Positions 1 through 64,000 of a stretch of DNA of 64,000 nucleotides are shown piece after piece. Every line of letters starts with the position of its first letter. Within the stretch, counting starts at the first letter, position 1. This DNA is from Polytrichum commune (Eukaryota; Streptophyta; Polytrichopsida; Polytrichales; Polytrichaceae), in contig OX485808.1 in assembly GCA_950295325.1 (NCBI GenBank), positions 9,674,501 through 9,738,500 of the forward strand, written 5' to 3'. A model generated the notes under the pieces. It saw nothing but the letters and a program-made list of their open reading frames with translations. It was not told where the DNA came from and did not search any database. The translations under genes and the position numbers were made by a program.

Positions 1-21
1 ATGTTCATGTGTGTAGGCAGA

Positions 22-2825
22 ATGGATGGGTTTAGTGAAATAGGGGATTGGTCATCTGATGACATGGCCACTTGGCCATCTGCATCTGATGATGACCTAG
101 ACATTGTCGGGGAGGCTACTATGGCTGACAGTGCGGATGAAGATCATTTGGATTTACCTTCGTCTTCCGTACCGCAGTGTCCCATTGTTGAATGTACGGG
201 ACTTTCAAGGGCTTCGTGGGTGAATTTGGAGGTGATACTTCTTAACGATAGTGGAGTTGTTGTGGCGGAGGGGATTTGCCGTAACACCCATCCGCAAGAT
301 TGCATTGATGAAAACCCGCTTGGCACTGAGGACGTTGGGGTTGTCATATTGGAGTCGGTCGTTCATTCCGAGGTGGATCCCACTCATAGGTTCTCCCTCC
401 GCAGGTGGCCATTGAGGAATGTCACAATTGATGGAGTTAGCTTGCGTGAACATGAGCAACGACACATGCAAATCGAAAAGGAGGTGCAATCAAACATGCG
501 GCCGCGCAAGGGTCAAAGAAAGTACGATACATTGGCACGTCCTGCTCCGTCTGCAACTGATTGTAAACGTCAAAGGTTGCTCGGGGAGGAGTCCATTAGA
601 GAAGTTGCCACAAAGGATTGTTGTGTGCATCGTTGTTGCCAATTGTTTCCAAGGGATAAATTGAAGGTCATCCGCGAAGAAATGTGGCTTGGAGATTTCC
701 GTCTAAGATCCACAAGAAAACTTGATGTCCATAGGGCGATACATGTGAATGGGACGGGTCGCAAGGTCATCACCATTGAAAGCATAGACGTGTGTTGTAA
801 GGCATGGTACACCATTCACGGTGTGTCGAAATCGGACTTTTATAGACAAGCTGCTTATGCCAAGGAAGGCCGCCGGTCCCGTCACCATGGTAACGTGGGT
901 TTAAAGAAGCCTAGGGAAGCAACAAGGCAAGCAACGGCCACTCTAGCAACCATCATTGTCCCTCTTGCCGATGCAATGCCGCACAAAACACGCACACTCA
1001 CAACCGGTGAAAAGGTTGTGGAGAAAGTTCTTCCCACAGGCACAAAATGGAAAGACATATTGTTGGACGTTAATGCAGTTGGCGAGAAGATTGGGTTGGA
1101 GCCAATTTCATTGTCAAAATTGAGTGCAATCAAGAAACAAAACTTTAGCGAATACATTACAAAAAGACGAGGGGACAAATTTGCCAGGTGCTCTAATTGC
1201 GAGAAGTTGAAGCGCCTCCGGGATGCACACACGATGGGCACCGAGTCATATGCAGCGCATCAATTGAACTATTTCAAGCACGTAAACATGCAAGAGGCAC
1301 ACCGTAATGATTACTACACAAATAGAGCTTTGTCCATCTCCAGGCCCTTGGAGGTTCTTACGGTCATCCATGACAAAATGGACCATGCCAAAACAGCCTC
1401 CCCATGTTTTGCAAATCGAATCAAGGCCACGGATGGGTTTTTCAAGTTGCCTGTATCGGTTACAGGTGAACTTCGAAACAATGTCATGACATACCCTAAA
1501 TGTTGTTGTATTTTATTCCGTGATGTACTGGAGAACATGGATTCCTTCATAATGGTTTATTCATACATAGATGCTAATCACGTTGGGTTGGCATTGCAGG
1601 AATGATTGCACATGGACACGGTGATGTCAAATTTGCCCATTATGCTCTTGATTTGTATCCAGCGGATTCAAACCACACGATAGGATCATTTGCAAGGCTT
1701 TTACGTGATTTAGAGAAACCACCAGCCTATTCTTCAGGATTGTTATTTGAGAACACGGGTTCAACACCTTTATATGAAGCGGTGTTGGATGGAAAAGATG
1801 TATGCTTGCATTCGTTGCCCGAGCCACCCAATGAACCCGTGATTGCCAAGAAGTTGCCTCCAACTTTGCGTGTCCAATTGGACAATTGTGCCAAGGACAA
1901 TAAAAGCAGATATGTATTTGCATATTGGTCGTTGTTGGTTGCGAAAGGCATTTTCAAGGAGGTTTTTGTGTCCTTCCTATTGGTAGGCCACACGCACGAT
2001 GATATTGATGCATCTTTTGGGCGGTGGAGCATGAAGTTGCGGGAGGAGGATTTTCCTACAATTCCATTATTGATGAAGTCGTACATGGATTTGGAGAACG
2101 TTCCCGTCATCCCCCATATGATTGAGGAGGTGCCAGACTTCAAGGCATTTATAGAACCTTATATTCGAAGTGGAGCTCACCGATTGATCGGGCATACGAA
2201 GGCACAACAATTCCGCTTCTATATGCGTGACGATGGTGTCCCGGCCATGCAATACAAGTTGTTGTGCACGTCACAAGACTGGAGCCCGCCGGAGGGTCTT
2301 CTTGTGTGGCGCGTGGATGCGGATGGAAAGACCATGTTACCGGATGGGGAGCCTAGGCCTTGTAAGCCAATAGCCATGAAGAATTTGGAGGATATTTTGA
2401 AAGGTATATCAGGCTTCATACAATATTGGGAGAGTTTGAAAATAGCGGATGTTGGCGGATCATGTTGGCATCGTTATGGGAGTTGGATACATTATTGGAC
2501 ACGTGTTCGTGCCGCCTTGGCAGACCTCCACCAAGATAGCCCTCATACTTTGAGGCATGGATTTTGGCCACAAACACGAGTCGATGTACAAGCTTCAGAG
2601 CCTAGTCTTTTGGGAAATGGAGAGGTTCGAGAGGAGTTTGATGTGGACGACCATTACGTGGGGCCTGCTAGTAGTCGTCCCCCACCATCTTTCCGCATTG
2701 CAGTGGATTGTCATGAAGGTTATATGCTCATTTTGCGTCCTGGAGACGAGACATATGCGAAGCCAGTGTGGGTGGCAAGAGCTTTGTCCAATCCAAATTT
2801 TGTAACTTCCAGCCCTCATTTTTGA
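22..2825 (+). CDS. DUF7869-type protein, transposase candidate, copy 1 (premature stop)
   Basis: Two exons: 22-1465, then 1600 onward, joined by an intron with donor ACAG|GTGAAC and acceptor TTGCAG|GA. The join reads through SVTGMIAHGHGD. The start at 22 is the first ATG after a likely 5' acceptor (GGCAG|A at about 20). The N-terminal third has an acidic leader and Cys/His-rich patches (CCVHRCC near residue 202; CSNC further on) that may bind zinc. The C-terminal part has QLDN and VGHTHDDID, which I recognise as the DUF7869 signature; spaced acidic residues in such a fold fit an RNase-H-like transposase, but that role is inference. An in-frame TGA at 2823-2825 cuts the protein at about 889 residues. 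Reading on to the next stop at 3086 would add 87 residues. Copy 2 has CGA at this place, so the stop is probably a CpG transition. Copy 3 has the same stop. Confidence 0.65.
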
Positions 2826-3086
2826 CAAATACAAGTGGAGTACTATCGACCGACAGCAAGGAATGAAGATGTGATTCGGCATTATACAGGCTGGGATACA
2901 AACCCTAACTTTCGGTGGAAGGTGGATTCTGAGCACGGTCCATCTTGGGTAGATACAGATTCCATATTCATAGCATGGAAACCACGGAAACACCATAGTG
3001 GATCAGTGTCCATCCCTCAAAAGTACATAACTTTTGCAAAAGACAACCTTGCTCGGATTGCAGAAGAAGCAACCCACGTTGAATGA

Positions 3087-3591
3087 GAAGTTGGTAGGAT
3101 TGTGTTAGCATGATTATAGTTTAATACGTAATTATAGCAATATAAATTACACATATGTGTGCTCTTCAAAATTGGGGCAGAGTTTGGGTAGAACTTACGA
3201 ATACTATATTGTTTGGAGTTGGATGAATATCCATTTACTATATTTCAAGCTGCAATTGAAGTTCATCTTATTATTATGCTTGGGACTATATTCTCGAATG
3301 AAGAAACATGCATTTATTACATGCACTTTGTATGTTGCAATGTCTATATTCTATTGAACATGCTAATAATAGAAATCATTTTATATATATTTTTGGGTGA
3401 AACTTGTTTGAAGTGCTCTACCCAATGTGTTTTTGTTGATGAAGTTGGTGTCGAGTGCTCTACCATATGTGCTTATGTCCGCACATCATAGATTTGGGAT
3501 ATTAGAACATATAATATAATTGAGATTGTTGACAATATAGTTTCGGGCCTCTTCAAGTTCTTTGATCCATATATTAATTTGAGACTAGAGA
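3087..3591 (+). other. AT-rich subterminal region of E1
   Basis: This non-coding stretch follows the transposase candidate. Small open frames here show no family resemblance. Just inside the terminus the sequence GAGACT...AGTCTC forms a short hairpin, and the other termini carry related but different hairpins. No other feature was seen. Confidence 0.5.
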
Positions 3592-3618
3592 AAGTCTCAA
3601 TTTAACGAATATAGTGTT
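3592..3618 (-). repeat. Terminal sequence of E1
   Basis: Read on the minus strand it starts AACACTATATTCGTTAA and continues through a GAGACTT motif, 27 nt in all. The same 27 nt occurs at 18015, 21062, 37464-37490 and, with a few changes, 41629-41655. Confidence 0.75.
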
Positions 3619-3628
3619 CACTAATCTT

Positions 3629-4076
3629 ATATGTTTGGCCAAGGCCTTAACCTCACACACAAGAGCCACTAATCTTATATGTTTGGCCAAGGCCTTAACC
3701 TCACATACAAGAGCCTACAATCACAAATTTTTGGCCAAGGCCTTAACCTCACACACAAGAGCCAACAATCACAAATTTTTGGCAATGCATTAACCTCACA
3801 TACAAGAGGATACAATCTGAAATTTTGTGGCCAAGGCCTTAACCTCATATACAAGAGCCTACAATCTGAAATATTTGGCCAAGGCCTTAACCTCATATAC
3901 AAGAGCCTACAATCACAAATTTTTGGCCAAGGCCTTAACCTCACACACAAGAGCCACTAATCTGATATGTTTGGCCAAGGACTTAACCTCACAAACAAGA
4001 GCCTACAATCTGAAATTTTTGGCCAAGGCCTTAACCTCACATACAAGAGCATAGAATCTGAAATTTTTGGGCCATT
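3629..4076 (+). repeat. 48-bp tandem repeat, about nine units
   Basis: The unit begins GGCCAAGGCCTTAACC, then CTCACATACAAGAGCC and a variable tail. Because 48 is divisible by three, several frames stay open, but the resulting peptides are only the repeat translated. The array starts 11 bp after the E1 terminus. Confidence 0.85.
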
Positions 4077-4084
4077 AGAAGTGA

Positions 4085-4572
4085 GAGCATCCAAAAATCC
4101 TAACCGAATCAACACATGAATCCAACTTAAGAATAAGGACTACACATCTAGGGCCATCGGAAGTGAGAGCATTCACCTGAAACAAGGTTGACAATCTGGT
4201 AGAAACGGAGTTGAGAGTCCGAGCACTCACTAGGATGGAGTAGCACAATGCTTGGGCTTGAAAGTCTTACATGCCAAAATAGGAGAGCATGTGCTTGGAG
4301 CGGCACAATGTGAAAAGGGTGCACGGGGATGTGACCATAATTGGAAGGAGATATGCATTCAATGCATTACATTAATGGGATGAATCTGAACTTAACTAGG
4401 GGATCTTAGCCAATACAACACATAATGACAGAGGATGCAATATATAACATTATGGCTATAATGCCACATGCAAAAATCTGGGATGAACCCCAAACCCGTG
4501 GACCCTCTCGGAACCGAGAGGGTCCCTAAATACTCCAACCCCTTCACAAATATGAACCCAAAAAAGAAACCC
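4085..4572. other. Gene-free stretch with one family A palindrome
   Basis: No gene is visible. A perfect family A palindrome lies at 4501-4524 with centre AA, which is the reverse of the usual TT centre. It is the leftmost member of family A in the window. Confidence 0.6.
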
Positions 4573-5545
4573 TGTCGCGCACCTCTCCATGAGGAGTGCC
4601 CGAAACACCATGGGCACAAGGGGGACCCCGGAGTGACACCCGGGACTTGTGGCGCCGTTGGTGAGAGGGCCCAAGTGATCCTAGTGTGGGTGAGGGCCCC
4701 GGGCGTTGGGAACGCCTCCCACCCACGGAGACTAGGAGGCACAAGGGTAAGGCCATAAGCTATGCGTAGCTCATGGCGTGTTGATTCTAGAATGCTCAAG
4801 AACACCTCAATCAGAGGTGTGAGCTAGGAGTTATGGCCATTTGAGTGGGGCGCTGTCCCGGGACAGCGCCCTGGTGCAGCAGTGCCTGGGAGTGACTCCC
4901 GGGACTGCCAAGGTTCAAAGAGGCATAACGTCCTCACAGCTTGCGCAAATGGGGCAAGTGAGGAGTCCATCGGCATCTACATGAAACGTAGATGAAGATG
5001 GAGTGGTTGGTTGCTAGCCTCGGACATCATACAAGGAAGTTATGATGGTCTGAAGCTGCTAGAGGCTTCTTAGCCCAGCGGCTAAGGGAGAATGTCCACT
5101 TGGCCCCAACTCTTGGTGGAGAGACAAGAGGTTGGTTGACGGTGGGGTAGGGGCCCCGTGTAAAGTCCTAGAGGCTTATATGGGTGAGGTGGTGTGGCCT
5201 CACCCACCCGAGGCCGAACGGCATGGCCTCCATGGGCATTGGCCCATTGTGAGGCCATAGTTGCCTTGTATGGTTCGGGTTGTTGTAGTGTTGCTCCGGC
5301 AACGCGATGATCAACATAGGATTGGACTTCCATGGATGGAAGTCCACATTGGGGAAATGGGTTACCGATTAAGGAGTGAGTCCCGAAAGCAAAGTAGGAG
5401 GGTTGGTTCCCTCCTATGAACTATTGGTCCGGGGTAAGAGGAGCTATCCATTAGCATGGCGGAATGCGAAGGGTTAGCACTCGTAACCTTTGCTAGAATT
5501 GAAAATTGGCAAGATTGTCAAGGGGGGCTAGCAAGGGTTGCGACA
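4573..5545 (+). mobile_element. Solo LTR, chromovirus family, plus orientation
   Basis: The 973-bp sequence starts TGTCGCGCACC and ends GCGACA, and matches the two LTRs of the complete element at 7263-14332 along its length. It is flanked by a perfect 5-bp target duplication, AACCC (4568-4572 and 5546-5550). There is no internal region, so it is a solo LTR left by LTR-LTR recombination. Confidence 0.92.
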
Positions 5546-5550
5546 AACCC

Positions 5551-5675
5551 CCAACCACTGGACCAATGGATGAAACCCCCACCACTGGACCACTGGATGA
5601 AACCCCCAACCACTGGACCACTGGATGAAACCTCCAACCACTGGACCACAGGATGAAACCCCCAACCACTAGAAC
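5551..5675 (+). repeat. Short tandem repeat of 27-28 bp
   Basis: Four to five units built around CCACTGGACCACTGGATGAA. It lies directly after the solo LTR target duplication and may have been the LTR's landing site. No coding content. Confidence 0.8.
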
Positions 5676-5678
5676 CTT

Positions 5679-7262
5679 TCGAAACCGAGAGGGTCCCTAA
5701 GTAGTCAAACCACTCAACTTGACAAAATCTAATTACCTACCTAATCCACATACATTCATGTAAAAATGTGGTCCATACTATCCCCACCTTGACCCTGTCG
5801 GTTCCGAGAGGGTCTCACTATCATGGATACACAAACATTTTCAACCTAAGTACCTACGTAGTACACATACATGCACATACACAAGGCACATAATAGTTGT
5901 GAAAATCTGGTCCATACTATCACAACCTACACCCGAGAGGGTATCACTCTCATGCACACACAAAAATTTTCAACCTAAGTACCCACCTAGTCCACATACA
6001 TTCACATACACAAGGCACATCATAGTTGTAAAAATCTGGTCCATACTATCCCCACATTGACCCTCTCGGTTCCGAGAGGGTGGGCCTCTTATGAATACAC
6101 AAACAATTACAACCTAAGTACCTACCTAGTCCACATATATTCACATACACAAGCCAAATCATAGTTCTCAAAATCTGGTCCATACTATCCCCAACTTGAC
6201 CCTCTCAGTTTCGAGAGGGTCTCACTCTCATGCACCCAAAATCAATTTCATTATGACTAACTAGATGGACCACATACATACACATAGACAAGCCAAATCA
6301 TAGTCCATACTAAAACCATCCTAGACCCTCTCGGTTCCGAGAGGGTCTCATCCTAGTGCACAAACAAGAAATTTCAAAATGAATAACTAGCTGGTCCACA
6401 TACAGTCACATACTGAATCCACATCATAGTTGTCAAAATCTGGTCCTTAATATCCCCACCTTGACCCTCTCGGTTCCGAGAGGGTCTCATCCTAGTGCAC
6501 ACGCAAGACTTCTCAACAGGAATAACTAACTGTTTCAAAATCTGGTACATACTAAAACCATCCTAGACCCTCTCGGTTCCGAGAGGGTTCGTTGCTAGTG
6601 CACAAACAAGAAATTTCAAAATCAATAACTAGCTGGTCCACATACAGTCACATACTGAATCCACATCATAGTTGTCAAAATCTAGTCCTTAATATCCCCA
6701 CCTTGACCCTCTCGGTTCCGAGAGGGTCTCACTCTCATGAACACACAAAAAGTTCCAACCTAAGTACTTAGCTAGTCCACATCCATTCACATACAAAAGC
6801 CACATCAAGGTTGTCAAAATATGGTCCATACTAAAACCATCCTAGACCCTCTTGGTTCCGAGAGGGTCTCATCCTAGTGCACACACAAAACTTCTCAACA
6901 TGAATAACTAGCTATTTCAAAATCTGGTCCATACTAAAACCATCTTAGACCCTCTCGGTTCCGAGAGGGTCTCATCCTAGTGCACAAACAAGAAATTTCA
7001 AAATGAATAACTAGCTGGTCCACATACAGTCACATACTAAAGCCACATCATAGTTGTCAAAATCTGGTCCATACTAAAACCATCGTAGACCCTCTCGGTT
7101 CCGAGAGGGTCTCATCCTAGTGCACACACAAAACTTCTCAACATGAATAACTAGCTGTTTCAAAATCTGGTCCATACTAAAACCATCCTAGACCCTCTCG
7201 GTTCCGAGAGGGTCTCATCCTAGTGCACAAACAAGAAATTTCAAAATGAATAACTAGCTGGT
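5679..7262. repeat. Palindrome family A satellite, left part
   Basis: Units of about 100-140 bp each carry one palindrome: arm GACCCTCTCGG, centre TT, then the reverse complement of the arm. Copies begin at about 5799, 6059, 6198, 6331, 6465, 6568, 6705, 6846, 6948, 7088 and 7191, and 5679 is degenerate. Between palindromes the units share phrases such as AAAATCTGGTCCATACTA and AACTAGCTGGTCCACATA. The array continues after the chromovirus at 14338, so the two parts were one array before that insertion. Confidence 0.9.
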
Positions 7263-8256
7263 TGTCGCGCACCTCTCCATGAGGAGTGCCCGAAACACCA
7301 TGGGCACAAGGGGGACCCTGGAGTGACACCCGGGACTTGTGGCGCCGTTGGTGAGAGGGCCCAAGTGATCCTAGTGTGGGTGAGGACCCCGGGCGTTGGG
7401 AACGCCTCCCACCCACGGAGACTAGGAGGCATGAGGGTAAGGCCATAAGCTATGCGTAGCTCATGGCGTGGTGATTCTAGAATGCTCAAGAACACCTCAA
7501 TCGGAGGTGTGAGCTAGGAGTTATGGCCATTTGAGTGGGGCGCTGTCCCGGGACAGCGCCCTGGTACAGCAGTGCCTGGGAGTGATTCCCGGGACTGTCA
7601 AGGTTCAAACCGGCATAACTTCCTCAAGACTTGCTCAAATGGGGCAAGTGAGGAGTCCATCCGTATCTACGTGAAACGTAGATGAGGATGGAGTGGTTAG
7701 TTGTTATGATCAGACATCATACAAGGAAGTTATGATGGTCTGAAGCTGCCAGGGGGTTCTAGGCCCAGCAGCTAAAGGAAAATGTCCACTTGGCCCCAAC
7801 TTTTGGTAGAGAGACAAGAGGTCTCTTGATGGTGGGGTAGGGGCCCCGCGGAGAGTCCTAGAGGCTTATATGGGTGAGGTGGTGTGGTCTCACCCACCCG
7901 AGGCCGAACGGCACGGCCTCCATTGGCATTGGCCTAATGTGAGGCCATAGTTGCCTAGTATGGTTTGGGTTGTTGTAGTGTTGCTCCGGCAACGCGATGA
8001 TCAACATGGGATTGGACTTCCATGGATGGAAGTCCACATCTAAGGATTGGTTACCGATTAAAGGGGTTGGTTACCGATTGAAGGGGTGAGTCCCGAAAGC
8101 AAAGTAGGAGGGTTGGTTCCTCTCCTTTGAATTATATGGTCCGGGGTAAGAGGAGCTAACCATTAGCATGACGGTATGCGAAGGGTTAGCGCTCGTAACC
8201 TTTGCTAGAAAGGAAAATTGGCAAGATTGTTAAGGGGGCTAGCAAGGGTAGCGACA
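7263..8256 (+). repeat. 5' LTR of chromovirus
   Basis: The LTR starts TGTCGC and ends GCGACA. It contains a perfect 24-bp palindrome centred on CCCGGG (arm GGGCGCTGTC), and a second palindrome with arm GGACTTCCAT around a GG centre. Differences from the 3' LTR are point changes only, including GGACCCTGGAG against GGACCCCGGAG. Confidence 0.92.
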
Positions 8257-8258
8257 CT

Positions 8259-8270
8259 TGGTATCAGAGC
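8259..8270 (+). other. Primer binding site, initiator tRNA-Met
   Basis: TGGTATCAGAGC begins two bases after the LTR end and is complementary to the 3' end of plant initiator tRNA-Met, the usual primer for Ty3/gypsy elements. Confidence 0.9.
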
Positions 8271-8299
8271 AGGGTTCCAATATTTGAGCTAGCACTTTG

Positions 8300-9240
8300 A
8301 GGGAGACATGGCTATCAAAAATGTGGGTTATGATGGTGAGCCCGGGGATTCCTAAAGGTTGTGATGCTCAAATTGGAACAAGGATCATGTGCGAGTGGAT
8401 TTTGACCACCAATTGATTATAATGTCAATGGTGGGGATGATGGTGAATTCGGTAAGGAAATGGGGTTAGTCCTTTGAAAGGGCTCCCGCAAACCTTGAAA
8501 TGTATTCGGGGGCTTAAATACCGAATGCACCCGAAACCTTGGATGGTATTAATCTTGGATTGGAATTCCAATCCAAAATGCTTAGAATGTGGTGATGTTG
8601 GAATGGGTGCAAATGACGCACCCGGGCTCTTAGCCACCCAAATGTGGGCAATTTAACCACCCAAATGAATGGTACAACTAAGATAGACAAGTTGGCTAAG
8701 AAACACATCGTTTTAAACGGGGGTTGCAAAAGTGGGTGGTGGATGCCTTGTTCAAGTCTCCAAAGTATCTTGAGGACATGGCGGGGATCATCAAGATTGC
8801 GATAGCATTGAATTCCAAAAAGAAGTTGGATGGTACCTCACCACAAGTGGCTTTAGCCAAAGTAGGTCCCAAAGAAATGAGTGCAAATTGTTTGGTCCAT
8901 TTTACTTAGGCAAAACATGTTGGTGCCGCGGACGGAATGTTGAAAGGTGGCTTTATGCTTCCAAGGCAAATCATACTCGTGCCGCGGACGGAATGTTGGG
9001 AGGTGGCTTGATCCTACCAAGGCAATTCATGTTCCTGCCGCAGATGGAGTGTGGGAAGGTGGCTTTGTGCTACCAAGGCAAAACATGTTTGTTTTGCGGA
9101 CAAACTATTAGAAATTGGTTTTGTGGCACCAAACCAATTTGTCCCGCGGACGGAATGTTTAAAGTTGGCTTTGCGGACCAAGCCAAGCCAAGTTGCCGAG
9201 GACCGAATGTTGGACGATGGCTTTGTGGCCAAGGCTAGTA
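8300..9240 (+). pseudogene. Degenerate gag region with internal tandem repeat
   Basis: No frame is open across this region. From about 8920 to 9230 a unit of roughly 50 bp containing GCGGACGGAATGTT and GGTGGCTTTG is repeated five to six times and has drifted. It occupies the gag position between primer site and protease. No capsid or zinc-knuckle motif could be identified with certainty. Confidence 0.5.
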
Positions 9241-9760
9241 GCCTTAAGCCGAGGCCAAGTATTTTGTACCTTGAGGCTCAAATGAATGGGAGACTTGTCT
9301 CATGGGTTGACAAAGAGTTAAGGCATTCCTTCATGAGCCCAAAACTCACAAGGGAGTTGGGGCTTGCCGATTGGTAGAGTGGGGAAGCCACCAAGGTGCG
9401 GTTTACAAAGGGCAAACCACATGAGACAATGGAGGCCGCGATGCATGTAACCTTTCAATGTGGGACGTTGGGTTTTTGTCAAAATTTCACACCAAGTGAA
9501 ATAGATGAAATGCATGTCATTGTGAAGGCCGCCTTCTTTGAAACTCACATGATAGATGTGAGGTGCAAGCCGGTGTGCTTGCCGTGCATTATGATGTGTC
9601 ATAATGGCAAAGAATTGAGGTTCAAATTGACAAGGACTCCTATGGTAGGAGGACCCAAGTTGAATTTGGTCTTAATGGACCAAATGAAATATGGTAAACA
9701 TAATGGTCGTGGTTCAATTGGAGCAACTCCAAGGAACTCATGGGGAGGCTAGGAAAGATG
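9240..9760 (+). pseudogene. Retroelement aspartic protease remnant
   Basis: The peptide HSFMSPKLTRELGL at about 9325-9370 matches the region following the active site of Ty3/gypsy proteases. The active-site triplet itself is replaced by unrelated residues, so the enzyme would be inactive. A partly open stretch (9396-9752) continues into a frame without stops but has no further recognisable motif. Confidence 0.6.
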
Positions 9761-9959
9761 GGCCTCCCCCAAACCATACTTGTGGGATGTTGGTGAGATA
9801 CAAGGATGTCTTCACCAATGTGTTGCTCAAAATGTTACCGCCAAGAAGTGAATTGCAACTTTGCTCAAGAAGAAATTGAGTTCTTGAGGCATGTGGTGAC
9901 AAAGGAAGTTGGTGGACAAACATGAAGAATTTCAAGGCAATCCAAGAGGAGAATTGGAC

Positions 9960-10860
9960 CTTGACTCAAAAAAAAAAAAGCTTAGGTCATTGGTTGGCCT
10001 AGCCAACTACTACCACCACTTCATTCTAGATTTGTTTTAAGGTTGCTAGGGCCTTACTCGACTTATTGAGGAAATGGCTATCCCAAGAGTGGGATGAGCC
10101 TTGTCACCAAGCCTTTGGGAAGCTCAAGAGCAAGTTCCCTTCACAAGATGTGGTTAAGTTTCCGGGTTTTCATAAGCATTTTGAGGTGCACATGGAGACG
10201 AAGGACTTTACCATTGGCGGATGTTGATCCAAGATGGATGACGATTGCTTATGAGAGCAATAAGCTCAATGGTTGTTAAACCTTGTCCGGCTTGTGCAAG
10301 ACATGGCTATCCCAAGAGTGGGATGAGCCGTGCCACCAAGTCCTTGAGGAGCTTAAGACGAAGTTCTCTTCGCCGCCCGTGCTCAAGTTCGCGGAGTTTG
10401 ACATACCTTTTGAGGTGCATGCGGGGGCGAGTGACTTTACCATTGGCGGATGTTGATGCAAGATGGATGGCCATTGCATATGAGAGCATGAAGCTCGATG
10501 GTTCGACTTGTGGAAGAAATGGCTATCCCAAGAGTGGGATGATGTTTGTCACGAGTCTTTGGGGAGCTTAAGACCAAGTTCTCTTCGCCGCCCATGCTCA
10601 AGTTCGCGGAGCTTGACAAACCTTTTGAGGTGCATACGGGGGTGAGTGACTTTGCCAATGATGGATTATGTGTAAGATGGATGGCCATTGCATATGCGAG
10701 CATGAAGCTCGATGGTTGTCAAAGAAGACAACCAACTCATGACAAAGAACTTCTTTGCGATAGTGCATTGCTTGAAGATGTGGCGACACTAGTTGGGGTC
10801 GCACAAAGTAAAGGTCTACAAGGACAACGTGTCCTAAAAGTATTTTAACATACAAGCGCA
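9960..10860 (+). pseudogene. RT/RNase H remnant with triplicated segment
   Basis: After an A-rich run at about 9970 the peptide VGLANYYHHF marks the end of a gypsy reverse transcriptase. The following segment, beginning GGCTATCCCAAGAGTGGGAT, occurs three times, at about 10073, 10303 and 10517, each 200-230 bp, covering the RT-RNaseH junction (WDEPCHQAF). Stops and frameshifts break all three. The upstream catalytic palm of RT is not recognisable. Confidence 0.65.
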
Positions 10861-11059
10861 AGTGAGCGCCAAGTCATTGCGTTGGCATGATAGCTTGGCG
10901 CTTATGAAGGTGGATCTAATCCACAAACCGGACCGTGGAAATGTGGTGCCGGATGCGCTAAGTAGACGGGAAGAGTTCCAAGCAATGAGAACCATCCAAA
11001 CCTTGTGGCTAATGTGTGCCGGCGAAGGAAACTTGTGATGCAAGATACGGGAGGGGTAA

Positions 11060-12066
11060 ATTTACTACCCCAAAGCACAAATGCTTTTAGGTGAGCTTCG
11101 CAAGAGCAAGGTGCTCAAAGAGGTTATGTTGGTGGACGGATTGTTCAAGTGTAAACAAAGTCGGATGTATGTGCCACAAGGCAAGTTGAGGCTATCGGTT
11201 TTGAAGGAAGAATGTGATAGTCCTATTGCCGGCCATAGAGGAGAAAGAAAAAGCCGCCATAGAATGGTGTCATGGGGGTACCATTGGCGGTGCATAAAGA
11301 AGGATATAGCCCACTTTGTGAAGGCTTGGATGAAGTGCCAAGTGAACCGAGCCTCTTACCAAAAGCAAGGCGGCTTCTTGCAACCGTTGCCTATCCCGTC
11401 GGGGCCATGGCATAGTATGTGCATGGACTTGATCACAAGTTTGCCGGAGTCACATGGGTATGATGCCATCTTGTTGATGGTAGAGCGGTTTGCCAAGTTG
11501 GCACACATGGTGCCGATTGTGGGAACCGCCACCGCGTTGGAGACCGCATAGCCTTTTCTCAAAGGATGGTTGAGGCACCACGGGTTGCCAAGAGTGATTG
11601 TGTGGGATCAAGATCCAAAGTTCACAAGTGCATTTTCAATGCATTTCTCTAAGGAGGTCGGATGAAACTAAGGTTTAGCACGGCCTTGCATTCCCAAATG
11701 AATGGGAAAGCGGAGCATGTGAATGTAGTCTTGAAGCAATACTTGAGGAACTTGGTGGGGGCGGACCAAGGAGATTGGGCGGTCTATGTGGGTCGAGCGG
11801 AGTGTAATTGCAATGTAGCCACGCACTTGGCTACCAAGGGGTGGTCTTTCGTGGTGGCTTATGGAGTGGATGCGCTCCAACCTATTAACTTAGCTCTCGA
11901 GGGGGCACATTCAACACTAGAGTTCAACCAAGATGGTGAGGACTTGGCCAAGGATGGTAAACAAGTCTTGGAGATGACCAAGTTGTTGGTGGAGAAAGCC
12001 CGAAGGTGCTACGGAGTGCAAATCAATGCCGGAAGACGCGAAGTGGAGTATGAGGTGGGCCAATAA
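11060..12066 (+). pseudogene. Integrase remnant
   Basis: The frame 11081-11551 carries an HHCC-type zinc-binding region (GHRGERKSRHR ... MKCQ) followed by the start of the integrase core (WHSMCMDLITSLP). A TAG ends it at 11551. The core continues in other frames, with HHGLPRVIVWDQDPKF visible at about 11577, and again as an open frame 11662-12066. At least one stop and one frameshift separate the pieces. Confidence 0.8.
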
Positions 12067-12535
12067 GGTGTTGTTGAATGTGGACAACTTCACCTTGCCC
12101 AAAGGCCTTACTCCAAAAGTTCATGTCCAAAATTGGAGCTTCGTTTCCCATTGTGGACCAAGTGTTCAAGGACATGTATAAGTTGGAATTACCGCCAGAG
12201 AGCAAAGTGCATCCGATATTTCATGTCTCATTACGAAAGTCATTTTAGGGCGACACCTTGTGGCCCGATCACAAGCAAGTGATTAGGCCACGTCCCGACT
12301 TTGTGGACGTCATTTGGAACATCAGGTAGGAGGGCATCCTCAAGTGTAGGAAGCCCAAGTAAAAAAATGAAAGAAAATGTACAAAGGAATACTTGGTGAA
12401 ATGATGAGGATAGAAAGAAGCCGTTTGGGTAGCGGCAAGAGACATGGTGAACACCAATGAATAGGTGAAGCACTTTGAAGAAACTAAGGCTAAGGATTCC
12501 AATAAAATGAAGCATAGGCATTGATGAGGACATCA
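12067..12535 (+). pseudogene. Integrase C-terminus and chromodomain remnant
   Basis: In broken frames the sequence gives FHVSL followed by WPDHKQVIRPRPDFVDVIWN and then KEYLV and AVWVAARDMVNTNE. The order and spacing match the integrase tail and chromodomain of chromoviruses. Chromodomains in this group guide integration to marked chromatin. Several stops make this copy non-functional. Confidence 0.65.
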
Positions 12536-13326
12536 ATCTCCTTTAGTGGGGGAGACACGCTAGTAGCACACTTAGCTTCGAGGTTAATTACGCCACAACA
12601 TGAACTTGTTCTTTGGCTTGAGGGAATAAAGTCCAAACTTTAGTGGTGCAAAGAGAAAAGTATGAGATGAGGTCCTAGTCTTGTACTTGTGCTTGGTTAA
12701 TGGAAGAGGGGGAATAGACATGCCAAACTAGGTTGGGTAAGCCGAGTAATTGGGGGCCATGGCTTCGAGGGGCCTTGGATAAAACCAAGAAACTTCTTAG
12801 TTGTGGGCTTGTCCGGGCGGGGACAAGGTGATGGCGCGTGCTCATAAAAGTGCTACCCGCGAGCTAACGAGAGTTGGCGCATGGGAGTCATGAACCCATG
12901 TCTCGAAAGAGCAAAGTGGGAACGGAGTCGGGCGGGACTTGGTATCACTCCCGTGCGATCGAGGCGTGGCTTAACAATGGAAAGCCATCTCGGAGTTGCA
13001 ACCGAGACAACTTAGTGGAAGCGTTGAGGTCTCGCCTAGATGTGTCATGTTAGGCTAGTGGAGCCTAACCGGGGAGGCCCCAAAGGAGGGGCAACCCAAG
13101 TGAGTCCCAAAGTAGGTGGGTCTAGTGTAGGTTAGGTCCTTGGAGGAGAGATCCAAGGTCGCTAACAGACCACCTAGGAACGACACCTTTGGGACTATGC
13201 CAAATTTGAAGATGCATTGTGGGGGTCGCGCCCTAAGGTAAACACAATGCCGCACCATAGAGGATGGCAACTTGAGAATTGGTGTGCCGACTACGAGTAT
13301 AGTCGATGAGGGCATCGACTCCGTTT
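12536..13326 (+). other. Non-coding 3' internal region of chromovirus
   Basis: The stretch lies between the chromodomain remnant and the polypurine tract. Short open frames occur on both strands, but none resembles a known protein. Confidence 0.5.
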
Positions 13327-13338
13327 GGTGGGGGTGAG
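13327..13338 (+). other. Polypurine tract
   Basis: GGTGGGGGTGAG sits directly before the 3' LTR, where plus-strand synthesis is primed in LTR elements. Confidence 0.75.
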
Positions 13339-14332
13339 TGTCGCGCACCTCTCCATGAGGAGTGCCCGAAACACCATGGGCACAAGGGGGACCCCGGAGT
13401 GACACCCGGGACTTGTGGCGCCGTTGGTGAGAGGGCCCAAGTGATCCTAGTGTGGGTGAGGACCCCGGGCGTTGGGAACGCCTCCCACCCACGGAGACTA
13501 GGAGTCATGAGGGTAAGGCCATAAGCTATGCGTAGCTCATGGCGTGGTGATTCTAGAATGCTCAAGAACACCTCAATCGGAGGTGTGAGCTAGGAGTTAT
13601 GGCCATTTGAGTGGGGCGCTGTCCCGGGACAGCGCCCTGGTACAGCAGTGCCTGGGAGTGATTCCCGGGACTGTCAAGGTTCAAACCGGCATAACTTCCT
13701 CAAGACTTGCTCAAATGGGGCAAGTGAGGAGTCCATCCGTATCTACGTGAAACGTAGATGAGGATGGAGTGGTTAGTTGTTATGATCAGACATCATACAA
13801 GGAAGTTATGATGGTCTGAAGCTGCCAGGGGGTTCTAGGCCCAGCAGCTAAAGGAAAATGTCCACTTGGCCCCAACTTTTGGTAGAGAGACAAGAGGTCT
13901 CTTGATGGTGGGGTAGGGGCCCCGCGGAGAGTCCTAGAGGCTTATATGGGTGAGGTGGTGTGGTCTCACCCACCCGAGGCCGAACGGCACGGCCTCCATT
14001 GGCATTGGCCTAATGTGAGGCCATAGTTGCCTAGTATGGTTTGGGTTGTTGTAGTGTTGCTCCGGCAACGCGATGATCAACATGGGATTGGACTTCCATG
14101 GATGGAAGTCCACATCTAAGGATTGGTTACCGATTAAAGGGGTTGGTTACCGATTGAAGGGGTGAGTCCCGAAAGCAAAGTAGGAGGGTTGGTTCCTCTC
14201 CTTTGAATTATATGGTCCGGGGTAAGAGGAGCTAACCATTAGCATGACGGTATGCGAAGGGTTAGCGCTCGTTACCTTTGCTAGAAAGGAAAATTGGCAA
14301 GATTGCTAAGGGGGCTAGCAAGGGTTGCGACA
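13339..14332 (+). repeat. 3' LTR of chromovirus
   Basis: It is 994 bp, the same length as the 5' LTR, with TGTCGC and GCGACA ends, followed at once by the CTGGT target duplication. Confidence 0.92.
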
Positions 14333-14337
14333 CTGGT

Positions 14338-15367
14338 CCACATACAGTCACATACTGAATCCACATCATAGTTGTCAAAATCTGGTCCTTAATATCCCCA
14401 CCTTGACCCTCTCGGTTCCGAGAGGGTCTCACTCTCATGCACCCACAAACAATTTCAACATGAGTTACTAGTTGGTCCACATACATTCACACACAAAAGC
14501 CACATCATAGTTTTCAAAATCTGGTCCATACTAAACCCATTCTAGACGCTCTCGGTTCCGAGAGGGTCTCATCCTAGTGCACAAACAAGAAATTTCAAAA
14601 TCAATAACTAGCTGGTCCACATACAGTCACATACAGAATCCAAATCATAGTTGTCAAAATCTGGTCCTTTATATCCCCACCTTGACCCTCTCGGTTCCGA
14701 GAGGGTCTCACTCTCATGCACCCACAAACAATTTCAACATGAGTTACTAGTTGGTCCACATACATTCACACACAAAAACCACATCATAGTTTTCAAAATC
14801 TGGTCCATACTAAACCCATTCTAGACGCTCTCGGTTCCGAGAGGGTCTCATCCTAGTGCACAAACAAGAAATTTCAAAATCAATAACTAGCTGGTCCACA
14901 TACAGTCACATACAGAATCCAAATCATAGTTGTCAAAATCTGGTCCTTTATATCCCCACCTTGACCCTCTCGGTTCCGAGAGGGTCTCACTCTCATGCAC
15001 CCACAAACAATTTCAACATGAGTTACTAGTTGGTCCACATACATTCACACACAAAAGCCACATCATAGTTTTCAAAATCTGGTCCATACTAAACCCATTC
15101 TAGACCCTCTCGGTTCCGAGAGGGTCTCATCCTAGTGCACACACAAAACTTCTCAACATGAATTACTAATTGGACCACAAACAAACACATACACAAGCCA
15201 CATCACAGTTGTCAAAATCTGGTCCATACTATCGCCACTTAGACCCTCTCGATTCCGAAAGGGTCGGCCTCTAGTGCAATTCCAAAAATTTCAATATGTG
15301 ACACTTGGTGGTCCACATACATACACATACATATAATCCCACTATCCACATGAAGGTATTGAAGTAC
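14338..15367. repeat. Palindrome family A satellite, right part
   Basis: Family A palindromes start at about 14406, 14546, 14686, 14826, 14964, 15104 and a degenerate one at 15241. Alternate units carry GACGCTCTCGG instead of GACCCTCTCGG in the left arm (14546, 14826), so the array here has a 280-bp higher-order period. It lies immediately downstream of an exon of the ParB-like gene and probably belongs to one of its introns. Confidence 0.88.
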
Positions 15368-17887
15368 CTGTGCCCAAAAGGAAGCTTTGTGAAGCCAATC
15401 GTCGAGGACTTTCTCGCGAAGAGGAAGAGAAGAGGGGAACTTGTTTTTGTTTTTGACATCGGCGGGGGAATTCCACCATCGAAGCCACCTAGCCTTAAAG
15501 GAAGCATCCACATGTGTAGTGGCAACTTTTTGTAGTTTCTCAATAGTCATATCAGGGACAAGGAAGGCCGAAAAATGACGGTCAATCTGCAACATTGTCG
15601 CAACCCTTGCTAGCCCCCCCCCCCTTGACAATCTTGCCAATTTTCAATTCTAGCAAAGGTTACGAGCGCTAACCATTCGCATTCCGCCATGCTAATGATT
15701 AGCTCCTCTCACCCCGGACCTTATAGTTCATAGGAGGGAACCAACCCTCCTACTTTGCTTTCGGGACTCACCCCTTAATCGGTAACCCATTCCTAGATGT
15801 GGACTTCCATCCATGGAAGTCCAATCCCATGTTGATCATCGCATTGCCGGAGCAACACTACAACAACCCGAACCATACTAGGCAACTATGGCCTCACAAT
15901 GGGCCAATGCCCATGGAGGCCGTGCCGTTCGGCCTCGGGTGGGTGAGGCCACACCACCTCACCCATATAAGCCTCGAGGACTCGACGCGGGGCCCTTACC
16001 CCACCGTCAACCAACCTCTTGTCTCTCCACCAAGAGTTGGGGCCAAGTGGACATTTTCCTTTAGCTGCTGGGTCTAGAACCCCCTAGCAGCTTCAGACCA
16101 TCATAACTTCCTTGTATGATGTCTGATCATAACAATCAACCACTCCATCTTCATGTACGCTTCAGGCAGATGCCGATGGACTCCTCACTTGCCCCATTCG
16201 GGCAAGTATTGAGGACGTTATGCCTGTTTGAACCTTGGCAGTCCCGGGAATCTCTCCCAGGCACTGCTGTACCAGGGCGCTGTCCCGGGACAGCGCCCCA
16301 CTCAAATGGCCATAACTCCTAGCTCACACCTCCGATTGAGGTGATCTTGAGCATTCTAGAATCACCATGCCATGAGCTACGCATAGCTCATGGCCTTACC
16401 CTCATGCCTCCTAGTCTCCGTGGGTGGGAGGCGTTCCCAACGCCCGGGGCCCTCCCCCACACTAGGATCACTTGGGCCCTCTCACCAACGGCGCCACAAG
16501 TCCCGGGTGTCACTCCGGGGTCCCCCTTGTGCCCATGGTGTTTCGGGCACTCCTCATGGAGAGGTGCGCGACAAACATTGACTACTGCAAAGTAAGAAAA
16601 TGTACTTGAAGTTTAAGTGGAAAAACACGAACGTGGAAACAAACTAAACGTGAAGAGGTGAAGGGAGTACCTCTTGGAAGAAGTCATCGCCGTTGTCCTT
16701 GTGGCGACGGAGATGAACTTTTCAAAGCTTCTAGATCGAATACTTTTGATCAATCTGTCTTGGGCTTTTGTCATAGCGTCCCAAATCCCAGGAGCAGATC
16801 TAAGAGCCTCGGGAGTGGCCTCGCGGTACAACCGTGCAGCAATATCCGCCGCATTGGATATCTCTCTCTGTAACAAACAGAGAAGTGAGTAAAGACAAAT
16901 GCATAGAACATGAGGAAAGGAAAAACAATAGGAAGGAGTAAAATTACCTTGTACAAGAACTTGACGAAGACATCCAATGTGAGAGGATACCAAGTAGGAT
17001 TCTTGTCCATCTTAGACTCGCACATCTTGTAGTCGTCAACCGAAATGAGGTCGAAGAAATCCTCAAGCTTCATTTTTCCAAATGTACGAATGCGAAGCAA
17101 TTTGGCAGGGAGGTTGTCTTTAACATGATCGTGCTCCGTGGACCTAAAAGGCAAAGTAATGAGAATCAAAGAAACAATCACCACAACACAATCGAGGAAG
17201 AAAACAAAAAGAAAAGTGAACTTACCAATTGATGTCATTCATGGCATTCAAGAAGACCGCAGTGGAATTTCTTGGATCCACGACAATACAGTCAACAGAG
17301 ATGTGCCAATCTTTGTCCAGCGAGTGATGCTTATTGATGTGCCTCCACCAAGCCGACAAACGGTGGTTACCCTCCCACACGTAGAACATCTTGCCAGAAA
17401 GGTGGGCAAGGTTAGGGTCATTTTGGAGCATGGCGTCGAATTCCTCATTGGCCTCTTGCCATGATGAACTCCAAGAATTTTGGATGTCATCGGAGACATT
17501 GAGTACCTCATTGAGGTTGTTGTAGGGAGAGACATACAAGGCCCGGTCACCCTCGCGGTAACCCATGACGAACTCATTTTCCAACCGAGCGACATCAACC
17601 TCGTTGACGGGACGAACAAGTGGAAGACAACGCAAGCGGCATAGTGGGATAGAGAAACGCGACTTAAGAAGGGGTTTGATTCGAACCCGGTGTATAACAG
17701 AATTAGAGTCCTCTTTCTGTGATCTCCAAATCAATAGCTCAGTCTCCTCTGGGTTGGACTCATCAAGAGGACGCAAAGAATCTGTTGCAACAAGTGGATC
17801 AACAGATACCACAAGACCCTCCAATGGAACATTATATTCATCCATAGATGGCTCCTCCGTGATAATAAGGTCCATCGATTGTGATTC
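15368..17887 (-). pseudogene. ParB/DGQHR-like gene 2, partial and interrupted
   Basis: Four exons can be placed on the minus strand. Exon a is 17887-17226 (acceptor TTCCAG|GAATC, donor ATTG|GTAAG). Exon b is 17143-16948, exon c 16867-16671, and exon d 15586-15368 (donor CACAG|GTACT). Exon a carries VWEGNHRLSAWW, which fits the GxHRxxA box of ParB/DGQHR-fold proteins, preceded by a CRLRCLPLVRPVNEVDV strand and followed by VDCIVVDP and FLNAMNDIN. In bacteria this fold binds DNA or nucleotides; a role here is inferred. Exons a-b-c join in frame. Exon c ends in phase 2 while exon d is open only in phase 0, and a solo LTR sits 9 bp before exon d. The 5' exons are absent. Family A palindromes lie in the intron upstream of exon a (17931) and downstream of exon d. 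It is a homologue of the gene at 30059-34902. Confidence 0.6.
15596..16573 (-). mobile_element. Solo LTR, chromovirus family, minus orientation
   Basis: On the minus strand it starts TGTCGCGCACC and ends GCGACA, 978 bp. Target duplication AACAT at 15591-15595 and 16574-16578. It lies inside an intron of the ParB-like gene, between exons c and d, and pushes the pyrimidine tract and branch region away from the exon d acceptor. Confidence 0.92.
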
Positions 17888-18014
17888 CTGGAAAAATGAG
17901 GCATACAATCTTTAGAACAACCGACACGCCGACCCTCTCGGTTCCGAGAGGGTCTCCCTCTCATGCACACACAAAAAGTTTGAACCTAAGTTGCTACCTT
18001 GTCCATATACATTC
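17888..18014. other. Intron fragment with family A palindrome
   Basis: The sequence upstream of exon a contains a perfect family A palindrome at 17931-17954 (TT centre) and then family A spacer sequence up to the E2 terminus at 18015. E2 therefore landed in family A DNA. Confidence 0.7.
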
Positions 18015-18041
18015 AACACTATATTCGTTAAATTGAGACTT
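18015..18041 (+). repeat. Terminal sequence of E2
   Basis: The plus strand reads AACACTATATTCGTTAA and on to GAGACTT, identical over 27 nt to the termini of E1 and E3. Confidence 0.75.
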
Positions 18042-18545
18042 TCTCTAGTCTCAAATTAATATATGGATCAAACAACATTCCGTGTTCCGAAACTATATTG
18101 CGAACAATCTCAAATATATTATATGTTCTAATATCCCAAATCTATTATGTGTGGACATAAGCACATATGGTAGAGCACTCAACACCAACTTCATCAACAA
18201 AAACACTTTGGGTAGAGCACTCCAAACTAGTTTCACCCAAAAAACATATAAAATGATTTCTATTAATAGCATGGTCAATAAAATATAGACATTGCAACAT
18301 ACAAAGTGCATGCAATAAATGCATTTTTCTTCAATGGAAAATTTAGTCCCAAACTTAATAAAAAAATGAACTTCACAATTGTATTGAAATATAGTAAATG
18401 GATATTCATCCAACCCCAAACAATATAGCATTCGCAAGTTCTACCCAAACTTTGCCCCAAGTTTGAGGAGCACACATATGAGTAATATATATTCGTCGAA
18501 TCACAGTTTACACTATAATCATGCTAACACAATCCTACCAACTTC

Positions 18546-21061
18546 TCATTCAACGTGGGTTGCTTCTTCTCCGATCCGAGCAAGGTTGTCTTTTGCAAAA
18601 GTTATGTACTTTTGAGGGATGGACACTGATCCACTATGATTTTTCCGTGGTTTCCATGCTATGAATATGGAATCTGTATCTACCCAAGATGGACCGTGCT
18701 CAGAATCCACCTTCCACCGAAAGTGTTGGTTTGTATCCCAGCCTGTATAATGCCGAACAACATCTTCATTCCGTGCTGTCGGTCGGTAGTACTCCACTTG
18801 TATTTGTCGAAAATGAGGGCTGGAAGATACAAAATTTGGATTGGACAAAGCTCTTGCCACCCACACTGGCTTCGCATATGTCTCATCTCCAGGACGCAAA
18901 ATGAGCATATAACCTTCATGACAATCCACTGCAATGCGGAAAGATGGTGGCGGACGACTACTAGCAGGCCCAACGTAATGGTCGTCCATATCAAACTCCT
19001 CACGAACCTCTCCATTACTCAAAAGACTAGCCTCCGAAGCTTGTACATCGATACGAGTTTGTGGCCAAAATCCGTGCCTCAAAGTATGAGGGCTATCTTG
19101 GTGGAGATCTGCCAAGGCCGCACGAACACGTGTCCAATAATGTATCCAACTCCCATAACGATGCCAACATGATCCGCCAACATCCGCTATCTTCAAACTC
19201 TCCCAATATTGAATGAAGCCTGATATACCTTTCAAAATATCCTCCAAATTCTTCATGGCTATTGGCTTGCAAGGCCTAGGCTCTCCATCCGGTAACATGG
19301 TCTTCCCATCCGCATCCACGCACCACACAAGGAGACCCTCTGGCGGGCTCCAGTCTTGTGTCGTGCACAACAACTTGTATTGCATGGCCGGGACACCATC
19401 GTCACGCATGTAGAACCGGAATTGTTGTGCCTTCGTATGGCCAATCAATCGATGAGCTCCACTTCGAATATAAGGTTCTATAAATGCCTTGAAGTCTGGC
19501 ACCTCCTCAATCATATGGGGGATGACGGGAACGTTCTCCAAATCCATGTACGACTTCATCAATAACGGGATTGTAGGAAAATCCTCCTCCCGCAACTTCA
19601 TGCTCCACCGTCCAAATGATGCATCAATATCGTCGTGCGTGTGGCCTACCAATAGGAAGGACACAAAAACCTCCTTGAAAATGCCTTTCGCAACCAACAA
19701 CGACCAATATGCAAATACATATCTACTTTTATTGTCCTTGGCACAATTGTCCAATTGGACACGCAAAGTGGGGGGCAACTTCTTGGCTATCACCGGTTCA
19801 CTGGGTGGTTCGGGCAACGAATGCAAGCATACATCTTTTCCATCCATCACTGCTTCATATAAAGGTGTTGAACCCGTGTTTTCAAATAACAATCCTGAAG
19901 AATAGGCTGGCGGTTTCTCTAAATCACGCAAAAGCCTTGCAAATGACCCTATCGTGTGGTTTGAATCTGCTGGATACAAATCAAGAGCATAATGGGCAAA
20001 CTTGACATCACCGTGTCCATGTGCAATCATTCCTACAATGCCAACCCAAAGTGATTAGTACCTATGTATGTCTAAATCGTTTTGAATGAATCAATGTTCT
20101 CAAGTACATCACGGAATAAAATACAACAATATTTAGGGTATGTCATAACATTGTTTCGAAGATCACTTGTAACCGATACAGGCAACTTAAAAAATCCATC
20201 CGTGGCCTTGATTCGTTTTGCAAAACATGGGGAGGCTGTCTTGGCATGGTCCATTTTGTCATGGATGACCGTAAGAACTTCCAAGGGCCTGGAGATGGAC
20301 AAAGCTCTATTTGTGTAGTAATCATTACGGTGTGCCTCTTGCATATTTACGTGCTTGAAATAGTTCAATTGATGCACCGCAAACGACTCGGTACCCATCG
20401 TGTGTGCATCCCGAAGGCGCTTCAACTTCTCGCAATTAGAGCACCTTGCAAATTTGTCCCCTCGTCTTTTTGTAATGTATTCGCTGAAGTTTGCTTTCTT
20501 GATTGCACTCAATTTTGACGATGAAATTGGCTCCAACCCAATCTTCTCGCCAACTGCATTTACATCCAACAATATGTCTTTCCATTTTGTGCCTGTGGGA
20601 AGAACTTTCTCCACAACCTTTTCACCAGTTGTGAGTGTGCGTGTTTTGTGCGGCATTGCATCGGCAAGCGGGACAATGATGGTTGCTAGAGTGGCTGTTG
20701 CTTGCCTTGTTGCTTCCCTAGGTTTCTTTAAACCCACGTTCCCATGGTGACGGGACCGGCGGCCTTCCTTGGCATAAGCAGCTTGTCTATAAAAATCCGC
20801 TTTCGACACACCATGAATGGTGTACCATGCCTTGCAACACACGTCTATGCTCTCAATGGTGATGACCTTGCGACCCGCCCCATTCACATGTATCGCCCTA
20901 TGCACATCAAGTTTTTTGGTGGATCTTAGACGGAAATCACCAAGCCACATTTCTTCGCGGATGGCCTTCAATTTATCCCGGGGAAACAATTGGCAACAAC
21001 GATGCACACAACAATCTTTTGTGGCAACTTCTCTAATGGACTCCTCCCCGAGCAACCTTTG
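18546..21061 (-). pseudogene. DUF7869-type protein, copy 2, 5'-truncated
   Basis: Exon 2 is 20032-18546 and the remaining part of exon 1 is 21061-20167, with the intron 20166-20033 between them. The last base of exon 1 is A, not G, so the donor is weaker (ACAA|GTGATC) but keeps GT. Unlike copies 1 and 3, this copy has no internal stop in exon 2 and reads through HFRQIQVEYYRP to its natural end. About 190 N-terminal residues are missing because the E3 terminus begins there. Protein divergence from copies 1 and 3 is a few percent by eye. Confidence 0.7.
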
Positions 21062-21088
21062 AACACTATATTCGTTAAATTGAGACTT
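21062..21088 (+). repeat. Left terminal sequence of E3
   Basis: AACACTATATTCGTTAA and following bases, directly abutting the truncated E2 gene. Confidence 0.75.
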
Positions 21089-21854
21089 TCTCTAGTCTCA
21101 AATTAATATATGGATCAAAGAACTTGAAGAGGCCCGAAACTATATTGTCAACAATCTCAATTATATTATATGTTCTAATATCCCAAATCTATGATGTGCG
21201 GACATAAGCACATATGGTAGAGCACTCGACACCAACTTCATCAACAAAAACACATTGGGTAGAGCACTTCAAACAAGTTTCACCCAAAAATATATATAAA
21301 ATGATTTCTATTATTAGCATGTTCAATAGAATATAGACATTGCAACATACAAAGTGCATGTAATAAATGCATGTTTCTTCATTCGAGAATATAGTCCCAA
21401 GCATAATAATAAGATGAACTTCAATTGCAGCTTGAAATATAGTAAATGGATATTCATCCAACTCCAAACAATATAGTATTCGTAAGTTCTACCCAAACTC
21501 TGCCCCAATTTTGAAGAGCACACATATGTGTAATTTATATTGCTATAATTACGTATTAAACTATAATCATGCTAACACAATCCTACCAACTTCTCATTCA
21601 ACGTGGGTTGCTTCTTCTGCAATCCGAGCAAGGTTGTCTTTTGCAAAAGTTATGTACTTTTGAGGGATGGACACTGATCCACTATGGTGTTTCCGTGGTT
21701 TCCATGCTATGAATATGGAATCTGTATCTACCCAAGATGGACCGTGCTCAGAATCCACCTTCCACCGAAAGTTAGGGTTTGTATCCCAGCCTGTATAATG
21801 CCGAATCACATCTTCATTCCTTGCTGTCGGTCGATAGTACTCCACTTGTATTTG

Positions 21855-24658
21855 TCAAAAATGAGGGCTGGAAGTTACAAAATTTGGATTGGACAAAGCT
21901 CTTGCCACCCACACTGGCTTCGCATATGTCTCGTCTCCAGGACGCAAAATGAGCATATAACCTTCATGACAATCCACTGCAATGCGGAAAGATGGTGGGG
22001 GACGACTACTAGCAGGCCCCACGTAATGGTCGTCCACATCAAACTCCTCTCGAACCTCTCCATTTCCCAAAAGACTAGGCTCTGAAGCTTGTACATCGAC
22101 TCGTGTTTGTGGCCAAAATCCATGCCTCAAAGTATGAGGGCTATCTTGGTGGAGGTCTGCCAAGGCGGCACGAACACGTGTCCAATAATGTATCCAACTC
22201 CCATAACGATGCCAACATGATCCGCCAACATCCGCTATTTTCAAACTCTCCCAATATTGTATGAAGCCTGATATACCTTTCAAAATATCCTCCAAATTCT
22301 TCATGGCTATTGGCTTACAAGGCCTAGGCTCCCCATCCGGTAACATGGTCTTTCCATCCGCATCCACGCGCCACACAAGAAGACCCTCCGGCGGGCTCCA
22401 GTCTTGTGACGTGCACAACAACTTGTATTGCATGGCCGGGACACCATCGTCACGCATATAGAAGCGGAATTGTTGTGCCTTCGTATGCCCGATCAATCGG
22501 TGAGCTCCACTTCGAATATAAGGTTCTATAAATGCCTTGAAGTCTGGCACCTCCTCAATCATATGGGGGATGACGGGAACGTTCTCCAAATCCATGTACG
22601 ACTTCATCAATAATGGAATTGTAGGAAAATCCTCCTCCCGCAACTTCATGCTCCACCGCCCAAAAGATGCATCAATATCATCGTGCGTGTGGCCTACCAA
22701 TAGGAAGGACACAAAAACCTCCTTGAAAATGCCTTTCGCAACCAACAACGACCAATATGCAAATACATATCTGCTTTTATTGTCCTTGGCACAATTGTCC
22801 AATTGGACACGCAAAGTTGGAGGCAACTTCTTGGCAATCACGGGTTCATTGGGTGGCTCGGGCAACGAATGCAAGCATACATCTTTTCCATCCAACACCG
22901 CTTCATATAAAGGTGTTGAACCCGTGTTCTCAAATAACAATCCTGAAGAATAGGCTGGTGGTTTCTCTAAATCACGTAAAAGCCTTGCAAATGATCCTAT
23001 CGTGTGGTTTGAATCCGCTGGATACAAATCAAGAGCATAATGGGCAAATTTGACATCACCGTGTCCATGTGCAATCATTCCTGCAATGCCAACCCAACGT
23101 GATTAGCATCTATGTATGAATAAACCATTATGAAGGAATCCATGTTCTCCAGTACATCACGGAATAAAATACAACAACATTTAGGGTATGTCATGACATT
23201 GTTTCGAAGTTCACCTGTAACCGATACAGGCAACTTGAAAAACCCATCCGTGGCCTTGATTCGATTTGCAAAACATGGGGAGGCTGTTTTGGCATGGTCC
23301 ATTTTGTCATGGATGACCGTAAGAACCTCCAAGGGCCTGGAGATGGACAAAGCTCTATTTGTGTAGTAATCATTACGGTGTGCCTCTTGCATGTTTACGT
23401 GCTTGAAATAGTTCAATTGATGCGCTGCATATGACTCGGTGCCCATCGTGTGTGCATCCCGGAGGCGCTTCAACTTCTCGCAATTAGAGCACCTGGCAAA
23501 TTTGTCCCCTCGTCTTTTTGTAATGTATTCGCTAAAGTTTTGTTTCTTGATTGCACTCAATTTTGACAATGAAATTGGCTCCAACCCAATCTTCTCGCCA
23601 ACTGCATTAACGTCCAACAATATGTCTTTCCATTTTGTGCCTGTGGGAAGAACTTTCTCCACAACCTTTTCACCGGTTGTGAGTGTGCGTGTTTTGTGCG
23701 GCATTGCATCGGCAAGAGGGACAATGATGGTTGCTAGAGTGGCCGTTGCTTGCCTTGTTGCTTCCCTAGGCTTCTTTAAACCCACGTTACCATGGTGACG
23801 GGACCGGCGGCCTTCCTTGGCATAAGCAGCTTGTCTATAAAAGTCCGATTTCGACACACCGTGAATGGTGTACCATGCCTTACAACACACGTCTATGCTT
23901 TCAATGGTGATGACCTTGCGACCCGTCCCATTCACATGTATCGCCCTATGGACATCAAGTTTTCTTGTGGATCTTAGACGGAAATCTCCAAGCCACATTT
24001 CTTCGCGGATGACCTTCAATTTATCCCTTGGAAACAATTGGCAACAACGATGCACACAACAATCCTTTGTGGCAACTTCTCTAATGGACTCCTCCCCGAG
24101 CAACCTTTGACGTTTACAATCAGTTGCAGACGGAGCAGGACGTGCCAATGTATCGTACTTTCTTTGACCCTTGCGCGGCCGCATGTTTGATTGCACCTCC
24201 TTTTCGATTTGCATGTGTCGTTGCTCATGTTCACGCAAGCTAACTCCATCAATTGTGACATTCCTCAATGGCCACCTGCGGAGGGAGAACCTATGAGTGG
24301 GATCCACCTCGGAATGAACGACCGACTCCAATATGACAACCCCAACGTCCTCAGTGCCAAGCGGGTTTTCATCAATGCAATCTTGCGGATGGGTGTTACG
24401 GCAAATCCCCTCCGCCACAACAACTCCACTATCGTTAAGAAGTATCACCTCCAAATTCACCCACGAAGCCCTTGAAAGTCCCGTACATTCAACAATGGGA
24501 CACTGCGGTACGGAAGACGAAGGTAAATCCAAATGATCTTCATCCGCACTGTCAGCCATAGTAGCCTCCCCGACAATGTCTAGGTCATCATCAGATGCAG
24601 ATGGCCAAGTGGCCATGTCATCAGATGACCAATCCCCTATTTCACTAAACCCATCCAT
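21855..24658 (-). CDS. DUF7869-type protein, transposase candidate, copy 3 (premature stop)
   Basis: Exon 1 is 24658-23215, the intron 23214-23081, and exon 2 starts at 23080. The protein is the same as copy 1 in every part I compared, including the premature TGA (21857-21855). Without that stop it would end at 21594. The first ATG after the likely acceptor GGCAG|A is at 24658. Since two separate copies share the stop and are otherwise alike, the roughly 889-residue form is either the working product or was already dead when the element last duplicated. In the candidate element E3 it is transcribed away from the ParB-like gene. Confidence 0.65.
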
Positions 24659-24679
24659 TCTGCCTACACACATGAACAT

Positions 24680-24837
24680 TGAACATTGTCTTAAAATCAC
24701 AAAAATTGTAGGTTCAAATCGAAGAACAAAAAAACCATCATATATAAACAAAATTGCAAATACTCAGTGCTCATACAAGTTCATATGACTGCTATGCCAT
24801 TGGGCTTGCAAAGGTTTCGGAAGGCCAGTGGCCACAC
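24680..24837 (-). other. 5' region of DUF7869 gene, copy 3
   Basis: AT-rich sequence upstream of the likely 5' splice acceptor. It holds no recognisable promoter element and leads directly into the 78-bp array. Confidence 0.4.
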
Positions 24838-25829
24838 CGGCACCCAGATCCCAACCACACTTAGAGGCTGGGTTTGGGTCGAGCGACCCAAACCTTTTGG
24901 GAGGATGGGTTCAGGCTCAATACAGAGAGCACCCACACTTAGGCGCTGGATTTGGGTCGAGCGACCCAAACCTTCTGGCAGGATGGGTTTAGGCTCACTA
25001 CAGACAGCATCCACACTTAGGGGCTGGGTTTGGGTCGAGCGACCCAAACCTTTTGGCAGAATGGGTTTTGGGTCACGACAGGGAGCACCCACACTTAGAG
25101 GGCTGGGTTTGGGTCGAGCGACCCAAACCTTTTTGCAGGATGGGTTCAGGCTCACAACAGTGAGCACCCACAGTGTAGGGCTAGGTTTGGGTCGATCGAC
25201 CCAAACCATGAGGCAGGATGGGTTCAGGCTCACAACAATGAGCACCCACACTGTAGGGCTGGGTTTGGGTCGATCGACCCAAACCATGAGGCAGGATGGG
25301 TTCAGGCTCACAACAGAGAGCACCCACACTGTAAGGCTGGGTTTGGGTCGACCGACCCAAACCATGAGGCAGGATGGGTTCAGGCTCACAACAGTGAGCA
25401 CCCACACTGTAGGGCTGGGTTTGGGTCGATCGACCCAAACCATGAGGCAGGATGGGTTCAGGCTCACAACAGTGAGCACCCACACTGTAGGGCTGGGTTT
25501 GGGTCGATCGACCCAAACCATGAGGCAGGATGGGTTCAGGCTCACAACAGAGAGCACCCACACTGTAAGGCTGGGTTTGGGTCGACCGACCCAAACCATG
25601 AGGCAGGATGGGTTCATGCTCACAACAGTGAGCACCCACACTGTAGGGCTGGGTTTGGGTCGATCGACCCAAACCATGAGGCAGGATGGGTTCAGGCTCA
25701 CAACAGTGAGCACCCACACTGTAGGGCTGGGTTTGGGTCGATCGACCCAAACCTTGAGGCAGGATGGGTTCTGGCTCAATACAGAGAGCACCCACACTGT
25801 AAGGCTGGGTTTGGGTCGACCGACCCAAA
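24838..25829. repeat. 78-bp tandem array, 13 units, palindrome family B
   Basis: Each unit holds one palindrome: arm GTTTGGGTCG, two variable bases, then the reverse complement. Palindromes start at about 24870 and then every 78 bp to about 25808. Centres are AG in the first units and AT or AC in the later ones. The spacer carries CAGGATGGGTTCAGGCTC and GAGCACCCACACT. The array lies between the divergent DUF7869-type and ParB-like genes. Confidence 0.93.
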
Positions 25830-26456
25830 CAATTCCGCAAAATCCGCCTATTTATTCGGGTGATGCTCTATTAATCTATTTATAACCTATTTGGGACAAC
25901 TGAACTCATAGATGCTTGTTGTAATTAGCTGCTCATGAATGGAAGCGTATACAAACCGTGTATTACAGCTCCAACTTAGAGAGCTTGCAGCAATCTCAGG
26001 ATTGGGACATGAAAGAAAGAACCAGCATTTGGGGGGGTTGGGCTCTTTATACTACCCGCCTCCGCTTTGGGCATCCTCTTTGGATGCCTTTCCCACCTGG
26101 TCTCCTTTGGAGGTTAATTCAAACCTTCTGACTCAATTTCCCGCTTCTTGTCAATAATAGAGAATGTATATTTAGCTTGGCTCTTCGTTGCCCCAACCAC
26201 CAAATGAATAATTCAACATATATTTAAAGTTGTTACCACCCTAACTTGGTCAACACTATTCTTCAACTCTTTCATAATTAGTTTTATACATGAATACACC
26301 ACCACCTTCCCTATTGCCATCTCCTTTCTCCTTTTATCATTGTTGTATATTTTTCTCACATCCTTACTAATACTAAATCCCTATATGTAACTTCCATATA
26401 TCACCATAGTGGATATTTAGTGTTTGAGTTTACATTTAATGTTACTTACTCTCATA

Positions 26457-26582
26457 GGGTTAGTAATGGGAAGTGTATGCGTTCGTTTTAAGTGTATCAA
26501 ACACTAACTATCATATAACTAAAAAGGATATAAAGGTTTTGATACACTACATATGAACGCATACACTAAATACCAATAACCC
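26457..26582. mobile_element. Small MITE with TA target duplication
   Basis: A 126-bp inverted repeat with imperfect arms of about 45 bp: left GGGTTAGTAATGGGAAGTG, the right arm being its diverged reverse complement sharing GTGTATGCGTTC. TA flanks both ends (26455-26456 and 26583-26584), as in Tc1/mariner Stowaway-type MITEs. Confidence 0.6.
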
Positions 26583-27395
26583 TATGACAATATGTAAGAT
26601 TATATCTATTAAGGGGTTTTACTCTACTTGTAGTCAAACATTATGGTATATTTCAAACAATATATTGACAAAAGATGTGCATGTATTATAAAACTTCATA
26701 TACTAAAAGTCACTAAATATAATAGTTAATGCTATTATTTAGACTCTCACATGAGGACTTATATTTTGAAAACAAATAATTAATGCCATGACAAACTTGA
26801 ATAATTTGGCCAACTTTCAATTTCTGCTAATTAAAAGAACATATGTTGTGTTGTAATGTGTGCACCCAATATTGCTTCATCCTCAAGACTCCAAGTGTGA
26901 CAATAACCTAGTACCTATGTGGAAGTCATTAATGGAACCCTAAACCACAAATGACATTTGGCACGTTCAATCTTCCAAGGATGTTTGAACCTATCGTGAA
27001 GTCCCTTGAACTCTACCAATGTGTGTGAGCAAAACATGCAAAGTTCAAAAGGTATGTCCTCATATCATTCACAACATGAAATCTACTTTAAATTAATATA
27101 TAATATTTCACTATTCCAAATAACATGTTAACATGAACAACATCCTATCCATTATAATCTAGTTCTTATGCTTTTCTTACCAGGTGACAAGGTTATAGGT
27201 TAATATTGTATCACCTACTTGTGAGCACAATATCGTTTATTTCCTTTAGTGCGTTCATTCGTGAAAAACCACACATCCATCTTTCACGTTTGTGAATTAG
27301 GATGTTGTGATGACAATATACATTTGTATTGGAAACTACAAGCACCAAGGCCCATGTCATTTGACCTATGTGCCATCCAGTTATGGTTTGTGTTG

Positions 27396-27435
27396 TTTAA
27401 GGTTTAGGGTTTAGGGTTTAGGGTTTAGGGTTCAG
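27396..27435 (+). repeat. Interstitial telomere-like repeat (TTTAGGG)
   Basis: About five tandem copies of the plant telomere heptamer, the first and last altered (TTTAAGG, GGGTTCAGG). It is short and isolated, so not a chromosome end. Confidence 0.85.
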
Positions 27436-28082
27436 GCATCATCAAACATCAAACTGAATGTTTAAATGACTTCATATGATATGTGAACTCCATGGGGTTG
27501 CAGTAGATACATTTGTAATCATTTGTTTCTCCCATGTACTTCAAATGTGAACTTCTAAGTACATATATTAATGTTCACTCTAATGCTACTTGTTAGGGTA
27601 TCCATTATAGACTAGAGCATTGTCCTCTACCAACAACCATCATATAAATTACAATACATAATCCTAAACTGTTAACCATGTGAATGGTTACCATATTTAT
27701 ATTATTGCACCGTGTAATTGCCTTTGTGGATTGCAATATAATTATGACTTACTCCTCTTAGACTTTGTAACACTCTCATATGATTCCATAAATTACATTA
27801 TTCATACACCAAAACGATAATGGCTACATTCAACGATGTTATCAATTCCAACGGGTGATCATTCAATTGAACACCATTAAAATATGAGTTGGTGATGGTG
27901 TTAATTTTGTGGAATACCTTAGTCCACGTAGGTTTTTGAGTGGTATTGAATTGCCGCTAATGAATAGCGGGTTAGAAGGCCGGGGCCGGGCGGCCAAGAG
28001 AGGCGCCGGCCCTCCTATGTCCCGCACCTAGGGGCAAGGACAACCAGGAAGGCAATCTCCCTAGGGTGGCAGGTGTCAACAC

Positions 28083-28162
28083 CACAAGCCTCGCGGGCAA
28101 CCACCTAAACCAAGGAGGTGTCGACACCTGGCAAGGTGTTGGCCCGCGAGGCTTCTGAGCCG
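28083..28162. promoter_or_regulatory. GC-rich hairpin upstream of ParB-like gene 1
   Basis: Inverted arms AAGCCTCGCGGGC (about 28086) and GCCCGCGAGGCTT (about 28141) enclose the perfect palindrome AGGTGTCGACACCT. A telo-box-like GGGTTTAGGGT follows at about 28199. The position just before a CT-rich leader suggests a core promoter, by inference. Confidence 0.35.
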
Positions 28163-28199
28163 TTGATGGGCCCGGCGCAATCTAATGGCCCGGATTCGA

Positions 28200-30058
28200 G
28201 GGTTTAGGGTGACCCCTTCCGCTCTCTCCTTCTCTCCCCTCCTCTTTTTTCTTTCTCTCTTTTTCTTCCTCTCTTCCTCCGCGCCAAGCGCCGCTCTTGG
28301 AAACGCCGCCGCCGCTTTCCATAGCGCCGCGCCAAGCGCTTCCTCTCGCACCTTTTGCTTTTGTCTTGGTCGCGCCGCTTCCCTTCATTCTTCTTTCTCC
28401 TTCATTCCTCTCCTCCTCTCTGATGCTTCTCCTCCTCTTCTCTCATTCTATTCCTCGTGTTATTGTCTTCCTCTTCTTATTCTCTCTTCTTGGTCCAGAG
28501 TGTTAGCTTTGAGTGAGTTCGGAGCGGTTTATTGTGTTGAACTCCTTACTTGTTTTGTAAAATTCATGCATGGAGTGATTTTAGGTTGAGTAGAAGTGAG
28601 CACGGTCGAGTGTGATAGAAATGTAGAGGTCTTTCAAATTAGGCCTGAGTTTGCAAGAATCAGGGGGTTTGTGAGAAAGTTTTAGGGTGCTTGAGAGATT
28701 CATTGTGTTTCTGAGATCTTTGTGAGAGTTGTTCTTTAGTGCCACAACAGAGTTTCTGAGTCTGGTTGTAAGAAGCAGATTGTGAGAGCAGCTTTCAAGA
28801 GTTTGAAAGACAAGGTAAGCAATTTGCATCAGTGCACACAATTTGCATCATTCCCTTTAGGTTCCTGTTACATATACAATGCATAAGCATTGTATATGTT
28901 GCCCAAGCATTAAACATGCATCTGGAAACACAGTAGTTTGGGGAGACGACCCAAACTCATATTAAAATATAATAAATATTTGAATTGCAGCCTAAAATGA
29001 ACTAAATGTTTGGGTCGTTCGACCCAAACATTGCAGCCTCTTGTTTGGGTCGAGCGACCCAAACATTGGAGCCTCATTATGTTTGGGTCGCTCGACCCAA
29101 ACATTACAGGGAGAAGAACTAAACCACATTGTAAAATATAAAAGAACTTCAAAAATTAAGTAAATGTTTGGGTCGTTCGACCCAAACATTGCAGACTGAA
29201 ATGACTGGGTTGAGGTACCTAAATTTGCAGCCTAACATGTTTGGGTCGCTCGACCCAAACATTACAGGGAGAAGAACTAAACCACATTGTAAAATATAAA
29301 AGAACTTTGAAAATTAAGTGAATGTTTGGGTCGTTCGACCCAAACATTGCAGTCTGAAATGAATGGGTTGAGCTACCTAAATTTGCAGCCTAACATATTT
29401 GGGTCGCTCGACCCAAACATTACAGGGAGAAGAACTAAACCACATTGTAAAATATAAAAGAACTTTGAAAATTAAGTGAATGTTTGGGTCGTTCGACCCA
29501 AACATTGCAGTCTGAAATGAATGGGTTGAGCTACCTAAATTTGCAGCCTAACATATTTGGGTCGCTCGACCCAAACATTACAGGGAGAAGAACTAAACCA
29601 CATTGTAAAATATAAAAGAACTTTGAAAATTAAGTGAATGTTTGGGTCGTTCGACCCAAACATTGCAGTCTGAAATGAATGGGTTGAGCTACCTAAATTT
29701 GCAGCCTAACATATTTGGGTCGCTCGACCCAAACATTACAGGGAGAAGAACTAAACCACATTGTAAAATATAAAAGAACTTCGAAAATTAAGTAATTGTT
29801 TGGGTCGTTCGACCCAAACATTGCAGTCTGAAATGAATGTGTTGAGATACCTAAATTTGCAGCCTCATCATGTTTGGGTCGCTCGACCCAAACATTACAG
29901 GGTGACCACCTAAACCACACTTTAAAATCTAAAAGATCTTTTAAAACGACTTTGAAAATTAAGTAAATGTTTGGGTCAATCCTCCAAATGTTAAATGCAC
30001 ATTGCAATACTTTGGGTCGATCGACCGAAACTCACAGTTTCGATTTCTTGGATTGCAG
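28200..30058 (+). promoter_or_regulatory. 5' leader exon and palindrome-rich first intron of ParB-like gene 1
   Basis: A pyrimidine-rich tract (28215-28500) typical of plant 5' leaders leads to a good donor, GACAAG|GTAAGC, at 28815. The intron runs to TTGCAG|ATG at 30058, so the coding start lies directly at the acceptor. The intron contains about 13 family B palindromes (from about 29009 to 29871), mostly as a 158-bp unit carrying two palindromes with different centres (CT and TT). A degenerate copy lies at about 28936 and another at 30010. Confidence 0.65.
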
Positions 30059-33000
30059 ATGGCCCCTAAAAAGAGACCAGGTGAAAGGTGGTTCATGCTC
30101 GCGCCAGACCACCTTTGGCAGGAGTATGAAACTCCACAGGACGATTCTTACGTCCCAAAAAATGGCGTCGTTTTGGCATGGTCCGTTCAGGTGGTGAAGG
30201 CATCCATGTTCAAGCTGCTATTCGTGGTGAAGGTGGGGACCCACGAGCAGCACACCTGGGCAACGCTGACGGGATGGGAGGTTGCGTCCGTCCAGTCTCT
30301 CGGGGACTACGTAGACGTGATACTGGAGAACTCCGCCGTGCAGAACGTCCACATGTTCATGCACCAGTTCTCCGAGCCCTTCGACCCCCTGTACGCCAAG
30401 GAGACTTGCGTCGACCCTGAAACCATAAAACCGGAGGCCATATTCATAGATGGTAGTGTAACGAACACGAAGGTTGCGAGCAGGTTCACGAAGTTAAAAC
30501 AGGCTATCACGGTTCTCAACAAGGCGCTGCAAAGCAAACCCAAGACGCAGCAGCCTGTGAGGCGGAAGGCAACGACGGAAGAAGGCGCAGGGTCCTCAAG
30601 ACCACAAACTGTGAGGAAACCGCGGGCGGTCCCTGCAGACTCGAGACGGACGAGCACTACAACAACGCCGGCTGACAGCGAGACGCCAACGCCATCAGGA
30701 AGCCGTCAGACGACCCCTTCCAAGAGGGGAAGAGAGTCATCGGGGATGACTGACGAGCCTGTTTCCCCGGAGCTCCGGATGCCGAAGCCTGGCCAAGAGG
30801 TGGATGCAGGCGAAATACAAAAAATAAACAACAACTTCGAGACAAAATGCCTGCACTGCTTCTTCATGGGCAGGGACTTCAAATTCGAGGTCAACATTGC
30901 GCAGTGCCACCTTGCGCCACCAGAGAAGTGCGTCCGAGCCAAGGAGGACGCCTACGTCGACTGGATGGTCGCTCAAATCTTGGGCGGGCAGTTCAAGGAC
31001 GACAGGCAGACAATTGTTGTCATGCCACAAGGGCTGAAAAGAATGCCGACGCCTGAGATGTGGCCGGCAATCTCTAAAGGAGACTTCTGGCTGATTGACG
31101 GGCAGCACAGTGTGGAGGCCTCGAAAAAAATCCAGCTGATGACCGAGTGGGACGACCCGAACAACCAGAAGGAGAAGCTAAAAGTTTGGAAGGCTTTGGT
31201 GGTTTGGTCGGACAACGAGACGGTCCTCAGCGACATCTCCAGGTTCTTCAACATGGAGAACAAAAAGAGGGCCTATCAGGCATCGTGGATCAGAAACATC
31301 ATGGCCTCGAGGGAGGTGTGGGAGTTTTATGGAAGGCCTCCCAAGGAAAGGGAGAATGCTAAAGACAAGAACCCCAAATGGGAGGTGAGTATGTTTGGGT
31401 CGATCGACCCAAACTCCTACATTGTTTTGTTGTCATCGCCAGGTTGATAGTTTGGGTCGGTCGACCCAAACTCTGAAATTATTTTGATATTGTCCCCAGG
31501 TTCATAGTTTGGGTCGGTCGACCCAAACTCTGAAATTGTTAAGATGTTTTCGCCAGGTTCATAGTTTGGGTCGTTCGACCCAAACTGCTGTTGCATTTGT
31601 TTTTCCATTATGTGTTGTCTAACATGTGCTAATGTCTTCCTGTGCAGGACTTCAAATATCAAATGATCAATAAATTCTCCTCGATCGACAATGCTAGCCA
31701 CAAGCAGAAAAAGTATAACGAGCTGAGAGGAGAAATCTATTTGATCACAGCGTCCGATTCCGTATGGGCAAGATGGAAGAGTGTTTTTGAAAAACACGAG
31801 ACGGGGGACCTCATGGACCCCGACACCGGCATGCTCTTCAACCAGACTACGCGCTTCAAGCAAATGAAGCCTCTGGTGAGGGAGTTCTTCAGAGCGCTTC
31901 AAGGTCTCTCCGAGACAGAGATGGGAAAAGCGGCGTCCCACATCCTACACGTGGAGACGACGGCGAAGAGATGCTGGGTCCACCCTAAGATCGTCTTCAC
32001 CAAACCCAAGATCTTCGTCCCTTCATGCTACACAATGAAGGAATGGACGGAGAACAGGAAGAAGAAGACGACCATCGTCCAGGAGCTGCACAAGCTTGTG
32101 CCAGAGAAGAAGCTCATCGTGGACGGAGAGGTCGACGAGGCGCACTGGAGGGCCTTCAAAGCCGAATATAAGTTTACCAGTGCGTCCATGGCGGCACTCA
32201 TGAGGGAGGCGGGAGACGACTTCCTCAGATCCAAGCTCGTGAAGGGGGGGAGGAACCGGGCGCTTCCCGAACACTCAGTGCGGGCCTTCTCCAACTTCAT
32301 AAAGGAGAAGAAGATCGTCAGTTTCGAAGGCGATGCGCAATTCAACATGGTCACTGTCGAACCTCTCAGGATCCAGGGTTGGCCGGGTTCTGAGTCAAGG
32401 AAGGCGATCAGGACTAGAGCCGGGGACCGCTTCCCCTTCGGAATGATAGACTTCAGGAACATCCCTGGAGCCTCATTCGAGGGGACTATGAGCACCCCTT
32501 TTTACGATCCTTTCTTGTCGAAGTTCGTGGACTACGGCAGCCCCAAATTCAGGGAGGTCGACGTCTGGCTCTGGATTGTCGAGGACAGAAGGGCAGAGCA
32601 GGTTTACGAGATCGTGCGCAAATTGCAGCCGGAGTATGCCGTCTCGAAATCTCACTACGTTGCTGCACCGGCGGAGGGGGCGTACAGCACGCTGAAAGAC
32701 AAGAAGACGAAGATCGTCAACGTGCTGTGTTTGTACTTCGTGTACAAAGCTGAGCTGGTTAAGGTGCCAAACCATCCCATAGCCAGGATGGAAAAGCTCT
32801 TCCAAGTCCAAGAAGGGTTGGGTACCAGCAGGAGCTTATATGACGAGGCGAAGTACGCCAACTACCCCGCGGATGAGCTGCGCATGGAGTTCTACCTGCG
32901 GATGATGAGGACCCTCACGAAGAGAGGGGACTGCATCTTCAACGTTTTCGGGGGGTCCAAACCGATTTTTGCAGCCATTGTAAGCAGAAAACCCAGAAGT

Positions 33001-34902
33001 CCCTATACGTTCGGTTTGGGTCGAACGACCCAAACTAGGGGCATGCACAGTTTGGGTCGAGCGACCCAAACTAGGGCCATGCATAGTTTGGGTCGAGCGA
33101 CCCAAACTAACTATTCTTATTTTGTTTTGGAAGTCATTTTCCATTATATGTTCATTTGGTGTTACTAATAGTATTGATTTTGATTGTGCAGATGTCTGGG
33201 TTGAACATCTACTCCTATGTGGAGGATGCCGATGTTCAATTCTACAGGACCCAAAAGGCGCTGGCCAAGAGAATGGACATCCTCGACTGGATACCCGGAT
33301 CCTACGTCGAAGAGATCGTCGAGGGGGGCGAGAATCCTTTGGATATTGCGAGGCGAATCAACCCGGGTGAATTCGCCATGCGGGCCCCCGTTCAATTGCC
33401 AGAGCCGCTCATCGGGTTGCATCCGGGCAATCCGTCTATGGGAGCAGGTGGCGAGGTTGGGGAGGAGGGGGAGGAAGACGAGGAGGAGGCGGAGGAGGAA
33501 GCAGAGAAAGTGGAGGGGGAGGTGGAGGAAGGGGCAACAGGATTCACTCAAGAATCCGAGGCCCCTCAGCGGAAGAAGGCCATGCGGCCTGCCACGCCGC
33601 AGAGCAGGCTGGTGCCCGCGTTGACGGTGGACGACGCCAAGGATATGTACTCGAGGGACGCGACGGCCACCTTTAGGGAGCGTAGAAGGATGAAGGGGAA
33701 GAAGCTGTACGGGGACTATGCGGTGGAGGAGACGATCGCAATAAGCTCCGAGGACGAGGACGACATGGAACTCGCCAAGAAGCTGAGGTCTGATCCTGCC
33801 TCCCCCAGAGCGTTCGCCGGGAATGTGAGGGTGAAACCGGAGGTCCTCACCGTGGAGGAGGCGAACGCAAAAATGCTCCGAGACGAGGAGCAGCGTGTGC
33901 GACTGCAGAGGGCTGCCGCCGAGGAACCCTCTGTCCGCAACGAAGTCGCGGAGTTGAGGGCTCTCCTGTTGGAGCAGGAGCGGCAAAGGGCGATGTCCCA
34001 AACTCCGTCCCAAGCGGACCTCATCACGCAAGTGATCCAGGGCATGCTGGCGCAGGGATTGGTGATGGCTCCCCCGAGTTCATTCCCTCACTTGCCCGCA
34101 GGCTTCCCTCCACAGGATATCCGCCCGCGGCCGGCGTTGGAGCATTCCTTCAGCTTCGCGGATTTGCTGCAGCCGCACGCCCGTCCTTACGCGCCTGTGC
34201 AGCAGGTGGATGATCCAAACCTTTGGCGCGTCCCCGGAGCGTCCAGCTCGTTGGCACCCCCCCCGCTCCGGCCTCCCATCCTCTTGCCCCCACACCACCA
34301 GCGGGACGACCCCCACATGTTTGGGTCGTCCGACCCAAACAGTGCCGACGTTGCAGCGTCGCAGAGCGACCCTCGCCAAGCAGCAGGGTTTGGGTCGGCC
34401 GACCCAAACCCCGTCCCCCATCAGACCCCGGTCGACGAGCCTATGCTAGATGTTGAAGGCCCGCAAGGGCCTGGTGATACCTCTACTCCTAACCCAGTCG
34501 ATGAACCAATGCATGATGCGCATGCGGAGGTTGGGTTGGGACAAAGGCCTGACAGTCAGCCTTTGCAGGAGCAGGTTGCGGCTGACGGCGTCGTCGGAGG
34601 CGGCGGTGACAGAGGTGGGGCAGCGCACGCGATGCCGGCATCAACGTCGTCAAGGCACGACCAAGGCGAGGTAATGCACTGACCCCACTCAGTTTGGGTC
34701 GGCCGACCCAAACTTCCTGGGTCTTTGACTTGTTGCCTTGGTCGTGTCCCCTAGCTAGGACAAACTTAGGCCCCCCCCGGCACTCGCGCCCTTCGTCACC
34801 CCCAGCGACCATTCGTTCGTCCACCTACCCCCGGCTTTGCAACGAAGTCTTCATCACGGCGGCCCGTCTCTTCAATTTTTTCTAGATGTAGAAGTAGGCT
34901 AG
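30059..34902 (+). CDS. ParB/DGQHR-like protein, gene 1 (about 1426 residues)
   Basis: Coding exons: 30059-31384, 31648-32979, 33192-34670 and, less surely, 34759-34902 (TAG). All joins are phase 0 with GT-AG borders (GAG|GTGAGT, ATT|GTAAGC, GAG|GTAATG). Residues 270-405 carry the ParB/DGQHR-like part: AQCHLAPP, then VVMPQG, then WLIDGQHSVEASKK at about 344-357, then KALVVW and FFNMENKK. The canonical Arg after DGQH is Ser, so any enzymatic use of the pocket is doubtful. Residues 160-245 are a Ser/Thr/Pro-rich linker. Exon 2 of the CDS (444 residues) has no domain I know. The third coding exon has a Glu-rich tract and a likely coiled coil (EVAELRALLLEQERQR). Every intron contains family B palindromes (31393, 31450, 31507, 31564; 33014, 33050, 33086; 34692), and the third coding exon contains two more. 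G/C-ending codons dominate. An alternative last exon would be the FCP1-like one at 35173, also phase 0. Confidence 0.6.
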
Positions 34903-35172
34903 TTTGAACGCATCGTTCAACGCGGCTCCCCCAATCAAGATGTACATAGAGCATTGTATATAATATAATCACCATTTTTGACTCCTATATACTTGTATAT
35001 TGTGTTTGAATGTATTTTGTATGCTCTTGTATCCCTTGTATCCCTTGTTGCACCCCCTCCAAAATGAATCAAATGCTTTTGTGTTTGCACCGAGAACGCT
35101 CGTTTCCTTAATGCTTCGTTTGGACATAGCATGACATAAGTCGCCCCCGTTTTCTCTCGCTCGTATCCGCAG
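34903..35172 (+). other. Intergenic or intron sequence before FCP1-like exon
   Basis: AT-rich DNA that ends in the acceptor ATCCGCAG|GGC at 35172. No promoter is obvious, which favours joining the next exon to the upstream gene, but a separate gene is not excluded. Confidence 0.4.
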
Positions 35173-35985
35173 GGCTCGGAGCATAGCGTAGCGGCTCCCC
35201 GACGCTCTTCTCCAAGGAGCGCAGAGGGCAGCACGGCGGCCCCCCCGGTTTTACCCGCCCCGCCCCCGCTGCCGAAGAAACGATTCCTGGTGTTAGACCT
35301 GAACGGTGTCCTCGTGCAGTGCGTTCATTGCCCTAGGGCCCCCACAGTGCCCTTTTGCAAGCCCGAGGACGCTAATTACGACGGGCCGCCCACGTTCATA
35401 AAGAGCAAACTAGTTCACCTCCGCCCGTGGCTTCGGACCTTCCTCCAGATCGCCCAACAACGATGGTGGGTGGTCGTGTGGAGCTCCATGACGGCCGAGA
35501 ACACCAATGCGGTCGTGGAGTTCATCTTCAAGGGCATCGAGCCCCCCTGCATGGTCCTAGCACAGGAAGCCTGTAGAATATTGTACACACAGGACGGCAA
35601 AGTCGTCAAAAAACCAAACAACCCCGCTTCCCCCCAATACCTCAAGGTCTTGAAGCCCATTTTTTGGGACCAGCGACCGTCCTTGATAGGCGTCCCCTAC
35701 GACGTCCGCCCCACCCGCGAGAACACGCTCATGGTGGACGACAGCGCCGCAAAGAACATGTTGAACCCGACGGCCAACTTCATAGTGTGCCCTACGTGGA
35801 CGGTCGAGAAGGTCCGGGACCGATTTTTGTTAGACCTTAGTAAATACCTCCAGGCGCTCTGGGGAAGTGGACTTCCCGTAAACAATTTTGTTAGGAATAA
35901 TCCCATAGGCGAGAGATACTTGGATCCACGAGACCATTTGTACAGAGAGTTGTTATCTCACGCGAAATTTAACAAGCTCATTTGA
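35173..35985 (+). CDS. FCP1/NLI-interacting-factor-like HAD phosphatase domain
   Basis: From the acceptor at 35172 a phase 0 exon runs to TGA at 35985 (270 residues). After a Pro-rich lead it has FLVLDLNGVLV, then VVWSSMTAENT, then TLMVDDSA and an RDHLYRELLSH tail. These fit HAD motifs I, II and IV of the FCP1/SCP phosphatases, which remove phosphate from RNA polymerase II tails in the nucleus. Motif I normally has DxDxT/V; here the second Asp is Asn (DLNGV), as in several plant relatives, so catalysis may be weak or lost. No initiator ATG was found near the start, so it must be spliced to an upstream exon. Confidence 0.7.
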   Translation, partial: GSEHSVAAPRRSSPRSAEGSTAAPPVLPAPPPLPKKRFLVLDLNGVLVQCVHCPRAPTVPFCKPEDANYDGPPTFIKSKLVHLRPWLRTFLQIAQQRWWVVVWSSMTAENTNAVVEFIFKGIEPPCMVLAQEACRILYTQDGKVVKKPNNPASPQYLKVLKPIFWDQRPSLIGVPYDVRPTRENTLMVDDSAAKNMLNPTANFIVCPTWTVEKVRDRFLLDLSKYLQALWGSGLPVNNFVRNNPIGERYLDPRDHLYRELLSHAKFNKLI

Positions 35986-36128
35986 GACAGTACGTGTGTT
36001 TGTATGTGTGTGTGTGTATATGCGCCTACCCATTTTGTGTAATTTACGCTTCATATGTATCTTGATTTTCACGCGCTCTATCTCCCCCCTTTTCCTTGGG
36101 TTTTGTTTTGTTCCAATTTTGGCTCCAG

Positions 36129-36904
36129 CGTTTGGAGCCCTCGATTGACGTCGTCAGCGAGTCAGACTTGGGGAGCTTCTTCTACGAGACCGTTTACGAC
36201 GCCGCGTCAACCATCGACTACTCCAAGGAGCCTCTTGACGCCGGCGTCGTCGATAGCCCCCCACCCAAGCAAATCTTCCGGCGATCTGCGTCCCCGTCAC
36301 CGCTCAAAGGCATAAATCGCAAATGCGTCCGGACATCCCCCTCTCGGCCCGGCGGCAGTAGTACACCTCAACGGCGGCTGCGGATGGACGCTCGGCCTAC
36401 GAAGAGTGGAACCCTTCCTATTCCTTTGCGGGATGCCTTGCCCCTCCTCGCCAACTCCGACGGGAACGCCCCCGGTGACAAGGTGAACCCCCCCCCCCCC
36501 CCCCCAAAAAAACATGGTTATCCGCGCATTACAATCATTTTGCACTTAAAAAATGAATGTGTGACACGTTTGGGTCTTCCTCCCTAAACTAACACATGTG
36601 TTCGTGCGTTGACGCGTTGCAGGTTGCTCCCACCCGTAAACCTATGCGGTCTAGTGCGTCCATCGAGTTGGAGCGTTTCTACTCCATGACCAGAAATGCA
36701 AGACAGTCCACTTCATCGTATTCGAATTCTTCGTCGTATAATTCGGGCGGCCGACGGAATACAAAATGTGTTATTGATGGCGTTCACCCCAAGAATGGCT
36801 ATAGTCGCGGGGCGGAGATTTTCAGGAATGTTGAAGCAATGCGAGCAAAAGAAACTGCAGCAAAAGAAAAAGAGGCAAAAGAAAAAAAAAGCAAAAGAAA
36901 ATGA
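36129..36904 (+). CDS. Two exons of unknown function downstream of FCP1-like exon
   Basis: Exon 36129-36482 (acceptor GGCTCCAG|CGT, donor GACAAG|GTGAAC) and exon 36623-36904 (acceptor GTTGCAG|GTT, stop TGA) join in phase 0. The first reads RLEPSIDVVSESDLGSFFYE and a Ser/Pro-rich stretch. The second is basic and ends in a Lys/Glu-rich tail (KEKEAKEKKSKRK). No known domain. They keep the phase 0 pattern and GC bias of the upstream exons and may be an alternative 3' end of the same transcription unit. The intron has a run of 16 C and 7 A (about 36489-36510) and a decayed family B site at about 36569. Confidence 0.45.
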
Positions 36905-37463
36905 AGCAAAAGAAAAAGAGGTAGTATCCGAGGCTAGATAGGCCATAGTAGGCGTAGGGTTTTGGGCCATAGGCAAGAACATTTTGGGTCGCACTATCCA
37001 ATGCATGTGTGGTGTTAGCATGATATGCATTTTACATGCCACACTTTGTATGTTTTTTTTTTGCAATAATACAAGTTAGACATGATTTCCCCTTCCATAT
37101 GGTCTAAGGTTTGGATTGCCCTACCTAAACCATCACAAATATGAGTTTGGAATATTTTGTATGCAATATTATATTGGTTAACATATTAACCCTTCAATAA
37201 GATCTATGGTTTGGATTGCCCTACCTAAACCATATTCATACAAGCTCTAATATTTTGTGTGCAATAATATGAATGTTTTAAGGTTTCCCCTTAAATGTGG
37301 TCTAAGATTTGGATTGCCCACCCTAAACCATCACAAATATGAGTTATTTATGGGGTTCTTGGTCTAAACACCTGCTTCAAAGTGTTCGCATCTTACAACT
37401 TTCTCCAATATGTGTTCCATTTATCCTTGTTCTTATTTATGTGAATGTCTCAAAATGCCCAAA
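36905..37463. repeat. Decayed family B palindromes before the E3 right terminus
   Basis: Roughly 105-bp units carry GTTTGGATTG, centre CC, CTACCTAAAC (about 37110, 37212, and a further variant at 37307). Compared with family B the arm changes are G to A and C to T. A weaker copy lies at about 36982. No gene is present. Confidence 0.6.
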
Positions 37464-37490
37464 AAGTCTCAATTTAACGAATATAGTGTT
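37464..37490 (-). repeat. Right terminal sequence of E3
   Basis: The reverse complement of the 27-nt terminus seen at 21062. The flanking sequence ATTAG does not match the left flank CTTTG. Confidence 0.72.
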
Positions 37491-38186
37491 ATTAGTTGTT
37501 AAAACGTCCAGTAATTGGTTTTTTACTGTTTTACTACTGAGCAATTTATTCAGTAGTAGTAATTATTTGGTGTTAATAATTTAGTTGGTCAGATAATGAC
37601 TTGTTGGTCCAAAGTTATTAAATAGCATTGCATTTCTTTGACAAGTTGATCATTTTTTATGACCTCAGTGTGCCAGTTGGTCATGTACTGGACAAAGGGC
37701 AAAAATGCGTGAGGATAGCTAGTTGCAGTGTTTTGACAGGGTGGTAACCTACCAAGTTGACCCACCTAGTAGGTAGTTGTTTTGAGGTATATAAAGATTG
37801 TCCTAGAACCTTTTGGCTCTCTTAGTACACATATGTGAAGATAGCTTAGACTCTTAGAGAAGGTGTCTATGCTTGTAAGTTTAGACCTAGAAATGTGAGG
37901 CAGTCCAGACGGACAACAGTCTTGGAAAACAAACAACAAAGTGTTGAAAGAGGGATTTGAAGAGTAGATTCATTGTTGGCATTCTCCTATTACTGCTCTC
38001 CTTCTAAGATAACATAGTTCTTAGTGTTGGCAAGACAAAGGTGTTGAAGGTGTTATTGAAAATGTGCATTGGACAACTTGTCATGTAGGAACAAAGAATG
38101 CATTAGAAAGTAGAAAGGGTGGGTATGCGCGAACGCGACACTCATAGGAGACGTCTAGAGCAAGTAGTTAGAATGACTTGGAAAAT
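37491..38186. other. Gene-free interval
   Basis: AT-rich sequence with no credible open frame, repeat or structural RNA that I could recognise. A TATAAAG-like string occurs at about 37790. Confidence 0.4.
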
Positions 38187-39615
38187 GTACCATAGGTTGG
38201 TTGAAGCTTAGAAACGTTGGATTTGGATTCGGTTTGCGAAAACCACCTTTGACCAAAAACGTTAGCTAGTCATAAGGCACGGGTAGATCACTCCATTGTC
38301 AAGTTGAACATCACGTGCGACCAAAAAAAATCTTCTTTTGGTAAGTTGCACCACCAAAATGGGTCAAAATTTTATCAAATTTTTTTCATGAGTACATATA
38401 CACAGTACCTATGACATACTTAAAAATGGTAACGAAATTTGATGATTTGTTTTTTTCATAAAACATACCGTTTCTAACTAGAATGACACAGAATTGAACT
38501 AAACAAATTACTAAAAAAAATAAAGATGACTAAAAATTTCAGAAAACTATTCAAAAGTTACTATCAATGGTTATGTATATGTAGAAAAAAAATCATAAAT
38601 TTTAAAATTATATATGGCATGTAATATAGGGGTAGCAAACTTTGTCCGCACGTGGTGTTCAATTTGACAAGGAGTGATCTACCCGTGTCATAAGGACCCG
38701 AAAACTACACTATAGGTTGTAGAAGATTAGAGATGCTAGCTCTAAGCTTATATTATGAAAACAACATCTAAATGTTGGCCATTCAGACCAAAAACGTGAG
38801 CTCGTAGGTAGTGTCCAAGACATATTTTTTAGCCTTAAACGGAAGTTTAAGGCGATCATACGTCAAAGGAGTTTTCTAGAGATGCACTAGGTTGGGAGGT
38901 GTTTTTGCAAGGCTTGGAAATGACTAGCAACAAAAGAGTTAATGTAGCAAGGAAGGACTGCAAACACCCATTAACAATGGGCTTTCATATATACGTACTA
39001 TGCAGCATTTGGTTGCTGCGCAGAAGTTTACGACAATCTGGGCCGAGGTTTACGAACGCCCGTTCGTAAATGTGGCGGAAATGTAAGCTTCTGCGCAGCA
39101 ACCAAGTGCTGCACAGTTACGAACGTGCATTCGTAAACCTCGGCCCACATTTACGAATGGGCGTTCGTAAACATCAGCCCACATTTTCGTAAACTTTTGC
39201 GCATCAACCAAATGCTGCATAGTACGTATATATGAAAGCCCATTGTTAATGGGTGTTTGCAGTCCTTCCTTGCTACATTAACTCTTTTGTTGCTAGTCAT
39301 TTCTAAGCCTTGCAAAAACACCTCCCAACCTAGTGCATCTCTAGAAAACTCCTTTGACGTATGATCGCCTTAAACTTCCGTTTAAGGCTAAAAAATATGT
39401 CTTGGACACTACCTACGAGCTCACGTTTTTGGTCTGAATGGCCAACTTTTAGATGTTGTTTCCATAATATAAGCTTAGAGTTGGCATCTGTAACCTTCTA
39501 CAACCTATAGTGGAGTTTTCGGGTCCTTATGACTAGCTAACGTTTTTGGTCAAAGGTGGTTTTCGTAAACCGAATCCAGATCCAACGTTTCTAAGCTTCA
39601 ACCAACCTATGGTAC
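38187..39615. mobile_element. 1.4-kb fold-back (long inverted repeat)
   Basis: The left arm starts TGTACCATAGGTTGG at 38187 and continues to about 39030; the right arm is its reverse complement from about 39187 to 39615. The left arm is interrupted by a MITE at 38278-38697. Arms are about 430 bp without that insert and mostly identical. The loop holds three family C palindromes. No transposase frame is inside. Flanking duplications are not clear. Confidence 0.8.
38278..38697. mobile_element. hAT-like MITE nested in the fold-back arm
   Basis: The 420-bp element has inverted ends CACGGGTAGATCACTCC extending over about 44 bp. It is flanked by a perfect 8-bp duplication TCATAAGG (38270-38277 and 38698-38705). 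The opposite arm of the fold-back, near 39530, shows the empty site with a single TCATAAGG. An 8-bp duplication is typical of hAT elements. Confidence 0.85.
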
Positions 39616-40721
39616 AAATATAAATCACAAATCACAAATCACAAATCAATGCATTTGTAGTATTGGTTCAAACATAGATGATGGTTGAGAGTTTACAAAC
39701 GCACGTTCGTAAATCACAAATCAATGCATTTGTAGTATTGGTTGAAACATATATGGTGATTGAGAGTTTACAAACGCGCGTTCGTAAATCACAAATGAAC
39801 GCATTTGTATTAATGATTCAATCACATATGATGGCTAAGAGTTTACGAACGTGCGTTCGTAAATATCACATGTGAGTATGGTCTATGTATCTAGCAATAT
39901 CCATAGATAGACATACATCTATGTATAGACCCAAACAATATATCATAGTAATATATGAACGTGCGTTCGTAAATACCACCTATGAGTATGGTCTATGTGT
40001 CTAGGAACATCCATAGATGGACATACATCTATGCATAGACCCAAACAATATGTCATGGTGATATACGAACGCACGTTCGTAAAGATATGACCCAAAGCCT
40101 TATGAACGGTCGTTTGTAAATACCACCTGTGAATATGGTCTATGTATCCAAACAACATCCATACATAGACACATCTATGCATCGACCCAAATATGATGAT
40201 GATATATGATACAAGTCTGTCATGATGATATACGAATGGGCATTCATAAAGATACCTACCAAAGCTTTACGAACGGCCATTCGTATGGAGTATACCAATC
40301 CAATTGCCCCAAATACCCGTATGATGGCATACGTTTTGCGAAAGTATGTCCGTAAATACCACAATTATTACAGTCTAAATTTTATTTGCCATAAAAAATA
40401 CAACATGTGACATACGCGCGGCCGTTCATAAAGATACCCTCCTGGAATATGTATAGGGAGGTATACGAACGCCCATTCGTATATCCCAAGTCGTATTTTT
40501 TTGTATTTTGGGCCTATAATCGACGACATACATCGTGTCGACTGTGTATGCGACTAATATTTTTTAAATCCATATCATTCAGTTTTTTTCATATGCATGT
40601 ATAATGTTCTTTGACACCAATGTGAATATATGTATCGTGTGATCTTTAACATCATGTGTTGTTTGTCCCATGCACATTTGATCATGAAATGGGATGTGCT
40701 TTACGACCGCGCGTTCGTGAA
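39049..40721. repeat. Palindrome family C, about 14 copies
   Basis: The consensus is arm TTTACGAACG, two variable bases, then CGTTCGTAAA. Good copies lie at 39049, 39150, 39692, 39767, 39842, 39953, 40062 and 40700, and weaker ones at about 39116, 40101, 40230, 40266, 40412 and 40462. Part of the array has a 75-bp unit (39692-39863) and a 109-bp unit (39953-40083). Centres seen include CC, CA, CG, TG and GG. Confidence 0.85.
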
Positions 40722-41628
40722 CATATGTGAAAATCATGTCTTGTATTGATGTAGAACCATGTCCATGGTTATTTAACAAATCATTTCAACGCCTTCTAAA
40801 GATAATAAATAACACCATGTGATGCCCATGTTTATTGGAATGGAAAAATAAGGATTATTTGCACCTGACCATGGATTGTTTTGGAACACATGTTCGTGTT
40901 TATTTATGAGGTTCTCCAATGGTATCCCAACACCTACTTTTTAATGTCCACAATGCGAGCGTGTCTTTGGTTTGCTAGTCATTATTGTCTCTTTAGTTGG
41001 AAAGTGTATGTATTTCATGTCATATATACTCACATATAGTGTGTCCACTCTTATTTGCATAGCATCGGTTATGCGGTTGTCCATTCCATGGTTGTTTTTT
41101 AGGTGTGATGGTAGTGGATGTAGTAGATAGTGCCTTTGTGTTGTCGACATATGCATCGTCTTTAGATAATGAATGTGAACTCTCTTCCCGATCGGCTGAC
41201 AATATTGACGGGACAATCGTGGTGGGTGTGTTTGTGGATACATCTTTCGGTGGACATAACATAGGTTGGAATTAGTGTGAAAATAGGGGCATTGTATATA
41301 TTTGGTTGTATTGCGGCTACATTCAAACTTATTTTAAATAAGTTTGGGATGTGCCATCTAATTCAATAAGGCCTTTCCATATGGAATGCGCATCCTAGAC
41401 TCTATAATGACATAAAACCATTTTTTGGGAGATTGGATTGTTATTTTCCATGTGAAGTTCATGTTTTGATCACGATATTTAAAATTACTATATTTAGTAA
41501 TGTGAATATTCTTTGCGTACAAACTTATGAACTATCATTTTCCCAATGTTCCCAATGTTCCCATTATAATGTATGCTCACAATATTGGCATCCCAAACTA
41601 TGGGTGAATTTGATTTTGAGACTTTCCA
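40722..41628. other. Gene-free interval
   Basis: No gene was recognised. Short frames on both strands have no family resemblance. The last part leads into a terminal sequence. Confidence 0.4.
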
Positions 41629-41655
41629 AAGTCTCCGATTAACGAATATAGTGTT
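41629..41655 (-). repeat. Fifth terminal sequence, possible right end of E2
   Basis: The minus strand reads AACACTATATTCGTTAA then TCGGAGACTT, slightly different from the other four. A hairpin GAGACTTTGGAAAGTCTC lies just inside. Family C lies between this terminus and the E3 right end. Confidence 0.6.
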
Positions 41656-43544
41656 AAATGCGTTCATAACAGTTTTTCGGAGCTCATTTGTGCATAGAAG
41701 ATCAACTTTTTTGGAATTTTGTTAGTCTAAGAAAAGTTTAGAAATCAAGTCATCTTTCACCTCCAACAAAGTTTATGTCATTTGAAGACTCTATGCAAAA
41801 GTTATGCGTGTTATAAAAATGAAGTCTAACTCGGTGCTTCACCTCAAAGTTTACATATCCCATATGCATTGTTGAACACAACTCCACTCTACTTGCATAA
41901 AGCACAGAGCATTCTCAACTCTTCACTCACATCTTACTTGTCATTCAATGCAAGAGAGATGTACAAGATATAAGCTTAAATAGAAAATTAAAGATAAATT
42001 TAAGCCGAATTTTTAAAAATTAAAAGAGAAAATTGCCAAAAATATGAATATACTATTTTTAGGTGCCGAACCTACTTTTTGAGCTTTAATTAATTATTCG
42101 GCTAACATGTGTCGAACCAGCTATGAACCTACGGTACTAATTAAAAAGAAATGAATGACAATTTGAATGGTATGGAATGTTTATTGCTCACATAGTCGGT
42201 TTCACAATGCTATAGTATTCCCTTCATTATTTGGTACTTGTATGATTTTTTTTTTTTAAAATGCCAAAAATAAGCCTCTCTAAACAATTACAAATAAATA
42301 TAGGGTGCTCAAAAATACGTCAAAACACCTTTTTATTTACAAATAGGGAGGGAAAAAATATTGAGAGGTGCATAAATATCCCCCCAACAAATGCCCCATT
42401 GTCGCATGTGGTTACGAAACGTAAGGGTGTGTGATCGCCCCGAGCCTTGCTGATGTATGCAACTAAAACAATGAGGAGACTGTTATCATGTAGGAGATAC
42501 ATCATTGGGAAAGTCCCCACAAAACAAAAATATACAAGGTGTGGACTTATAGAGACTGGGTGAACATGGCAAACAATCACAATTTTAATGCCTTCTTCAT
42601 CACCATGATGCAAAAGCTTGTGAGGGGATCTAACATGGAGAAGGCTTCATTGAAAGAAACAAATGACTTAACAAAAATTCCCCAACAACAAGGTCTTCTA
42701 CAGTTTTAGGCAACAATTGAATCATACATGTATGGGTTGAGTCTTTGGCCCTCCCATACAATGACATCAAGAAAAACCAAATTGTTATCAAGAGGAAGGA
42801 CTTGAATGAAGTTTTGGAGATTGTGAGGAAATGAGGTATTTGTGATCCCCAAATATAGTAGATGCACATAACTTAATCTATTAACATTGGTGTGGTTTTT
42901 CCAATGAACAATCGAATGCGGCATCTTGAAGATGTTTGAAGACGAGATTGTACAAAATTCTACACCACTGGTGTTTCAATATTTTTCTTGCTTCATGTAG
43001 ATGGTAGTAGCATGCGTTGGATAGCTTCGTGATCTTAGCATTTGAGATTGTCACCTAGTGGTTTTCTCGCCTAATACATAGATTGTCACATCATGGTTCT
43101 CTCGGCCAATACAAAGCTTGTCATATCTTGGTTCTCTCACCTAGTGCTGACCTTGAGACTTTTGTGTTACAGGCTTGGGAGACATAAAACCTGGTGTATG
43201 TTCCAGTGATATTCGCAAAAGTAGTCATCAGGGCTAAAAAAACATTTGATGAAAATCTTTAGAGTCAACAAATTGGTGAACAATGTTTATGCAAAGATGC
43301 TCACGCAATCTCCTCTTGGGAACTCATTGAACTTGGGTGTTTAGGTTAGTGTTTTTTCTCTTGAAGCTCTTTGTAGGCAATGCATTAAAATACTCTCAAC
43401 AATAATTTGGTAGGAATTTGATATTATTGGATATACACAAACGAGTTCCTACTCACTCATCCAATATAACAACTTTCATCAAACATGTCAAACCCCATAA
43501 TCATTTTGGGAGCATCATCTAGGATTTCCATCTATAAAATGCAA
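41656..43544. other. Gene-free interval downstream of the resistance gene
   Basis: No convincing gene. Three small minus-strand frames (42320-42924) have no domain and no splice support. A T-rich run lies at about 42247. Confidence 0.45.
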
Positions 43545-44042
43545 ATTACTCCAACGCCTCGAGTGTGCACACTACGGATGATAATTCTTCCAAGGCCTCG
43601 CATTTCCACATCACGGGTTTCTTCAAACATGTCAACCCCCTACTCCTTCCGGGATCTTCTTCAATAATCTCCATCCACAAAAACTTAATTCCTCCAACTC
43701 CATGGGCATGCGCAATCCGGATGGAAATTCTTCCAAGGCCTCGCATTCCCACATCCCAAGTTTCTTCAAACATGTCAAACCACCTAGTCCATCCGCGATC
43801 TTCTTCCATGATTTGCAACCACCAAAATTCAATTCCACCAATGCCACGAGCGTGCACACTCCGGATGGAAATTCTTCCTCGGCATCGCATTCCCACATTT
43901 ACAGTTTTCTCAAACATGTCAAACCCCCTAGTCCTTCCGGGATCTTTTTCAATGATTTGCATCCACGAAAATTCCATACCTCCAACGCCACGAGCGTGCA
44001 CACTCCGGATGGAAATTTTTCCAAGGCCTCGCATTCCCACAT
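43545..44042 (-). pseudogene. LRR remnants beyond the stop codon
   Basis: After the TAA at 44045-44043, three to four more 144-bp LRR units continue. They are more diverged (ECDAEEEFPSGVCTL, KSWKKIADGLGG) and contain further stops. They were once part of the LRR exon or arose from the same array expansion. Confidence 0.75.
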
Positions 44043-47000
44043 TTACAGTTTTTCCAAACATGTCAAATCCCCTAGTCCTTCCGGGATCTTCTTCAATGAT
44101 TTGCATCCACGAAAATTCAATTCCTGCAATGCCACGAGCGTGCACACTCCGGATGGAAATTCTTCCAAGGCCTCGCATTCCCACATGTAGAGTTTCTTCA
44201 AACATGTCAAACCCCCTAGTCCTTCCGGGATCTTCTTCAATGATTTGCATCCATAAAATGCCAATTCCTCCAATGCCACGAGCATGCGCACTCCGGATGG
44301 AAATTTTTCCAAGGCCTCGCATTCCCACATGTAGAGTTTCTTCAAACATGTCAAACCCCCTAGTCCTTCCGGGATCTTCTTCAATGATTTGCACCCATTG
44401 AAATGCAATTCCTCCAACGCCACGAGCGTGCGCACTCCGGATGGAAATTTTTCCAAGGCCTCGCAGTTCCACATGTACAGTTTTTTCAAACATGTCAAAC
44501 CGCCTAGTCCTTCCGGGATCTTCTTCAATGATTTGCACCCTTTGAAATGCAATTCCTCCAATGCCACGAGTGTGCGCACTCCGGATGGAAATTCTTCCAA
44601 GGCCTCGCATTCCCACATGTAGAGTTTCTTTAAACATGTCAAACCCCCTAGTCCTTCCGGGATCTTCTTCAATGATTTGCATCCATAAAATGCCAATTCC
44701 TCCAATGCCACGAGTGTGCCCACTCCGGATGGAAATTCTTCCAAGGCCTCGCATTCCGACATAGAGAATTCCTTCAAACATGTCAAACCCCCTAGTCCTT
44801 CCGGGATCTTCTTCAATGATTTGCATCCACGAAAATTCAATTCCTCCAATGCCACGAGCGTGCGCACTCCGGATGGAAATTCTTCCAAGGCCTCGCATTC
44901 CCACATGTAGAGTTTCTTCAAACATGTCAAACCCCCTAGTCCTTCCGGGATCTTCTTCAATGATTTGCACCCATTGAAATTCAATTCCTCCAACGCCACG
45001 AGCGTGCGCACTCCGGATGGAAATTTTTCCAAGGCCTCGCAGTTCCACATGTACAGTTTTTTCAAACATGTCAAATCGCCTAGTCCTTCCGGGATCTTCT
45101 TCAATGATTTGCACCCTTTGAAATGCAATTCCTCCAATGCCACGAGTGTGCGCACTCCGGATGGAAATTCTTCCAAGGCCTCGCATTCCCACATGTAGAG
45201 TTTCTTCAAACATGTCAAACCCCCTAGTCCTTCCGGGATGTTTTTCAATGATTTGCATCCATAAAATGCCAATTCCTCCAATGCCACGAGTGTGCGCATT
45301 CCGGATGGAAATTCTTCCAAGGCCTCGCATTCCGACATGGAGAATTCCTTCAAACATGTCAAACCCCCTAGTCCTTCCGGGATCTTCTTCAATGATTTGC
45401 ATCCACGAAAATTCAATTCCTCCAATGCCACGAGCGTGCGCACTCCGGATGGAAATTCTTCCAAGGCCTTGCATTCCCACATGTAGAGTTTCTTCAAACA
45501 TGTCAAACCCCCTAGTCCTTCCGGGATCTTCTTCAATGATTTGCACCCATTGACATGCAATTCCTCCAACGCCACGAGCGTGCGCACTCCGGATGGAAAT
45601 TTTTCCAAGGCCTCGCAGTTCCACATGTACAGTTTTTTCAAACCTGTCAAATCGCCTAGTCCTTCCGGGATCTTCTTCAATGATTTGCACCCTTTGAAAT
45701 GCAATTCCTCCAATGCCACGAGCGTGCGCACTCCGGATGGAAATTCTTCCAAGGCCTCGCATTCCCACATGTAGAGTTTCTTCAAACATGTCAAACCCCC
45801 TAGTCCTTCCGGGATCTTCTTCAATGATTTGCATCCATAAAATGCCAATTCCTCCAATGCCACGAGTGTGCGCACTCCGGATGGAAATTCTTCCAAGGCC
45901 TCGCATTCCGACATGGAGAATTCCTTCAAACATGTCAAACCCCCTAGTCCTTCCGGGATCTTCTTCAATGATTTGCATCCACGAAAATTCAATTCCTCCA
46001 ATGCCACGAGCGTGCGCACTCCGGATGGAAATTCTTCCAAGGCCTCGCATTCCCACATGTAGAGTTTCTTCAAACATGTCAAACCCCCTAGTCCTTCCGG
46101 GATCTTCTTCAATGATTTGCACCCATTGAAATGCAATTCCTCCAATGCCACAAGCGTGCACACTCCAGATGGAAATTCTTCCAAGGCCTCGTAGTTCCAC
46201 ATCCAAAGTTTCTTCAAACATGTCAAACCGCCTAGTCCTTCCGGGATCTTCTTCAATGATTTGCACCCTTTGAAATGCAATTCCTCCAATGCCACGAGCG
46301 TGCGCACTCCGGATGGAAATTCTTCCAAGGCCTCGCATTCCCACATGTAGAGTTTCTTCAAACATGTCAAACCCCCTAGTCCTTCCGTGATCTTCTTCAA
46401 TGATTTGCATCCATACAATGCCAATTCCTCCAATGCCACGAGTGTGCGCATTCCGGATGGAAATTCTTCCAAGGCCTCGCATTCCGACATGGAGAATTCC
46501 TTCAAACATGTCAAACCGCCTAGTCCTTCCGGGATCTTCTTCAATGATTTGCATCCACGAAAATTCAATTCCTCCAATGCCACGAGCGTGCGCACTCCGG
46601 ATGGAAATTCTTCCAAGGCCTCGCATTCCCACATGTAGAGTTTCTTCAAACATGTCAAACCCCCTAGTCCTTCCGGGATCTTCTTCAATGATTTGCACCC
46701 ATTGAAATGCAATTCCTCCAATGCCACGAGTGTGCGCACTCCGGATGGAAATTCTTCCAAGGCCTCGCATTCCGACATGGAGAATTTTTTCAAACATGTC
46801 AAACCCCCTAGTCCTTCCGGGATCTTCTTCAATGATTTGCACCCATTGAAATTCAATTCCTCCAACGCCACGAGCGTGCGCACTCCGGATGGAAATTTTT
46901 CCAAGGCCTCGCAGTTCCACATGTACAGTTTTTTCAAACATGTCAAATCGCCTAGTCCTTCCGGGATCTTCTTCAATGATTTGCACCCTTTGAAATGCAA

Positions 47001-47430
47001 TTCCTCCAACGCCACGAGCGTGCGCACTCCGGATGGAAATTTTTCCAAGGCCTCGCAGTTCCACATGTACAGTTTTTTCAAACATGTCAAACCGCCTAGT
47101 CCTTCCGGGATCTTCTTCAATGATTTGCATCCATAAAATGCCAATTCCTCCAATGCCACGAGCGTGCGCACTCCGGATGGAAATTCTTCCAAGGCCTCGC
47201 ATTCCCACATGTAGAGTTTCTTCAAACATGTCAAACCCGCTAGTCCTTCCGGGGTCTTCTTCAATGATTTGCATCCATAAAATGCCAATTCCTCCAATGC
47301 CACGAGCGTGCACACTCCGGATGGAAATTCTTCCAAGGCCTCGCATTCCGACATGGAGAGTTCCTTCAAACATGTCAAACCCCCTAATCCTTCCGGGATC
47401 TTTTTCAAGGATTTGCATTGTAAAATGTTT
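43545..47430 (-). repeat. 144-bp LRR-coding tandem array, about 27 units
   Basis: Each unit encodes two leucine-rich repeats of 24 residues, of the type LEELNFNGCKSLKKIPEGLG followed by LTCLKKLYMWECEALEEFP. Identical DNA phrases recur at exact multiples of 144 bp (for example 44221, 44941, 45661). Variation is concentrated in a few positions of the first strand (HFKG, NFRG, AFYG, HFNG, HVNG). The near-identity of units points to recent expansion or gene conversion. Confidence 0.95.
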
Positions 47431-50400
47431 AATTCCTCCAGAGAAGTTAATTTTTGAAGTCCATTCGGAAACTCATCCAATGTTGTACAGTCTATGAAAG
47501 TAAGTTCTTTGAGTGTTTTGAAATGGATAACATCAAATGGAAGAGATCTTGAAATTCGGCCCTCAAATATTTCAAGTATACTTAATTTCTCCAAATGATT
47601 TTTGGCAATTCTTTTCATGTCATTGTCAAATATATGTTGCGTTGCCAAATAATTATCACATTTCGTATTGAAATTGATCCTCAACCTTTTCAGGTTGGTT
47701 GTTCCCATGAGGATAGCAAAAAGAAAGTGCACATCCTCGCAATTTTGAACACTTAACAATCGTAGACCTTGCACTTGTAAAGTTCTTGGATATGTCACTA
47801 TTTTTTTCATATTTGTAAATGACATGCCTTCAATCAATCTTGTGCCCTGCATGGAAAACAAACATTAGACAATGAAACATTTATTTTTATATCTTAGTTT
47901 TTTCTTGGTTATGGTTACATTTTTGAGTTTCAAGTCATAACTTCATGATGATTTTGTAAAGACATGTGCAATAATAAAGGTATTGTGTGCCACATACCTT
48001 TTGTTTGTAATAATGAATAAATGTGGATGAAGAAAAATCCCATATTCGAGAACCTTGGTATTCTTTTTCCACAATCATACGACCCATATCCCGCAATTGA
48101 TCATGCATATCCAAACCACCATTTTGGTCAACTTTTAGCAATGATTTTTCTTGCAACCTTTCAAAAGTTTTCTTTATAATGTTATCATCATCATCATCAT
48201 CATCATCAAAGCATCGAAGTATTGTGTTTTTTGTAGATCGCAAGCCACCAATCCACGAGTCTTTGCAAAAGAAACAACATATATCCAAGAACATGTTCTT
48301 TTCCCTTTCATTAAGCTCATCGAAACTTGTGCGTAATGTATTCCAAATTTTGTGATCTCCACTTCCATCATGCCTTGCCCTCAACAATCTTTGCAATCTT
48401 CGTTCCCATATTCTCAAACGTTTTTCCCCATTTAAGGAACTACCCATCACTTCCAAACTCAACGGGAGTCCATCACAAGCCTTCACAATTTCCTTGACTA
48501 CATATGTCAAGTATGGCAAGCATGGCTGGTCGGTTGTAAAATTTGCACGCATCGAAAATAACTCCAATGATTGTTGCATGTCAAGCATTTTCACATCCAC
48601 TTTGCCAACCGTAGGTATGTATGCTTCCAAGGACTTCCATTCACGAGAAGTGGCAATGAATTTACTTCCATCGCCATCTTGAAACTCATGATTGCCCAAT
48701 AGTTCTTTGAGTTGACTTGCTTCACCAACATTGTCCACAACAATAAGGATTTTTTGTGAACTTTGTAATTGGGCCAAAATCTCTCGTCCTTCCAATAATG
48801 TTTTGGTTTCAGGTAGCATTTTCACATTTGTTAGCTTGTATTTCACTGCAAAACTACAACTTTCATCTTTCAAGGCATTTACAAAGACTGTTGCATCAAA
48901 TTGGTGGGACATGTGATCACTTAAAGCAGTTGCAAATGTTGATTTGCCAATTCCACCCATGCCCACAAACCCCAGACTTCCAACATGTTGAAGTAGTTTT
49001 TCCAATTTTGGCATCTGCTCTTTGAGGCCAATCAATTTGGGATCCTCCTTTGTGTTGTATCCCCCCTACAAAATGTCAAATTGTCAATATACCAAGTTAA
49101 TTCGTTGTTGTTGAATGAATAACATAAGTGACTTGAGCTCTTATATTGTTTTGCATCATTAAGTCTATGATATTATTATTCGTCAAGATTCATCCAATTT
49201 TCTTTGCAAATAAAATATTGACAAAGTTGTATTCACCTCATGTCGCATTTGATCTGACGATGCGTTTTTCGATTGCTCTTCAATTCCCGATAATGAGGTG
49301 GTATTACCAAGCTTTAAACCAAAAAGAAATGTGGGCTCATTGAATTGCTTGGTGCCTCCAACATCATGGAAAGTCTTAAGGATTGCATCATTCTTTAATT
49401 CTCTCAAAGTCTTATGAATATCAAGGAATGTTGGCCTTCTTGAAGGTTCCCCGGACCAACATTTATGTATCAATGATTTCAATGGTTCTGAACAAGCTTG
49501 AGGGAGCTCGGGTCTCTCACCATTCAAGATAGAATTCTTGTAAGTACGAAGAAGAGAGCCATCAAAATTTCTTTTTCTTAAAAGGATCTCAGAGCACACC
49601 ATGCCGAAACTAAAGACGTCCATTTTGAATGCATCTACATTTGAACTTCTTTCAAGAACCTCAGGTGCCGTATACCCAGGAGATCCATATAAACCTGTGG
49701 GCACCTTTGAAGAGTTTGTCACTTCAATTTTGGAAATACCAAAATCAACCAGCTTCACATGCACATGCTTCACACTAGTTGAATCGTTTAAAAGTAGGAC
49801 CACATTATCAGGCTTCAAGTCACGATGGGCGACTTCCATGTCGTGAAGGTAGCACATTCCACTTGCGATTTGCAACATTATATCAATTGCATTTTCTTCA
49901 TTGAATGAGGTTTGTTGATTTAAGAAACATAACAAATCCATAGTTCCACGCTCGGTGACAATTTCAAACATTCTTTTTTCTTTGCCACAACAGAACAACT
50001 TGATGTTCGGATGATCCTTCGTAAAGCCACAACCAAACAACTTGATGATGTTTGGATGACTCAATCCTCCCAATATACTCGCTTCTTTCCAAACCATTGC
50101 TTCATGCTCTAGGCCTTTCACTTCGATGACCTTTGTGACAGTATCAAATCCTAACCATTTTGTGGAGTATACACTTCCTGATGCACCTCCACCCAAAGGA
50201 ACACGACGCCTTCCATATTCAGGGCAAGGGTAGTCATGAGGAAAAATGATGCTATCCAATTCACCACCTTTTGCCCTTTGAAGATCCTCTACTCGTCCCA
50301 TTAGATACCGTACAAGCGTGCAATCTTTGCAACTTGCACTTTTGCACATTTTCAAGTGCTTTGAAAACCTTTCACACATTGAATTATGGTCCTCTTCGAC

Positions 50401-50820
50401 TTCATCAATGCACGTTGGAAAAAATGTCATAGAACTTTCAATCCTCAAGATTTCAGGTTCTCGACTTTGAAAAAAATGACAAAATATGTTGCACATTGTG
50501 TGGAAAGAACACTCAAAGTCCTTGAGAAGTTCTCTGAAGGTCTCTTTGTTATTCATTTGTTTCACGACAACTCGACACCAATCATCATTGCAACATTCTT
50601 CTATCACACCCCTTGCCTTGTTCACAACGAGGAGCATGTCTTCCTCCACTTGACGAAAGACATCCCCATGTGAACCCACAACAATTGTTTCAATTGCTTG
50701 CACACCCTTGCGGAAGTTGTCCAACAAATTTTCACATTGTCGTCTATTCAAAACTTCTTCTGGCAATGGCAGATTCGGAAAATTTGCAATCTCCATCGGT
50801 ACCCGTAGAAAACTTGTCAT
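44043..50820 (-). CDS. Protein kinase-NB-ARC-LRR immune receptor (PNL type)
   Basis: Exon 1 50820-49237, exon 2 49066-47998, exon 3 47846-44043. The start ATG at 50820 gives MTSFLRVPMEIANF. Residues 15-160 are helical and Cys-rich, possibly a four-helix bundle like those before plant MLKL-type kinases. A kinase follows at about 205-475 with glycine loop GGGASGSV, HRDLKPDN (332-339), DFG (359-361) and APE, so it looks active. Exon 2 encodes NB-ARC: GMGGIGKST (Walker A), ILIVVDNV (Walker B), GLPLSLEVMGS, FLDICCFF and MHDQLRDMGR, closest to TIR-class NB-ARC. A run of Asp coded by GAT repeats lies at about 48208-48184. Exon 3 has about 23 units of paired LRRs. Exons 2 and 3 join in phase 0. Exon 1 ends in phase 0 but exon 2 is open only if one base of its initial G6 run is absent, so the copy may be frameshifted or the sequence may hold one extra G. 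The role is presumed intracellular pathogen sensing. Confidence 0.8.
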
Positions 50821-53800
50821 TCTCAATACTGATGATTTCTTGTTTCCATAAAATTGTTGTGATAAAAATTGCTAATTGCGCAAACTGAGTAGTATACACC
50901 TTCAAGCACAATTATAATGAGATGCAAAAGTAAGTGTTATGATTGATTTTAGAAGATATGAATTTCCAATATACAAGGCTTATCAATATATTACTAGCAA
51001 CCCCAAATCAAGCATGTTGACATTCAAGTGCTCACATGAAAATCATCAATATTTTATGATACAAAGCAATTGTTGCCATTACTTTATAAAAACAAAAATT
51101 GACATGATTATAGGAACCACTAAGGGATTGGAAGGCCAAACTCCAGTCTCAAGGTTTTTTGGATATTATGTTTGATGTAGAGAATTTCTATTTTATTGGA
51201 TTCCTTTCTCCCATAGCTTGTATACAAAAATTCTAAATAAATACCCAAGGTACAAAATACACATATGGAGTGTTATTATTTTTTAATCTCATTTCATTCT
51301 TATAACTAGTTAACATTTATATCGATGCAAGCTCAATGAACATTTTTATAATGTTTGTCATGAACTCAATCACCTGGCTTATATTGTACATGAAATAACA
51401 AGGGATTTGTTGAATACACTTGCAAAGCATTTTAAAACATCAAAGAATTGGGGGATGTAATTAAAATTCCAAACCTGATAAAGTGAAAAACCTTGGAGAC
51501 TTGTTTGAAGTGAATAACTTCGCCTAGTACCCTCAGTCTTTGGAGTCCCATGTTCACCGTGGAAAATGCTAATGCTCAAATGTCCTTACAAAGTGGGCAT
51601 AATGCATGTTCTACCTTAACAACAGTTGGCTTCAGGGCATTGCTGATTTGCATGTTATGAAATCATTTCATATATGAGTATTGAATTTCAATTTTATGAA
51701 CACCTGCACATGGTCATCATGAAATCAACTAAAACCATTTTGAAGTGCATTGGTGTAACTATGAGTTTGTCTTGCACAACTAAGCAAAGCAAAGCAACAC
51801 TCTCTTGACAAATTCACCATGACAATTATTTCATTTACGCATATGGAAGATAGATTACACATAAGCCATACTACTTAGGTCAAGCACTATGTGTCAAAAA
51901 GGAATGCTCCCTACATCCTACAATCTACCTATGTATTACACGGACAAAAAATGAACCTTATACAAGCCACGTGAAGACTACCTTCAAACACCAAATCAAG
52001 AATTTCATGTTGGTCTCTTCATGACTCTTCATAACATGAAATAACCTAGAGAAACAAATAGTCGCAAGTCCTCATATACCCATTCCCCACTAGGATGAAA
52101 GCAATACATGCATAGAATGCCACTTTAGGTCAAATACAATAAAGTATAATTTTTTGCCTTTAACTATGACAAAGTAGTGCAAAAAATGTATAGAATGGGA
52201 GTTTAGGTATTAGGCGGAGAAAGTTATATCAACAAAGTCAAACACACATGGTGATCCAATGAAGGACCTACACCAAACTCAACATTGTGCTACATTCAAG
52301 AAGGAAATCCCCCAAGTATGGCTTACAATTAATGATAGCCATGTTGAGGGGTCCATAACGTAATTTGCTAAGCCATGTATAGATTTGTAGTGGACACAGT
52401 CCACAAGACTAATGCGAGATCTTGAGTGTTGACTTCGGGTTAAATTTGTTCCAAAAAGAAAAAATTCGAGGTATATGGGATTCTAAAGTTTCAACTTACA
52501 AAGCTACCACGAATTCTTGGCTCTAATACATGTGACAATCTCAAAAACTTGAACCAACAAATACATGACACAATAAAACCACCTTCAAAACACCATATCA
52601 ACAAACTCAAAATCTTAATATAAACTTGATCATACCCTCAAGAACCACTCTATCAAGGTTTGAGCAATTTTCCACTTGGAGCATTCGCAGTTGTCCATCT
52701 TGAGGTAGTGTATTGATGCACACCCTGGAGAAAGTTTGATAGATACCTCACCGACGTCTACAACACCACCAAAACATGTCCGCTATTGAATCGACCTCAT
52801 AACCTAAACTCTGTATGCCCAACAAAGACGACACCAATCATTGAATAGAACACAACATTTAGCTCAATAGTACTACCTCCCAATATTCCAACAACGTGAG
52901 TACAAATTTTGAACAATTTTGCAACACTTTTAGGGATTTTTCAAATGTCTCCCAAATGGCCATTTCCTTGATAGGTTCCAATGGTTAACAATCCATTGTA
53001 AACATGATCATGATCTATTCTTCCATAGACATAAGTAATCTTTTCTTGAATCCTAGTAAAGTGCAACAAAATAAAAATGATGACAACATATCATGGTGTT
53101 AAGACGAGATGTTGAGTAGCAGATGCACACACGGGAGTACAAAGATGCATGGTTATGCTACGAATCACTAGCACACCACGACATAGTGTTGAGTTGGTAC
53201 AAACAACCCAACACAACTCTAACATCCACACACTCTATGTCAAGCAATAAACAAAATCTTTTCCCTGCAAACAACCTCTTGCTCAACATTTATGAAAGTG
53301 AGCCTTTTGCCACGAAAAAGAAAAGAGACAAAAGAAAGGGGGTAAATTAGTTTACTAATGAGGCTCAACCTAAAAGTTATCAAAATCATAGTCAATGTAC
53401 CTAAGTTTTCTGAGACTAGGCACTTGTGGGTAATAGTGTTGTCATTTCACTACCACCTAGAGGTTGGCGGGTAGTCTGATCTCACTCTTATTTGTCTTGC
53501 TATTGGTGTGACCTTGTCATATTGGTGAATCACCTAAATGGGGGAACCCACAATGAGTAAGTTAGTGGAGGGAAACTTATCTACTAACTTAGTGATTGTC
53601 AGTCCAATCTACAAATGCAAACAAAAAGTTTCTAGAGCATCTTAGCACTCCCATAGCTGAAGTTCTTGGGGGCCTTGGCGGTGTGTCAAAGATGGATAGG
53701 TTGGCAACCCTACGCTTAGTGACGTAGTCCATCAACAACAAAACAACTTAAACAAACAAAATGGACGTGAACATGATACCAAAATACAAACGAACATGAT

Positions 53801-55957
53801 GGAAAGAGAATTACCACTAAATTAACCTTATATAATTTTTGCATTCAAAGTTGGTTTTTAAACTTGAAATGACTATTTGTATTCTAAGGTCACATGATCC
53901 CCACTATTCTAACAAATAGCATGACATCCAAGAAATGACATTACATTCAAGAAATAGCATTGCAATCTAAGTAATGACAAGAAACCAAAAAATACAATAC
54001 AATTCCCTAGTTATGGTCTTTGAGATGTGAGCATTTTGTGGTCACTCTTGATTGGACGCCTATACTTGAATGGCATATGACAAGGCTTGTAGTGAAGAAT
54101 GGACACCAAATATTCATGGCTTGGGATGAGATTGGAATATGTGCTCAAAATTTAGAAACCAACTTAGGCCCAAAAAATTGGGAAGTTTTTATGATCACTT
54201 AAAGAGAGAGATAATTACCACTAAAAGAACTCCTATAATTATTGTGTCCAACTTTAAATGATTGTTTGCGTGCTTCACAATTGTTAAACTCATATGAGAC
54301 AATTCCCAATTTGATCCACCTCTCAAGATTGTATGTAATCAAAGATTATTATGAGAAGCATCATGCTCCGCATCATGGGCAACACGTGCATGATGGTTTG
54401 CTTCACAAACACCATCTAGGTATGGGAATGAGCTTACCGCCAAGTTTTAGTGGCGAATTTTGATAATGCAATCTAAATTGCAAGGATTATGGGTAAATGA
54501 TATTCTACAAAATTTTAATATATTGAATCCTACAATGTTTCGAGGCAATAGGTCTCGTATTTTCTACTAAAGGAAATTGTGTGCAATATCATAGTACACT
54601 AGTATGCAATTCTTCATAGTTACGTGGTGGAGTCTAACATGGAAGAGTGTTGTTCAGGACACTCAAACCATCTAATCCTTGAATCCTTGGACCACATCAA
54701 TCTTCGTGCCATTCTTCCATTCACATCTCACTCTGACCATTGGCAATTTAGATTTGCTCCAACGAGGTCAAGGTTGAAGAATTTGAGTTTTGGCTGAAAT
54801 ATTGTGAAATAAGAATTACCAAACTCCCAAGATTTTCAAAGCTCAAACTCTCAACTCAAGCTACATTGTAAAGGATGCTTAAGTGCCATTCTTGCTTTGA
54901 TTTCTCACTTAGAGCATGACAACTATACACTTGCACAACCCATGGAGAGCTTGAGGAAAATAGTCAAACTCTCAAACTCTCAAACTCTCAGATTTGGTTT
55001 GAGCTTGGGATGGAATCTTGTCCAATTCAAGTATCAAACTCCCTAGAAATGTATAAGTTCTCAACTCAAGTTCGCGTGTAAAGGTGACTAAGAAAATCAA
55101 CTGCTCCTACTTCAATTTGATTGATGCAATTCAAAACCAAGGTGTACCATGGAGTTTTTACTTGGGATTTGTAACTCCTCAAAATTTGTCAAGGCTCTTT
55201 GTAGAATTGCCTACTTGGGAAAGGCCACTAATTGCACTAAACAACACTTTATCCAAAAAATTAATTGCAAACACATATATTAATTGCAATATTGATATCA
55301 TGTGCCAAAGGCTTGAGATTGTCTGAATGCATATTTTTGTGAACATGGAGAAAATCGATCTTTCAGCCGGATCGTAATCATGGTGGGTAGCCCCATTACT
55401 TCACATCTACACTCACAAAATCCCAAAATTTTCTTGCAATGAGAGACCTACTCGGGTAACCTAAGGATGGCCACATGAAACAAAACACACTTCTTCATTA
55501 TCTCTACACTTACAAAGTGAGAAAATGATTGTGGAAGTTGGGGATTTTAGTGTGGAGGAATGATAAATGCGGGCACAATCCACACCACACTTGGATGTTT
55601 CTCTTCAGTGCAAGCCCCAACAACCGTTGTGAACAAAAAGAAAAGCTTCCAAAAACAACCCACAAGGATGCAAAACATGAAAGAAAATGCAGATCACTGC
55701 TTACTTGTTGGTGCACATCTCCAAGCTTTGTTCTCGCATTCTACCACTTCGAGTCACCTTTTGGGTAGCAAATCACCAGATGATGTGAAAAAAAATATGC
55801 CCGTGAATCCCAACAATGTGTCCCTCCTCCACTTCACTTCACTTGAGTCTCCATAAACTAAGATCTCCATAATCCTTTTGCAAGTGGAGGCTTCAAAAAA
55901 ATTCAATCTTTGCTACACCACTATTTACACATAAACTTCGGCAACAACCAGATGTTG
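50821..55957. other. Long AT-rich interval without a recognised gene
   Basis: This includes the presumed promoter of the resistance gene (just above 50820). I found no protein family, splice structure, long inverted repeat or tandem array. Short frames such as 53123-53350 and 55084-55326 have no recognisable content. Confidence 0.5.
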
Positions 55958-56365
55958 GAAGATGAAGAGGATTTGCAAGAGAGAAAAAACAGTTCCTTTC
56001 CCCTGCACTCAAACCACTACCACTTTCCTCCCCCCAAAACTGTGGATCAGAGCTCGTGTGCATATCACTTAAGAAACTTTGAAAGAGGCAGTGTGAGTTT
56101 CTCTCTCTCTGCTCCAAACCCTCCCATACCCACAGGGCAGGCTGACAGCTCTCAACTTGGAAGATGAAGAGGATTTGCAAGAACAAAAAAACAGTTCCTT
56201 TCTCCTGCACTCAAACCACTGCCACTGATCTCCTCCCCCCATCTGAGCTCGTGTGCATATCACTTAAGAAACTTCGAAAGAGGCAGTGTGAGTCTCTCTC
56301 TAGATCTGTGTCTCTCCTCCAAACCCTCCCAGACCCACAGGGCAGGCTGACAGCTCTCAACTTGC
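55958..56365. repeat. Tandem duplication of about 205 bp
   Basis: Two adjacent copies (about 55958-56160 and 56161-56365) share GAAGATGAAGAGGATTTGCA, a CACTTAAGAAACTT string, a CT-rich tract and the ending GGGCAGGCTGACAGCTCTCA. They differ by scattered substitutions and small indels. Confidence 0.85.
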
Positions 56366-56490
56366 GAGGTGCGTGGGGAATCATTGACTCCTGGAATTAA
56401 TGACCCCAAACTTGGGAATTAAGTTTCGGCAACTTATATTTGTCAGTCTGTACTATGCTAGGGATGGATCATCATGCAACTTATTACGTA
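56330..56490 (+). repeat. Dispersed repeat family D, copy 1
   Basis: The sequence runs CAGGCTGACAGCTCTCAACT, GGAATCATTGACTCCTGG, TTCGG, CAGTCTGTACTATG, GGGATGG, ATGCAAC. Copies 2 and 3 at 61190 and 62500 keep the same order. It may be an old exon, LTR or short retroelement fragment; I cannot tell which. Confidence 0.6.
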
Positions 56491-57371
56491 TGATAATTTA
56501 CTCTGACTTGGTCTACTTTATGCAGCCTTCAACAGGATGAACGGGAGAACTAACCACTGCACCACATATGGTATTTAGTGTCACGCCTGCTACTTGCCAA
56601 TACGATTCCATTTGCGGTATAGCAATGTTCATTCCACTATCCTAGTAGTGCAAGTCCCAAGTCCCACTCACATTAGCAAGTTCCAACTTTTGAGCCTCAA
56701 GACATCATTAAAATATGTTTGATAATTATTAAAGTCGGGTATGTATTACTTTATGCAAAAATATTTGCGGGACTAATGTTGAGAGTTGGGTCCAGCTTTT
56801 TGCTCGATCTAGCTTTTTGCTCAACACAAGTCCCAAGCCTCACTTCCGAAAAGTATTGTCTTGAAGACATCCATGTCATCCTTGGAACTTAGGACTTGAG
56901 ACCCCATGTGAAGTGGTAAGTACAAACTTCCATGCTCTCAACAATTGAGATTGCATGGATCAACCTCAAGTGACTTGGGACTTGGACTTGGGACCCCGTG
57001 TGAACCGCCCCTCAGTAAAATTCTACAACAATGCGTCTCTCCAAACGGTAACCTACACCAATTGGACTGTTTATCGTAGTTACAGATGAAGCGATTTAGT
57101 TTGAGAAACAACCGATTGAAGTCCAAGACTTCAAGAAAATTACCAATCATTATACAAATTCTAGGGAACATACCTCAAATTTATATATATATAAACCAAA
57201 AGGTGTCAACATGTACTAGCTGCACTTGGAAACACTAGGATCTTAACCGATTGTGCCCAAAAATTGTTGCAGACAATGGTTTACAATGGCAAATGCAAAA
57301 ATTTCCATGGCAAAGGAAAGGTAGAAGCACATATTGTGGACAATTCGAGCACTAAGATTCCTTACAGCCAA
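56491..57371. other. Gene-free interval
   Basis: No gene or long repeat was seen. Confidence 0.4.
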
Positions 57372-57642
57372 GGCTAGACACCCACCTCTTTGAGTTGGCC
57401 CCTACCACTAACTTATTACCCGAGGTGGAAGTATAGTCAATCCTATTATAGCATGAATTATAAATATTTGGATAATTTGACTCCAAAATTAACATCGGAG
57501 GTCCCAAATTTGTCTAAGAGGTACCATTTGAGATGAAGAAACTCCAAACCTATCCAATGGGGCTCATGTTATTACCTTTTACTAGACTCTTTTACCTTGC
57601 TAAGAATGGTAGGGTGCAACTCAAAGAGGTGGGCATCTAACC
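57372..57642. mobile_element. MITE-like inverted repeat, 271 bp
   Basis: The ends are imperfect inverted repeats of about 36 bp sharing CCCACCTCTTTGAGTTG and CCCTACCA, beginning GGCTAGAC on the left and GGTTAGAT on the right. There is no coding content and I found no clear target duplication. Confidence 0.65.
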
Positions 57643-60600
57643 CTAGCTAGTCCCTTGCCTCACGCATGCAAATTATCCAATATTTTATTTGGATTAGCAA
57701 TTACGTAATAAATACAACGACATTAAGATCACATGAATCATAGCATACCTAGTTTTTATGGGAGTGTTCAAACACACAAACCTCATTTCACCCTTCCTAG
57801 TCACATAGGGCCACCCAAAATGGACAATGTTGATCGTTGACATTTTCATTCCTTCAATCAATGAGCTACAATTCTAAACCTTATAATAAGACAATTATCT
57901 ATACATGTATATATACACACACACACACACACACATACAATTTGGCACTCTATGGTGAGGGTGTTTGGGTGTTAATGTAGTCACTATTCTAAAGTTTCAA
58001 AATGGTCAGTCGTTGAGAATAGCATGTTGAGGGGACATTTTGGGGATGGACTAGGACATTAGTTCATATGCACATATGCAACATGGAGAGATGGCATGGG
58101 TCCAAACTACTGGACCTAATTAGCTATCATGTCAAAGTATCTAGTGGCCCACTTTGGGGTCCAATAAGTGTCGGAATTAATGGAAGTGGACACTTCTACC
58201 TTAAACTATGCAAACCATCCCTTGAAATAATAGTTCATCGTGGATAGTAATGTTCAATTCAGACAAAATTGAATCATTGTCATTAGAGCAAGATGCATCT
58301 AAACAATTTAGAGTTGGATATTTAACAAAGTAAACACTCGCACGTTCTTGTTATCACCAATCTAGAGGTACCCTTTCCCATCTAAACTCTTCCGCACCTT
58401 TAAATATGCAACTTAATAGAGAGGAGAGTTTCAACACCTCAATAAGGGATCCATCTATTAATATCGCACAATTATTGATCAAATATAATCTTTGCTCTAA
58501 CTCTTTCTATGTAGGCCCTTGCATGTTGTATAATAATAATTTTGATAATGGGACCCACAACTTCAATTATTCATATAGGATGATTTTTTGGTTGAGCATG
58601 ATACTCTTGCCCCCGGAAAAAGTTCCCCTCCCACCAAGCGTGAGACCACATTCCTGATAAGCCCTCGCCTTCCCCTCCATGAAACTCTTAACTCCTAAAG
58701 ACCATAAAGCCATATATGGTTTTTCCCACATTCTTCATGAGGTCCATATAGTTGGGCCTAGATATATCATTATAGATTCATAAAATTGGAAGGTCGAGAT
58801 TCATAAAAGCAATGAGTTTACTTGTTCAAGAAAATGAAAGTACTTTATGATGTATTGATTGGTTTTTTTTTTTACCTATTGAAAAACATGATGGCATCTC
58901 AAGTTATTGAGCATGTTTTAAAACAACGGGGTTGTCTTTTGGCATCGAGGCAAGTACATGTTGATAGGTTTATTTAGAACTAAAATGGACCCAAAAATAT
59001 GATAATAATTATTACATGTTTAAATATATATATGCAACTTCTTATCTATAGTAGGGTTTCAAGTACTAGAGAAATGTGTTTTGAATGGACTAGTTTGCTC
59101 AAGACAACCCAAATTTGACATGTGCCCATAACAAGTCGAGGAACCACGATAAATATTTTTCAAACGCAAATATTCATATTGTTGCACATGGGCTAAACTC
59201 GCACACGGAGATCAAGAAGGCAAAATGTTACCTTGGAAAATATATGTAAACTCTAAAAAAGGTAACACAAACCGAGGTTGACATATGGGCACACACTTGA
59301 CCCTCCCACCATTGAAATCTTCACGGTGGAAGTGCCTTCAAATGATGTAATAAAAAAAATCATGGCCCTCCATACTACTATATTCAATACATGCAGGTGA
59401 CTTGAGAAATCATGAACAAACACCCGTTCAACATCGATGCTGAAAACGTGCAAAAATGACACACCATTCTCTTTGCTCTTTCCTTTAGGGTCGGGTATTA
59501 CATGTTTAAGATGTGGCCAAGTTTTTCCTCCTCGCGACTTTGTTTGCTATGCGACCATGTTTTGGGTTAGTTCTACCACTTGACATGCCAAGAGATCGCG
59601 CATCATATTTTGGTCATGAATATACCATACCAAGGTATGTAATGATAAAATGACATCCCAAGGGTCCAAAGAAGTTATGCTCAACATACTTGACCGTATT
59701 TGCACGCCAAGTTAAACTTAATCCTTCCATGGAAGAAAGTCATTAGAAGAATAAAGCTATCCTTTCGTTAAGGGTATTCTTCTAAGAAACCACTGAAGAT
59801 GAAGTTAGCAACAACAAAATTTCATTATCATGATCTCATTTCTAGGTTGAACATGCTCATACCTTTACATAAGTTTATCTAGAACAATAAGGAAATTGAG
59901 CGAAGGTCAACGAAATTGCCTAGCCCAATTTACATGCAGGGAATTACCCAATTGAGTCATTTGGTACACTAAAATGTACAATCATCTTCATCAATACTTA
60001 AAAGAATCCAATTGAAAACAATTGGTACGATAATTATAATGAAGAAAATCAACCAAATACAGCATGCAAATACGATCAAGTAGAGTGAGAATACAGTATT
60101 TTATTGACTCAGGATACAATTTCAGTATATAATATCTATGTCTGCATTGTTTATGATCAAAATCCATAACATTTCTCCTTGTCAAGTCGAGCAAGTCAAT
60201 TAGAAATTGGTGGCACTAGCTATCATATATGCTAGTGCAGTCGCGTTATTTGGGTCAAAAGTGATACTGTCAGTGGACTGTTTGAGGAGGACGTAAATCC
60301 CCATGGTAATTAACCCACACTAATTAGGCAAAACAGTGTAGCAGTCGGTTCCCCTGGAAGTCTCTTAAAAGGCAGGCCCACGCCTCTCCACTTGCGAGCA
60401 TAGTCCGCCAAGAGCCTAAGGCTAGTGTAAATGCAACCTACAAAATTTGTGACTTAGCCTATAAAATTTTGAAAGTGTAGGACAAAGAGCCTATGGACAA
60501 TTTAAAAACATAGGATATCAACCAATGTGATAAAAAACATGTAGGAAATTTTGCCTACAAAGTTTTTAAAAGAGAGGATTTTAGCCATTCATCCTTCTTC

Positions 60601-60899
60601 AAATTGGGAAATTAGTTGACCTAAGTACATATCTTTAGGCTAATACTCGGGACTCTTGGGTGGCACATAGACGGATATCAATAATAGCCCTAACTCCCTT
60701 TTTTTGAGTTTATTTTGGAGGAAGCTATATCTTTGTGGAAGGATTCAAGAAAGTTTCGATTCTTGTTTACTAATCCTGAGAAATATCTTGCAGGAAGAGT
60801 AGACGTTGAATCAGAAGATGGTGAGGACTTTCACCCTTAAACTCATTTGAATTTTAGCAACCTTTCATTATAATCAACTCTTTAAAAAAGAGTTGGTTA
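57643..60899. other. AT-rich interval with a CA microsatellite
   Basis: A CA dinucleotide run lies at about 57914-57935. Otherwise I see no gene. Short frames at 58406, 59253 and 59991 have no family resemblance. Confidence 0.45.
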
Positions 60900-60957
60900 A
60901 TCCTTGGCCTTCAAACGTGGTGAAGGGCTTAGCCAGGTTCAATTCCTGCCAAGGATA
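60900..60957 (+). other. Short tRNA-like sequence, copy 1
   Basis: Complementary ends ATCCTTGG and CCAAGGAT enclose a T-arm-like CCAGGTTCAATTCCTG. The 58-nt length is too short for a complete tRNA and no cloverleaf is clear. It resembles the tRNA-derived head of a SINE. A relative lies on the minus strand at 63099-63153. Confidence 0.35.
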
Positions 60958-61189
60958 CCACTTAGTACTCAAATTTTGAATTTAAAACCTACAACATTAA
61001 AAGATATGAAGGATTTTAACCTACTAAAAATTAGTTTTGAAGGCAATTGGCGGGTAACTTAAAAACTCAAAAGGTTTTCAACTTACAAAAATTTGATATT
61101 GTAGGATGCAACCTATGCCATGAGGGAAATAGCCTATGCCCTTTTAAAGAGGTAGGCAATTAACCTCAATAACTTCAAAAACTTTTCGG

Positions 61190-61330
61190 ACACTGCTTGC
61201 GAGGTCTGTGGCGGAATCATTGACTCCTGGAAAAAGATGAGCAGACATTTGGGAACCACAGTAACTTACACTCGGTTCGTGCTTATCCTTTCACTGTGTA
61301 CTATGTTTGGGATGGCCGGGATTCCATGCC
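61190..61330 (+). repeat. Dispersed repeat family D, copy 2
   Basis: It carries CTTGCGAGGT, GGAATCATTGACTCCTGG, CGGTTCGTGCTT and GTGTACTATGTTTGGGATGG in the same order as copies 1 and 3. Confidence 0.6.
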
Positions 61331-61394
61331 CCACCAAAATAATCTACTGTGACTTGGTCCGACCTACTCATCATTCTGCAATAATAGAATAGTG

Positions 61395-62168
61395 TATTTA
61401 GTGTCATATGGTATTTCATGTCACTGTGGTAGCTTTTCCAATGATATTTCTTACGAAAATTTTCACAAGTATTGTCGTCCCAACTTCCGTTGACTTCATT
61501 CAAATGCCAGTTATATATAAGAACCAAGTCTGGTGTAGTCTGCATCCGGAACGTTTCTAATATGAAACACTGTCATGGGTGATTGAAATTTTGGATGGAA
61601 AGTCACTTACTAAGTGACAATTATAACAACATGGTAAATCTATAATGCCTAGATTTCTCTACAAGGAATGATGAATAAATGTTAGGTTCACATTTAGTGT
61701 TGGTGACACTACATAAAATATTTAGCGTACTTCTCTTTGAAACTACATTGTTCGTGGTTTTTAGTGTCACATAGATTGTTTGCAAAGGGCCTAAACTAGG
61801 CGCCTAGAGGTCTCAAAGTGTCACGCCCGCTAATTGTCAATATGATTCCAATCGTCAACAGAAGTAACTTCTTTAAGTGAAAGAATATCTACACTATGAA
61901 GTTTGGATGACACTTTTTCCTAAAGAAGGCTATAAATATTGTCATCCCAAATTACTTTTAGCCCATCCAAATGCCAAGTATTAGAACAAAGTGTGATACA
62001 CTCTACATCCCAACATTTATGTGATGAGACATTATCAAACATGATTGGAATTTGGATGACAAATCACTTAGTGAGTGAATGGAATTACAACATTGATAGT
62101 CCATGATGACCAAATGTTTTTATAAGGAATGACAAATAATGTTAGGGTTACAATTAGTGTTGGTGACA
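61395..62168. repeat. Two diverged direct copies of a roughly 300-bp repeat
   Basis: The first copy (about 61395-61710) and the second (about 61880-62168) share AATATTGTCATCCCAA-like, CAAATGCCAGT-like, TCACTTAGTGAGTGA-like and AAGGAATGACAAATAATGTTAG-like blocks in the same order, and both end in AGTGTTGGTGACA. Confidence 0.6.
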
Positions 62169-62476
62169 GTACACGGGCATTTTACAATTAGTATTGAGAA
62201 AGACAAATAGAATTGGAGAGTGTAGTGTGTTTGACATAAAAAGATTCTCTCCTCCCCCGAGGATCCCTTCATGCCAAAGGGCACTACACTAAATCTTGTA
62301 TATAGCGTCACTTACCAATCAAAATTATGCAACGCTATGTCCATTTGTTAAATATCTCATATTCTATCAACAAATGCCAGATTGGTTGTTTGGACATAAT
62401 AGAACATGAACTTTACTTGGTAAAATAATTCACGAATACTGTGTAACTCCAAACAGTAAGTGATAGTAAAAAAAAC

Positions 62477-62660
62477 TCTCTCTCTCTCTCTCTCTCTCGG
62501 CAGGCTGATAACTCTGAACTTGCAAGGTGTGTGTGCCGGAATCATTGAGTCCCGGAAGAGATGACCGACTTTTAATTTGGGACTTAGATTCGGTTCGTGC
62601 TTTTCTTCTTCTCAGTCTGTACTATGTTTGGGATGCGTTACCATGCAACATATGATAATC
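62477..62660 (+). repeat. CT microsatellite and dispersed repeat family D, copy 3
   Basis: A CT run (about 62477-62499) passes into CAGGCTGATAACTCTGAACT, GGAATCATTGAGTCCCGG, TTCGGTTCGTGCTTTTC, CAGTCTGTACTATG and ATGCAAC. The CT-rich lead is shared with copy 1. Confidence 0.6.
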
Positions 62661-64000
62661 TAATGGCACCGGGTCTGAGGTAGATGGGTCTTGATGGTTA
62701 CTTTTCCCAACTATATATGGTACAAACACGGAAAACATTTAAAATAAGTTGATTCGGCCAGAAAGAGTGGATTGAAATCTGTGCATTCTTTTAGAAAGAC
62801 GGAGTCAGTGTGTACCACAGTCCGGGGAGTTTTATACAAAATTCGGTACATTTCCGATCTTTTATAAAGACATTCGGATTTTTTTTCTTTTCTCGGAAGC
62901 TACCTAAATCCAACTTTTATTCTCGGTTAAAAACTAATATTTAACTTTACCATTTGGTAGTTTTCCGACTTTCTGAATTTCATTTCAGTATGTTTCCAAA
63001 GATTCGTATTGTATGTCGGATTTGTTTTTTTAAATATTGTAAAACAAATTGGTGTTATGCTTTTAAAGTGGTGAATTTGTGTTGATAGAAAATCCAAGTA
63101 TCCTTGGAAGGATTTGAACCTTGCCAAACCCCCACCAACTTGGGGCCAAGGATTTAGCCTTTGAAAAATATATAAATCCAAAAATGGATCATACATTATT
63201 TAGAGGCTAGTTAGTACAACAATACATGCAACTTTTAAACATTTGCATCCTCAGAATTAGAAAACATAGTTGAACTTACTGAACAAGATGCATCACTTGC
63301 AGAAGACACATAACGTGAAGGATTAGCATATAAAAACCGGTATTTGGTTCCAGTTTTCCACAAAGGAATTGTGTGAGGCCAAATCCACCACCCTTAAGCG
63401 TCCTAGTTTGGGTGATGTTTTTGAGAATCACATGCATTCTACTAAAACTTGTAGTAGTATGAAATGTAACTTCCGTATCCGGGGACACCCACATTGTGTA
63501 AAGTCATGATGCTTTATTAATGCTAGCCTCTTGAATAGATGTAGCGTGGGCCTCCTCAAGAGTCCAACCCGCGGCCGTAGCTACACATGCCCTTAAGGAC
63601 ATTCCTCTCGCCCCTTTAGTCTTGATTTTCCTTGTCTCAACATTGCGAGAATCCTTCACACTTTCCATCAACTCGTGTACTCAGTTTATTTCCTAGTGTG
63701 GGTACAAGCGTTAAAAAACGCTATTCTCTATTATCACAATCCTCACTTCGTGTTCTACTATCTTGCTAATGACTAATTATCTAAAGTAACATTAAGTAAC
63801 AACCCAATCAACTAACTATCATTTAGTCCAATATGGCACTACGGCTTTCCCCCTTAATTATCTACCCAAGTCACTAAAGGCCTAGCATTAAGCCTTGAAG
63901 CTGCCTTACTAAGTCCCCTTACAAGTGTCGGCCGACTAAACTTATAACCAGCAGCCCAACAGTAGCTGCAACTACTTTCACAAATTAACTAGCATCCCAC
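62661..64000. other. Gene-free end of window
   Basis: No gene was recognised. It includes the second tRNA-like sequence at 63099-63153. Short minus-strand frames have no known domain. Confidence 0.4.
63099..63153 (-). other. Short tRNA-like sequence, copy 2
   Basis: On the minus strand ATCCTTGG and CCAAGGATA enclose AAGGTTCAAATCCTT, the same layout as 60900-60957 with a different middle (CCCCAAGTTGGTGGGGG). Shared ends and a shared B-box-like part suggest one short repeat family. Confidence 0.35.

Follow-up and report, generated by a model that had tools for sequence, protein, structure and literature searches.

Three families of palindromes in a 64,000-nucleotide stretch of Polytrichum commune DNA (the window; C6:9674501-9738500) probably represent multi-copy, parS-like cognate sites, to which ParB-like proteins encoded by the carrier transposons would bind. 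The carriers are large plant transposons with dozens of copies of their own palindrome beside a ParB-like gene, the product of which probably recognises that palindrome. The original prediction had spoken of three specificities of one kind of dimeric DNA-binding or recombination system; DNA binding gained support from the anatomy (ParB-fold models for families A and B, and an element of family C with a ParB-like gene of the B type), and nothing was found for recombination.

The three families are unrelated in sequence and, as had been claimed, unmixed, since their intervals in the window do not overlap. Family A comprised 21 sites at ≤3 mismatches (12 exact) between 4501 and 17954, family B 37 sites (32 exact) between 24872 and 34713, and family C 12 sites (2 exact) between 39049 and 40721; dinucleotide shuffles, used as control, gave 0 sites for A, B and C alike. 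All were abundant in the genome searched (407.8 Mb in 64 contigs), with 9231 exact copies of B, 2909 of C and 850 of A against 0 for each reversed-pattern control, and chance was therefore ruled out. No intermixing of arms was observed in the window, in a family B copy on contig C1, in a second family B element (e1, see below) or in the single C-type locus examined. Additionally, an unbiased scan for perfect inverted repeats (arms of at least 9, spacer 0–12) returned 80 in the window, whereas three locally shuffled controls contained 5, 2 and 3. A 2-bp centre was present in 47 of these 80 (43 from families A, B and C, and four from a retrotransposon LTR), and no other geometry was equally common in the window; nine of the 14 repeats with spacer 0 belonged to family B, the centre of these sites being self-complementary. 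The CG said to lie at the tip of every arm is directly adjacent to the centre in families B and C and one base away in A, a weak regularity overall.

The family B palindrome reads GTTTGGGTCGNNCGACCCAAAC. In 127 B-like sites with ≤4 mismatches, taken from the window, the C1 copy and e1, the information content was 1.56–2.0 bits at the arm positions, about 0.3 at the centre and ≤0.58 in the flanks. Such near-invariant arms beside a variable centre and flanks, and the retention of the same arms in independent arrays, argue against a reading without any protein, in which tandem repeats or RNA hairpins gave rise to the sites as by-products; many sites do lie within tandem repeats and inverted repeats are able to fold into hairpins, but we regard this reading as very improbable. 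The claim that the copies have different spacers was borne out between arrays but not within them, where many copies share tandem-repeat units.

Family B is carried by a transposon with the terminal inverted repeat (TIR) AACACTATATTCGTTAA, of which five copies are present in the window. The full-length element e2 (21062..37490) runs between identical 28-bp TIRs and shares its ends with e1 and the C1 copy. Element e1 enters the window with its DUF7869 end (1..3618, plus strand), its left end lying outside at C6:9661393, and e3 (18015..21061, minus strand) consists of a DUF7869 end only, 94% identical to e2. A 4-bp target duplication was found in two of the three full-length copies, namely e1 (CACT...CACT) and the C1 copy (610757-628840; AAGT...AAGT). 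On the basis of these matched flanks, family B was described as a TIR transposon of 16–18 kb with a 4-bp duplication, which is a feature of Sola2 in the part of the source available (PMC3627910). The flanks of e2, TTTG and ATTA, do not match, and the pairing of its termini by target duplication was dropped for this reason; our guess for the missing duplication is a flush adjacent deletion. Two other assignments were discarded: a CACTA/EnSpm element with a 3-bp duplication, as the flanks of CACTA differ (TAA/TTC in e1) and the duplication lies outside AACACTA, and a single element composed of e3 and 37491-41655 and split by e2, for which no duplication was seen. Positions 1-3620 and 21060-24679, inverted relative to each other, were 100% identical over 3620 bp, and this match between a pair of almost identical full-length elements at a single locus points to very recent transposition.

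Exact B sites numbered 35 in e1, 32 in e2 and 36 in the C1 copy, with 0 in the rest of the window. Each family had been expected to lie between transposon termini; B does so within its own, while two other inserted elements flank A, and C sits in a deletion fragment with one terminus. The B sites had also been thought to extend to about 37330, but the last one ends at 34713. The interval 37055-37339 holds a different, 98-bp repeat; its GGTTT...AAACC ends are degenerate, and it may represent decayed B sites. TTTAGGG-type repeats were also present in the window, with six telomere-like units at 27395-27436 inside e2. A 48-bp tandem repeat (3623-4070; core TTGGCCAAGGCC) is abutted by e1 with its CACT duplication.

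Two divergent genes were recognized in e2. The DUF7869 gene (21855..24751, minus strand; ORFs 23075-24751 and 21855-23078, the latter matching PF25273 with E 4.6e-41) presumably encodes the transposase; no paper on DUF7869 was found in a literature search. The opposite, multi-exon gene is ParB-like. The 37 B sites were distributed as 13 upstream of the DUF7869 gene (array 1, 24872..25830, a 78-bp tandem repeat), 14 upstream of the ParB-like gene (array 2, 29008..30031, mostly a 158-bp repeat), four, three and one in introns 1, 2 and 3 of the latter, and two in its exon 3. Arrays upstream of both divergent genes would suit operators serving the ParB-like protein solely to regulate two promoters, its own and that of the DUF7869 gene, as would a fold match of this protein to KorB, named as a transcriptional repressor. 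However, promoter control alone does not explain the sites in the three introns and in exon 3, and we consider this reading unlikely.

The palindromes might also be transposition sites, with the ParB-like or the DUF7869 protein pairing the ends, like the CACTA subterminal repeats bound by TNPA, which in the available text of PMC2613891 are multi-copy, partly palindromic and as subfamily-specific as their binding proteins. The CACTA-like termini of family B are a further likeness, and the family C fragment of the window has retained a terminus and sites with the DUF7869 gene gone. By contrast, the sites of e2 are internal, lying at least 3.8 kb from one terminus and at least 2.8 kb from the opposite one, and eight of the 37 are intronic, which makes this reading doubtful. 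The element also departs from CACTA in its 4-bp rather than 3-bp duplication and in that the presumed transposase matches no Pfam family other than DUF7869.

The structure of the ParB-like B gene (plus strand) was derived from reading frames and splice consensus, without transcripts. The structure model of exon 1 (30059..31384) matched ParB-type CTPase domains at residues 272-404, with KorB among the fold matches, and weakly a PH-like fold at 12-160. Intron 1 (31385-31647) contains four B palindromes (31393..31585). Exon 2 (31648..32979) encodes a conserved domain for which no match was detected in Pfam, NCBIfam or PHROGs, and two weak PDB rows, neither a methyltransferase, were obtained; its conserved GD.IFNVFGGSKP bears no more than a resemblance to methyltransferase motif I. 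Three palindromes lie in intron 2 (33014..33107), and one in intron 3 (34692..34713). The low-complexity exon 3 (33192..34670) includes the palindromes 34319 and 34388 in frame; these two (34319-34409) encode FGSxDPN. Exon 4 (35173..35985) encodes an NIF/HAD-type phosphatase domain (PF03031, E 1.3e-13) and, judging by the splice signals, would be part of the same gene. PDB profile searches gave nothing convincing.

Members of the ParB CTPase superfamily carry a GxxRxxA-type box in a strand-helix turn, and EGNHRLSA in A and DGQHSVEA in B occupy this turn, a tentative equivalence judged by eye. ParA was absent from the ORFs scanned, and searches for related loci in viral contigs and in genome contigs gave nothing useful. 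The sites of site-specific recombinases consist of inverted arms around a short centre, a geometry that the palindromes resemble. Nevertheless, no recombinase domain was detected in the element ORFs scanned with Pfam, and dozens of like sites would be expected to delete the element; that these are recombination sites is thus highly improbable.

The association of B sites with the ParB-like gene was also observed in divergent copies. Six copies, among the most divergent B copies listed (90–92% identical; 150 of 948 candidates scored), all carried an intron 1 array built from units of about 45–60 and with unlike spacers, and in all six the first site lay 8–9 bp from the donor (three exact, three with one mismatch). 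In the 30 closest B copies, upstream B sites tended to lower diversity than their spacers, with a diversity that was low overall and too low to compare intron sites with spacers. In the read-through of database relatives, B was spelled in 16 of 49 and 13 of 47, and C in one of each set; the C-spelling relatives are distant ones, and P0046 is close to the C-type protein. The family A palindrome was found in 0 of the 120 relatives listed, and palindrome labels on the exon-1 tree showed no convincing clustering beyond shuffles. A variant palindrome D (GTTTCGGGCG arms), guessed from the protein tails of P0023, P0025, P0027, P0194 and P0198, had 0 genome copies, and a variant E (GTTTCGGTCG), from the tails of P0024, P0029, P0189 and P0191, was unconfirmed; the second arm of both is mostly ambiguous in protein letters. 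The tails of P0194 and P0189 are compatible with one matched change on both arms. Another relative, P0047, is named as a protein of an uncultured cyanobacterium MAG and is possibly plant contamination.

Family C is represented in the window by a deleted transposon fragment (37491..41655) with one terminus (41639-41655) and 12 palindromes (39049..40721); no ParB-like reading frame was found near them in the window. A large inverted repeat (38687-39533) with 389-nt arms, 96% identical, has family C palindromes at its centre. Among the C sites listed, those at C1:2270108-2276150 showed the layout of B, that is, an array, a 3.2-kb gap, an array, a 1.3-kb gap and a site. From this spacing a ParB-like exon 1 was predicted in the second gap, and it was found there as two open halves (profile E 4.7e-35 and 1.3e-89), together with a piece of exon 2 (2.3e-74). 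Ten exact C sites lie upstream of this gene, and one more begins in intron 1, 5 bp from its start. On the opposite strand is the DUF7869 gene (66% identical), and the terminus at C1:2265811 reads AACACTATATTCGTTAATCGGAGAC, like that at 41655 of the window. The copy is degraded, with one stop and LTR pieces. The window fragment matched the end of this element with 78% identity over 320 bp and 73% over 215 bp, the DUF7869 gene being missing between them. The ParB-like parts of B and C are 43% identical; therefore, with the same architecture, a homologous protein and a different palindrome, the site changes with the ParB-like protein, as co-evolution predicts.

For family A, the link between palindrome and ParB-like protein is supported by one locus, at the level of a modelled fold rather than of sequence. 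Twenty of the 21 palindromes (4501..15265) are split by an LTR retrotransposon and a solo LTR, and the remaining one (17931..17954) lies upstream of a gene fragment (15302..17911, minus strand), at a distance of about 20 bp from its first open frame (17225-17911); this frame models as a ParB-type CTPase fold. No family A sites were found to the left of e1 in C6:9640501-9661392. The window contains four LTR copies, and the primer site of the retrotransposon is presumably of tRNA-Met type. Elsewhere in the window, the minus strand of 43474-50826 holds a kinase, an NB-ARC and an array of about 27 copies of a 144-bp repeat, and resembles a kinase-NB-LRR gene whose repeat array is very regular; genes of this class are known in mosses.

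Bacterial ParB-type sites (parS, NBS and KorB operators) are palindromic, as are the sites described here, and the N-terminal CTPase domain fold of ParB, Noc and KorB was matched; the present systems differ in the lack of ParA among the ORFs scanned, in the many sites per element and in their location in a chromosomal eukaryotic transposon. According to the available text of PMC12477816, ParB-like/DNA-methyltransferase accessory genes occur in Sola1-1_Ec32 of Ectocarpus and in green and red algal transposons, and their proteins have been suggested to bind and modify their own element. The B and C elements resemble Sola1-1_Ec32 in being giant DNA transposons with the ParB-like gene opposite the transposase strand, if DUF7869 is the transposase, but a phosphatase domain was detected in the B gene, and a methyltransferase domain was not. 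The VANC proteins of Arabidopsis VANDAL show the same element-specific pattern with another protein (PMC5735166, part available); by the description given there, VANC motifs are short and form one-orientation arrays, whereas here 20-bp palindromes accompany a ParB-fold model.

In the mechanism that we propose, the ParB-like protein would bind as a dimer, with each subunit contacting one 10-bp arm of the palindrome, and the bound protein may mark or coat the non-coding DNA of its own element (upstream regions and introns), as in ParB loading at parS. Divergence of the protein would be accompanied by a change of the palindrome on both arms, creating separate, non-mixing addresses within one genome. 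Dimerisation, CTP use and spreading would be expected of these ParB-like proteins. Among the functions, the benefit may be, at slightly below even chances, a self-recognition by which an element's own copies stay expressible or mobile, by analogy with VANC for VANDAL, with transposition synapsis and own-promoter control as close rivals. More speculative, and on balance unlikely, is a eukaryotic ParB-parS system in which CTP clamps load at element-specific promoter and intron palindromes, spread, and give each lineage an epigenetic identity against host silencing, the joint splitting of protein and palindrome creating mutually blind lineages.

No account of cognate sites of ParB-like transposon proteins, or of several specificities in one genome, was found in the open-licence literature. 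ParB-like proteins were known from algal transposons without target sites, none being described in the available text (PMC12477816), whereas here, in a plant, three plain candidate site sequences were found, the probable sites being present thousands-fold and with matching proteins. Since probable sites and matching proteins occur in one genome, binding, specificity switching and anti-silencing can be put directly to the test. Should the proteins prove to be CTP clamps, plant transposons would have reused a segregation machine of bacteria.
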